Shown in pieces: positions 1-47,287 of a DNA stretch of 47,287 bases (position 1 is the stretch's first letter; each line of letters begins with the position of its first letter). Made by a program: the position numbers and the translations under genes. The stretch spans positions 1 through 47,287 of the forward strand of contig JAFZOG010000015.1 of NCBI GenBank assembly GCA_017550745.1, in the 5' to 3' direction. This DNA comes from Clostridia bacterium (GTDB taxonomy: Bacteria; Bacillota; Clostridia; Christensenellales; Aristaeellaceae). The notes beneath the pieces are model-generated. The model was not told the origin of the DNA. It was given only the letters and a program-made list of their open reading frames with translations, and ran no database searches.

Positions 1-118
1 ACATTCTGTTGCCTGCCCGGGGCCTTCCGGCCCGCCCTACGCTGAAAACCGGCCCAAGGGCAGGTTTTCCGGGCGCTTCGGGCCCCGGCGACGTACACGC
101 CGCCGCCTGCGGATTACA

Positions 119-138
119 GTCGGGGGAGCTCCCCCGAC
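119..138. other. Perfect 20-base GC palindrome in a geneless stretch
   Basis: The arms GTCGGGGGAG and CTCCCCCGAC meet without a loop. It lies in the roughly 240 bases at the left edge, where I see no credible gene on either strand; the open frames there run antisense to mscL or are very short. The surrounding 1-140 is very GC-rich and contains further short inverted repeats, for example around 46-70. It may be the end of a neighbouring transcription unit outside the window or a dispersed repeat. No T-run follows on either side, so a simple terminator is unlikely. Confidence 0.4.
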
Positions 139-238
139 ACCTCCCGCCGGAAATGCTGCTTGGTCTCTTCTAAATAGGTGAATAGTAACGCCGCTGTGTA
201 TTTTTGATGGATTTTTTGCGGTTTTCCGGCGCTGTTGC

Positions 239-267
239 TTGATTTGCGGCACAGTGCGTGCTATAAT
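239..267 (+). promoter_or_regulatory. Sigma-A promoter of mscL
   Basis: TTGATT (239-244) and TATAAT (262-267) are separated by 17 bases, and a TG at 259-260 makes an extended -10. Transcription should start near 274, giving a leader of about 35 bases before the mscL start. This is a strong housekeeping-type promoter judged only by match to consensus. Confidence 0.75.
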
Positions 268-309
268 ACATGTAAACAAAAACCCAGATGAAACAGGGAG
301 GATATACGT

Positions 310-717
310 ATGATCAAAAAGCTGTTGAAAGAATTCAAGGAATTTGCGCTGCGCGGCAACGTCATCGACATGGCTGTCGGTGTCATCATCGGCGCCGCGT
401 TCGGCAAGGTAGTCACCGCCGTGATCGATATTTTCCTCCAGCCCCTGCTGGATTCCCTGCCCAAGCTGGAAGCGGGCGGCACCGGCTTTGCCGGCAGCAT
501 CATGAGCTTCCTGGGCGTGGTGGTGGAATTCCTGCTCACCGCCCTCGTGCTGTTCGCTATCATCAAGGCCATGAACGCTGCCCAGAACCTGGCCAAGAAG
601 CCCGAACCGCCCAAGGAAAAGCCCCGCACCTGCCCCTTCTGCTGCTCTGAAATCGCCAAGGAAGCTACCCGCTGCCCCCACTGCACCAGCGAGCTGCCCA
701 AATACAAGGCTGCTTAA
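310..717 (+). CDS. mscL: Large-conductance mechanosensitive channel MscL with C-terminal zinc ribbon
   Basis: Homopentameric inner-membrane channel that opens under high membrane tension and releases solutes during hypo-osmotic shock. The protein is 135 residues, the usual length. An N-terminal amphipathic helix (MIKKLLKEFKEFALRGNV) leads into TM1 with the conserved IDMAVGVIIGAAFGKVV stretch (about 19-35), and TM2 is near 68-92. Residues about 106-130 replace the usual plain C-terminal helical bundle with a CPFC...CPHC pair, a zinc-ribbon-like module. The start is fixed by GGGAGG about 8 bases upstream. The gene stands alone between its own promoter and a strong terminator. The channel identity is firm; the ribbon's role (metal sensing, oligomer stability or gating) is unknown to me. 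Confidence 0.95.
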   Translation: MIKKLLKEFKEFALRGNVIDMAVGVIIGAAFGKVVTAVIDIFLQPLLDSLPKLEAGGTGFAGSIMSFLGVVVEFLLTALVLFAIIKAMNAAQNLAKKPEPPKEKPRTCPFCCSEIAKEATRCPHCTSELPKYKAA

Positions 718-730
718 TACGATTTAAGCA

Positions 731-790
731 GAAAAAGACACGGACCCAGCCGGCGGGAGGTTTCAGCCGGGTGCAGTCCGTGTCTTTTTT
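731..790 (+). terminator. Rho-independent terminator after mscL
   Basis: The arms GACACGGAC (737-745) and GTCCGTGTC (776-784) enclose a loop that itself pairs (CAGCCGG with CCGGGTG-like bases), followed by TTTTTT at 785-790. It ends the mscL unit and separates it from the convergent gene at 849-3425, for which the A-run at 732-736 could act as the matching tract on the other strand. Confidence 0.85.
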
Positions 791-848
791 CTTATCTGCT
801 GTCATAGAAACGTTCTGCGCCCTGGATCCGCAGCGCGCAGAACAGCGT

Positions 849-3425
849 TCAGGCCCCGTACAGGCCGTATGGAGAGGGATGGAGGCGGAGCTGGGTATCC
901 AACTCCTCAAAGGTTTCGGGCCGGGCCTCAGGGATGAGGCCGGAAACGACGATCGCCTTCAGGCACCACTGGGCGGTAAAATTCGTGGAGATCCAGGGGA
1001 TTTCCAGCAGCGGGGAGCCGTCTTCCCCCACGCCGTACGCAGTCGTTAGGAATCCGGACCGCTTGTCCGGTGCGTAAAGCAAAGCGAGCAGATTCTTCCA
1101 GATAGTCCGCGCCATGGCCTGATCCCCGCTTTCCCTGGCCGCCCATGCCTGCATTTCCGCGGAATAGATCGGGCTGCCGAACTGCCTGCCGCCCAGCAGT
1201 CCCCCGGAGCGCTTATGGCGTTCCTCGGGCGAGAGGAAGAAGTACATTCCGTTCCGGGCGACCATGTCCTTTAGGCCGTTGTTTTTCAGCATTTCCGCCG
1301 TTTCCAGCCAAACCTCGGTTTCGCCCATGCAGGCCTGCAGGTGCATGCTGCCGCTTTGCGCTTCGCCTTCATATTGCAGATGGCCTGTCTGGGGATCGAA
1401 GCCGAACAGGGGCCCGGAGGTGAGCCCCAGCGGCGTTTTGCAAAGGTCTTCGATCCCGGCTTCGATCTTTTCACGCCAAACGGGGTCCAGCGTCCGCTCA
1501 TAAGCGGTCATCCAATCCGACACCAGCGCAGCCCAGTCCGGCCCGCTGCGCAGGCGCACAGCGCCGCCTTCCCGCGTGTACCATGGCATCACGCCCAGCG
1601 AATCCGCGGCAGCCAGGCTGTCCGCCATGCAGTCGCCGATGCGCCGGTCCCCGGCCAGGTAATACAGCGGCCGGTGGTGGCCCGCCATGGACACCCGCGG
1701 CTCCTTGCAGGGACAGCCCCAGTGGCGCACGTTATGCCGGGAGCCCAGGCCCTTCATCGGCCCGAAATGGTACATGTCCACATCCGCCGCGTGGCGGCTC
1801 AGGGCTTCGGCCAGGCGGAACACCCGCTCGCTCCCGGTGCGCAGGAAATACAGCCACAGCCAATAGGTCGGCGCAAGCTCCGTATTGTCCCAGGCGTAGC
1901 CGCCCACGTCCCACCGCCACATGTGGCGGCAGGCCTGATAGGTGTGCATGAAGTCCCCGTAGTTGAAGAGCCCGTACCAGCTTCTGGCCTCCGCTTCGGC
2001 CTCGTAGAAGGAAAAAGCCGCTTCCAACTGGTCTTCTGTCCACCGTCCCACCTCCGTCTCCCTGTCCGGCAGGCTCCAGCAGCCGAAAGCCCCGTGCGCG
2101 TGGTAGTAGGCAGGGGAGGCCAGATAGACCGGGGGCCGCCTGACCGCCTGAGAAAGCGCTTTGAGCGCGTCATCGGAGGGATAGGCGTTTTCCGGAACCA
2201 CGGAAACCCGGCAGGTCACGGCGATGCCGTTGGGATCAGGCAGCATATAGTCGAAGCCCTCATAATTGCCCATGGGGTACGTGCGCCGGTCATAATGGCG
2301 AAAATCAAAGGGTTCGGCCTGAGGGGAAAAAAACCAGACCGTGCATGCCGTCCTGTCGCCGGAGAGATCCCGGGCTTCCAGGCCGGCGGGATGCTTTTCC
2401 CAGCATTCCCGCAGGTGAAAGCTCAGGGTGCGCTTCGGGTCGCTCAGCGCCATGCTGCCCGGGGCGCGGTGCCCGTGGACGCCGTCCAGCCAGCAGCCGC
2501 CTTCCCAGGCTTTCTTTCGGATGCAGAAATGGGCGGCGGTATCCTGGTTCAGGAAAAAATGATCCCAGCGCGGCAGGTCGTTTGCCACCGCGTCCAATTC
2601 CGCCGTAGCCGCCACCGTTTCCCCGCGGCTCTGGGCTTCCAGCAGGGCGGGATCCAGATGCTTTTTCCAATAGAACAGCTGGGTGGGATGGTCGTGATAC
2701 GTGATCCCGTCGGTGAGGAAGCGGATGTGCCGCTGGTAAGGGCGTCCGCCGAACCGGGCTTCAAACCGCAGGCCCCAGCCTGCCAGCCGGTCCCGCTCCG
2801 GATCGCCCTGAAAGAAAAACGTGTGGTCAAACTGTATCTCCCCGTTTTCCCGCACGCTCATGCGGATCAGGAACGGCATCTTCTCCGCGCCGTCCTCCGT
2901 ATGCGCGCCTTCAAAGCGGAAGACTGTTTCCAGCGGGCCGGCTGTTTCCAGCGTACGCCCGTGTATGGCGCAGGGCAGGCTTCGGGTCATCGCCGTGGAG
3001 CCGTCGGCGTTTTCGCTGATATGGCATATCTTAAGCACCGGGGCAGCCGCGTCAAAAGCGCCCACGCCCTGCCTGCGGCAGTTCACCGCGATGGAACCGC
3101 CGGATTTGGGAACCTCCAGGCTGATCCTGCCGCCGGCCACCGTCCAGCCTTCCCGGGTTTCCGTGACGGACAGTCCCTGAAAAAGCGCTGCTTCGCCCGG
3201 CGCCAGTTCGCCGCCCGCGCCGATTTGCCCGGCGTTTGCCGTGTGGCGGCTCCATTTGGCGGATCCGTCCGGCCAGCGGGCCGTCACCTCGCTCTGCATC
3301 GGAACATGGTTTCCGTCTTCGCCCGTCAGGCGGAACGCATCCCCCTGCACGCTGCCGCGGGGCCAGTATCCGCCAAACACGGCCCAGCCTTTTGCCGGGC
3401 GGTTCTCCATCAGATGAATCCGCAT
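849..3425 (-). CDS. YetA/PcRGLX-like protein, probable exo-rhamnogalacturonan lyase family
   Basis: A large cytoplasmic-type protein (858 residues, no signal peptide). The N-terminus carries the signature of the YetA/PcRGLX-like RIFT-barrel domain: a short strand, then FGGYWPRGSV, then LQSE-type and ARWPDGSAKW motifs at about residues 20-60. The middle third should be the beta-sandwich and the last 450 residues, rich in Trp and Tyr, an alpha/alpha toroid. Family members cleave or process rhamnogalacturonan I (pectin) fragments; B. subtilis YetA sits in its rhamnogalacturonan cluster. The start at 3425 is chosen over the longer frame (to 3494) because AAGGAGGA lies about 8 bases upstream and the promoter overlaps the longer start. 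The divergent neighbour at 3805 resembles YesU, another member of that pathway. Family assignment is from remembered motifs; the exact reaction is uncertain. Confidence 0.75.
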   Translation of the reverse strand: MRIHLMENRPAKGWAVFGGYWPRGSVQGDAFRLTGEDGNHVPMQSEVTARWPDGSAKWSRHTANAGQIGAGGELAPGEAALFQGLSVTETREGWTVAGGRISLEVPKSGGSIAVNCRRQGVGAFDAAAPVLKICHISENADGSTAMTRSLPCAIHGRTLETAGPLETVFRFEGAHTEDGAEKMPFLIRMSVRENGEIQFDHTFFFQGDPERDRLAGWGLRFEARFGGRPYQRHIRFLTDGITYHDHPTQLFYWKKHLDPALLEAQSRGETVAATAELDAVANDLPRWDHFFLNQDTAAHFCIRKKAWEGGCWLDGVHGHRAPGSMALSDPKRTLSFHLRECWEKHPAGLEARDLSGDRTACTVWFFSPQAEPFDFRHYDRRTYPMGNYEGFDYMLPDPNGIAVTCRVSVVPENAYPSDDALKALSQAVRRPPVYLASPAYYHAHGAFGCWSLPDRETEVGRWTEDQLEAAFSFYEAEAEARSWYGLFNYGDFMHTYQACRHMWRWDVGGYAWDNTELAPTYWLWLYFLRTGSERVFRLAEALSRHAADVDMYHFGPMKGLGSRHNVRHWGCPCKEPRVSMAGHHRPLYYLAGDRRIGDCMADSLAAADSLGVMPWYTREGGAVRLRSGPDWAALVSDWMTAYERTLDPVWREKIEAGIEDLCKTPLGLTSGPLFGFDPQTGHLQYEGEAQSGSMHLQACMGETEVWLETAEMLKNNGLKDMVARNGMYFFLSPEERHKRSGGLLGGRQFGSPIYSAEMQAWAARESGDQAMARTIWKNLLALLYAPDKRSGFLTTAYGVGEDGSPLLEIPWISTNFTAQWCLKAIVVSGLIPEARPETFEELDTQLRLHPSPYGLYGA

Positions 3426-3462
3426 GCGCTGTCTTCCTCCTTTTCCTGCTTGGACGCATACC

Positions 3463-3491
3463 ATTATATACGGGAAAATCTGCGGATGCAA
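3463..3491 (-). promoter_or_regulatory. Promoter of the YetA-like gene
   Basis: On the minus strand TTGCAT (3491-3486) and TATAAT (3468-3463) lie 17 bases apart. Transcription would begin near 3457, about 30 bases before the start codon at 3425. This placement also excludes the longer upstream start at 3494. Confidence 0.6.
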
Positions 3492-3545
3492 CACGAAAAA
3501 AGGCTGGATTTACGGCGGCTTTCATGGTATATTGAATTGATGAAA

Positions 3546-3777
3546 CGTTACGATTCATGTATTTCTGGGGGAACCGCTCTTTGGTGCCCAAAGAGCGGTT
3601 CCCCCAGCCCCCTCCGAGAAAGGCTGTAGAGAAGGAAAGGCTTTTACTGTAAGAAACAGCCTACTGTGTTTGTTTTTCTTTATGGCTTTCTTGGAAAGGG
3701 GCCTGGGGGAAACCTTCTTTGGGGCCGAAGCGCCCGGAAAGCAAAGAATGGTTTCCGCCAGATATGTGAATGGAAAC
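3546..3777. repeat. Bipartite palindromic dispersed repeat, copy 1
   Basis: The element starts CGTTACGATTCA and holds a perfect hairpin with 20-base arms (3565-3584 and 3588-3607, loop TGC). An AT-rich middle follows (about 3616-3690, including GGCTTTCTTGGAAAGG), then a second, decayed hairpin beginning CTGGGGGAAACC (3703) and closing GGTTTCCGCCAG (about 3750-3761), ending CAGATATGTGAATG. Copy 2 at 42672-42990 has the same order and orientation. It sits in the intergenic space between the divergent YetA-like and YesU-like genes, so one hairpin precedes the YesU-like start. No coding capacity is convincing; small frames reading across it are shadows. Confidence 0.8.
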
Positions 3778-3804
3778 GATGAAACGATCAAAGGAGGCTG
3801 CACA

Positions 3805-4494
3805 ATGTCTGTATGGAACAATGTCCGCGGTGAGCTGATATACGAAAACGCGCTTTCAGATCCAAAAGCGCTTGAGCAATTCGTTCTGGAGGGAAAGGCG
3901 CTGATCAGTTTTCCCGATGGCAGGCTAAGGCTGGAAAACGCGGAAAGCGAACAGCTGGGGCAGAAAGCCAATTATGTGCTCTGGTGCAAGGAAGTGTTTC
4001 CCGCCGACATGCTGCTGGAGATCGACTTCCGCCCTTTGCGGGAACCGGGCCTGGCCATGCTGTTTTTTTCCGCCTCCGGCAGGGAGGGGCAAAGCCTGTT
4101 CGACCCGTCGCTGGCCACCCGCACCGGGGAGTACGTCCAGTACCACCACGGGGATATCAACGCTTTCCACCTGTCCTTTTTCCGCCGCAAGGAGAAGGAT
4201 GAGCGCAGCTTCCACACCTGCAATCTGCGCAAAAGCTACGGCTTTTACCTGGTGGCCCAGGGCGCGGACCCCATTCCGGACGCGGACGACGCGGAGGAAT
4301 TCTACACCCTGTCCCTGCTGAAAAAGGGGCCCGACGTCCGCTTTGCCGTCAATGGGCTGGAAGTGCTGCGCTTTCACGACGACGGCGCGCAATACGGGCC
4401 GCTGCTTCAGGGCGGATGCGTGGGCCTAAGGCAGCTGGCGCCCATGGCGGGAGAATACGCGAACCTGCGCGTTTACGGCGTGAAGGGGGATTGA
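3805..4494 (+). CDS. YesU-like protein (DUF1961 family)
   Basis: A 229-residue soluble protein without signal peptide. It resembles B. subtilis YesU (DUF1961), a concanavalin-like beta-sandwich protein found in rhamnogalacturonan utilisation clusters. Visible features are a lectin/glucanase-like strand pattern with LLEIDFRPL, FSASGREGQS, the YHHGDINAFHLSFFRR block in the middle, and a C-terminal GLRQLAPMAGEYANLRVY. Its biochemical reaction is not established to my knowledge; a role in handling pectin oligosaccharides is inferred from the family and from the divergent YetA-like gene. The start at 3805 follows AAAGGAGG with 8 bases spacing; the longer open frame upstream runs through the dispersed repeat and is rejected. 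Confidence 0.75.
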   Translation: MSVWNNVRGELIYENALSDPKALEQFVLEGKALISFPDGRLRLENAESEQLGQKANYVLWCKEVFPADMLLEIDFRPLREPGLAMLFFSASGREGQSLFDPSLATRTGEYVQYHHGDINAFHLSFFRRKEKDERSFHTCNLRKSYGFYLVAQGADPIPDADDAEEFYTLSLLKKGPDVRFAVNGLEVLRFHDDGAQYGPLLQGGCVGLRQLAPMAGEYANLRVYGVKGD

Positions 4495-4518
4495 GGAAAC
4501 GCGATCCTGAATGTGCAA

Positions 4519-4556
4519 ATGAAAGAAGCCTTGAAACATCGGCGTTTCAAGGCTTC
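4519..4556 (-). terminator. Terminator of tRNA-Trp
   Basis: A 12-base stem (GAAGCCTTGAAA at 4525-4536 pairing with TTTCAAGGCTTC at 4545-4556). Read on the minus strand, downstream of the tRNA, it is followed by TTTC, a weak T-tract. It may also stop plus-strand transcription from the YesU-like gene. Confidence 0.65.
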
Positions 4557-4565
4557 TCTGTTCAG

Positions 4566-4636
4566 CAGGGGAAGAAGGACTCGAACCCTCAACAAAGGTT
4601 TTGGAGACCCACGTGTTACCATTACACCATTCCCCT
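4566..4636 (-). tRNA. trnW: tRNA-Trp (anticodon CCA)
   Basis: A 71-base cloverleaf on the minus strand. The acceptor stem AGGGGAA pairs with TTCCCCT. The D arm is GTGT-AATGGTA-ACAC, the anticodon loop CTCCAAA gives CCA, and the T arm is GAGGG-TTCGAGT-CCTTC; the discriminator is G. The outermost pair of the anticodon stem is U-U. It closely parallels the bacterial tRNA-Trp layout. The 3' CCA is not encoded. It forms its own transcription unit with a promoter at 4655-4683 and a terminator at 4519-4556. Confidence 0.93.
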
Positions 4637-4654
4637 TCACCGGAAAACGTGAGT

Positions 4655-4683
4655 ATTCTAACATAAATGCTCATGGTTGTCAA
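4655..4683 (-). promoter_or_regulatory. Promoter of tRNA-Trp
   Basis: On the minus strand TTGACA (4683-4678) and TAGAAT (4660-4655) are separated by 17 bases, ending about 18 bases before the mature tRNA 5' end at 4636. The near-consensus match and short leader fit a tRNA promoter. Between here and the gyrB promoter (4684-4890) I see no gene, only AT-richer DNA. Confidence 0.75.
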
Positions 4684-4895
4684 CTGTTTTTTCAAATCGG
4701 CTGCAGCCTGCATTTTGCGTTCTTGCATAACACTTACAAAGAATACGCCTTCTTCCGCGTTCTCAGAGGTTGCATGTGCCCCTTCTTTCCATATTTCTTT
4801 CCAGGAATGGCATAACCGGTCAAAATCTATCGTATTTATCCATTGAAAAATGCCACTATATATAAGAAGAAACTCTTCCAATTTGCGCTGATTTG

Positions 4896-4904
4896 TGATA
4901 TAAT
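4896..4904 (+). promoter_or_regulatory. Extended -10 promoter of gyrB
   Basis: TGATATAAT is a perfect extended -10 element (TG-n-TATAAT). The -35 region around 4875-4881 is weak, as is common for extended -10 promoters. Transcription would begin near 4911, downstream of the ATG at 4907, which rules that ATG out and supports the start at 4964. Confidence 0.65.
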
Positions 4905-4906
4905 AG

Positions 4907-6940
<2,034 letters not shown>

Positions 6941-7032
6941 TTCAGAAATAGCATTCTCTTGCAAGGGCGATGTTGGCAACTTTAGGATAGACAATTTCAA
7001 CAAAGCAGATATTTTTACCATTATAGCAATTG

Positions 7033-7173
7033 TGTCATCCTGAGCGGAGTGGAGCGAGAGCGGAACGAAGTCGAAGGATCTCACAGCAACATGATAAGCC
7101 AAGCATGATGCTATCCAGCTTTCAGATCCTTCGACTCCACTTCGCCTCTGGCTCCGTTCCGCTCAGGATGACA
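7033..7173. repeat. Large inverted repeat (TGTCATCCTGAGCGGA family), copy 1
   Basis: Imperfect arms of about 50 bases begin TGTCATCCTGAGCGGA and end GTCGAAGGATCT on the left, with the mirror image on the right (AGATCCTTCGACT ... GCTCAGGATGACA), around a roughly 40-base spacer. It lies between gyrB and the orphan gene at 7295; the rest of 6941-7294 contains nothing else I recognise. A related copy is at 46830-46972. Such TCATCCTGAGC palindromes are dispersed in many bacterial genomes; they may fold into a long cruciform or RNA hairpin and here may partly terminate gyrB transcription. Confidence 0.85.
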
Positions 7174-7294
7174 GTGTTGGTTTCTTGCATCAAAGTATCT
7201 TGGTTGGGATCGTTGCTCCTTACGTAAACGATATTGTCTGCGATGAAGAGGCTTTTGGCTGGTTCCATTCTCATAAACATGCAGGAGGTGCTTC

Positions 7295-7951
7295 GTGGAA
7301 AAACTGATTTCTGTTGTTCTCTGTTTATTTCTGATTATTCCCTGCGCTTTAGCGGAAAACAAGCAGGACCGCAACGCCTGGTTATGGGATAAGACGCTGA
7401 AAACCGGCGAATTACTGAAAAACCTCATTGCCTCAGACAACGCTTTGGGATTTGCTTACGAAGTCAGTCCCCGTATTCGGGAACTGGAAAGCGAAATACG
7501 CACAATCGATTTTTCAAAACAGCCTGATCAGTTATCCCGGTTGGTCATTGTCCGGCTTCCTGAAGATATTTTCGCCCTTTCTTCCTCCTCCGAAGCAGCG
7601 GATGTGCTGGATGAAATGGCATCTCACGGACTGTCGCAATGGATCATTCATAATATATACAGCAGTTATTTCAACACGTATTTTTACTCCGGCATTGACA
7701 GCGCCGATGATCGCATGATTCTTAAGAACATGACCTGCCAAACCGCTTATTTTCAGCCTTACAGTTTAGAAGAAGATACGATTACATGGCTCGATTTTGG
7801 GGACTACGGTTTAGCCGTGGTATTTACCATTCATGAAGGGGCTGTAATCGCCACCGGTTATGTGACGCAGAAAATGGATTGGACAGCAACGAACGATTCC
7901 TTTTTCAATTCTCTGTTGCGCATTGAAACCGCTTCTCGCTGGAATCCCTGA
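7295..7951 (+). CDS. Secreted protein of unknown function between gyrB and gyrA
   Basis: A 218-residue protein I do not recognise. A classical signal peptide (MEKLISVVLCLFLIIPCALA, cleavage before ENKQ) sends it outside the membrane; the mature part has no membrane segment, no lipobox and no obvious catalytic motif. It is mixed alpha/beta with a hydrophobic C-terminal half (WLDFGDYGLAVVFTIHEGAVIATGYV). The start is GTG with AGGAGGTG just upstream. Its base composition is distinctly AT-richer than gyrB and gyrA, and an inverted repeat lies directly upstream, so it looks like a recent insertion into an otherwise close gyrB-gyrA pair. It is probably co-transcribed with gyrA, 40 bases further on. 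Confidence 0.7.
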   Translation: MEKLISVVLCLFLIIPCALAENKQDRNAWLWDKTLKTGELLKNLIASDNALGFAYEVSPRIRELESEIRTIDFSKQPDQLSRLVIVRLPEDIFALSSSSEAADVLDEMASHGLSQWIIHNIYSSYFNTYFYSGIDSADDRMILKNMTCQTAYFQPYSLEEDTITWLDFGDYGLAVVFTIHEGAVIATGYVTQKMDWTATNDSFFNSLLRIETASRWNP

Positions 7952-7991
7952 CATCATGAACAAGATTTTCTCCTGAAAGGAAGTACCTTCC

Positions 7992-10514
<2,523 letters not shown>

Positions 10515-10529
10515 CGCCAAAGCATATAA

Positions 10530-10560
10530 GCCTTCCTCACATGACGGGGAGGGCCCCTTT
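10530..10560 (+). terminator. Probable terminator after gyrA
   Basis: A 9-base stem (GCCTTCCTC at 10530-10538 with GGGGAGGGC at 10546-10554, including G-U pairs) and a 7-base loop, followed by CCCTTT and a later TTTTT. The weak T-tract makes termination partial at best. Confidence 0.45.
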
Positions 10561-10611
10561 GGTTATTGCGTTTTTCCCCGGGAGAGAACAAACCGGAAAA
10601 GGAGGATTCCC

Positions 10612-11535
10612 ATGAAACACCTGCTTCGTATGCTCGTCTGCGCGCTGCTGATGGCCGCGCTGTGCGCCTTTGCGCAGGCGGAGGAAACCGAACCGGAAAC
10701 CTTTACCAGCGGCGACTATGAATACATCCTGCTGGAGGACGGCACCGCGGAAATCACCCGGTTCAATGGAGAACAGACCCATATACGGCTCCCGGACGCG
10801 CTGGACGGCCATACGGTATCTTCCCTGGCGGAAAACGCGATTCCCTGGTCGGCCCGGGCCACCTCTGTGATCATTCCCAACAGCATGACAAAAGTGGCGG
10901 AAAACTACGCTGTGGACAGGATCGTATTTCTGCCGGACCATCCGGTCCTGGCGCGGATCGACGGCGTCATGTTCTCCAAGCCGGACAAACGGCTGATTTC
11001 CGCCGCTTCCGGAATCATCGGAACCACCTACCGGGTGCCGGACGGCATAAAGATCATCGGGGAAAGCGCCTTTGAGGACGCTGAAAACCTGGCCGCCGTT
11101 ATCCTTCCGGAAAGCCTGACTGCCATCGAAAACAACGCCTTTAACTGCTGCTTCAGCCTGAAAACCGTCACCATTCCCGGGAATGTGACCGTCATCGGCG
11201 ACGGCGCGTTTTACGCCTGCAACAACCTGAGAACCGCGGACATCGGCGGCAGCGTGGAAACGATCGGCAGGTACGCCTTTTACAGGTGTGAAAGCCTGGC
11301 CGAGGTCACCCTCCCCGGCACCGTGACCGCGATTGGGGAAGGCGCGTTTGGCGAATGCACCTGCCTGACCCGTATCACGATCCCGGCCAGCGTAACCGCC
11401 ATCGGGGAGAATGCGTTTGATTACTGCGACAACCTGACGGTCACCGTTGCCCGGGGCAGCTATGCCGAACAGTACTGCATCGAAAACGGGCTTTACTTCA
11501 TGTATCCCGACAGTCTGGACTGGCTGAAGCAATAA
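10612..11535 (+). CDS. Secreted leucine-rich-repeat (BspA-like, LRR_5) protein
   Basis: Export protein of 307 residues. A signal peptide (MKHLLRMLVCALLMAALCAFAQA) is followed by a short N-terminal domain and then at least five BspA-type repeats of about 23 residues between about 150 and 280, with the recurring pattern 'VxLPxSLTxIExxAFxxCxxLxxVxIP' and 'IGEGAF'. Such proteins are surface adhesins or ligand-binding proteins; there is no anchoring motif (LPXTG, S-layer or lipobox), so release or loose attachment is likely. The start is set by AAAAGGAGGA 7 bases upstream; the longer frame would begin inside gyrA. The flippase gene follows after 12 bases, so the two are probably co-transcribed. 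Confidence 0.85.
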   Translation: MKHLLRMLVCALLMAALCAFAQAEETEPETFTSGDYEYILLEDGTAEITRFNGEQTHIRLPDALDGHTVSSLAENAIPWSARATSVIIPNSMTKVAENYAVDRIVFLPDHPVLARIDGVMFSKPDKRLISAASGIIGTTYRVPDGIKIIGESAFEDAENLAAVILPESLTAIENNAFNCCFSLKTVTIPGNVTVIGDGAFYACNNLRTADIGGSVETIGRYAFYRCESLAEVTLPGTVTAIGEGAFGECTCLTRITIPASVTAIGENAFDYCDNLTVTVARGSYAEQYCIENGLYFMYPDSLDWLKQ

Positions 11536-11547
11536 AGGAGACTTCCT

Positions 11548-13149
11548 GTGACGACAAAACAGAAAACCCTGGTGGGCGGCGTGTCCATCCTGGGTGTGGC
11601 CGGCATCATCTGCAAGGTGGTGGGGGTGCTGTACCGCATCCCCCTGGCGCACCTCATCGGGCCGGAGGGCATGGGGGTGTACCACAAGGTGTACCCCGCC
11701 TATAACCTGCTGCTCACCATCTCCTCCGCCGGGCTGCCGGTGGCCATCTCCCGCATGGTGGCGCATTATCTGACCAGGGAGGACCCCCGCAATGCCCGCC
11801 GGATATTCTCCATGGCCATGCGGATGCTGCTGGTGCTGGGCCTGCTGACCACGCTGCTGATGCTGGTGTTTTCCGGCAGGCTGGCAGCCTGGCAGGGCAC
11901 CCAGGATACAAAGGCGGGCTATATGGCCATTGCCCCCAGCCTGTTTTTCGTGTGCGTGATGAGCGCGTTTCGGGGCTTTTTGCAGGGGCAGAGGAACATG
12001 GTGCCTACGGCGGTGAGCCAGCTGATCGAGCAGATCGGGCGTGTGTTCATCGCCCTGCCGCTGGCGTATTTCGGGATGCAGCGGGGCGGCGTGGCCCTGG
12101 GCGCGGCGGGGGCCCTGGCGGGCAGCACCACTGCTGAGGGCGCGGCGCTGCTGTTTATGCTCCTGCGCCACCGCAAGGCCGACCAGGCGCTGGATTTCGT
12201 GAACCAGCGGGAGGAAGAGGATCCGCTGCCGGGCGGCGTGATTGCCAGGCGGCTGGTGTATATTTCCATTCCCATTACCTTAGGCGCGTGCATCGTGCCC
12301 CTGGCTGGGTTCATCGACAGCATCATGCTCACCCAGCTGATGGAGCAGGCGGGCATGGCGGCGGAGGAAGCGCTGGTGCGCTACGGCTCCTATGCCGGGC
12401 CGGTGCTGACCCTGATCAACGTGCCCACCGCCCTGGCCATGGCCATGAGCACCAACCTGGTACCGGACATCGCGGCGGGGCTGGCGCGGGGTGAAAAGGA
12501 ATATGTGGCGAGGGAAGCGGGCGTGGGCCTGCGCATGGCGGCGGTGATCGGCTTTCCCTGCTCCGTGGGCATGAGCCTGCTGGCCCAGCCCATCCTGTAC
12601 CTGTGCTATCGGGGCAGCTATACCGCCGCCCAGCTGGACGTGGCGGCGGAACTTCTGCGCATTTCCAGCCTGACCATCGTGCTCTTTACCATGGTGCAGG
12701 CCACCAGCGGCATTTTGCAGGGCGCCGGCAAACAGCGTATCCCTATGTATACGCTGGTTTTAGGCGTGGCGATGAAAATTGCCTTGAATTACACCCTGGT
12801 GCGCATCCCCGGCGTGGACATCCATGGCGCGCCCTGGGCTTCGCTCCTGTGCTACACGGCCAGCATGATCCCTAATTTATACTTTGTCAGCAAATATACC
12901 GGCTACCGGTTCAACGTCCTGGACGTGGTGGCCAAGCCCTTGGGCTGCGCGGCTGCGATGGGCTGCGCCGTGTACGCTGTGTGGACGCTGGGCTTTGGCT
13001 ATCCGGGCCATTTGAACGGGCTGAAGCTGACCGCCGGCATCCTGCTGTGCCTGTTCGTCGGCGTGGCGGTATACGGCTTCCTGGCGCTGAAAACCAAAGC
13101 CGTCGATAAAAACGACCTGCCCGCCAAAGTCAGGAGGTTCATCAAATGA
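11548..13149 (+). CDS. SpoVB/YabM-like polysaccharide or lipid flippase (MOP superfamily)
   Basis: Integral membrane protein of 533 residues with about 14 predicted membrane helices. The N-terminal LVGGVSILGVAGIICKVVGV and the PLAHLIGPEGMGVYHKVYPAYN loop are typical of the SpoVB/YabM branch of the MurJ-like MOP superfamily, which flip lipid-linked precursors for peptidoglycan or spore cortex. The next gene, mazG, begins within its stop codon (ATGA), matching the yabM-yabN order of B. subtilis. Yet yabP and yabQ, usual further down in spore formers, are absent after rqcP. The start is GTG with AAAGGAG 7 bases upstream. It could act in vegetative wall synthesis rather than in sporulation. Confidence 0.85.
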   Translation: MTTKQKTLVGGVSILGVAGIICKVVGVLYRIPLAHLIGPEGMGVYHKVYPAYNLLLTISSAGLPVAISRMVAHYLTREDPRNARRIFSMAMRMLLVLGLLTTLLMLVFSGRLAAWQGTQDTKAGYMAIAPSLFFVCVMSAFRGFLQGQRNMVPTAVSQLIEQIGRVFIALPLAYFGMQRGGVALGAAGALAGSTTAEGAALLFMLLRHRKADQALDFVNQREEEDPLPGGVIARRLVYISIPITLGACIVPLAGFIDSIMLTQLMEQAGMAAEEALVRYGSYAGPVLTLINVPTALAMAMSTNLVPDIAAGLARGEKEYVAREAGVGLRMAAVIGFPCSVGMSLLAQPILYLCYRGSYTAAQLDVAAELLRISSLTIVLFTMVQATSGILQGAGKQRIPMYTLVLGVAMKIALNYTLVRIPGVDIHGAPWASLLCYTASMIPNLYFVSKYTGYRFNVLDVVAKPLGCAAAMGCAVYAVWTLGFGYPGHLNGLKLTAGILLCLFVGVAVYGFLALKTKAVDKNDLPAKVRRFIK

Positions 13150-14585
13150 GGAAAAGCGCCATTACCGTGGTTTCTTTGGGCCCGGGCCCTCGGGAATACC
13201 TGACGCTGGGTGCGGTGGAAACGCTGAAAAAAGCGGAGACGGTGGTTTTGAGGACTGCCCTGCGGTGCGACGCGGCGGATTACCTGCGGGAAATCGGGAT
13301 CGCTTTTGATACGCTGGACGGCCTGCATGAAGCATGCGAGGATTTTGACGAGCTGATTGAAAAGGCCGCGGAAGTGCTGCTCGAAAAGGCGTCCCGCGGG
13401 CCGGTCTGCTACGCGGTATTTGACGCCGCCGCCGATGAGACCGTGGCTGCCCTGCGGGAAAAAGCGCCGGAAACCGTCGTGCTGCCCGGCGTGCCTTTGT
13501 CCGCGCCTTTCCTGGCCGCCCGGCCCGTTCGGGGAACCGTGGAGATCCAGACGGCCAGCAGCCTGGGCGTCACGGCCATCCAGAACCCGCTGCTGATCCT
13601 GGAATGCGATTCCAGGATGCTGATGGGGGAATGCAAGCTGCAATTGCTGGATTGGTATGATCCGGACCAGCCCGCGCTGTTCTTCCCGCCCAGCGACAGC
13701 CCGGATCGGACATACGTCCGGATGCCCCTTTCGGACATTGACCGCCAGCCCCGATATGACCACACCTGCGCCGTGCTGCTGCCGCCTGTGCCGCTGACGG
13801 AGCGAAAGCGCTTTGATTTTTACGATCTTGTGCGGGTGATGGAGATTCTTCGGAGCGAGGACGGCTGCCCCTGGGATAAGGAACAGACCCACGAGACGCT
13901 GAAAATGTATCTGGTGGAGGAAGCCTATGAAACCGCCGCCGCCATCTCGGAGGAGGACTGGGACCACACGGCGGACGAATTGGGCGACGTGCTCCTGCAG
14001 GTGGTGTTCCAGGCCAATATAGGCAGGCAGTACGGCACCTTCCAGCTCTCTGACATCACCTCCCACATCTGCCGCAAGATGATCGACCGGCACCGCCATG
14101 TTTTCGGCTCCGAACACTGCGAGACCGCGGAGGAGGTGCTGGTCGACTGGGAGAAGATCAAAAAGGAAGAGCGTGGCTACAGGACCCAGACCGACGTGCT
14201 GAGAGGCGTGCCCGTGGGCCTGCCGCCGCTGATGCGCGCGGCCAAGGTGCAAAAGAAAGCGCGGGACGTGGGCTTTGACTGGATAAGCCCCGGCGGCGCT
14301 ATGGAAAAAGTCGTGGAAGAAGCGCGGGAAGTCCAGGCGGAATTGGAGGGAGACAAACAAAAACTGGAAACAGAGCTGGGAGACCTGCTCTTTTCCTGCG
14401 TAAATCTTTCCCGCCATTTGGGTATTGACGCGGAAAATGCCCTCCAAAAAGCCACCGAGAAGTTCATTTCCCGATTTTCTTCCATGGAAAATGCGATTTT
14501 CCGCGATGGAAAACGCTTTCAGGACTTGACATTATCAGAAATGGATGTATACTGGGAACGTAGCAAAAAACGCCCGGAACAGTGA
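13146..14585 (+). CDS. mazG: MazG-family nucleoside triphosphate pyrophosphohydrolase (YabN type)
   Basis: Bifunctional YabN-like protein of 479 residues. Residues about 1-220 resemble a tetrapyrrole-methylase-like domain (ITVVSLGPGPREYLTLGAV), whose activity is usually unknown. Residues about 230-475 hold two MazG all-alpha NTPase modules. The first has CPWDKEQTHETL, EEAYE and ELGDVLLQVVF, which provide the acidic Mg-binding ExxE and ExxD sets. The second repeats EEAREV and ELGDLLFSCVN. MazG removes non-canonical or excess NTPs to NMP and pyrophosphate. The ATGA overlap with the flippase gene implies translational coupling. A promoter for the downstream hup lies within its last 60 bases. Confidence 0.9.
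   Translation: MRKSAITVVSLGPGPREYLTLGAVETLKKAETVVLRTALRCDAADYLREIGIAFDTLDGLHEACEDFDELIEKAAEVLLEKASRGPVCYAVFDAAADETVAALREKAPETVVLPGVPLSAPFLAARPVRGTVEIQTASSLGVTAIQNPLLILECDSRMLMGECKLQLLDWYDPDQPALFFPPSDSPDRTYVRMPLSDIDRQPRYDHTCAVLLPPVPLTERKRFDFYDLVRVMEILRSEDGCPWDKEQTHETLKMYLVEEAYETAAAISEEDWDHTADELGDVLLQVVFQANIGRQYGTFQLSDITSHICRKMIDRHRHVFGSEHCETAEEVLVDWEKIKKEERGYRTQTDVLRGVPVGLPPLMRAAKVQKKARDVGFDWISPGGAMEKVVEEAREVQAELEGDKQKLETELGDLLFSCVNLSRHLGIDAENALQKATEKFISRFSSMENAIFRDGKRFQDLTLSEMDVYWERSKKRPEQ
14526..14553 (+). promoter_or_regulatory. Internal promoter for hup at the 3' end of mazG
   Basis: TTGACA (14526-14531) and TATACT (14548-14553) lie 16 bases apart inside the mazG coding sequence. Transcription would start near 14560 and give HU, an abundant protein, its own strong promoter. 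Confidence 0.65.
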
Positions 14586-14631
14586 ATGGGAAGGGCGCTG
14601 CACACATTTTAGTTGAGTGGAGGTTTTACCC

Positions 14632-14904
14632 ATGAACAAATCTGAATTGGTTGCCGCTCTGGCTCAGAAGGCTGAACTGTCCAAGAAGGATGCCGAAAAG
14701 GCCCTGTCCGCTTTTGTGGACGTGATCACTGAAACCCTTAAGGCTGGCGACAAAGTGCAGCTGGTTGGCTTTGGCACCTTTGAAGCCAAGGAACGCCCTG
14801 CCCGCAGCGCCCGCAACCCCCGCACCGGCGAAGCGATTGAAATCGCCGCCAGCAAGACCGCTGCTTTCAAGGTCGGCAAAGCCCTGAAGGACAGCCTCAA
14901 CTGA
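14632..14904 (+). CDS. hup: HU-family DNA-binding protein
   Basis: Histone-like protein of 90 residues that bends DNA as a dimer and shapes the nucleoid. MNKSELVAALAQKAELSKKD begins the helical body. The characteristic VGFGTFEAKERPARSARNPRTGE covers the start of the DNA-gripping beta-ribbon arm (about 45-70, with the conserved RNPxTGE), and FKVGKALKD ends the protein. The start follows GAGTGGAGG; a slightly longer frame begins in the leader. HU sits in the same yabN-hup-yabO arrangement as in many Bacillota, with its own promoter and a UUCG terminator downstream. Confidence 0.96.
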   Translation: MNKSELVAALAQKAELSKKDAEKALSAFVDVITETLKAGDKVQLVGFGTFEAKERPARSARNPRTGEAIEIAASKTAAFKVGKALKDSLN

Positions 14905-14920
14905 TTCGGTTTTTATATCA

Positions 14921-14947
14921 GCCGTGCCTTCGGGCACGGCTTTCGTT
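14921..14947 (+). terminator. UUCG-tetraloop terminator after hup
   Basis: An 8-base perfect stem GCCGTGCC (14921-14928) and GGCACGGC (14933-14940) closed by a TTCG tetraloop and followed by TTTCGTT. It probably lowers, rather than abolishes, read-through into rqcP. Confidence 0.8.
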
Positions 14948-14971
14948 GCTTATAAAGGAGTTCAATCGACC

Positions 14972-15244
14972 ATGCGTTTAGACAAATACCTGAAAGTATC
15001 CCGTATCATCAAACGCCGCACGGTAGCGAAGGAAGCCTGCGACGGCGGCCGGGTGACCATCAACGGCAAAGTGAGCAAGGCCGGGGCGGAAGTGAAGGAA
15101 GGGGATGTCATGGAGATCCGCTTCGGCAACCGGGTGGGCCGCTATGAGATCACCGACGTGCGCGAGGTGGTGCGCAAGGAAAACGCCGCTGAAATGTACC
15201 GCGTGCTGGAGGAAAGCCCGGAAATCGCCGCGGAGAGGGGATAA
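14972..15244 (+). CDS. rqcP: RqcP (YabO), S4-domain ribosome quality-control factor
   Basis: A 90-residue protein with one S4 RNA-binding domain: MRLDKYLKVSRIIKRRTVAKEA, then the GRVTINGKVSKAGAEVKEGD turn. In B. subtilis RqcP works with RqcH on stalled 50S subunits to add C-terminal alanine tails to arrested nascent chains. Alternatives in the family (Hsp15, ribosomal S4-like) are less likely given the short length and the YabM-MazG-HU context. The start at 14972 follows AAAGGAG with an 11-base gap; the longer frame would start in the upstream terminator. Confidence 0.9.
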   Translation: MRLDKYLKVSRIIKRRTVAKEACDGGRVTINGKVSKAGAEVKEGDVMEIRFGNRVGRYEITDVREVVRKENAAEMYRVLEESPEIAAERG

Positions 15245-15245
15245 C

Positions 15246-15275
15246 AAAAGGCTGTCGAAAAGAATTTCGACAGCC
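15246..15275 (-). terminator. Terminator of thiT (possibly bidirectional)
   Basis: Perfect 11-base stem GGCTGTCGAAA (15250-15260) and TTTCGACAGCC (15265-15275) with loop AGAA. On the minus strand it is followed by TTTTGTTAT, a good T-tract for thiT. On the plus strand the T-tract is missing, so rqcP termination is weaker. Confidence 0.75.
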
Positions 15276-15291
15276 TGTAAAAGGATCTGCG

Positions 15292-16041
15292 TTATTTGGC
15301 GTTCATGATCTTGAGCAGCGGCCTCGCGGTCAGGAAAGCCAGCAACAGGCAGATGGCGGTGTCGGGCAGCAGATACGCGCCGTTGTACACGATGGAATAC
15401 AGCAGCGGAGAATTGAAGTGCATTGCGCCGATGACCAAATCCTCCACGGCCGTGTCGGCCACCCACATCATCCCGGCCAATGTGGCGCACACCGCGCGGC
15501 CCAGCGCCGCCACGGGAATCGCCAGATACAGCCAGCCCTCCTTTTTTTTGTGGGCGATGCCGGCCAGGCCGATGGCCGCGAAAGCCAGCAGATAGTCCAG
15601 GATGAACTGCCACACGTTCAGCCACCAGCCGCCCTGCATGTATTGCAGTACGCCGTACACCAGCCCGGCCATCATGCCGGGGACGACGCCGAAGCTGACG
15701 GAGAAGAGCATCAGGGGCAGCATGCTGCCGGGAGTGACGGAGCCGCCGGTGGGCATTCTGAACAGCCGGATGCAGGACAGCACGAAGGACAGCGAGATGG
15801 CAAGGGAACCGAAAGCGATCATCTTGGCATTCCATTTCTTTGATGATCGGGTCACGGTCAGCAGGATGATGCCCAGGATGATCAGCGTCCCCAAAGCGAC
15901 CCAGTTGCCCACGGGGGTTTCACCGAATTTGGATACCAGTTCTTCCGTCCAGGCGGGGCCGGCTTTCGCGGCAGCCTCCGCCGCTTCTTCAGCAGTTTGT
16001 GCCGCTTCTTCCGCGAACGCGGCGCTCAGGAATGGAAACAT
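15292..16041 (-). CDS. thiT: ThiT, thiamine-specific S component of an ECF transporter
   Basis: Membrane protein of 249 residues that binds thiamine and works with a shared ECF energising module (EcfA, EcfA', EcfT, not in this window). Conserved ThiT features are PTGGSVTPGSMLPLMLFS, the long VPGMMAGLVYGVLQYMQGG segment and FILDYLLAFAAIGLAG, in about six membrane helices. The N-terminus is unusual: a hydrophobic signal-like piece and a Glu/Ala-rich stretch (about residues 10-30) precede helix 1. The start at 16041 follows AGAAGGAGG. The longer frame (to 16089) would start inside the riboswitch terminator and is rejected. Regulation by TPP is visible upstream. Confidence 0.88.
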   Translation of the reverse strand: MFPFLSAAFAEEAAQTAEEAAEAAAKAGPAWTEELVSKFGETPVGNWVALGTLIILGIILLTVTRSSKKWNAKMIAFGSLAISLSFVLSCIRLFRMPTGGSVTPGSMLPLMLFSVSFGVVPGMMAGLVYGVLQYMQGGWWLNVWQFILDYLLAFAAIGLAGIAHKKKEGWLYLAIPVAALGRAVCATLAGMMWVADTAVEDLVIGAMHFNSPLLYSIVYNGAYLLPDTAICLLLAFLTARPLLKIMNAK

Positions 16042-16077
16042 AAGGATCAGCCTCCTTCTGTATGTTGCATCCCAAAG

Positions 16078-16104
16078 AAAAACCCACATGCTTTCGCACG
16101 TGGG
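16078..16104 (-). terminator. Expression-platform terminator of the TPP riboswitch
   Basis: On the minus strand CCCACGTGC-GAAA-GCATGTGGG (16104-16083) is followed by TTTTT (16082-16078). It lies between the TPP aptamer and thiT and is expected to form when TPP is bound, stopping transcription before thiT. Confidence 0.85.
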
Positions 16105-16141
16105 AAGGGGGTCACTGCAAGGCTTTCGCCCTGCGAGCCGC

Positions 16142-16216
16142 TTCCCTACGGTAGGATGACCTACACAGGTTCAAAGGGTTCTCTCTCAGCCGCCCGTCAG
16201 CGGCGCCCCCAGCGGA
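16142..16216 (-). promoter_or_regulatory. TPP (THI-box) riboswitch
   Basis: On the minus strand the aptamer runs CTGGGGGCGCC at 16212-16202, then GGCTGAGAGAG with the signature CUGAGA, then ACCCTTTGAACCTG, and closes ACCGTAGGGA at about 16152-16143. These are the invariant elements that recognise the pyrimidine and pyrophosphate of thiamine pyrophosphate. It is followed by a terminator and thiT, giving transcriptional shut-off when TPP is plentiful. Confidence 0.93.
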
Positions 16217-16228
16217 TGTACGGTATAT

Positions 16229-16256
16229 ATTATACCACTTTCAATCTGTCTGTCAA
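16229..16256 (-). promoter_or_regulatory. Promoter of the thiT leader
   Basis: On the minus strand TTGACA (16256-16251) and TATAAT (16234-16229) match consensus exactly at 16-base spacing. The start near 16222 places the aptamer at the very 5' end of the transcript. The -35 box overlaps the AAGGAG ribosome site of the divergent yfbR gene. Confidence 0.8.
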
Positions 16257-16268
16257 GGAGATACTTCG

Positions 16269-16853
16269 ATGGAGCATCATTTTTTCGCCTATATCAGCCG
16301 CATGAAGTTCATCCGGCGCTGGGGCCTGATGCGCAATACCATGCCGGAGAACGACATGGAACACGCCCTCCAGGCCGCCATGATCGCCCACGCCATCGCC
16401 GTGATGGGCAACGTGCGCTACAGCCGGGGCTACAACGCCGAACACGTCATGGCGCTGGCCATGTACCACGACGCCAGCGAGGTCATCACGGGGGACCTGC
16501 CCACGCCCATCAAGCACCATAACCCCGCCATCAAATCGGAATACAACAAGCTGGAGGACATCGCCGCCCAGAAGCTGATTTCCATGCTGCCGCCCGACCT
16601 GCGGGAATACTACACGCCCCTCATCGCCCATGACGAAAGCACCGAAGAATGGAAGATCGTCAAGGCCGCGGACCGCATCTGCGCCTATATCAAGTGCCTG
16701 GAGGAGCGGAAGAGCGGCAACCAGGAGTTTGAGTCCGCCCGCAAAAGCGTGAAAAAATATCTGGACCAGATCGACCTGGACGAGGTGCAGGACTTCATGA
16801 TGGAATGCGTGCCGGGCTTCGCCATGACGCTGGACGAAATTTCAGAGGAATGA
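16269..16853 (+). CDS. yfbR: YfbR-like 5'-deoxynucleotidase (HD domain)
   Basis: A 194-residue HD-domain phosphohydrolase that dephosphorylates deoxynucleoside 5'-monophosphates. Metal and catalytic residues line up with E. coli YfbR: H32 (DMEHALQ), H67-D68 (MYHDASE), E71, D76 (TGDLPTP) and D135 (VKAADRI). It is soluble and cytoplasmic. The start is ATG with AAGGAG 8 bases upstream. The gap to the downstream alpha-glucuronidase is 11 bases, so they are likely co-transcribed with lgt, though the functions are unrelated. A nearby plus-strand promoter is not obvious. Confidence 0.9.
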   Translation: MEHHFFAYISRMKFIRRWGLMRNTMPENDMEHALQAAMIAHAIAVMGNVRYSRGYNAEHVMALAMYHDASEVITGDLPTPIKHHNPAIKSEYNKLEDIAAQKLISMLPPDLREYYTPLIAHDESTEEWKIVKAADRICAYIKCLEERKSGNQEFESARKSVKKYLDQIDLDEVQDFMMECVPGFAMTLDEISEE

Positions 16854-16864
16854 GGTGAAAGGAA

Positions 16865-18700
16865 ATGGCTGGATGGGAAGAGCGGCGCGCGTGGCTGCGC
16901 TGCATGGAAAAGGCCGCATGGGGGGATACGCCCCTGGAGGTGGCAAAAAATGAAACCGCCGCTTATTTTTCAAATGGAAAAACCGTGGAATTCCAACTGG
17001 AACAGGAAATGCAGGACAGCTTTGAAATCAGCGGCGGGGATCAGGGCTGGCGCGTCCGCGGCGGGGAAACCGGCGTGCTGTACGGCGCGTATGCCCTCAT
17101 CCGCGCCTGCGAAGCGGGGGAAACCGTCCCTGCCGGCGTGCAGGCGCCTTCTTACGCGCTTCGCATGATCAATTGCTGGGACAACATGGACGGCTCCGTG
17201 GAGCGCGGCTATGCCGGGCGTTCCATCTGGTTCGAGGGAAACCGGTTCGAGTACGAGCCCGCCCGCATCCGGCAGCTGGGCCGGCTGCTTGCCAGCGTGG
17301 GGATCAATGTCCTTTGCGTCAACAACGTAAACGTGCACCAGCCCGCCCAGCATCTGCTGGACGGTCTGCTGCCGGATACCGCCCGTTTTGCCGCGCTGCT
17401 GCGGCCTTTCGGCGTGCGGCTCATGCTGAGCATCGACTTTTCCCAGCCTATGCAGCAGGGCCTGTCCACCGCCGACCCGCTGGACGCGGGCGTGCAGGCC
17501 TGGTGGGCTGAAACCGCGAAGCGCGTCTGGACGGCCATTCCCGACCTGGCCGGGTTCCTGGTAAAAGCGGACAGCGAGCACCGTCCCGGCCCCAATACGT
17601 ATGGCCGCACCCATGCCGAAGGGGCCAACATGCTGGCCCGGGCCATCGCGCCATACGGCGGGCGGCTGGTGTGGCGGGCGTTTGTGTATAACTGTATGCA
17701 GGATTGGCGGGACAAAACCATTGACCGTCCCCGGGCGGCGTACGACCTGTACATGCCTCTGGACGGCGCCTTCGACGGGAACGTGATCTTGCAGGTGAAG
17801 CACGGCCCCTATGATTTCCAGGTGCGGGAGCCGCTGTCGCCCCTGCTGCTGGGCATGGAGAAAACGCCCCTGGCGGTGGAATTCCAATTGGCGCAGGAGT
17901 ACACCGGCCACCAGATCGACCTGTATTACATGGCCTCCCTGTGGCGCGAAACCTTCAGCCAGATGGGAAAAGGGAGCGTGACCGCCGTCGCCGCCGTCAG
18001 CAATCTGGGCCGGGACGATTGCTGGACGGGCCATCCCTTCGCCATGGCGAACCTGTTCGCTTACGGCCTGTTCGCCTGGGATCCGGACAGCGACCCGGAA
18101 AAAGCGCTTCGGCAGTGGGTGAAGCTGACCTACGCCCTGCCAGCCGGGCAGGAGGACAGCCTGACCGCCATGCTGATGGACAGCCGCGCTGTCTACGAGC
18201 GCTATACCGCCACGCTGGGCCTGTGCTGGATGGTGCAGCCCAACATCCACTATGGCCCCAGTCCCTACGGATACGAATTTCAAGCCTGGGGAACCTATAA
18301 CCGGGCGGACAGGAATGCCGTGGGCATTGACCGCACGAAAAACGGCACCGGCTACGCGGAGCAGTATCCCGAACCGCTGCGTTCGCTGTACGCCGACCCG
18401 CAAACCTGCCCGGATAACCTGCTGCTGTTCTTCCACCGCCTGCCCTACGATTTCGTGATGAAGGATGGGCGCACGCTGATCCAGCGGATCTATGACGACC
18501 ACTTCCAGGGCTGCCAGGAAGCGGAGGCCATGGGAGAAGCGCTTTCCGCCCTCAGCCTGCCTTCCCCTGACCGGGAGGAAGCCGCTGAGCGGATGCAGGC
18601 CCAGATCCGCAACGCCCGGGAATGGCGCGACGTGACGAACACCTTCTTCCACCGTTTCAGCGGCGCGGAGGACCGGCACGGGCGGACCATTTATGACTGA
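16865..18700 (+). CDS. aguA: Alpha-glucuronidase, glycoside hydrolase family 67
   Basis: Removes 4-O-methyl-glucuronic acid from the end of xylo-oligosaccharides released from glucuronoxylan. The (beta/alpha)8 domain shows LVKADSEHRPGPNTYGR and, after AAYDLYMPLDG, the block QVKHGPYDFQVREP. E238, D294 and E322 are the likely counterparts of the catalytic Glu, Asp and Glu of characterised GH67 enzymes. At 611 residues it is slightly short for the family (about 680-720), mainly in the N-terminal beta-sandwich. No signal peptide, so it acts on imported oligosaccharides. There is no xylanase or xylosidase next to it, which makes it an orphan. The ribosome site GAGGTGAAAGGAA precedes the ATG. Confidence 0.9.
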   Translation: MAGWEERRAWLRCMEKAAWGDTPLEVAKNETAAYFSNGKTVEFQLEQEMQDSFEISGGDQGWRVRGGETGVLYGAYALIRACEAGETVPAGVQAPSYALRMINCWDNMDGSVERGYAGRSIWFEGNRFEYEPARIRQLGRLLASVGINVLCVNNVNVHQPAQHLLDGLLPDTARFAALLRPFGVRLMLSIDFSQPMQQGLSTADPLDAGVQAWWAETAKRVWTAIPDLAGFLVKADSEHRPGPNTYGRTHAEGANMLARAIAPYGGRLVWRAFVYNCMQDWRDKTIDRPRAAYDLYMPLDGAFDGNVILQVKHGPYDFQVREPLSPLLLGMEKTPLAVEFQLAQEYTGHQIDLYYMASLWRETFSQMGKGSVTAVAAVSNLGRDDCWTGHPFAMANLFAYGLFAWDPDSDPEKALRQWVKLTYALPAGQEDSLTAMLMDSRAVYERYTATLGLCWMVQPNIHYGPSPYGYEFQAWGTYNRADRNAVGIDRTKNGTGYAEQYPEPLRSLYADPQTCPDNLLLFFHRLPYDFVMKDGRTLIQRIYDDHFQGCQEAEAMGEALSALSLPSPDREEAAERMQAQIRNAREWRDVTNTFFHRFSGAEDRHGRTIYD

Positions 18701-18718
18701 TATCAGCGGAGGAGCCTG

Positions 18719-19456
18719 ATGCACCAGCGTTTATTCGGCGTGATTTCCATATACGGGCTGCTGATCGCCGCCGCCATGGCGGTGAGCGTGTGGCTGTGCA
18801 CAAAGCGGGAAAAGGAGCTGGGCCTGCAAAAGGACCTGACATACGACCTGGCGCTGTGGGTGATCCCCGCGGGCGTGGCCGGCGCGCGGCTGTACTATGT
18901 GGCGTTCCGGTGGGAAATGTACCGGGCAAACCCGCTTTCCATCCTCTATGTATGGGAAGGCGGCCTGGCCATTTACGGCGGGGTGATCGGCGGCGCACTG
19001 GCGGTGCTGGCGTATTCCAGTATTAAAAAAGTCCCCTTCGGCAAGCTGGCGGACATGATCGCGCCGGGCCTGCTCCTGAGCCAGGCCATCGGCCGCTGGG
19101 GCAACTTTTTCAACGGCGAAGCCTACGGACGTTTGATCGTGAACCCGGCGCTGCAATGGTTCCCCATCGCGGTGTTCGTGGAGAACGAGTGGCATATGGC
19201 CACATTCTTTTATGAATCGGCCTGGGATCTGCTGGGTTTTTGGCTGCTGTGGCTGAACCGGAAAAAAACGAAAGCCCACGGGGACCTGTTTTTGCTCTAC
19301 CTGTGCTGGTACGGCCTGGGCCGCGCCGTGATCGAGGGTTTAAGGACAGACAGCCTGATGCTGGGCCCCGTCCGTGTCAGCCAGGCCCTGTCCGCCGCCC
19401 TGTGCGTCGGCGCGTGCATCATGCTGTGCCGCAGGCGCAGAAGCGAGAAAGCGTGA
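18719..19456 (+). CDS. lgt: Prolipoprotein diacylglyceryl transferase
   Basis: Transfers diacylglycerol from phosphatidylglycerol to the lipobox cysteine of prolipoproteins at the outer face of the membrane. The 245-residue protein has about seven membrane helices and the Lgt signature GRWGNFFNGEAYG (about 125-137; R126 and N129 are conserved). The upstream GGLAIYGGVIGG region has Tyr where Gram-negative enzymes carry His, as is usual in Bacillota. It is the third gene behind yfbR and aguA, 18 bases after aguA. Notably, the two solute-binding proteins in this window lack a lipobox. Confidence 0.94.
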   Translation: MHQRLFGVISIYGLLIAAAMAVSVWLCTKREKELGLQKDLTYDLALWVIPAGVAGARLYYVAFRWEMYRANPLSILYVWEGGLAIYGGVIGGALAVLAYSSIKKVPFGKLADMIAPGLLLSQAIGRWGNFFNGEAYGRLIVNPALQWFPIAVFVENEWHMATFFYESAWDLLGFWLLWLNRKKTKAHGDLFLLYLCWYGLGRAVIEGLRTDSLMLGPVRVSQALSAALCVGACIMLCRRRRSEKA

Positions 19457-19497
19457 GGGCCGCATGACTGCGCTTCCCATAACAAGTCAAAAACCAC

Positions 19498-19530
19498 AAA
19501 AAAGCGCATTTCAGTACAAAAAAAGCACAT
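19498..19530 (+). promoter_or_regulatory. Direct repeat upstream of the opp promoter, possible operator
   Basis: AAAAAAGCGCATTT and AAAAAAAGCACATTT recur with their GCxCATT cores 21 bases apart (19504 and 19525), two helical turns, just upstream of the -35 box at 19538. The spacing and position suit an activator or repressor pair, or an A-rich UP element. No known regulator motif is matched with confidence. Confidence 0.35.
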
Positions 19531-19537
19531 TTTTAGA

Positions 19538-19566
19538 TTGTAAACGGGCCATAAATGTGGTAAGAT
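19538..19566 (+). promoter_or_regulatory. Promoter of the opp-peptidase operon
   Basis: TTGTAA (19538-19543) and TAAGAT (19561-19566) are separated by 17 bases, with TG-G before the -10 (extended -10). A start near 19573 gives a roughly 55-base leader that includes a small hairpin (CCGTCC-GCAT-GGGCGG) before the GAGGAGGA ribosome site of the binding-protein gene. Confidence 0.6.
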
Positions 19567-19627
19567 CATGAATAATAAGAAAGAACCGTCCGCATGGGCG
19601 GCTCTGTCATCTGAGGAGGAAACCATC

Positions 19628-21220
19628 GTGAAAAAGCTGACTGCCCTTATTCTTTGCCTGATGCTTTGCGTGGGCCTGATGCCCGCAATGGCCGAGGGGA
19701 ACGCGGTGCGCATCGCGTTCGGCTATGACCCCAATACCCTGGACTATGCCATGAGCAACCTGGACACCGCCAATTTCATTCTGACCCATATCGCCGAGAC
19801 CCTGCTCGTTCAGGACGCTACCGGCGCGTATGTGCCCGGCATTGCCGAAAGCTATGAAAAAAGCGAGGACGGCCGGGTGTGGACCTTCAAAATCAAGGAA
19901 GGCCTGACCTATCAGGACGGCGAAACAGCCATCACCGCCGCGGACCTGTTCTACGCCGCGAAGCGCCTGCTGGATCCCGCCGCGCCCAAGGACAATGCCA
20001 TCTTCTGGCTGGCCAATTCCGAAGCGTATTACGCCGGGGAAGTGTCCTTCGACGAAGTGGGCGTCAAATTGATCGACGACTATACCATCGAATATACCTT
20101 CACCAACCCCACCTATGAAAGCACCTTCACCGGCACCAGCCTGTTCGCCCCGCTGGAGGAAGCGTATGTGGAAGCCGGCGGCGAAATCTACGGCTCCTCC
20201 TCCTATCTGCCCCTGGCCAACGGCCCCTTCATGGTGGAAGAATGGCTGGACGACGCTTCCGTGACCCTGGTGCGCAATCCTGCCTACCAGAACAAGGACA
20301 GCATCACCGTGGATGAAATCGACATTACCCTCAACGCCAGCGCGGACGTGGTCCTGGATATGATGCTGGCGGGCGAGCTGGACATTGCCTCCTTTAATGA
20401 TCCCCTGATGCTTCAGACCCTGGAGGACAGCGGCTTCGTAAAGGGCGAATCCTACTCCTCCACCTATCAAGGCCTGAACCTGCGGGGCGGCGGCCGGAAC
20501 GAAGAAACGGGCAAGTTCCTCTCCAACGCGAATTTCCGCCGCGCCATCAACACCGCCCTGGACCGTGAAGCCCTGGCCGCTTCCGTCATGACCGGCTATA
20601 CCCCCACCTGGCGCCTGAGCGCGCCCGGCGAGCTTGCCTACACCGCCAATCCCGATTACAAGGCTTGGGACACCACCGCCAACGTGGAGCTGGCGAACCA
20701 GTACCTGAACGCCGCCATGGAAGAGCTGGGCGTGACCAAGGACCAGATCCCCGTGATCCAGCTGATGTGCTATGAATCCCAAGGCGCGATCAACTCCCTG
20801 TCCGCCGTGCAGGATCAGCTGCGCGTGAACCTGGGCCTGGAAACCGAAATCACCCCCTGCACCATCCAGGTGATGATTTCCAACGCCATGAGCGGCAATT
20901 ACGACCTGTGGTGGGGCGGCAACGAAGCCTCTGTGCCCGACGCCTGCGAATCCTACCTGGACGGCTTCCGCTCCAACAGCGGCATGCCGCTGCGCGGCTA
21001 TGCCGACCCGGAATTCGACGCGCTGTATGAGGCCGCCGTGTCTTCCGCCACCCTGGAAGAACGCCTGAACAACTATGCCAAGCTGGAAGCCTACTTCTGC
21101 GAGAACGCCATGTGCATCATTCTGGGCTGGGACGCCCACTATATCGTGACCGCTCCCGGCACGGCCGGCTACTATCTCCTGGACGGCGGCCGCATCAATG
21201 TATCCCAGCTGACCAAATAA
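19628..21220 (+). CDS. oppA: Oligopeptide ABC transporter, substrate-binding protein
   Basis: Family 5 peptide-binding protein of 530 residues that captures extracellular peptides and delivers them to OppBC. It starts with a type I signal peptide (MKKLTALILCLMLCVGLMPAMA, cleavage before EGN). The SBP_bac_5 domain shows LLVQDATGAYVPGIAESYE, WTFKIKEGLTYQDGE, and the NFRRAINTALDRE hinge. There is no lipobox, so lipid anchoring by Lgt is not expected. The GTG start at 19628 follows GAGGAGGA; the longer frame from 19568 overlaps the promoter's transcription start. It opens an operon with four more transporter genes and three peptidases. Dipeptide or nickel specificity cannot be excluded, but the peptidases downstream favour peptides. 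Confidence 0.9.
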   Translation: MKKLTALILCLMLCVGLMPAMAEGNAVRIAFGYDPNTLDYAMSNLDTANFILTHIAETLLVQDATGAYVPGIAESYEKSEDGRVWTFKIKEGLTYQDGETAITAADLFYAAKRLLDPAAPKDNAIFWLANSEAYYAGEVSFDEVGVKLIDDYTIEYTFTNPTYESTFTGTSLFAPLEEAYVEAGGEIYGSSSYLPLANGPFMVEEWLDDASVTLVRNPAYQNKDSITVDEIDITLNASADVVLDMMLAGELDIASFNDPLMLQTLEDSGFVKGESYSSTYQGLNLRGGGRNEETGKFLSNANFRRAINTALDREALAASVMTGYTPTWRLSAPGELAYTANPDYKAWDTTANVELANQYLNAAMEELGVTKDQIPVIQLMCYESQGAINSLSAVQDQLRVNLGLETEITPCTIQVMISNAMSGNYDLWWGGNEASVPDACESYLDGFRSNSGMPLRGYADPEFDALYEAAVSSATLEERLNNYAKLEAYFCENAMCIILGWDAHYIVTAPGTAGYYLLDGGRINVSQLTK

Positions 21221-21288
21221 CATAAGAACGGGTTCTCAGGCGGATGCCTTGAGGATACGGATCGAAAACAGAACGAAAAAATCCAAAC

Positions 21289-21338
21289 GGGAGCCTGCCC
21301 ACCCCCACCTGCGGGCTGAGGCAGGCTCCCCGTCTTTT
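21289..21338 (+). terminator. Intercistronic hairpin / partial terminator between oppA and oppB
   Basis: An 11-base stem GGGAGCCTGCC (21289-21299) and GGCAGGCTCCC (21320-21330), with a GC-rich loop, followed by CGTCTTTTCT. Such hairpins after a binding-protein gene commonly protect its mRNA and reduce expression of the permeases. Confidence 0.75.
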
Positions 21339-21358
21339 CTGTGAAAGAGGTTCATTCC

Positions 21359-22288
21359 GTGGGCAAATATGTGCTGAACAAGGTCTTGATAGCCGTCGCC
21401 ACCGTTTTTGTGCTCGCAACGGCTACCTTTTTCCTGATGAAACTGATCCCGGGCGATCCCTTCGCCAACCTGAAAACCAAGGCGGCGGTGCAGGAAAAGC
21501 AGCGGGAATACTACGGCCTGGACAAGCCCGTCATGCAGCAGTATTTCCGGTATCTGGGCAATCTGCTCAAGGGCGACCTTGGCTGGAGCCTGAAAAAATC
21601 CGGCAGGAGCGTGGTGGACATCATCCGGGAAGGGTTTCCCGTGTCCGCGAAGCTGGGGCTGACCACCCTGTTTTTCAGCGTAATGATCGGGCTTTTGTTC
21701 GGCATACTGTGCGCCCAGTTCCGCAACCGATGGCCGGATTACCTGCTCATGCTGGTGGCGGTGCTGGGCATCGCCCTGCCCAGCATGGTGCTGGGGCCGC
21801 TGATGCGGTATTTCTTCGGCGTCCAGCTGAAGATCCTGCCGGTGGTGGGCTGGGGAACGCCGGATAAAATGATCATGCCTGCCATCGTGCTGGGCCTTGG
21901 CACCGTGGCGGGGGAGACCCGCGCCATGCGCGCCAGCATGCTGGGGGTCATGACCCAGGACTATATCACCACCGCGCGCGCCAAGGGCTTAAGCCCCGCC
22001 CAGGTGGTGGCGCGGCATGAAATCAAGAATTCCCTGGTGCCTATCGTCACCGGCCTTGGCCCCGGCATCGCGGGGATCATGATGGGCTCCTTCGTGGTGG
22101 AGAGCATGTTCCTGATCCCGGGCCTGGGCCGCTATTTCGTGGACTCCATCACCAACCTGGATTATCCGCTGATCATGGGGCTGACGATTTTTTACGGCGC
22201 ATTTCTGGTGACCATGAACCTGCTGGTGGACGTGGCGTACGGCCTCCTGGATCCCCGGATCCGGGAAAGCGCGAAAAAGGGGGCGTAA
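21359..22288 (+). CDS. oppB: Oligopeptide ABC transporter permease OppB/DppB type
   Basis: Inner-membrane permease of 309 residues with about six helices. The N-terminal FFLMKLIPGDPF and LDKPVMQQYFRYLGNLLKGD are typical of OppB/DppB. The cytoplasmic EAA loop reads around TTARAKGLSPAQVVARHEIKNSL, the contact with the ATPases. I choose the GTG at 21359, which has AGAGG about 8 bases upstream, over the GTG at 21341. The next gene begins four bases after its stop, so oppBCDF form one tight unit. Confidence 0.92.
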   Translation: MGKYVLNKVLIAVATVFVLATATFFLMKLIPGDPFANLKTKAAVQEKQREYYGLDKPVMQQYFRYLGNLLKGDLGWSLKKSGRSVVDIIREGFPVSAKLGLTTLFFSVMIGLLFGILCAQFRNRWPDYLLMLVAVLGIALPSMVLGPLMRYFFGVQLKILPVVGWGTPDKMIMPAIVLGLGTVAGETRAMRASMLGVMTQDYITTARAKGLSPAQVVARHEIKNSLVPIVTGLGPGIAGIMMGSFVVESMFLIPGLGRYFVDSITNLDYPLIMGLTIFYGAFLVTMNLLVDVAYGLLDPRIRESAKKGA

Positions 22289-22291
22289 GGG

Positions 22292-23233
22292 ATGGAAAAA
22301 GTGTCGCCGGAACAAAACCTTTTCCGGCCGGATGATTTTGACCGGCTGCCCCCGCCGTCCCAGACAGACGCTGCCATCACCCGGAAGCAGACCTCCTATT
22401 GGCAGGACGTGTGGCGCACCTTTAAGAAAAACCGCACCGCCGTCATCAGCCTGTGTGTCATCGCGCTGCTGATCCTGATGGTGCTCATCGGCCCCATGCT
22501 GAACGTGTTTGACTACCGCACCAACGATTACAGCGCCTTGAACCAGCCGCCCAATGCCGTGCATTGGTTCGGCACGGACAATATGGGCCGTGATATCTGG
22601 ACCCGCGTGTGGGAGGGGGGACGGATCTCCCTGCTGATCGCCGTGCTTGCCACCCTGATCCCCGAGGCGATCGGCATGCTGATCGGCGGCGTATCGGGCT
22701 ATTTCGGCGGCTGGCTGGACACGCTGATCATGCGCTGCATCGACGTGTTGATGGGCATTCCCAGCCTGATTTACATGATCCTGCTGATGCTGGTGTTCGG
22801 CTCCGGCAGCGTGATGACCCTGATCGTGGCCATGAGCCTCACCGGCTGGATGGGCGCCGCCCGCGCCACGCGGGGCCTGGTGCTCCAGATCAAGGCCCGG
22901 GATTTCGTCACCGCGTCGGAGACTCTGGGCGCGCCCGCCTGGTGGATCATCATCAAGCGCCTGATCCCCAATACCCTTGGCATCCGGGTGGTGGGCATCA
23001 CCATGAGCATCCCCAGCGTGATCTTTTACGAAGCGTTTCTGAGCTATATCGGCCTGGGCGTCACCCCGCCCACGCCCTCCTGGGGACAGCTGATCAAAGC
23101 AGCGGGGGAAAACTTCCGGTATTATCCTTATCAGTTCATCATTCCCTGCGTGATGGTGGGCATCACCATGCTGTGCTTTAACCTGGTGGGCGACGGCCTA
23201 AGGGACGCGCTGGATCCGAAATTGAGAGGGTAA
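22292..23233 (+). CDS. oppC: Oligopeptide ABC transporter permease OppC/DppC type
   Basis: Second permease, 313 residues. A soluble N-terminal arm precedes the first helix (TAVISLCVIALLILMVLIGP). The OppC hallmark HWFGTDNMGRDIWTRVWEGGR (split over residues about 90-110) precedes the transmembrane core, and the EAA loop is near DFVTASETLGAPAWWII. It pairs with OppB to form the channel. Confidence 0.93.
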   Translation: MEKVSPEQNLFRPDDFDRLPPPSQTDAAITRKQTSYWQDVWRTFKKNRTAVISLCVIALLILMVLIGPMLNVFDYRTNDYSALNQPPNAVHWFGTDNMGRDIWTRVWEGGRISLLIAVLATLIPEAIGMLIGGVSGYFGGWLDTLIMRCIDVLMGIPSLIYMILLMLVFGSGSVMTLIVAMSLTGWMGAARATRGLVLQIKARDFVTASETLGAPAWWIIIKRLIPNTLGIRVVGITMSIPSVIFYEAFLSYIGLGVTPPTPSWGQLIKAAGENFRYYPYQFIIPCVMVGITMLCFNLVGDGLRDALDPKLRG

Positions 23234-23237
23234 GGCC

Positions 23238-24269
23238 ATGGCGGAAAAAGTTTTGGACGTGAAAGACCTGAATGTCACCTTTGAGACCTACCAGGGCAGC
23301 GTGCAGGCTGTGCGCGGCGTTTCGTTCCATGTGAACCGGAAAGAAACAGTGGGCATCGTGGGGGAATCCGGCTGCGGGAAGTCGGTGACCATCCGCACGG
23401 TCATGGGCCTGCACCAGAAAAGCCCCGGCGCGGTGATGCGCGGCGAAGCGCTGTTCGAGGGCCGGGACGTGCTGAAAATGAACGATAAAGAGATCATGGA
23501 CATACTGGGGAACCGCATGTCCATGATCTTTCAGGACCCCTTTACTTTCCTGAACCCTACCATGCAGGTGGGCCGCCAGATCACCGAAACCTACCTGCGC
23601 CATCACCGGGTAAGCGGCAGGGAGGCCCACGAAAAAGCGCTGTCCATCCTGCGGCTCATTTCCTTCCCCAATCCGGAGCAGAACATGAAGCGCTATCCCC
23701 ACCAGCTCTCCGGCGGCATGCGCCAGCGCATCATGATCGCCATGGCGCTGATCTGCGAGCCGGCGGTGCTGTTTGCGGACGAGCCCACCACAGCCCTGGA
23801 CGTGACCATCCAGGCCCAGATCATCGACCTGATGAACAGCCTGAAGGATAAGACGGATACCTCCATCGTGCTCATCACCCATGATATGGGGGTGGTGGCG
23901 AAGATGGTGGACAGGCTGTATGTGATGTACGCCGGCAAGATCGTGGAGCATGGCAGCGCCGACGCCCTGTTCCACCGCCCCCGGCATCCCTATACCTGGG
24001 GCCTGCTGGACAGCGTGCCCCGGCTGGACGAAAGGACGAAGGAAGAGCTGCACTCCATTCCCGGCATGCCGCCGGATCTGATCGACCCGCCAGCCGGCTG
24101 TCCCTTCGCGGCCCGGTGCCGGTACGCCATGAAGATCTGCCAGCGGCAGATGCCCAGCCAGTTTTCGCTTGACGGGGAGGGCCACGCGGCGGCCTGCTGG
24201 ATGTGCCACCCGGAATATGTGGAACGCTTTGGAGAAACAGGCAGGGAGGGCAGGCAGAATGAAAAATGA
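23238..24269 (+). CDS. oppD: Oligopeptide ABC transporter ATPase OppD/DppD type
   Basis: ATP-binding protein of 343 residues. Walker A is GESGCGKS (about 38-45), the signature is LSGGMRQR, Walker B is [13 protein letters not shown], and a switch His follows (ITHDMG). The C-terminal extension holds the Oligo_HPY region with a four-cysteine set ([14 protein letters not shown]...C) that in this group can bind an iron-sulfur cluster. It drives transport together with OppF, whose start codon lies 11 bases inside this gene. Confidence 0.94.
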
Positions 24270-25224
24270 GCAAGCCGCGCCTTTGATGGAGCTCAGGGAC
24301 GTGAAGACCTTTTTCAAGGTGCCGGGCGGCACGCTGAAAGCGGTGAACGGCGTCAGCCTGACCATCCGGGAAGGGGAAACCATCGGCCTGGTGGGGGAAT
24401 CCGGCTGCGGCAAATCCACCCTGGGCAAAACGATCCTGCGCCTGATCCGGCCCGCGGGGGGCCAGGTGCTGTTTGGGGGCCGGGACATCTGGAGCTTTCG
24501 CAGGGCGGAAAGGAAAGCGTATACCCGCCAGGTGCAGATGATTTTTCAGGATCCCTACGCCTGCCTCGACCCGCTCAGCGTGATCGGGGATACGGTGGCG
24601 GAGGGGATGGACATCCATCGCCTGAACGCGGACAGGCAGCAGCGCGGCCGGGAAATCCTGCGCCTCCTGAATGACGTGGGCCTGAACGAAACCCACGCCA
24701 GCCGCTTCCCCCACGAGTTTTCCGGCGGGCAGAGGCAGCGGGTAGGCATCGCCCGGGCATTGTCCCTGCAGCCGCGCCTGATCGTTTGCGACGAGCCGAT
24801 TTCGGCGCTGGACGTATCCATCCAGGCCCAGGTGGTGAACCTTTTGAAGCGCCTGCAGCGGGAAATGGGCATGGCGTATCTGTTCATCACCCACGACCTT
24901 TCCATGGTGCGCCAGATATCGGACAGGATCGCGGTGATGTATCTGGGCAGCATCGTGGAGATCGCGGACAGCGAGGACATTTACTTGTCCAACCGGCATC
25001 CCTATACCAAGGCGCTTTTATCCGCCATTCCCATCGCCGATCCGGCGGTGGAAAGAACCAGGGAGCGCATCGTGCTCTCCGGCGACGTGCCGAGCCCGGT
25101 GAATCTGCCCAAGGGCTGCGCCTTTGCGGGCCGGTGCCCCAACGCCTGCGATAAATGCAGGGAGGCCGCGCCGGTCCTGCGGGAGATCGCGCCGGGGCAT
25201 CAGGTGGCCTGTCATATGGTCTAA
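24259..25224 (+). CDS. oppF: Oligopeptide ABC transporter ATPase OppF/DppF type
   Basis: Second ATPase, 321 residues. Walker A is GESGCGKST, the signature is FSGGQRQRVGIARAL, Walker B is LIVCDEPISALD and the switch is ITHDLS. The C-terminal cysteine-rich Oligo_HPY tail (CAFAGRCPNACDKC) is present. The start at 24259 follows GGGAGGG; the longer frame would overlap oppD by 100 bases. The first S9 peptidase starts 13 bases after its stop, so import and digestion genes are in one transcript. Confidence 0.94.
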   Translation: MKNEQAAPLMELRDVKTFFKVPGGTLKAVNGVSLTIREGETIGLVGESGCGKSTLGKTILRLIRPAGGQVLFGGRDIWSFRRAERKAYTRQVQMIFQDPYACLDPLSVIGDTVAEGMDIHRLNADRQQRGREILRLLNDVGLNETHASRFPHEFSGGQRQRVGIARALSLQPRLIVCDEPISALDVSIQAQVVNLLKRLQREMGMAYLFITHDLSMVRQISDRIAVMYLGSIVEIADSEDIYLSNRHPYTKALLSAIPIADPAVERTRERIVLSGDVPSPVNLPKGCAFAGRCPNACDKCREAAPVLREIAPGHQVACHMV

Positions 25225-25237
25225 ATGGGGGGCGGCA

Positions 25238-27202
25238 ATGAAAAAAAGGCTGTGTGAGGAAGACTTGCGGCAGGTCGTCTGGCTGTCGGAGCCGGAGCTT
25301 TCGCCGGAGGGGGACAGGGCGGCGTATACCCGCGCCGTAAGCGATGACCGATCCGGAAAAAATATTCCCCGGGTGATGGAGGTCTCCCTGCCGAACGGGG
25401 AGGCCCGCCCCGCCTCCGAAACGACGAAACGGCAGCATATGCCCCGGTACAGCCCGGACGGGGCTTATTTGGCGTTCCTGTCGGACGACCACAAGGTGGA
25501 CCGGCTGTATGTGAAGGAAATCAAAACGGGGCAGGAGCGGGAAATAACGGGCTTTTCCGTTTCGGAGTACGCCTGGAGCCCGGACGGGCGGCGCATCGCC
25601 GCCTGTGTTCCCCTGCCGAAGGACCGGCGGGGAAACCCGATGGCAGTGACAAACGAAGCGGAATACGACGCCTGGCGGCGGGAGATGGATCACGCGCCCC
25701 GATTTACGGAAGCGCTGATGTATAAGCTGGACGAGGCCTTCGGCTTCCTGGACGGAAGCGGCGCCGCGCTGTATCTGATCGACATTCCAACCGGCGGCGT
25801 CCGCCCTTTGTTTAGCGAAGACAATCCCATCGCGTCCCCCGCCTTTTCCGCAGACGGTGAAAAAATCTATTGCTTCTGCCGGCTGCACAGCCGGGAGGAA
25901 TCCCTGAAATGGACGATCATCCGCTATGATCCGGCCACGGGAAGCCGCCGTGAAATACCGGCGAAGCATGCTGTCAGCGCGGGTGTGCCGGTGTTTGAAA
26001 AAAACGGCAGGCCCGTGTACGCCGGTTACAGCGAAGAAACGAACCGGACGGAGCTGTTCCTGGTCGATGAAAATGCAGACCGGGACATTCCGCTCCTTTC
26101 TCCGGACGGCTGTGAGGGCGTGGACCCCGCAATCATCGGGGACGACAGAAACGGCGGTATGGGCTGTCCCGTCCGGACGGACGGGCAGGGGAATATCTAT
26201 TTCCTCAGCGGGAAAGACGGGCGAATGTTCGTGTCCGATATCGCGGGGAAGGAAGCGCTGTCTGGCGGCTGCATCCAGGGCTTTTCCGCGCCGGAAAGGG
26301 GCAGCGCCGTATTTCTGCGGAGTTCCTCCGTTCATCCCGGGGAGCTGTACCTGAAAAATATGAATACCGGGGAGGAAACCCGGCTGACCAGGGACAATGA
26401 CTGGATACAGGATTACGGCGCGGCGCAGCCTGAAAAAATCACTGTGGAGCAGGATAGCCACACCGTTCACGGCTGGGCGCTGCTGCCTGAGGGAAGCGAA
26501 GCGTGCCCGGCGGTGCTGTACATTCACGGCGGGCCGGAATGCTTTTTTGGCGAGGACATTTTCTTTTTTGAAGCCCAGTCGCTGCGGGCGGCGGGTTTTG
26601 CCGTGCTGTGGTGCAATCCCCGGGGCAGCGCCGGTTATGGCCCGGAATACCTGAAGGGCGCTTACGGGCAGGAGGCCGTGGACGATCTCATGGGCTTTGT
26701 GGACGCCTGCCTCGCCCGTTATCCCCGCATCGACGGGAAGCGCCTGGGCGTGACCGGCGGCAGTTACGGCGGTTACATGACCAACAAGCTCACCCTAAAA
26801 ACGGACCGTTTCCGGGCGGCTGCCGCCCAGCGCACCTGGATCGACCCCGCCACCTCCTACGGCACCGGCGATATGGGGTTCATGTCCGGCAGCGGGAAAA
26901 CGGATTTCCGGGAATACATGCTGAACCGCGCCCAGGGCAGCATTTTGCGGGATATCCGGAAGCTGCATACCCCCACCCTGATCCTGCACGGGGAAAAGGA
27001 CGTGCGCTGCGGGGAGGAGCAGGCCGACCAGCTGTTCAACGTGATTCGGGCGCTGCGCCCGGAGGTGCCCTGCCGCCTGGTGCTGTTCCCCGGCGAGAAC
27101 CACGGCCTGACCCGGACGGGCCTGATGCATCACCGCATCCGGCACATGCTGGAAATCAGGCAATGGATGGAAAGATTCCTGGGAAAGGAGGACGCCCCAT
27201 GA
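25238..27202 (+). CDS. S9 family serine peptidase 1 (acylaminoacyl-peptidase/prolyl oligopeptidase-like)
   Basis: Cytoplasmic peptidase of 654 residues that should cut short peptides, often after proline or at blocked N-termini. Residues about 1-400 are WD40-like propeller blades (repeated 'YSPDGAYLAFLSDD', 'AWSPDGRRIAA'), which restrict access to small substrates. The alpha/beta-hydrolase domain has the triad S509 (GGSYGGYM), D588 (HGEKDVRC) and H622 (ENHGLTRTG), with the oxyanion-side YIHGGPE. No signal peptide. It directly follows oppF and overlaps the next S9 gene by ATGA. The ribosome site GGGGGG is poor, which suggests coupling to oppF translation. Confidence 0.9.
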   Translation: MKKRLCEEDLRQVVWLSEPELSPEGDRAAYTRAVSDDRSGKNIPRVMEVSLPNGEARPASETTKRQHMPRYSPDGAYLAFLSDDHKVDRLYVKEIKTGQEREITGFSVSEYAWSPDGRRIAACVPLPKDRRGNPMAVTNEAEYDAWRREMDHAPRFTEALMYKLDEAFGFLDGSGAALYLIDIPTGGVRPLFSEDNPIASPAFSADGEKIYCFCRLHSREESLKWTIIRYDPATGSRREIPAKHAVSAGVPVFEKNGRPVYAGYSEETNRTELFLVDENADRDIPLLSPDGCEGVDPAIIGDDRNGGMGCPVRTDGQGNIYFLSGKDGRMFVSDIAGKEALSGGCIQGFSAPERGSAVFLRSSSVHPGELYLKNMNTGEETRLTRDNDWIQDYGAAQPEKITVEQDSHTVHGWALLPEGSEACPAVLYIHGGPECFFGEDIFFFEAQSLRAAGFAVLWCNPRGSAGYGPEYLKGAYGQEAVDDLMGFVDACLARYPRIDGKRLGVTGGSYGGYMTNKLTLKTDRFRAAAAQRTWIDPATSYGTGDMGFMSGSGKTDFREYMLNRAQGSILRDIRKLHTPTLILHGEKDVRCGEEQADQLFNVIRALRPEVPCRLVLFPGENHGLTRTGLMHHRIRHMLEIRQWMERFLGKEDAP

Positions 27203-29094
27203 CCGCTTTCGTTCCGGAGGATTACGGGCGTCTGAGCCGCTTTTCCTCCCTTTGCCTTTCCCCGGACGGCGCGATGGCCTGCGTACGGTATTTCTGGCAG
27301 GATGGCCTTTGGCAGCGCCGGATAGAATTGCTGCTTGGCGATACGGCCCGGGAAATCACCCTGGGCGGAACGAAGGAAATATGCCCCGCTTTTTCCGGGG
27401 ACGGGCGCCTGGTTTGGTTCCTGTCTGACGGCCGGGTTTGCGTTTACGACAGGCAGACGGAGCAGGCGCGGGAAGCGTTTTCCCTGCCGGCGGGCTATGA
27501 AGCGGCGGATATTGTGCCTTTGGCAAAGGGCTGCCTGTGCGCCTGCCAAAAGGAAATCAGGGAGGAGCCGCCTGCGGGCTGCGCATGGGAAATGCCCCGG
27601 GTGGCGGAATCGCTGCGCTTCCGCAGCGACGCGGATCACGGGTTCAAAAAACAATATTCGTACCGCCTGTATAAGTATGACGGCGCGCTCCGCCTGATCG
27701 CGGAAGGCGATAAGCCCTTTCAAAGCATGGCCTTGCTGCCGGATGAAAGCGCGGCCCTGTTCATTCAGGAGGATTTTCGGCGCATGAACCTGGAAACCGG
27801 CGAAAGCGAGCCGCTGGACGCGCCTTTTTCCCCGGCCCCCGATATCCGGCCTGTGGTTTCCCGGGACGGCGCATACGCCCTGGCGGGCGTTTCCCTGGGC
27901 ATGGAAATCAGCCTGCGCAGGCTGTGGCTGGACGGGGAAGCGCATGAAGCCGACGCAATCGAAAACGAGCCCCCGGGCATTGCCGAGGGCGCTTACATGG
28001 ATACCGCGCCGGACAGGAAAACCCGGGTGGCCCCCGGGCGGACAAAGGATACTTATTTTGTTTCCGCCGCGTCAGGCCATCGGCCCGGCTTGTGGCGGCT
28101 TACCGTGAAGCCGGGCAGGCTGACCTGGGAAAGGATCAACGCCCCCGGCCTGGCGGCAGAAACGGCGGGGGAATGCGGATCGGGCGTCGCAGTCCTGTGG
28201 GGGGATACGGCCTGCCCTCCGCGGCCCGCTTTCATCCGGGGGGAGGAGATTCGTTTTCTGCTCCCTGATTTCAACGGCTGGCTGCAGGGAAAACCGTCCG
28301 TGTCCTTCCTTCCCCTGTCCGCTGCCTCCCAGGACGGACGGGCGGAGCTGACGGGCTTTTTGCTGCTGCCGGAGGAAAAGAAAGCCCATGTGCCGCTGCT
28401 TGTCTGGGTGCACGGCGGCCCCTCCGGTTACTGGGCCCCCGGCTTCAACCTGGAGGTGTACTGCGCGGTCAGCCTGGGCTTTGCGGTGCTTCTGCCCAAT
28501 CCCCGGGGCTCCACCGGCCGGGGGAATGCCTACGCCGACCCGGAACACGCCTTTGACGGGGGCGCGGCCAACGACATCCTGTGCCTGATGGACCAGGCCC
28601 TGCGGCAATATCCGCAACTGGACAAACGCCATGCCAGCGTCCTTGGCGGCAGCTACGGCGGGTTCATGGCGGCCTGGATGGCGGGAAACACCGCCCGGTT
28701 CCAGAGCGCCGTGGTCATCAAGGCGGTGACAAACTGGCTGTTCATTCATTTCAATTCTTCCCAGGCGGGGCAGGACATTTTCGCGTCTTACCGGGATTTC
28801 CAGGATTTTCTGGCGGACACGGTGCGTCAATCCCCCGTATACGCCGCCGGGGACGTGAACATCCCCACCCTCATCATTCACGGGGAAAAGGACCAGCAGG
28901 TGCCGGTGGAAAACGCGCACCAGTATTACACCGCGCTCAAGGACTGCCATCCGGATCTGCCGGTGAGGCTGATGCTGCTGCCGGACTGCTGCCACAGCTA
29001 TGGCCGGGACGCGCTGCCCGATTACATCGCCATCCAGCGGGAGACCCTGGAATGGCTTTACCGGTATGGCAGGGAGGACGGATATGAAGCTTGA
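27199..29094 (+). CDS. S9 family serine peptidase 2
   Basis: Second S9 peptidase in the opp operon, 631 residues, without signal peptide. The propeller half is more divergent than in its neighbour, with fewer SPDG motifs. The hydrolase half has VWVHGGPSGYW, triad S485 (GGSYGGFMAAW), D565 (HGEKDQQVP) and H599 (CCHSYGR). The His-bearing loop, DCCHSYGRD, differs from the ENHGLTRTG loop of peptidases 1 and 4, suggesting another specificity. It starts at the ATGA overlap with peptidase 1 and ends overlapping the carboxypeptidase start by 11 bases, so the three are translationally coupled. Confidence 0.88.
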   Translation: MTAFVPEDYGRLSRFSSLCLSPDGAMACVRYFWQDGLWQRRIELLLGDTAREITLGGTKEICPAFSGDGRLVWFLSDGRVCVYDRQTEQAREAFSLPAGYEAADIVPLAKGCLCACQKEIREEPPAGCAWEMPRVAESLRFRSDADHGFKKQYSYRLYKYDGALRLIAEGDKPFQSMALLPDESAALFIQEDFRRMNLETGESEPLDAPFSPAPDIRPVVSRDGAYALAGVSLGMEISLRRLWLDGEAHEADAIENEPPGIAEGAYMDTAPDRKTRVAPGRTKDTYFVSAASGHRPGLWRLTVKPGRLTWERINAPGLAAETAGECGSGVAVLWGDTACPPRPAFIRGEEIRFLLPDFNGWLQGKPSVSFLPLSAASQDGRAELTGFLLLPEEKKAHVPLLVWVHGGPSGYWAPGFNLEVYCAVSLGFAVLLPNPRGSTGRGNAYADPEHAFDGGAANDILCLMDQALRQYPQLDKRHASVLGGSYGGFMAAWMAGNTARFQSAVVIKAVTNWLFIHFNSSQAGQDIFASYRDFQDFLADTVRQSPVYAAGDVNIPTLIIHGEKDQQVPVENAHQYYTALKDCHPDLPVRLMLLPDCCHSYGRDALPDYIAIQRETLEWLYRYGREDGYEA

Positions 29095-30772
29095 CCATTA
29101 TTATCTTTACGGCGAGGTCGCAGCCGCCTTAAAAGGCTTCCTGCGGGATTATCCGGCCCTTTGCTCCCTGGACAGCATTGGCAAAACCAGGGAGGGGCGG
29201 GACATCCTGTGCCTGACGGTATGCAATCCGGAAACCGGAAGCCCGGAGGAAAAAGCCGCCTTTTTCATGGACGGCAACCTTCACTCCGGCGAGGTGGCGT
29301 CCTCCATGGCAGTCCTGCATATTCTGGATCAATGGCTGAGCGCTTACGGCAAAGAACCGGCCGTCACCGCTTTGCTGGACCGGTTCACGGTTTACGCGAT
29401 TCCCCGCATCAACGCGGACGCGGCGGAAGTCTTTCTCACAACGCCCTACATGACGCGGGGAAACACGGAGAAATACTATCCTCCGGATAACGGCGTTGCG
29501 GACCGGGACATGGACGGGGACGGCGTGATCCGGCAGATGCGCATCCCCGACCCCGCCGGGAAATGGAAAGCGTATGAAAAAGACAGCCGCATCATGATGG
29601 CGCGCGGGCCGGAGGACACGGAGGGCACCTTCTATACCCTGGTGTCCGAAGGCGTATTCCGGGGGGGTGCGGAGGATTTTATCTGCCTCCGGGACACCAA
29701 CCCCCAGGACGCCCTCGACCCCAACCGCCAATTTCCATTCGAGTGGAACAAGGATTACCCGGACAAGGACCGCCCCACCAGCGGCCCGGAGCCGCTGCAT
29801 GACCCGGAAGTCCGCGCGCTGTACGATTTTGTGTGCGGCCATCCCAACATCGCATTCCACATGGATTTCCACACATATGGCGGCCTGCATATCTCCCCGG
29901 CGGATTTCTGCCCCCACCTGGAGGTTCCAGACAAGGAACGCATGCAGGCGCTGGGCGCCGCCATGCGGAAGCGGACGGGCTACAAATGCAGCGGCATTTT
30001 CCCGGAAGGGGCCAAGGACATCGCTCCGGGCAGTTATACCACCTGGGAATACTTTGAAAGGGGCATCATGGCGTTTGTGACCGAGCTGTGGGATTTCCAT
30101 TTCCAGGCCGATCCGGACAGGCCGCAGGGCTGGAGCATGTTCTTTGCCGAATCGGAGGAACAGTTTCTCCGGGAGGCGGAAACGGCCCTGGGCTGGGACG
30201 AACGGGAAAACGGCGGGCAGGGCTTTAAGCCCTGGACGCCCTGCGTCCTGCCGGGCTGGACGGACGATGGCAAGGACATGGCGGTGGAAATCGGCGGCTG
30301 GAACAGAAAGTTCACCATGCAGAATCCGCCGCCGCGCCTGCTCCCCGGGGTCTGCGAAAAAGCGGCGGACGCCGCGCTGGTGGGCTTCCAGGCCCTGCCA
30401 AGGCTTCACATGGCTTTCCACGGCCTGCGCCGCGGCGAGGGCGGAAAAGATATCCTGGAAATCGAATTGATGAACCTGGGGTATCTGCCCACCTGCGGGA
30501 CGGAGATGGCGGCGCGGAAGGAAATGGGCGACGATCTGACCGTTTCCCTGTCCGGCTGCGAAACGCCGGGGGAAAACTCCGTGCGCGTGGGGCATGTGGA
30601 CGGTTATGCCAAGCGCCTGGTTTCCTTCGCCGTGCGCATGCAGGGAAAAACGCCCGTCACCGTCACCGCCCGGGGTACACGGTGCGGGCAGGCGGTACTG
30701 CATATCACGTTGGACCCGGATGGCTATCCGCCCCATCGTTCCTCGGAAAACGGAATCAAAGACGCTTCGTAA
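29084..30772 (+). CDS. M14 family zinc carboxypeptidase
   Basis: Metallocarboxypeptidase of 562 residues, apparently cytoplasmic. Zinc ligands are H67 and E70 (NLHSGEV) and H263 (HMDFHTYGG); the catalytic Glu is E334 (VTELWDF). An NR-type substrate-binding motif appears in DPNRQFPF, and a calcium-like DRDMDGDGV segment lies at about 140-150. After the roughly 360-residue catalytic domain, a C-terminal beta domain (about 430-560) follows. It would trim C-terminal residues of imported peptides. Last gene of the opp operon; its end overlaps the convergent acetyltransferase gene by 17 bases. Confidence 0.88.
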   Translation: MKLDHYYLYGEVAAALKGFLRDYPALCSLDSIGKTREGRDILCLTVCNPETGSPEEKAAFFMDGNLHSGEVASSMAVLHILDQWLSAYGKEPAVTALLDRFTVYAIPRINADAAEVFLTTPYMTRGNTEKYYPPDNGVADRDMDGDGVIRQMRIPDPAGKWKAYEKDSRIMMARGPEDTEGTFYTLVSEGVFRGGAEDFICLRDTNPQDALDPNRQFPFEWNKDYPDKDRPTSGPEPLHDPEVRALYDFVCGHPNIAFHMDFHTYGGLHISPADFCPHLEVPDKERMQALGAAMRKRTGYKCSGIFPEGAKDIAPGSYTTWEYFERGIMAFVTELWDFHFQADPDRPQGWSMFFAESEEQFLREAETALGWDERENGGQGFKPWTPCVLPGWTDDGKDMAVEIGGWNRKFTMQNPPPRLLPGVCEKAADAALVGFQALPRLHMAFHGLRRGEGGKDILEIELMNLGYLPTCGTEMAARKEMGDDLTVSLSGCETPGENSVRVGHVDGYAKRLVSFAVRMQGKTPVTVTARGTRCGQAVLHITLDPDGYPPHRSSENGIKDAS

Positions 30773-31190
30773 AGCAAATGATACGGTTTGCTTCCGTAAA
30801 GCCCATGGCAATATGAAATCTCCTGCTGCCGTCGTTTTCAAGCTCACAATCGCTGGCAAACTCCGAGCAATGCTTTTCTTTCGCCCAGTTTTCGCAGCTT
30901 AGCAAAAGCTCCTTAGCATATCCCAGGTGCCTGTATTCTTCCAGGATGAAGATTCCTTCCAGGTATCCTACCGGCGATGTTTCGGTTCCTTCAACATAAT
31001 CCCTTCTAAGCTGGCATTGGGCAAAACCGACCGGCTTTTTATCCGCATATTTGATGAAACAAACAGAATCCTGATCCTCTGTCCGTTTTTCAAAATCGTC
31101 CCGTAAACTGGCCAAGGTGTGGTCATGCCACATATGCCATGCCAATTCGGCAAGCACTGTACTGTCAGATTTTCCCGCTGCCTGAATCAT
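30756..31190 (-). CDS. GNAT acetyltransferase, AAC(6')-I-type aminoglycoside acetyltransferase candidate
   Basis: A 144-residue GNAT enzyme. The block GTETSPVGYLEGIFIL (68-83), the acetyl-CoA motif YRHLGYAKELL (about 86-96), the WAKEKHCSEFASDCELEN stretch and the final GFTEANRIICFTKRL match the compact AAC(6')-I group that acetylates the 6'-amino group of kanamycin, tobramycin and amikacin. The start at 31190 has GGAGGG about 9 bases upstream; the longer frame reaches into GC-rich DNA and is rejected. The gene is visibly AT-richer than both neighbours and lies alone between two peptidase operons, which suggests acquisition. An acetyltransferase for another amine remains possible; resistance is not proven. 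Confidence 0.78.
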   Translation of the reverse strand: MIQAAGKSDSTVLAELAWHMWHDHTLASLRDDFEKRTEDQDSVCFIKYADKKPVGFAQCQLRRDYVEGTETSPVGYLEGIFILEEYRHLGYAKELLLSCENWAKEKHCSEFASDCELENDGSRRFHIAMGFTEANRIICFTKRL

Positions 31191-31370
31191 TCTTGATCCC
31201 TCCTTCAAATCCCGATCGGCATTCCTGGGCGGAGCAGCCGCAGGATGCGCGGCCGGAGGTAATCGACCTGGTGCATTGGAACAGCAGGCCGTGCGCCGAA
31301 TCCTCTTTGCCCTGACCACCGCCATCGACCCATCCATGACGAAATGCCAAAGGAAGGAAGGCTAAACCTC

Positions 31371-32384
31371 ATGCCAGCAGAACAGCTCGTTTCCCATCCC
31401 TGCATTTCCAGATATCCCCATCACCCGGTATTGACCAGCGCCCAGGTGCCCTATGCCAGCGACCTGGTGTTCAACGCGGGCGTGATCCCCTGGCAGGGCG
31501 GATACGCCATGGTGTTCCGAAACGATTACGGTTATCTGGAAAAGGGCCGTTTCACGGGCACCAACATCGGCCTTGCCCTCAGCCCCGACGGCATCCGCTG
31601 GGAGGTGGAAAAGCAGCCCGTTTTTTCCATGAAAGACGGGGAAATCAAGCGGGCGTATGATCCGAGGCTTACGGTGATCGACGGTGAAATCTATATGACC
31701 TTCGCCGTGGATACCCGGCACGGGCTGCGGGGCGGCATCGCCCGCACGGACGATCTGCGCCATTTTGACGTTCTCTCCATGACGGTGCCGGACAACCGGA
31801 ACATGGTGCTCTTCCCCCAAAAATACCAGGGCATGTACATGCGGCTGGAGCGGCCCATGCCCGTATACAGCCGGGGCAGGGACCGCTTCGATATCTGGTG
31901 GAGCGAAAGCCCCGACCTGATCCATTGGGGCAATGCCCGTTTTGTGGCCGGGGTGGAGGATTTTCCCTTTGCCAATGATAAAATCGGCCCCGGCGCGCCG
32001 CCTGTTTATACGGAAAAAGGCTGGCTGGCCGTGACCCATACGGTGGATATCGACCCGGAACGGGGAAAAAACGGCTGGGAAGACCGGTGGATCAAGCGTT
32101 ACTGCGCCGCCGTGATCCTGCTGGACAAAGACGCGCCCTGGAAAATGTCCGGACACAGCCGGGTGCCGCTGCTGGCCCCGGAAGCGGACTGTGAAACCGG
32201 GAACGGCTTCCGCACCAACGTGATTTTCCCCACCGCCGCCATTCCCATGCCGGACGGCACGCTGCGGATTTATTACGGCGCTTCGGACACGGTGATTGCC
32301 CTGGCCGAGGCGAAGATCGATGATCTGATCGCTTTATGCTTGGAAGGTGAGCCGGCGGCTGCGGATGAACGGTACGCGCCGTGA
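31371..32384 (+). CDS. GH130 family glycoside phosphorylase or hydrolase
   Basis: A 337-residue five-bladed propeller enzyme. Family GH130 acts on beta-mannosides, by phosphorolysis or hydrolysis. The N-terminal PHHPVLTSAQVPYASDLVFNAG, the FRNDYG and TNIGLALSPDGIRW blades, AYDPRLTVIDGEIYMTFAVD and the C-terminal FRTNVIFPTAAIP-IYYGASD motifs are all typical. No signal peptide. The start at 31371 follows GGAAGGAAGG; an ATG at 31344 is upstream but lacks a ribosome site. The gene is monocistronic. Upstream 31191-31343 is GC-rich, with no recognised gene. Whether it is a phosphorylase cannot be decided here. Confidence 0.87.
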   Translation: MPAEQLVSHPCISRYPHHPVLTSAQVPYASDLVFNAGVIPWQGGYAMVFRNDYGYLEKGRFTGTNIGLALSPDGIRWEVEKQPVFSMKDGEIKRAYDPRLTVIDGEIYMTFAVDTRHGLRGGIARTDDLRHFDVLSMTVPDNRNMVLFPQKYQGMYMRLERPMPVYSRGRDRFDIWWSESPDLIHWGNARFVAGVEDFPFANDKIGPGAPPVYTEKGWLAVTHTVDIDPERGKNGWEDRWIKRYCAAVILLDKDAPWKMSGHSRVPLLAPEADCETGNGFRTNVIFPTAAIPMPDGTLRIYYGASDTVIALAEAKIDDLIALCLEGEPAAADERYAP

Positions 32385-32397
32385 CCGGCTTTTCTTC

Positions 32398-34371
32398 TCA
32401 GGATCCTTCCCGCTTCAAATACTGGCCAAACCAATCGTGCATCTCCTGATAATACCGTTTCAGCAGCTCCGGGATATGGGGCTGGTCATGGGGCGTGCGC
32501 GGGAAAACCACCATCCGGACGGGCAAATCGGGATGCGTGTCCTTGATGGCCGTGAACAGCTGGTGCGCCCCCTCCAGCGGACAGCGGAGATCCTCCTCGC
32601 CGTGGAGGATCAAAAAAGGCTTGTCGATGCGTTCCGCGTAGGATACGGGGGACGTGCGCAGCTGCTCCATCATGAATTCCTCGTAGTTGTCATAGGCGGC
32701 GCTGCTTCCCTGCATATCGGAGGAGGCGTAGCCGATCAGGTCGCTGGCCACGCTGCGCTGGCTCACATAGGCCCGGAACCGTTTCGCGTGGGAAGCGATC
32801 CAGTTGGTCATATAGCCGCCGTAGCTGCCGCCGGTGACGCCGAGGCGCTTTCCGTCGATCCAGGGGAACCGTCGCAGGGCTTCGTCCACGAATTGCAGGA
32901 TATCCGTATAGGCGCAGCCGTCCACGGAACGGGCATAGGTTTGGTGGACGCTTCCGTAGCCGCTGCTGCCCCGGGGATTGCAGAACAGCACGGCGCAGCC
33001 CGCGGAGGAAAGGCATTGAAATTCCATGGTAAAGCCATAGGTATAAAACGGATGCGGCCCGCCGTGAATGTACACAACGGCGGGGTACCGCTTTCCTTCT
33101 TCCAGGCGGGCCGGGGGCATGACGAAGCCATGCACCCGGCTTTCTCCGTCCAGGGTTTCAAAAAAGAAGTCCTCCGTGGGGGCCACAGCGCATTCTGCCA
33201 GGATATCTTCGGCGGACTGTACCAGGAGTTCGTCCTTTTCCGGCTCTTTCAGGGAAAGCAGCAGATAGGCTTCCGGCCGATCCGGCAGCCCTTCCGCGAT
33301 CAGCATTTTTCCGTCCTGGATCCTGCCCAGGCCGTGGATCACCCGTTTGCCCGCGCGGAGGGGCTTGGCGTGCTTTTCGCCGGAGGGAAGCCTGTACAGA
33401 CTGCCCTGGCCCTGCCAGCCGGACACGAAGTATATATCGCCGGTGCCGGGGTCAGCCTGCACCTTGTCCATGCCAGCGCCGCAGAATGCGTTATACGGGA
33501 ACTGCACGCACTGGTAACAGTCCCTGTCAGGCTCAAAAATCTGCTCTGCTTCGCCCCCGTCCAGCGGAAAACGGAACAAATACACATGGGGATACCCGAT
33601 CACCCCGTCGGCCTTGGGGTCCAGCGCGCCCATGATCACGGCGCTGCCGTCCGGGGTGAACACGGGCCGGATGGGATTGGGATAGGAAACGATCATCAGC
33701 CCCTGGGAAATCTGGCGGAACTCCTTTTCTGCCATGTCCATCACATACAGGTCAAAACCGATGCTTTCTTCCTTTGGCCGGTTCAGGTTGCCCGCCGCCA
33801 CAATGCGCCTGCCGTCCGGCGACCAGGCATGGTGCATCCAATCGGACGCGCCGGAGGTGATCTGGCGGGTGACGCCGGTTTCCACGTCCAGCAAAAACAG
33901 CTGCACATGCCCGTCCGGACGGATAAAGCCCGCTCCGTCCACTTTATAATGGAAATCCTCGATCACCACCGGCTCGTCGGACGCCGGCTCCTGCCTGTCA
34001 GCGGTTTCCTGGGAGGAGGAAAAGAGGATGCGGGCCCCATCCGGGCTCCAGATGGGCTCCATGGCAGCGCCGGGAATACTGGACCGGGCGATCAAACTGC
34101 CCGTGTTTACATCGCAGACGACGACCTGCCGCCCCTGCCCCGGCAGCGAAGACAAAAAAGACACCTTTGCGCCGTCCGGGGAAAAGCGGGGGCAGCCCTC
34201 GCCCGTTCCCCCTGCGGTGACGGTTTTTACGGTTCCGTCCGCCAGGGATTTGACCTGAACGCCCTTTGTTTTGTTGGACGCCCAGCAAACCAGGCGCTTG
34301 CCCGCGTGCCAGTCCCCGCCGTTCAGGCGTTCGAAGGCGCAGCAGTCATTGATTGTGACAGGCCGTTTCAT
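32398..34371 (-). CDS. S9 family serine peptidase 3
   Basis: Cytoplasmic S9 peptidase of 657 residues, last gene of the minus-strand peptidase operon. The propeller half shows PRFSPDGAKVSFLSS, PIWSPDGARILFSSS and HAWSPDGRRIVAAGN. The hydrolase half has YIHGGPHPFYTYGF and the triad S516 (GGSYGGYM), D594 (HGEEDLRC) and H628 (PRTPHDQP). The unusual TPHDQP His loop separates it from peptidases 1 and 4. The start at 34371 follows AAAGGAGGA; the longer frame (to 34413) runs into peptidase 4. It ends 13 bases from the convergent GH130 gene, with no terminator visible between. Confidence 0.9.
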   Translation of the reverse strand: MKRPVTINDCCAFERLNGGDWHAGKRLVCWASNKTKGVQVKSLADGTVKTVTAGGTGEGCPRFSPDGAKVSFLSSLPGQGRQVVVCDVNTGSLIARSSIPGAAMEPIWSPDGARILFSSSQETADRQEPASDEPVVIEDFHYKVDGAGFIRPDGHVQLFLLDVETGVTRQITSGASDWMHHAWSPDGRRIVAAGNLNRPKEESIGFDLYVMDMAEKEFRQISQGLMIVSYPNPIRPVFTPDGSAVIMGALDPKADGVIGYPHVYLFRFPLDGGEAEQIFEPDRDCYQCVQFPYNAFCGAGMDKVQADPGTGDIYFVSGWQGQGSLYRLPSGEKHAKPLRAGKRVIHGLGRIQDGKMLIAEGLPDRPEAYLLLSLKEPEKDELLVQSAEDILAECAVAPTEDFFFETLDGESRVHGFVMPPARLEEGKRYPAVVYIHGGPHPFYTYGFTMEFQCLSSAGCAVLFCNPRGSSGYGSVHQTYARSVDGCAYTDILQFVDEALRRFPWIDGKRLGVTGGSYGGYMTNWIASHAKRFRAYVSQRSVASDLIGYASSDMQGSSAAYDNYEEFMMEQLRTSPVSYAERIDKPFLILHGEEDLRCPLEGAHQLFTAIKDTHPDLPVRMVVFPRTPHDQPHIPELLKRYYQEMHDWFGQYLKREGS

Positions 34372-34388
34372 CCCGGGCTTCCTCCTTT

Positions 34389-36371
34389 TTACGCCAGATA
34401 GCGCTTGAACCAATCCACGATTTCCTCAAGATGCCGCACCTGGGCTTTCATGTTGCCGGTGCGGGTGAGGGCATGGTTTTCCTTGGGAAACATCACCAGC
34501 CGGACGGGAACTTCCGGGTGCCTTTCCCTGAGGGGAATAAAGATCTGCTCCGCCTGCTCGAAGGAGCAGCGGTAATCCCTGTACCCGTGCAGCAAAAGCA
34601 GCGGCGTTTTGATCTGATCCACCCGGCTGGCGCTGCTGCCTTTGGCGCGGTTTCGCAGATAATTCAGCATGGAAAAGCGTTCCGGGATCCCGCCGGATGA
34701 AATCCACCCCATATCGCCGGTGCCGTAGGAGGTGGCGGGATTTGCCAGAATCCGCTGCCCCGCGGCGGCGGCAAAGAAATCCGTTTTGCTGATGAGCTTT
34801 AAGGTCATGTACCCGCCGTAGCTTCCGCCGGTGACGCCGATGCGGTCCCGGTCCGCGATGCCTCGGTTCACGGCGTCCAGGCACATGTCGATCAGGTCGT
34901 GCATGGCTTCGTCCTTCCAGCATATGCCGTCCGCGCAAAAGCCCCGGCCAAAGCCCGCGCTGCCCCGGGGATTGCCGTGGATCACCGCGAAACCGGCCGC
35001 CGACAGGGCGTGGAACTCGTGCCAGTAGGCGTCTGCGTACATGGTTTCCGGCCCGCCCTTGATGTCCAGCACAGCGGGATAGGCTTTCCCCGGCGCATAG
35101 TCCTTCGGCAGGGTAAGATAATAGCGCAATTCCGCTTTTCCGTCCCTGGAAGGAACGGTGTATTCCCGGGTTTCCGGCGGCGCGAAATCGGAAAGCCAGG
35201 CATGCTCGTCCGTGAGCCGCCGCCCGTCCACATACAAATCGGCAGGCGCCTGATCCGTACCGGAAAGAACCGCCAGGCTTCCTTTTTCATTCATGGCAAA
35301 GCCCAGGATGTCCTTAAAAGGGAGCGCCAATTCCCGGATCTCTTTCGGGCTGTCCGGCGATACGGAGCACAGCTTCGTTTTCCCTTCGTGGGCCGAAAGG
35401 AAAACCACCCTGTCCTTCAGCAGCGAAAAACAGGAGGCGTTTTCCCCGTTTTCCGTGCGCCCGACGACGGCTTCGCCGACGCCGGAGCAGCAGGTATCCT
35501 CCGCCAGGTCGGGGATATAGGAAAACGCGCCTTTCTCCTTTAAATCAAAGCGGATCAAGGTCTGGGAACAACCGTCCCCGAACCGCTGGTACGCAAGTGC
35601 CCATAAGCTGTTTCCGTCCTCCGAAAAAACAGGGGACTGGGAGGGGAGATACAGTTGATCGGAGGCCGGGCAGGCAATAGGCTCTCCCTTCCGCCAGACC
35701 GCCAGCTCCGCCTGCCTGCCCTTCGCGCCACTGTGGGGATAGGAGAAAAAAGCGACGGTCTGTCCGTCCGGAGACAGGGCGGGAAGGACGGCCTCCACCC
35801 CGTCCAAAGGAAGCAGGAACGCGCCTTCGGGGCCGTACAGCCCCACCGTGGATTTCTCTCCCTTGCGCATCCCGAACCATTCGTCCATTTTATAGGCCAG
35901 GTCTTCGGCAACATAGGGACGCAGCGCCTGCTGGCTTTCCCAGGCTTCCTTTTCCTCGGGGCGCATTTCCTGAAATGCTGTCCCCGCCTGGATTTCCTCC
36001 GGCCACAAAGTGGCTTCGAAGGCGATGCTGCCGTTGGCTGTGTCAAAGTGGTTCACGCCGTGGCGCAGGGTGGTTTTCTGCTCCCTGCCGTTACCCGTCA
36101 CGAACCAGACCTGGTTTTCTCCCGAAGCGTCGGAAAGCAGGGCCAGGGCATTGTCCGGCAGGAAGCGGGGCTGGGATTCATGAACGCCGTTGGGGGATTC
36201 ATAAACGACGCCGCCCTTTTCCGTTTCCATCACCCGCACCCGGGGGCGGCACACGCCGTCCGCTTCCGGCTTTTTGACCACAACGGCGGCGAGCTTTCCG
36301 TTCGGGGAAAGCTGAGGCCAGGATAAATAGGAGAACCGTCCTGCATCCTGCGGCGTAAAAGATTTCTTCAT
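34389..36371 (-). CDS. S9 family serine peptidase 4
   Basis: Cytoplasmic S9 peptidase of 660 residues, upstream neighbour of peptidase 3 with a 17-base gap. A propeller half (LSWPQLSPNGKLAAVVV, ALSPDGQTVAFFS) is followed by a hydrolase domain with the triad S517 (GGSYGGYM), D599 (HGYRDYRC) and H633 (ENHALTRTG). Its triad loops are nearly those of peptidase 1 in the opposite operon, so the two may be the closest pair among the four. The start at 36371 has AAAGGA about 8 bases upstream; a longer frame extends into the metallopeptidase gene. Confidence 0.9.
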   Translation of the reverse strand: MKKSFTPQDAGRFSYLSWPQLSPNGKLAAVVVKKPEADGVCRPRVRVMETEKGGVVYESPNGVHESQPRFLPDNALALLSDASGENQVWFVTGNGREQKTTLRHGVNHFDTANGSIAFEATLWPEEIQAGTAFQEMRPEEKEAWESQQALRPYVAEDLAYKMDEWFGMRKGEKSTVGLYGPEGAFLLPLDGVEAVLPALSPDGQTVAFFSYPHSGAKGRQAELAVWRKGEPIACPASDQLYLPSQSPVFSEDGNSLWALAYQRFGDGCSQTLIRFDLKEKGAFSYIPDLAEDTCCSGVGEAVVGRTENGENASCFSLLKDRVVFLSAHEGKTKLCSVSPDSPKEIRELALPFKDILGFAMNEKGSLAVLSGTDQAPADLYVDGRRLTDEHAWLSDFAPPETREYTVPSRDGKAELRYYLTLPKDYAPGKAYPAVLDIKGGPETMYADAYWHEFHALSAAGFAVIHGNPRGSAGFGRGFCADGICWKDEAMHDLIDMCLDAVNRGIADRDRIGVTGGSYGGYMTLKLISKTDFFAAAAGQRILANPATSYGTGDMGWISSGGIPERFSMLNYLRNRAKGSSASRVDQIKTPLLLLHGYRDYRCSFEQAEQIFIPLRERHPEVPVRLVMFPKENHALTRTGNMKAQVRHLEEIVDWFKRYLA

Positions 36372-36382
36372 GCTTCGTCCTT

Positions 36383-37759
36383 TCAGCGGATCGCCCATTG
36401 ATAGGACACCGCGTCCTTCCCTGTATCAGCCTCCCGGGCGGTGACGGGCGAAAGGGTGAACAGGCCGTCAAAGCTGTCGGGATCCGGGGCGAAGTGTCCG
36501 CCCCCATGCATCAGCCGCCATTGTTCCGACACGTCGATATCCGCCGTTTCCTGCACCGCCCGCAGGAACGCTTCGTTGCCCAAAGCCTCGTTCCGCCTGC
36601 CCATCTCCAGCAAAGAGAGCACCACGTCGTCCAGGCTTTTTTGCCCTTCTGTCGCCCGCCGGATTTGGGCGTCCACGCCGGCCAGGAAGAAAATGCCCCG
36701 CCCATAAGCCAGCCGCTGGGCGCGCCGATCCTGCCAGCAGATCTTTGCCGCTTCCGCATCGCTCAGATGCCGGGTGGGATTGGTGTAATAATCCGCAGTG
36801 CGCTTTTGGATTTCGTCCAGGGCCTGCGCTTTGGTAATGAGGCCCGCCCGCAGCGGGATCATGATGGAATAGTATTCCGCCGTGCCTTCTTCATACCAGG
36901 TGGTTTCGCCGTACGGCTCATCGTTCAGATGGGGCCAGTTGTGCACCATTTCATGGGCCAAAAGGTTCTGCTTTTCCGCTATGGACACGCGCTGGGTATC
37001 GTTCCAGCCGAACATATAGCAGCGCTGCAGGGCCGTGCCCCCGCTGGAAACGGTGCGGTCATGGCTCATGAAAACCCGGTACACGGCCTGGTCGTCCCGA
37101 AAAAAGCGCCGCATGATCCCGTAAAGCTTTTTCACATACTCCGCCAGGGCAGCGGCATCGAAAGGAGGCTCATCCTGCCAGTACATGCCGAAATCCCCTT
37201 CGGTGACGGACCGCAGCGGGCCAAAGGCGTAATAGATCTGGCGCAGGCAGTCCAGGCTTCCTTCCCTGTCCGCGTCTCCTTCGCCCCAAGCGCAGACGGC
37301 CCGCGCGCCTTCAGGCATCCGGGACAGGTCCCAGCGCAGGAAGATCTGACCCCGCCAGTCCGGAACATCCATGAGGAACGAAAGCCCAGGCCCGGCAGCA
37401 CCGCCCCCTTCCCTGCTGAAATGGAAATAGGGCCCATGCCTGCCTTCGCAGGGCTTTTCACCCGGGATGGCGGAATAGCGGATGGTCAGCCCGCCCCGAA
37501 GCTCCCGCCCGGCGGCCCAGTGCAGAAACACCATGGGGTAGGGCGCTGTTTCGGCCATCATCAGCGGCAGAGGCCCCAGGTCATCCGCGGCAGTTACGTT
37601 TTCGATCTTTGCCGCCGGAACCGAAACGGTGCTGCGCTGAAAGGCGAAAAGCTCCTGCCCGGCTTTCCTGTTTAAGCCGTCAACCTTGTACAGCACCTCC
37701 ACCTTTTCCACCTGCCCGCCCCTGAAAACCGGCGTCAGGGTGACGCTGCACCCGCTCAT
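36383..37759 (-). CDS. HExxH metallopeptidase, M61/M1-like (gluzincin)
   Basis: A 458-residue protein with the zinc motif H269-E270-x-x-H273 (LLAHEMVHNWPHL) and a downstream acidic ligand at E290 or E291 (WYEEGTAEYY). This HExxH + EG arrangement is that of gluzincins; the N-terminal beta-rich part (about 1-180, with VEVLYKVDGLNRKAGQELFAF) resembles the M61 glycyl-aminopeptidase layout. No signal peptide or membrane segment. It probably acts as an aminopeptidase. It overlaps the cyclodeaminase-family gene by ATGA, so it is translationally coupled. The exact family is not certain. Confidence 0.78.
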   Translation of the reverse strand: MSGCSVTLTPVFRGGQVEKVEVLYKVDGLNRKAGQELFAFQRSTVSVPAAKIENVTAADDLGPLPLMMAETAPYPMVFLHWAAGRELRGGLTIRYSAIPGEKPCEGRHGPYFHFSREGGGAAGPGLSFLMDVPDWRGQIFLRWDLSRMPEGARAVCAWGEGDADREGSLDCLRQIYYAFGPLRSVTEGDFGMYWQDEPPFDAAALAEYVKKLYGIMRRFFRDDQAVYRVFMSHDRTVSSGGTALQRCYMFGWNDTQRVSIAEKQNLLAHEMVHNWPHLNDEPYGETTWYEEGTAEYYSIMIPLRAGLITKAQALDEIQKRTADYYTNPTRHLSDAEAAKICWQDRRAQRLAYGRGIFFLAGVDAQIRRATEGQKSLDDVVLSLLEMGRRNEALGNEAFLRAVQETADIDVSEQWRLMHGGGHFAPDPDSFDGLFTLSPVTAREADTGKDAVSYQWAIR

Positions 37760-38697
37760 TTCACGGCCTCCTGATACACCAGCTTTGCCGCGGCGATATC
37801 CTCCACGGCCAGCCCCAGGGCGTCAAACAGGGTGATTTCCGCGTCATTCTTACGCAAAGGGGCTTTCCCAAGCAGCGCCTCGCCCAGGGAGCCCACGATG
37901 TGGTTTTCCCCGATCAGGCCTTCACGCAGCGGGATCAGGTATTCGCCGCTTTCCTTCCGGCAGGCCGGGGTATGATCCGCGTACAGCCGGGAGGCGGCCA
38001 CCAGGTCGGACGCCGCTTCCCGGGTGACGGGGGAAAAGGTGCCCACGGCGTTGATGTGAGCGCCCGGCTTCACCATGGCTTTGGTCAGGTAGGCTTCTTT
38101 GGCGGGGGTCAGGGTACAGATGATATCCGCGTCCCGGACGGCGTCCTGCACGCTGTCCATGATTTCCACAGGGAGGCCGTATTTCGTTTCCGCTTCCTGC
38201 CGGAACCTTTCCGCCGCGGCCCTGCTTTGGTCGTACACCTTTACCCGTTCGATCTTCCTGACCAGCCGGATGGCGGCCAGATGGGAACGGGCCTGGGCCC
38301 CCGCGCCGATCAGCGCCAGGAGGGGGGCGTCCCTGCGGGCCAGCAGGTCGGTGGCCACGGCGGAAACGCAGCCGGTGCGTATTTCCGTGACTGAGCCCGC
38401 CTCGATCAGCGCTTTCACGGTGCAGTGCCCGCTTTCAAACAGCATCACATAGCCGATGTGGGAGGGGTACTGGGTGCCCATATTGGGCGCGTAAGCAGCG
38501 ATGACCTTCGCGCCGAAATAATCCCCCACATAAGCGGGCATAAAGCCGAAGGCGGCGGTGTTGGGCATTTTGCAGATCAGCCGCTGGGGCATGTCGCATT
38601 TTCCGGCCTCCAGATCCATCAAAGCTTTACGCATGGCGGCGATGCACCTTTCAGGGGTCAGAATGGCTCTGACCTGTTGTTCTTCGATCACCAGCAT
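37756..38697 (-). CDS. Ornithine cyclodeaminase / mu-crystallin family NAD(P)-dependent enzyme
   Basis: A 313-residue enzyme with a Rossmann fold marked by LIGAGAQARSHLAAIR and VKVYDQS, a substrate end with LICKMPNTAAFGFMPAYVG, and DIICTLTPAKEAYLT later on. The family holds ornithine cyclodeaminase, alanine dehydrogenase, cyclic ketimine (pyrroline-2-carboxylate, lanthionine-type ketimine) reductases and siderophore enzymes, which sequence alone does not separate. In this operon a ketimine or pyrroline reductase handling peptide-derived residues is plausible. The start at 38697 shares a base with the stop of the PLP gene (TGATG) and has GGAAGGAGAG upstream. The longer frame is rejected. Confidence 0.82.
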   Translation of the reverse strand: MLVIEEQQVRAILTPERCIAAMRKALMDLEAGKCDMPQRLICKMPNTAAFGFMPAYVGDYFGAKVIAAYAPNMGTQYPSHIGYVMLFESGHCTVKALIEAGSVTEIRTGCVSAVATDLLARRDAPLLALIGAGAQARSHLAAIRLVRKIERVKVYDQSRAAAERFRQEAETKYGLPVEIMDSVQDAVRDADIICTLTPAKEAYLTKAMVKPGAHINAVGTFSPVTREAASDLVAASRLYADHTPACRKESGEYLIPLREGLIGENHIVGSLGEALLGKAPLRKNDAEITLFDALGLAVEDIAAAKLVYQEAVK

Positions 38698-39869
38698 CAC
38701 GATCTCTCCTTCCAAGCATTTTCTAAATCTTTGAGCGCTTTTTCCACGCACCGGGCGGGGGAAGCGACGCACATGCGGATGAAGCCCGGCGCGCCGTAAG
38801 CGCTGCCGCCGTCCACATGAAAGAACGCCTTTTCATACAGAAAATCCAGCATTTCCCCTTCGTTTCTAAAATGGGGCCGCAGGTCCGTCCACAGCACATA
38901 GGCCCCTTCGCCGCCGTACACGCGCGCCTTGGGGAACAGCCGGGCGAAGGCCTCCCGCACCAGGCGGATGTTTTCTTCGCACACCCGGTTGGAGGCCCGC
39001 ACCCAGTCCAGCCCCTCGGGGCTGTACCCGGCCAGTACGCACTCGTAGGCCAGGGGGTCCATGCTGCCGTAGTGATCTCTGGTGCGGCGGTCTGAAAAAG
39101 CCTCCCGGAAGGCCGGGTTTGGAATCAGCAGGTTGGCGTGGTTCAAGCCGGTCAGGCCGAAGGACTTGCCCAGGGAAGTGGCGACTGCGGAAAACTCCCT
39201 TGCCTCCGGGACGGAAAGGAGGCTGGGGCAGACCCGGCCCTGATAGCAGGTATCCGCGAAGATTTCATCACAGAAGATGCGTACGCCGCGCTTTGCCGCC
39301 ATCCGGGCGATGCGGGCCAATTCTTCCGCTGTCCAGATCTGGCCGATGGGATTGTGGGGATTGCACAGCGCCATCAGCTTCACCCGGGGATCGGCCAGCG
39401 CCCTGTCCAGGGCCTCAAAATCAATCGCGTACCTGTCCGGCTGCTGAATCAGCGGGCAGGTAACCACGGGCCGGGAAAGCCTGTCCGCCGCCTGGGCAAA
39501 GCGGTTGTAAATGGGCGGCATCACCAGCAGCGCGTCCGTTTCCCCGGGGCAGAGGAGGCGGAGCATGGAGGCCAGGGCATGGATGGTACCCAGCGTCGGC
39601 ACGATCCAATCCGGCGATATGTCGACGCCCCTGCTGTTTTTCAGCCACCAGCCCACTGCCCCGCGATAGGCGTCGTCCGCCACGGTGAAGCCGAACAGCC
39701 CGTTTTCCGCCAGGCGTTTGATGGCTTCCCGGATGACCGGCGCGGTGGGATAGTCCGGCTCCGCCCCGTCAAAGCTCACGTTTCCGTGGGCCAGCACCGC
39801 ATTCGGGGTGAACATGCGCTTCAGGTTCGACGGCGGCCGGGCGACCACCGAATCAAAATCATAAGCCAT
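38697..39869 (-). CDS. PLP-dependent aminotransferase / C-S lyase, PatB/MalY type
   Basis: Fold-type I PLP enzyme of 390 residues. PLP-binding residues are visible: N170 (CNPHNPIGQIW), D201 (IFCDEIFAD) and K235 (TSLGKSFGLTGLNHAN). The start (DFDSVVARPPSNLKR) and the PDYPTAPVIREAIKR-GLFGFT stretch are typical of PatB/MalY, many of which are cystathionine beta-lyases that cleave C-S bonds to pyruvate, ammonia and a thiol, although aminotransferases occur too. It overlaps the amidohydrolase by 11 bases and the reductase by one. In context it may process sulfur or thioether residues released from peptides, which is inference. Confidence 0.85.
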   Translation of the reverse strand: MAYDFDSVVARPPSNLKRMFTPNAVLAHGNVSFDGAEPDYPTAPVIREAIKRLAENGLFGFTVADDAYRGAVGWWLKNSRGVDISPDWIVPTLGTIHALASMLRLLCPGETDALLVMPPIYNRFAQAADRLSRPVVTCPLIQQPDRYAIDFEALDRALADPRVKLMALCNPHNPIGQIWTAEELARIARMAAKRGVRIFCDEIFADTCYQGRVCPSLLSVPEAREFSAVATSLGKSFGLTGLNHANLLIPNPAFREAFSDRRTRDHYGSMDPLAYECVLAGYSPEGLDWVRASNRVCEENIRLVREAFARLFPKARVYGGEGAYVLWTDLRPHFRNEGEMLDFLYEKAFFHVDGGSAYGAPGFIRMCVASPARCVEKALKDLENAWKERS

Positions 39870-41097
39870 ACTGCACCTCAGGCATTTCCTTCTGGATTGT
39901 ACCGCCGATCAGCACCATCTTCACATTGTCCGCGCATGCGAGGGTCAGGATATCCGAAAGGGGATCCCCCTGCACCATCACCAGGTCGGCCAGTTTGCCC
40001 GCTTCCACCGTGCCGATTTCCCCCTCCCTGCGCATGAGCCTGGCGCCGTTGATGGTGCCCGCCCTGATGGCTTCCATGGGCGTATAGCCGCAGCGGGTCA
40101 GGCTGTAAAACTCCCTGCCGATTTCGCTGTAGGGGGTGTTGGGGCTGTTGGAATAATCGGTGCCCAGCGCCACGGTAATGCCGTATTGCCGCGCCAGCCG
40201 GAAGGAGCGCATGGCGGCTTCTTTGATCCCCTTGGCTTTGCGCAGCATGTGGGGCGGCAGGTCCTTCATATCGGCCAGCCCCAGCGCCACGCTCAGGGTG
40301 GTGACCAGGGGCACGCTGTTTTCCTTCATGATTTGGCAGCATTCCTCGTCCAGCATCACGCCGTGCTCCACGCATCCGATGCCCGCTTTCAGCGCCGCCT
40401 TGGTGCCCGCCGTGCCGGTGCAGTGGGCGGTCACGTAGGTGTTGTGGCGTTTGGCTTCGCCGATAATCACCTTCAGCTCTTCCTCGGAGAACTCCTGGTC
40501 GTTGTAATCGTCGATGGCGGAGGATACGCCGCCGGTGGCGCAGATTTTGATAAACTCCGCCCCTTCCCGGAACTGCTGCCGCACGCCCCGGTAGCAGTCC
40601 TCCGGGCCGTCCATCATAAAGCCGGTCAGGTCTTCCCGGTTGCACTGGGCCACGGGCCTGGTCACGTCAAAATCGCAGTGGCCGGAAGAGATACTCAGCA
40701 CCCTGCCGCCCACCATGATCCGGGGCCCCTTGATATTGCCCTTGCCGATGGCGTCCCGCAGGGCGCGGCCAAAGGCGCTCATATCCCGAACGCCCGTCAC
40801 GCCGGCGTCTACCAGATCGGATAAATCCCTTACGACGGTCAGCAGGAGATCATAGGGCGTTTCGCCGCTGCGGTGGACGCTTTCCGTGCCGGTCAGGTGG
40901 GCGTGGGCGTCGATAAAGCCCGGCAGGATCGTGGCGTTTTCACAGGTATATACGGCGGCGTTTGCCGGGAGGGCGGCGTTTTCCCTGGGACCCGCGTAAA
41001 CGATCTTCTCGCCTTCGATGATCACCGCGCCGTTTTCAACCGGCTTTTCAGCCACGGAATCAATGATCCGGCCCAGCAAAACCTTGACTTCATTCAT
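39859..41097 (-). CDS. Prolidase-like metal-dependent amidohydrolase
   Basis: Amidohydrolase-superfamily enzyme of 412 residues. The binuclear metal site is readable: H65 and H67 (DAHAHL), the bridging carboxylated lysine K184 (FIKICATGG), H225 (VTAHCTG), H245 (VEHGVM) and D314 (GTDYSN). The overall form matches the imidazolonepropionase-like / Xaa-Pro and Xaa-Arg/Lys dipeptidase group, which cleaves dipeptides in the cytosol. No signal peptide. It is second in the minus-strand operon, 16 bases after the S10 gene, with GAGGGGG upstream of the ATG. A cyclic amide hydrolase role is the main alternative. Confidence 0.85.
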   Translation of the reverse strand: MNEVKVLLGRIIDSVAEKPVENGAVIIEGEKIVYAGPRENAALPANAAVYTCENATILPGFIDAHAHLTGTESVHRSGETPYDLLLTVVRDLSDLVDAGVTGVRDMSAFGRALRDAIGKGNIKGPRIMVGGRVLSISSGHCDFDVTRPVAQCNREDLTGFMMDGPEDCYRGVRQQFREGAEFIKICATGGVSSAIDDYNDQEFSEEELKVIIGEAKRHNTYVTAHCTGTAGTKAALKAGIGCVEHGVMLDEECCQIMKENSVPLVTTLSVALGLADMKDLPPHMLRKAKGIKEAAMRSFRLARQYGITVALGTDYSNSPNTPYSEIGREFYSLTRCGYTPMEAIRAGTINGARLMRREGEIGTVEAGKLADLVMVQGDPLSDILTLACADNVKMVLIGGTIQKEMPEVQYGL

Positions 41098-41113
41098 GGG
41101 ACTTCCCCCTCTC

Positions 41114-42505
41114 TCACGCTTCGATCATCTTTCGCACGTCGGCAAGGAACTGTTCCTTCCCTTCCGGGCTGGAATACACGCCGTGGCCTCCCGGATATTC
41201 CCGCGCGAGGACGCGCTCCTTCGGCAGCCCCGCGTGGGAAATGAGATACCGGGTGTATCCCGCGTGGGTGCACAGGTCGTACAGGCCGGAGGCAAACAGC
41301 GCCTGCATGTCCGGCGTACGCTCCATGCCGTCCCGGAGGCAGTCCAGATGGGTTTTCCTGTATTCCCCCACGTCCTCGGTTTCCATGCTGAACTGGACAT
41401 TCACATTGATGTTGCCCGTGTAGTAGAGCCGGGCGGCGTCCACGCCGAGGGCGGGCAGCAGCAGCCCGTTCATCACCTGCAGGGGGACGTTATCGCTGCC
41501 CAGCAGGCGATAGGCCGCGTCCGCCGGGGTCTTCATCCGCGCGTCGTACAGGTCCAGGGTATAGCCTGGCAGCGCCTGTTTCTGGAAATCCTCGGCGCTC
41601 AGAACCCTTAGGCCGGTGCGCAGGAAATACGCTTTCGGCATGCCGGTGTACTTTTCCAGCAGCTTCGCGCAGCGCTGCTTTTCCTCCGGAGAAACCCCGT
41701 CGCCCGCGTACAGCGCCACCAGCAGCCGGGTCCTGGCGAAATCGCAGGCGGCTTGCACAAATTCCGCCTGGCCGCAGGGCTTTTCGTCCATATGATACCA
41801 ATGGGTGGCGGCCATGGCGGGCATCATGGAAAGGGAAAGATCCAGCCGGCTTTCTTCCACCGCCAGGCCGATCAGCACCGCGCCTTTGACCGGGATCCCC
41901 GGCACCATCCGGCTTTCGGAATAAGGGCTGCGCCCCAGCTCCGCGATCACCCGGCAGGCCCGCACCGTGCCGTAGCTTTCGCCGGTGATATAGATGGGGC
42001 TGTTCCAGCGCTGGCGCCGCCGCAGCCATTCGATGATCAGAAAGGCCGCGCTGCGGGCGTCCCCGTCCACGCAATAATACTTCTTCGCTTTCTCCGGGTT
42101 CAAAAGCCGCGACAGGCCCACCCCCACGGGATCGACAAACACCAGGTCGCATACGTCCAGCAGGCAGTCCGGGTTTTCCGTAAGGCCAAAGGCCATGGCC
42201 CCGTTTCCGTCCCGCTTGATCAGCCAGGGGCCGAAGCATTCCAGATGCAGGATGGAGGTGGCGGAGCCGGGGCCCCCGTTCCACAGGAACATGACCGGGC
42301 GCGATTCATTTTTCGGCCGATGCGCCAGGTAGGAGATGGAAAACAGAGCCGCCTCCGGCTCGCCGTCCGGGCCGCGGAACACGAAGTCCTCCGATATGCT
42401 CGTGAACTGCACAAGGCCGCGCCTGAGCAGGATTTCATGCTGCCGCTCATAGCAGCCGGGAGTAAAATCCTCTGTGGAGAAGGGTTCGGGAAGGGAATGG
42501 CTCAT
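41114..42505 (-). CDS. S10 family serine carboxypeptidase, cytoplasmic form
   Basis: First gene of the minus-strand operon, 463 residues. The S10 hallmarks are FLWNGGPGSAT (about 95-105), the nucleophile S177 (ITGESYGT), D410 (GLYDLC) and H441 (GGHGVYS). S10 enzymes remove C-terminal residues, some preferring proline at the penultimate site. Eukaryotic members are lysosomal or secreted, whereas this one has no signal peptide. The start at 42505 follows GAGGAGG; the frame extended to 42631 is rejected. Upstream 42506-42671 has no recognised gene, and I could not place a convincing promoter. Confidence 0.87.
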   Translation of the reverse strand: MSHSLPEPFSTEDFTPGCYERQHEILLRRGLVQFTSISEDFVFRGPDGEPEAALFSISYLAHRPKNESRPVMFLWNGGPGSATSILHLECFGPWLIKRDGNGAMAFGLTENPDCLLDVCDLVFVDPVGVGLSRLLNPEKAKKYYCVDGDARSAAFLIIEWLRRRQRWNSPIYITGESYGTVRACRVIAELGRSPYSESRMVPGIPVKGAVLIGLAVEESRLDLSLSMMPAMAATHWYHMDEKPCGQAEFVQAACDFARTRLLVALYAGDGVSPEEKQRCAKLLEKYTGMPKAYFLRTGLRVLSAEDFQKQALPGYTLDLYDARMKTPADAAYRLLGSDNVPLQVMNGLLLPALGVDAARLYYTGNINVNVQFSMETEDVGEYRKTHLDCLRDGMERTPDMQALFASGLYDLCTHAGYTRYLISHAGLPKERVLAREYPGGHGVYSSPEGKEQFLADVRKMIEA

Positions 42506-42671
42506 ACAGCGCCTCCTCTTGTATTTTCGGCGGTACATTGCTTTTCGCCGCTGATAGATGGCGGGTTCTTCGCTTTGAATCCGGCTCTTCGCCCTCTCTT
42601 GATTCGCCGTCGCATTTGCGCCTCCCTGCATGTATCTGGAATAATCACGAAATTTTCAGGAAGATCCGGCG

Positions 42672-42990
42672 CGTTACGATTCAGGTATTCCTGGGGGAAC
42701 CGCTCTTTGGTGCCCAAAGAGCGGTTCCCCCAGCTCCGCAGCCTCAAAAGCCGCAAGTCCGCTTCATGCGGACATTGCTCGTTTCGGCTGATCTCACCGT
42801 CGATGAGATTTCCGCCACAGGCGGTCATCGACGGTTCGTCCCCTTCCGAGAAAAGCTATAAGAGGGAAAAGACTTTTATTGTAAGAAAAAACTTACGGTG
42901 TTTGTTTTATGGCTTTCTTGGAAAGGGGGCTGGGGGAAACCATTCTTTGACCGTCAAAGAATGGTTTCCCCCAGATATGTGAATGAAAAC
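42672..42990. repeat. Bipartite palindromic dispersed repeat, copy 2 (with insert)
   Basis: Same order and orientation as copy 1 at 3546-3777. CGTTACGATTCA leads into a perfect hairpin with 20-base arms identical to copy 1 (42691-42710, 42714-42733), followed by the GGCTTTCTTGGAAAGG middle and a second perfect hairpin with 21-base arms (42930-42950, 42954-42974) starting CTGGGGGAAACC. It ends CAGATATGTGAATGAAAAC. About 108 bases (42734-42841) between the first hairpin and the middle are absent from copy 1. The element fills the gap between the S10 operon and the amino acid transporter promoter. Confidence 0.85.
42796..42835. other. Nested hairpin inside the insert of repeat copy 2
   Basis: An outer 11-base stem ACCGTCGATGA (42796-42806) and TCATCGACGGT (42825-42835) encloses an inner stem CCGCC-ACA-GGCGG (42812-42824). 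No T-tract follows. Another hairpin, GTCCGC-TTCAT-GCGGAC, lies just before it. The insert looks like a second structured module, perhaps a second repeat family. Confidence 0.6.
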
Positions 42991-43031
42991 TCTGGCGCTT
43001 TATTCAAGTAGCATAATATCATAATATTGCA

Positions 43032-43060
43032 TTGACACGAAGAAAAAAAGCGTGTATAAT
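43032..43060 (+). promoter_or_regulatory. Consensus sigma-A promoter of the amino acid transporter
   Basis: TTGACA (43032-43037) and TATAAT (43055-43060) match consensus exactly at 17-base spacing, with TG just before the -10. Transcription should start near 43067, giving a short leader ahead of CGGAGG and the binding-protein ATG at 43094. Confidence 0.85.
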
Positions 43061-43093
43061 TTTCACCGAAATAAAGAAACGGAGGCAATTCGT

Positions 43094-43906
43094 ATGAAGA
43101 AAACGATGGCAATCGCACTGGTTCTGATCATGATGATGAGCGTGGTGTGCGTGGCGCATGCCGATATGCTGTCCGACATTCAGGCCAAAGGCGTGCTGGT
43201 GCTGGGCGCGAACATTGAATTCCCGCCTTATGAATTCTACTGGACCAACCCGGAAACCGGAGCGGAAGAAATCGCGGGCTTTGATATGGATCTGGCCCGG
43301 GGCATCGCCCAGCAGCTGGGCGTGGAACTGCAGATCAACGACCAGGCCTTCTCCGGCCTGGTGACCGCTTTGAGCATCGGCGAAATGGACATGGTCATTT
43401 CCGGCCTGGCCATCAAGCCGGAACGCCTGGAAGTGGTGGACTTTTCCGATCCTTACTTCTCCGGCGAGCAGATCCTGCTGGTGCGCGCGGAGGATTACGA
43501 CAAATATCTGACCGCCGAAGACCTGGCCGGCAAGAAGGTGGGCGCGCAGCTGGGTTCCCTGCAGCAGGGCATTCTGGAAAGCCAGTTTGCCAAGTCTGAG
43601 CCCCTGCTGCTGGACAAGCCCTCCGTGCTGGCCCTGGAACTGATGCAGGGCAACATCGACGGCTGGCTGATCACTGACCTGGTCGCCATGCAGTACATGG
43701 TGGTGTATCCCGATATGTTCCAGATCAGCCAGGTGCCCGTGGATTATGACAGCTCGGCCGGTATCGGCGTAGCCGTTACCAAGGGCGACAACGCTTCCCT
43801 GCTGGAAATCGTCAATCAATACATCGCGCAGGTTCACGCGGACGGCACCTGGGACGCCTGGATGGCGGACGCTGTGGCGAAAAGCGCCTCTTTGCTCAGC
43901 GAATAA
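43094..43906 (+). CDS. Polar amino acid ABC transporter, substrate-binding protein
   Basis: Family 3 (SBP_bac_3) binding protein of 270 residues for an amino acid. A type I signal peptide (MKKTMAIALVLIMMMSVVCVAHA, cleavage before DML) is present; the Cys in SVVC does not fit a lipobox. The two-lobed domain shows GVLVLGANIEFPPYEFYW, AGFDMDLARGIAQQLGVEL, FSGLVTALSIGEMDMVISG, and the ligand-contact segment DFSDPYFSGEQILL. The permease and ATPase follow downstream. The start at 43094 follows GGAGG; the longer frame overlaps the promoter. Substrate cannot be read from sequence; glutamine, cystine or an opine-like residue are possible. Confidence 0.9.
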   Translation: MKKTMAIALVLIMMMSVVCVAHADMLSDIQAKGVLVLGANIEFPPYEFYWTNPETGAEEIAGFDMDLARGIAQQLGVELQINDQAFSGLVTALSIGEMDMVISGLAIKPERLEVVDFSDPYFSGEQILLVRAEDYDKYLTAEDLAGKKVGAQLGSLQQGILESQFAKSEPLLLDKPSVLALELMQGNIDGWLITDLVAMQYMVVYPDMFQISQVPVDYDSSAGIGVAVTKGDNASLLEIVNQYIAQVHADGTWDAWMADAVAKSASLLSE

Positions 43907-44007
43907 TATCATTTTACGCAGATAAGCCGGCAGCCAGTGATAAGCGAGAATAAACGCAAATTGGCAAAAAGGCGGAAAACCTTTAGGGCTTTCCCGGAAG
44001 GAGGTCT

Positions 44008-44047
44008 GGGTGAAACCGCTCTTTGGCTTCCAAAAGAGCGGTTTCCC
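44008..44047. repeat. Truncated relative of the dispersed repeat, intercistronic hairpin
   Basis: GAAACCGCTCTTTGG (44012-44026) pairs with CCAAAAGAGCGGTTTC (44030-44045) with one bulge. The preceding GGGCTTTCCCGGAAGG echoes the GGCTTTCTTGGAAAGG middle of the full copies. It stands in the 230-base gap between the binding protein and the permease; I see nothing else in 43907-44136. It may serve as an mRNA-stabilising hairpin like the one between oppA and oppB. Confidence 0.6.
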
Positions 44048-44136
44048 TAAGAAAACTCCTCCGTTCGGTTCGGTTCAGGGAATGTGAGCGCGGTCTTGCA
44101 TTCCCTTATTCACTTACAGGGGAGGAATCGCGGGCG

Positions 44137-44814
44137 ATGATCAGCTTTCCGAAAATATGGGAAATCCTGACGACAAAATTCAGCGTGTTCATGCAGGGTG
44201 TTGGCACAACGATGGAGCTGGCCTTTTTCACAGTGCTGCTGGGTTCGCTGCTGGGGCTGGTGGTGGCGGTGTTCCGCAAAACGCCCTTTTTGCCCATGCG
44301 CTGGCTGATGAACGCGTATGTTGCGTTCATCCGGGGCACGCCCCTGCTGGTGCAGGTGCTGATGGTGGTGTACGGCCTGCCGCAATTGGGGCTGCGGCTG
44401 CCGCGCATGACGCTGTGCATCATCGCGCTGGTCATCAATTCCGGCGCTTACATGGCGGAGCTGATCCGGGCGGGGCTGCAGTCCGTGGAAAAGGGGCAGG
44501 AGGAAGCGGCGGATTCTCTGGGCATGAGCGCTTATCAGAAAATGCGCTATATCATTCTGCCCCAGGCCATCAAGGTGACCCTGCCCGCCATGGGCAATGA
44601 GTTCATTGCGATCATCAAGGAATCCTCCGTGCTGTATGCCGTGGGGGTGTATGAACTGACCTATCAGGCCAACAAGCTGGCCTCGGTCAATTACCGCTAT
44701 CTGGAAACCCTGATCGTCGCGGCCCTGATCTACTTTGTGCTCACCTATACCATGAGCAAGCTGCTCGCCCTGGTCGAAAGGAGGATGCGCCGCAGTGAAA
44801 ACAGTGTCGCTTGA
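44137..44814 (+). CDS. Polar amino acid ABC transporter permease (HisM/GlnP type)
   Basis: A 225-residue membrane protein with about five helices. The N-terminal [19 protein letters not shown] and the [20 protein letters not shown] segment are typical of HisM/GlnP permeases; the EAA loop lies at [24 protein letters not shown]. The start at 44137 follows GGGGAGG, while the longer frame runs through the repeat hairpin. A single permease gene implies a homodimeric channel. The ATPase start codon lies 20 bases inside this gene. Confidence 0.92.
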
Positions 44815-45580
44815 TAAGATTCCCGTCGTCGATTCCGGTTCATCCGCCGAATTGATCATGCAGGTGCGGGGATTATACAAGGATTTTGGAAAACTGGAGG
44901 TGCTCAAGGGCATCAGCCTCAACGTGCATAAGAGCGACGTGCTGGTGCTGATCGGCCCCTCCGGCAGCGGGAAATCCACCCTGCTGCGCTCTGTGAACCT
45001 GCTGGAAAAGCCCACGGCGGGCAGCGTGCTGTTTCAGCAGCAGGATCTGACGAGGCTTAAGAAAAAGGAGCTGTGCGTCCATCGGGAAGAAATGGGCATG
45101 GTGTTTCAACAGTTCAATCTGTTCCCCCATATGAAGGTGAAGGACAACATCACCATCTCTCCCCGCAAGGTAAAGGGCGTTTCCAAGGAAGAAGCGGAGG
45201 AAAAGGCCCGGGACCTGCTCAAGCGGGTGGGCCTGCTGGACAAATGGGACGAGTATCCAAACAAGCTCTCCGGCGGGCAGAAGCAGCGGGTTGCCATCGT
45301 GCGCGCTTTGGCTATGGACCCGGTGATGATGCTGTTTGACGAGCCCACCAGCGCCCTGGACCCTGAAATGGTGGGCGAGGTGCTGGACGTGATGAAATCC
45401 CTGGCCGGCGACGGCATGACCATGCTGGTGGTCACTCATGAAATGCGCTTTGCCCGCCAGGTGGCCAATTACGTGCTGTTCATCGACGAGGGCCGGATCG
45501 TGGAGGCGGGCACGCCCGACCAGATTTTTGACCATCCCCGGATGGACAGGACCAAGGATTTTCTGAGCAAGGTGCTGTAA
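44795..45580 (+). CDS. Polar amino acid ABC transporter ATPase (GlnQ type)
   Basis: ATP-binding protein of 261 residues. It has Walker [11 protein letters not shown]-loop [11 protein letters not shown], signature [19 protein letters not shown] (with Val where Ala is usual in AIARAL), Walker [14 protein letters not shown] and switch VTHEM. About 20 extra residues precede the core. The start is GTG with AGGAGG 11 bases upstream and overlaps the permease gene, so the two are coupled. Confidence 0.93.
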
Positions 45581-45599
45581 AAAGGAGGAAATGGAATAG

Positions 45600-46718
45600 A
45601 TGCTGAACGATCCTTTGGCTTCGCTGAAAAAATATGTGGATCAGCCCAGCGGCACCTTTGACCGGGACGACGTGGCGCAGGCGGCGCGGATGTTTGCGGA
45701 GGATTTCCAAAGCCTGGGGTTTCAGACGGAGCTGATTCCCGGCGAAAAGCTGGGCCCCAAGCTGCGGGCGGCCATCGGCAGCGGGGACAGGCAGTTGATG
45801 CTGATGGGGCATATGGACACGGTGTTTCCCCGGGACGTGTATGTGCCCTTCCGGGATTTGGGCGACGGACGCGCCATGGGCTCCGGCGTGATCGATATGA
45901 AGGGCGGCGTGGTGGTGATGCTCTACGCGCTGAAAAAAGCGCTGCCCCTGATCGACCTGAACAGGATCAAAGTCGTGGCGCTGCTGAACCCGGACGAGGA
46001 AATCGGTTCTCCTGAGAGCCATGACCTGATATTCCAGACGGCCCGGGCCTCCGCCGCGGCCCTGAGCTTTGAGCCCAGCAGCATCGACGGGCGGTTCACC
46101 TGCGCGCGGAAGGGCGTTACCTCCGTGGCGATTGAATGCACGGGCATTCCGGGCCACGCCGGGGCAAGGTACAAGGAATGCGCCAGCGCCATCCAGGCCC
46201 TTTGCGGATACATCAGCCGTCTGTACACACTCCGCGACGACAGCCGGGACATCAGCTTTAACGCGGGCCTGATTTCCGGCGGCACCGCCGAAAACGTAGT
46301 GGCCCCTCACGCGATGGCGAATTGTGAATTCCGCTATTACAACGAAGCCTACAAACCGGAGCTGATGGAAAAAATTCGGGCGATCTGCGCGGAGGAACAG
46401 GTGCCGAGGGTGCGGACCGCCGTTTCGTTCGGGGCCAGCCATCCGGCCATCGACCTGAACGAAAAAAGCCAGCGGCTGCTGGATCTGGCCCTGGAGATCT
46501 GCAAAGAGCAGGGCATCACCCGTTACCATGAGCGCACCGGCGGCGCGGGGGATATTGCCATCGCGGGGCAGGCGGGCATCGGCGTGCTGGACGGCCTGGG
46601 CCTGTCCGGCGACCAGATGCACACCGTGGAGGAATGGGCGTATCTGAGCAGCCTGCCGGAACAGATCAACCTTTCCGCCGCCCTGATACAGCGCCTCTGC
46701 GTTCTTTTGCAGGGTTAA
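45600..46718 (+). CDS. M20 family metallopeptidase (carboxypeptidase G2-like)
   Basis: A 372-residue cytoplasmic two-zinc peptidase. Ligands and catalytic residues are H71 and D73 (GHMDTVFP), D99 (GSGVIDMKGG), and the pair E133-E134 (NPDEEIGS); the last metal ligand is likely in GDQMHTVEEW. The lid/dimerisation domain begins at ARKGVTSVAIECTGIPGHAG. The closest type is carboxypeptidase G2 / ArgE-like enzymes that remove a C-terminal amino acid, often glutamate, or deacylate amino acids. It is 19 bases downstream of the transporter ATPase, with AAAAAGGAGGA upstream, so it is the fourth gene of that operon and probably acts on the imported solute. Confidence 0.88.
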   Translation: MLNDPLASLKKYVDQPSGTFDRDDVAQAARMFAEDFQSLGFQTELIPGEKLGPKLRAAIGSGDRQLMLMGHMDTVFPRDVYVPFRDLGDGRAMGSGVIDMKGGVVVMLYALKKALPLIDLNRIKVVALLNPDEEIGSPESHDLIFQTARASAAALSFEPSSIDGRFTCARKGVTSVAIECTGIPGHAGARYKECASAIQALCGYISRLYTLRDDSRDISFNAGLISGGTAENVVAPHAMANCEFRYYNEAYKPELMEKIRAICAEEQVPRVRTAVSFGASHPAIDLNEKSQRLLDLALEICKEQGITRYHERTGGAGDIAIAGQAGIGVLDGLGLSGDQMHTVEEWAYLSSLPEQINLSAALIQRLCVLLQG

Positions 46719-46829
46719 TTGGCTTGTGGGCTTCCGACAATATGATTTTTTAAGCATCATTTTTGTTACGGCGTCGGTTCATACTGTTCTCAAATCAAAT
46801 AGGTAATAAAACACAAACACTCATACATG

Positions 46830-46972
46830 CCATCCCGAGCGAAGTGGAGCGAGGGCGAAACGGAGTCGAGGGATCTATGCGTTGGTTTATCACGCTGCTT
46901 GAGATCCCTCCGCTCTGCTTCGCCAGGCCCTTCGACTCCGCTCAGGATGACATCGCTTCGGTCGGGATGACA
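46830..46972. repeat. Large inverted repeat (TGTCATCCTGAGCGGA family), copy 2
   Basis: Left arm CATCCCGAGCGAAGTGGAGC ... GTCGAGGGATCT and right arm AGATCCCTCCGC ... GACTCCGCTCAGGATGACA, with an extra partial arm TCGGGATGACA at the end. It is related to copy 1 at 7033-7173 but more diverged. It fills most of the gap between the M20 gene and the tRNA region; I see no gene from 46719 to 47103. Confidence 0.8.
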
Positions 46973-47021
46973 TTGCTTATTGGTGGCTCTAAATTGTTCA
47001 TCTGATTTGAGAATAGTATCA

Positions 47022-47068
47022 GCCGTCCCGCGCTTCTCCGCCCTGGGGAAGCGCGGGCTTCGGACGGC
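47022..47068. other. GC-rich nested hairpin
   Basis: An outer stem GCCGTCC (47022-47028) with GGACGGC (47062-47068) and an inner stem CCCGCGCTTC (47027-47036) with GAAGCGCGGG (47049-47058). Neither side has a T-tract. It could be a structured RNA remnant or a further repeat. Confidence 0.5.
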
Positions 47069-47103
47069 GACCCGTAGAAAGAAGGGATGCTTTATTAAAA
47101 CTG

Positions 47104-47138
47104 AAAAAAAACGCCCGCCCTGGAACCAAGGCGGCGTT
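47104..47138 (-). terminator. Terminator of the tRNA-Gln/tRNA-Glu operon
   Basis: On the minus strand AACGCCGCCTTGG pairs with AGGGCGGGCGTT (one bulged G), followed by an eight-base T-tract (47111-47104). It lies about ten bases after the tRNA-Glu 3' end. Confidence 0.88.
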
Positions 47139-47147
47139 TATGGGGAG

Positions 47148-47220
47148 CACCCCCAATGGGATTCGAACCCATGTTTCCGCCTTGAGAGGGCGGCGTCCTA
47201 GGCCTCTAGACAATGGAGGC
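47148..47220 (-). tRNA. trnE: tRNA-Glu (anticodon CTC)
   Basis: A 73-base cloverleaf. The acceptor stem GCCTCCA pairs with TGGGGGT, the anticodon arm is CCGCC-CTCTCAA-GGCGG (anticodon CTC), and the T arm is CATGGG-TTCGAAT-CCCAT-like; the discriminator is G. The D region TTGTCTAGAGGCCTAGGAC is typical of bacterial tRNA-Glu. The 3' CCA is not encoded. It follows tRNA-Gln by three bases. Confidence 0.93.
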
Positions 47221-47223
47221 AAA

Positions 47224-47287
47224 TGGCTGGGGAACAAGGATTTGAACCTTGACAATACGAGTCAGAGTCGTAGGTGCTGCCGTTACA
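47224..47287 (-). tRNA. trnQ: tRNA-Gln (anticodon CTG), 5' end beyond the window
   Basis: Part of a tRNA on the minus strand cut at the right edge. The anticodon arm TACGA-CTCTGAC-TCGTA gives CTG. The T arm is CAAGG-TTCAAAT-CCTTG, and the acceptor 3' strand TTCCCCA is followed by G and an encoded CCA. The 5' acceptor strand and the start of the D arm are missing. Confidence 0.88.

Follow-up and report, generated by a model that had tools for sequence, protein, structure and literature searches.

The window, which is the whole 47,287-nucleotide stretch of DNA that was analysed, carries the genes of an oligopeptide importer, several peptidase families, a pyridoxal phosphate (PLP) enzyme and a reductase, arranged in two halves that face each other:

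19628..21220, + strand: OppA-like peptide-binding protein (SBP_bac_5, PF00496, 199 bits; hydrophobic N-terminus)
21341..22288, + strand: OppB permease (PF00528, 136 bits)
22292..23233, + strand: OppC permease (PF00528, OppC_N)
23238..24269, + strand: OppD ATPase (ABC_tran and oligo_HPY)
24259..25224, + strand: OppF ATPase (ABC_tran and oligo_HPY; reading frame listed from 24169)
25238..27202, + strand: S9 peptidase a, accessory module (PF00326, 116 bits; triad motifs)
27199..29094, + strand: S9 peptidase b, accessory module (PF00326, 99 bits; motifs)
29084..30772, + strand: M14 metallocarboxypeptidase, accessory module (PF00246, 135 bits; aligned to carboxypeptidases)
30756..31190, - strand: AAC(6')-group-E-like acetyltransferase (NF043067, 186 bits, cut-off 140)
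31344..32384, + strand: GH130-family gene (PF04041, 144 bits)
32398..34371, - strand: S9 peptidase d, common to most variants (PF00326, 117 bits; motifs)
34389..36371, - strand: S9 peptidase c, common to most variants (PF00326, 120 bits; motifs)
36383..37759, - strand: M61-like HExxH metallopeptidase (PF05299, 35 bits; PDB 7xyo match, 2.4e-7)
37756..38697, - strand: OCD/mu-crystallin family reductase (PF02423, 244 bits; closest PDB chain 6t3e)
38697..39869, - strand: PLP enzyme, DEIF subfamily of the MalY/PatB group (PF00155; cystalysin/PatB the best PDB matches)
39859..41097, - strand: COG1228-type amidohydrolase, dipeptidase-like (PF01979, 175 bits; closest PDB chains 3mtw, 2qs8 and 3feq)
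41114..42505, - strand: S10 serine carboxypeptidase-like protein, accessory module (PF00450, 41 bits; alignment A1)

Starts were set by eye for OppF, all four S9 peptidases, M14 and S10. The acetyltransferase and GH130-family genes lie between the halves in the window copy only, and the acetyltransferase falls outside the conserved set. A promoter and terminator scan returned 2 promoter-like sites (shuffled mean 4.4) and 24 terminators (shuffled mean 16.5, sd 4.5).

Pfam searches recovered every gene on which the initial annotation had built a peptide import and digestion system, namely the Opp importer, four S9 peptidases, M14, S10, the amidohydrolase and the HExxH peptidase. SBP_bac_5, two BPD_transp_1 permeases and two oligo_HPY ATPases form a single run, as in an oligopeptide importer with predicted peptide binding. 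The four S9 proteins (99-120 bits against Peptidase_S9) are the top four of the genome's 10 S9 matches. PF00450 matched the S10 protein with partial coverage (41.4 bits, cut-off 21.9), and PF05299 matched the M61-like protein (34.9 bits, cut-off 22), while the G830 copy of the latter scored slightly under that cut-off (20.9). The S10 protein had no PDB sequence match at 0.001, and its AF2 model (mean pLDDT 43.6) was too poor for a fold search. The M61-like protein of the window lacks a C-terminal extension that its plasmid homologues carry (alignment A7), and a search of phages for M61 gave no match.

The peptidases had been described as catalytically intact, and in the window the motifs of S9 (GGSYGG/D/H), M14 (H..E/H/NR/E), S10 (ESYG/GGH), M61 (HEMVH...E) and the amidohydrolase metal site (HxH/K/H/H/D) were all found. 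Relatives keep their catalytic motifs with exceptions: in G570 the S9a reading frame is short and has no serine motif, and the metal site is present in all 10 aligned amidohydrolases save for the last residue of the G613 copy, which is cut off. The peptidases were also said to carry no signal peptide, which agrees with their N-termini not being hydrophobic (best 15-residue Kyte-Doolittle value at most 1.15, compared with 2.73 for OppA).

Two genes in the middle of the locus had been overlooked, a PatB-like PLP enzyme and an OCD-family reductase. The sequence neighbours of the PLP enzyme in the PDB are cystalysin and PatB, both C-S lyases and not lysine aminotransferases, and the solved folds nearest to its predicted model are C-S lyases as well. 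Residues D201, K235 and R365, which we take to be the pyridine-binding Asp, the PLP lysine and the substrate Arg, are invariant in alignment A6 and also align with PDB chains and other homologues. All 23 cluster copies carry the motif DEIF, in contrast to DEIH in each of the 21 other homologues, and in the GY motif Phe replaces Tyr in 22 of the 23 copies while all 21 other homologues keep Tyr. On sequence grounds, the cluster enzyme is a distinct MalY/PatB-like subfamily. Because of the DEIF and Phe changes and a score of 230.6 bits against the 340-bit cut-off of the PatB C-S lyase model TIGR04350, C-S lyase activity is not assured. A link of the gene set to PLP homologues in general was rejected: three of 17 third-tier genomes with such homologues were read, and all three had DEIH and lacked the gene set.

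The reductase belongs to the ornithine cyclodeaminase (OCD)/mu-crystallin family (PF02423, 243.7 bits, cut-off 24). True ornithine cyclodeaminases have a catalytic Asp within a GxD motif. Every copy compared lacks Asp at this place, mostly reading GTFSP or GTFTP, and thus does not qualify as a true cyclodeaminase; the alanine dehydrogenase chain reads GAD there, and the pyrroline-2-carboxylate reductase chain also has no Asp. At 54-83% identity to the window copy across 20 genomes, this is the steadiest protein among the variants. In the phylum, OCD homologues were found in 7 of 299 genomes, including that of the window, and three of the six others, when read (L103-L105), had no cluster.

The initial annotation had proposed two converging operons. 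However, in 8 of 8 same-type (type I) relatives with a visible junction, M14 runs directly into S10 and both halves are joined in one direction. We rejected two independent operons, since relatives carry one co-directional run; by this comparison, the converging halves of the window are a rearranged copy of a single operon, and the inversion could be a misassembly. In G023, neighbouring genes overlap or are spaced by -11 to +12 bases at 11 of the 14 joints. A lack of neighbourhood conservation had been set beforehand as one refuting outcome, and it did not arise: the import and digestion genes form a conserved neighbourhood in which the same genes recur in the same order. That part of the earlier interpretation stands, and the two operons do not.

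The S10-type set is found in 5 of the 29 genomes from the genus, that of the window among them; across the family, 20 of 250 genomes have the cluster PLP subfamily. Each of those 20 PLP genes is adjoined by another cluster gene, the reductase was seen in 19 of the genomes, and in 15 the importer shares the contig. All 11 strong-S10 family genomes fall among the 20 (hypergeometric 3.5e-14, with relatedness ignored and the same draw assumed). Fourteen other variant loci, of which 13 come from the family and one from elsewhere in the phylum, all have the PLP gene, and 12 each have the importer and the reductase. The peptidases are swapped between variants as S9 pairs, M61, S10/M14 and TldD/TldE. 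The PLP and OCD genes are directly adjacent in type I and in G427, G605, G613, G561, G570, G510, G540 and G500, near each other in G615, and at opposite cluster ends in G020, G428 and G476, where the stretches read contain no amidohydrolase or S9 genes. No OCD gene lies within the 55 kb of contig read in G830. The PLP gene of G551 has the amidohydrolase as its sole cluster neighbour and 2.4 kb of unrelated genes where variants have OCD. In G561, a GGT gene adjoins the amidohydrolase.

Among 249 phylum-draw genomes, the M61 alignment matched none but the two cluster carriers, both of which it contains. Alignments A4, A5 and A6 likewise contain genomes that their profile searches then matched, so these self-matches carry no evidential weight. 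Nine of 17 weak-S10 family genomes were read, and none has a cluster around its S10 gene, although an M14-like fragment occurs 8.5 kb from it in G435 and an OppB-like one at about 5 kb in G617. A generic association with S10 was rejected: of 66 plasmid records with S10, five further loci were read and the set was absent from all five. Two plasmid loci with a similar set, in Streptomyces and Novosphingobium, were reached via M61. Six named records were strong hits among the matches listed, all metagenome-assembled. The gene set is shared by uncultured Clostridia, of which one or more came from the rumen.

The genes flanking the cluster vary from genome to genome. Given these differing flanks and the patchy occurrence of the S10-type set, the set probably moves horizontally as a unit. 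GyrA points the same way: its identity drops from about 90% to 69-73%, whereas the cluster proteins show no such drop (G004 gave no GyrA match, and G027 and G552 fragments only). The tree weakly favours transfer (p-AU 0.041); its outgroup branch is long, it puts the third g7 species elsewhere, and support in an earlier LG tree was low.

We consider it somewhat better than an even chance that this is a horizontally moving catabolic cluster in which peptide uptake and digestion would supply the PLP enzyme and, after it, an imine reduction. This model draws on the gene content, order, conservation, linkage, motifs and peptidase exchange observed here, and from these we infer the import specificity, the cytosolic location and the coupling of PLP enzyme to reductase. 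Oligopeptides would enter via OppABCDF and be reduced to amino acids in the cytosol by the S9, M61, M14 and S10 enzymes and the amidohydrolase, or by TldD/TldE in other variants. The DEIF-subfamily enzyme would then act on one class of freed residue, and the OCD-family enzyme would reduce the resulting imine or cyclic ketimine with NAD(P)H. The chemistry we favour is beta-elimination on a beta-substituted alanine, such as an S-substituted cysteine, which would give 2-iminopropionate and then alanine. According to an excerpted account, TldD/E breaks down unfolded peptides and shows no sequence preference (PMC5810440); it could therefore take the place of the S9 enzymes.

The initial annotation had instead suggested peptides rich in proline or with blocked ends, for which we found no direct evidence. 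A diet of proline- or hydroxyproline-rich peptides (collagen, casein, gluten), with S9 and prolidase-like steps and the OCD protein as a pyrroline-2-carboxylate reductase, seems unlikely. It would suit the closest solved chain of the OCD protein (6t3e, a pyrroline-2-carboxylate reductase) and the top NCBIfam model of the amidohydrolase, Xaa-Pro dipeptidase NF051886. However, the score against that model is 288.4 bits with a cut-off of 500, arginine carboxypeptidase is equally near among solved relatives, the chosen genes given to Pfam include no match to a proline racemase or dehydratase or to a hydroxyproline epimerase, and the PLP enzyme is left without explanation. A point in favour of this diet is that the collagen utilisation cluster of Colwellia BB5, of about 15 genes, also pairs oligopeptide uptake and intracellular (imino)dipeptidases or prolidases with a pyrroline reductase/ornithine cyclodeaminase (PMC7883544, in its excerpted text). 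As described in that excerpt, the Colwellia cluster differs in having a secreted M9 collagenase, a hydroxyproline epimerase and other Hyp genes, and neither such a PLP enzyme nor an S9/S10/M61 set is named; Pfam found no collagenase or hydroxyproline catabolic gene in the set of window genes submitted to it, which sets the locus apart from a collagen cluster.

The PLP enzyme might alternatively be a lysine or ornithine alpha-aminotransferase whose cyclic imine product the OCD protein reduces to pipecolate or proline. In plants, ALD1 and SARD4 act in this way, a class I/II PLP enzyme followed by an OCD/mu-crystallin reductase, as in the cluster; the plant pair differs in being biosynthetic, in having no peptide import or peptidases and in using another PLP subfamily. 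Such cyclic-imine reductases do occur within the OCD family, and the adjacency of the PLP and OCD genes in type I and many variants would suit this pairing. The C-S lyase neighbours of the PLP enzyme in sequence and fold argue against it, as do the three variants with PLP and OCD at opposite ends, and we consider it similarly unlikely. General peptide nutrition, in which the PLP and OCD proteins would be mere nitrogen or redox partners with no special residue involved, fits a peptidase set that is broad, redundant and interchangeable. However, the PLP subfamily is diverged and tied to the cluster, and the OCD protein is steady across variants, which points to one defined chemistry and makes this rather improbable.

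C-S lyases could open thioethers, and the S9 proteins weakly match the Atxe2 lasso peptide isopeptidase model NF033523, as might suit a system that takes up and destroys modified peptides (RiPPs, antimicrobial peptides) for resistance or for scavenging competitors' products. A modified microcin precursor is a TldD/E substrate in the excerpted account (PMC5810440), but the best isopeptidase score is 84.6 bits against a cut-off of 400 and RiPP maturation genes are absent among the genes given to Pfam, and we regard this explanation as very improbable.

The catabolic model, with a PLP enzyme acting on a freed residue, has a known likeness in Staphylococcus hominis, where, in the excerpted account, Cys-Gly-3M3SH is imported by DtpT, trimmed intracellularly by the dipeptidase PepA and cleaved by the MalY/PatB-type enzyme PatB (PMC7385124). 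Going by the same excerpt, PatB is a demonstrated C-S lyase, its genes reportedly lie outside amino acid gene clusters or operons, unlike the cluster PLP gene, and no OCD reductase figures in the pathway as described (PMC7385124). The Streptomyces sp. NBC_01445 and Novosphingobium sp. PP1Y plasmid loci share S10, M61, amidohydrolase, PLP enzyme(s) and an Opp or TonB importer with the cluster, and the Novosphingobium locus also has OCD. Their PLP enzymes are of class V or distant class I, and the cluster proteins are 21-39% identical, so these sets are possibly convergent. Our literature search found no described locus of the same composition, as had been stated earlier, and the cluster looks undescribed. 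A wider proposal, which we hold tentatively, is an undescribed modular mobile system that occurs in one family of uncultured Clostridia and in a distantly related lineage of the same phylum. A new PLP subfamily and an imine reductase would form its core, handling a single unusual residue carried by peptides (a thioether, an S-conjugate, a cross-linked residue or the like), and its peptidase modules would be exchangeable; the Streptomyces and Novosphingobium sets may be the same solution in other phyla.

To our knowledge, little is known about peptide catabolism in uncultured rumen and gut Clostridia. The core of importer, PLP enzyme and reductase with its exchangeable peptidases offers a concrete pathway for assay, and the PLP subfamily with altered motifs may catalyse a reaction new among its relatives. 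Should the residue prove to be a sulfur conjugate, the cluster would matter for the release of thiols and for what becomes of drug or plant conjugates in the gut.

The source genome (3.75 Mb in 186 contigs, the window being contig C19) is 88.8% complete with 7.45% contamination. Every gene named in the initial annotation of the cluster at 19628..42505 was confirmed by Pfam, the peptidases carry their catalytic motifs as had been claimed, and their N-termini are not hydrophobic, consistent with the predicted lack of signal peptides. Two further genes separate the amidohydrolase from the HExxH peptidase; these and a gene between the cluster halves are:

30756-31190, minus strand: AAC(6')-group-E-like aminoglycoside acetyltransferase gene, between the cluster halves (186 bits, cut-off 140)
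37756-38697: OCD/mu-crystallin family protein (OCD)
38697-39869: class I/II PLP enzyme

A GH130 gene also lies between the halves. Elsewhere in the window, glycan genes (PcRGLX-like protein, DUF1961 protein, GH67-like enzyme) occupy 849-4494 and 16865-18700.

The window's S10 protein was present in 5 of 29 genomes of the genus, and S10 (PF00450) in 6 of 60 genomes searched, own genome included in both counts. In eight relatives, the five S10-bearing genomes G023, G004, G034, G015 and G027 and the later found G497, G552 and G455, we recovered the order OppABCDF-S9a-S9b-M14-S10-amidohydrolase-PLP-OCD-M61-S9c-S9d, all in one direction, within contig limits. The expected conservation of this neighbourhood in Clostridia was thus borne out, but the proposal of two converging operons was not, as the relatives show a single co-directional run with M14 directly adjoining S10 in 8/8. 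From this order and joint, the window copy is a rearranged, or misassembled, form of one operon. In G023, 11 of 14 gene joints fell within -11 to +12 bases; three are longer overlaps, counted from the furthest upstream start that each gene could have. A D-aminoacylase-like gene (by eye) is divergent from OppA in this genome (L007, 2830-4410, minus strand). Near the right end of the window's inverted half lies a 41-bp palindrome (42932-42972) found at five places in the genome with three or fewer mismatches, and a similar hairpin was seen by eye at about 42697-42734.

Among the matches listed, at least six strong named records came from uncultured Clostridia, including a bin from roe deer rumen, RUG13367 and "Christensenella sp. 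UBA4379"; six of them appear to be the same contigs as in six of our relatives. A seventh match, from Burkholderiales (29%), carries S10 only. Among 396 genomes of the order, an M61 search with profile alignment A4 matched just the own genome, a self-match, as A4 contains the window; A5, built from sequences including both the window and G830 (a genome outside the family), matched those two genomes and no other among 249 of the phylum. Strong S10 matches (E of 1e-186 or less) occurred in 11 of 250 family genomes, all 11 within the 20 with strong or intermediate PLP matches (chance co-occurrence 3.5e-14, assuming identical 250 genomes in both searches and ignoring relatedness). In three of the 11 (G551, G561, G570), S10 and PLP were on separate contigs.

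The PLP profile search of the 250 family genomes gave 37 matches: 7 very strong, 13 intermediate and 17 weak. The 7 very strong matches were type-I clusters (the gene set of the co-directional run above), within contig limits. We examined the gene surroundings of each of the 13 intermediate matches and of three weak ones out of 17 (G545, G599, G568); these three had no adjoining cluster gene. G427, G605, G615 and G510 carry the run importer-PLP-OCD-M61/S9c/S9d with the amidohydrolase gene divergent, PLP and OCD being separated by a gap in G615. G020, G428 and G476 have the order PLP-OppABCDF-TldD-TldE-OCD, with no S9 or amidohydrolase gene in the stretches read, and G500 carries importer, PLP, OCD, S9c, S9d, amidohydrolase and TldD/TldE. 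Tandem S10 genes were found in G613, G561, G570 and G551, beside M14 in all except G561, where the contig ends at that point; two of these genomes, G561 and G570, have their importer in part on another contig than PLP or S10. The sole cluster gene beside PLP in G551 is the amidohydrolase, unrelated genes occupying the other side, and G540 has PLP-OCD on a 5.4 kb contig. Pfam confirmed TldD/TldE (G500, G428; TldD in G476), GGT (G561) and a GntR regulator (G500); TldD/E of G020 were identified by BLAST. G830 carries Opp, amidohydrolase, M61, PLP and two S9 genes, and no OCD gene was found on the 55 kb read of its contig. Across these 14 variant loci, the importer was seen in 12 and OCD in 12. 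MocR-like and YheO-type regulators lie within the G830 cluster (L102, 13595-15749) and may control it. Tandem S10 genes have diverged in stretches L088, L090, L091, L092 and L094, one copy being 58-64% and the other 29-32% identical to the window's, except in L094, where both copies are at 30-33%.

The closest solved chain to the OCD protein is pyrroline-2-carboxylate reductase. Cyclodeaminases carry a catalytic Asp, which is absent from the OCD protein. Its identity to the window's is 54-83% in 20 genomes, against 37-40% for the PLP enzyme and 25-55% for OppA among the intermediate matches; because it is the steadier, we place the OCD protein at the putative metabolic heart of the cluster. 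A second homologue (48%) immediately follows the amidohydrolase in G510 (L159, 18292-19251, plus strand).

The PLP enzyme is closest in solved sequence to cystalysin and PatB-type lyases, and its AF2 model (pLDDT 78.8) best matched PatB/cystathionine lyases (TM about 0.83-0.88). The PLP lysine, Asp and Arg are all kept. The motif DEIF occurs in 23/23 cluster copies; DEIH occurs in 18/18 other phylum homologues, compared by sequence, and in 3/3 weak family homologues that lack a cluster. In the GY motif, Tyr is replaced by Phe in 22 of 23 cluster copies and retained in G615. By aspartate aminotransferase, we take both positions to contact the cofactor. We therefore regard the enzyme as C-S lyase-like in its working and as a putative C-S lyase.

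The cluster is probably mobile, judging by its patchy occurrence, differing flanks and GyrA. Generic ABC ATPases were the sole genes common to the fetched flanks of the window and six relatives. G015 and G023 share 90% GyrA identity with the window, but G034 69% and G497 73%; S10 (72-74%) and amidohydrolase (81-83%) show no difference between these two groups. A five-protein cluster tree grouped the window with two species of another genus (96/99) and placed that genus's third species, G552, elsewhere; a constraint keeping the window's genus together was only weakly rejected (p-AU 0.041). Beside the cluster, 43052-46718 (plus strand) encodes a cystine-type amino-acid ABC importer (SBP_bac_3, permease, ATPase) and then an M20 peptidase, genes absent from the fetched flanks of the six relatives, generic ATPase matches aside.

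M61 relatives on plasmids (seven records, three neighbourhoods read) led to similar sets in other phyla. Streptomyces sp. NBC_01445 has Opp, an amino-acid permease, a class V PLP enzyme, amidohydrolase, S10, M20 and M61; Novosphingobium sp. PP1Y has three S10, a TonB receptor, two PLP enzymes, a permease, amidohydrolase, OCD and M61. The set was absent from the Sphingomonas insulae neighbourhood. These two sets may be convergent with the Clostridia cluster. A class V PLP gene also adjoins M61 in G510. A full-text search of open-licence papers found no published locus of this composition; the nearest precedents are the Colwellia collagen cluster (PMC7883544) and the S. hominis thioalcohol pathway (PMC7385124).

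The suggestion that the set may serve proline-rich peptides found no direct support in these data. The peptide-catabolism cluster is genuine and conserved, and its generic function is likely peptide import and digestion as one unit. Within it, we infer a step in which the PLP enzyme would hand its product to the imine reductase (OCD), acting on a single residue class.
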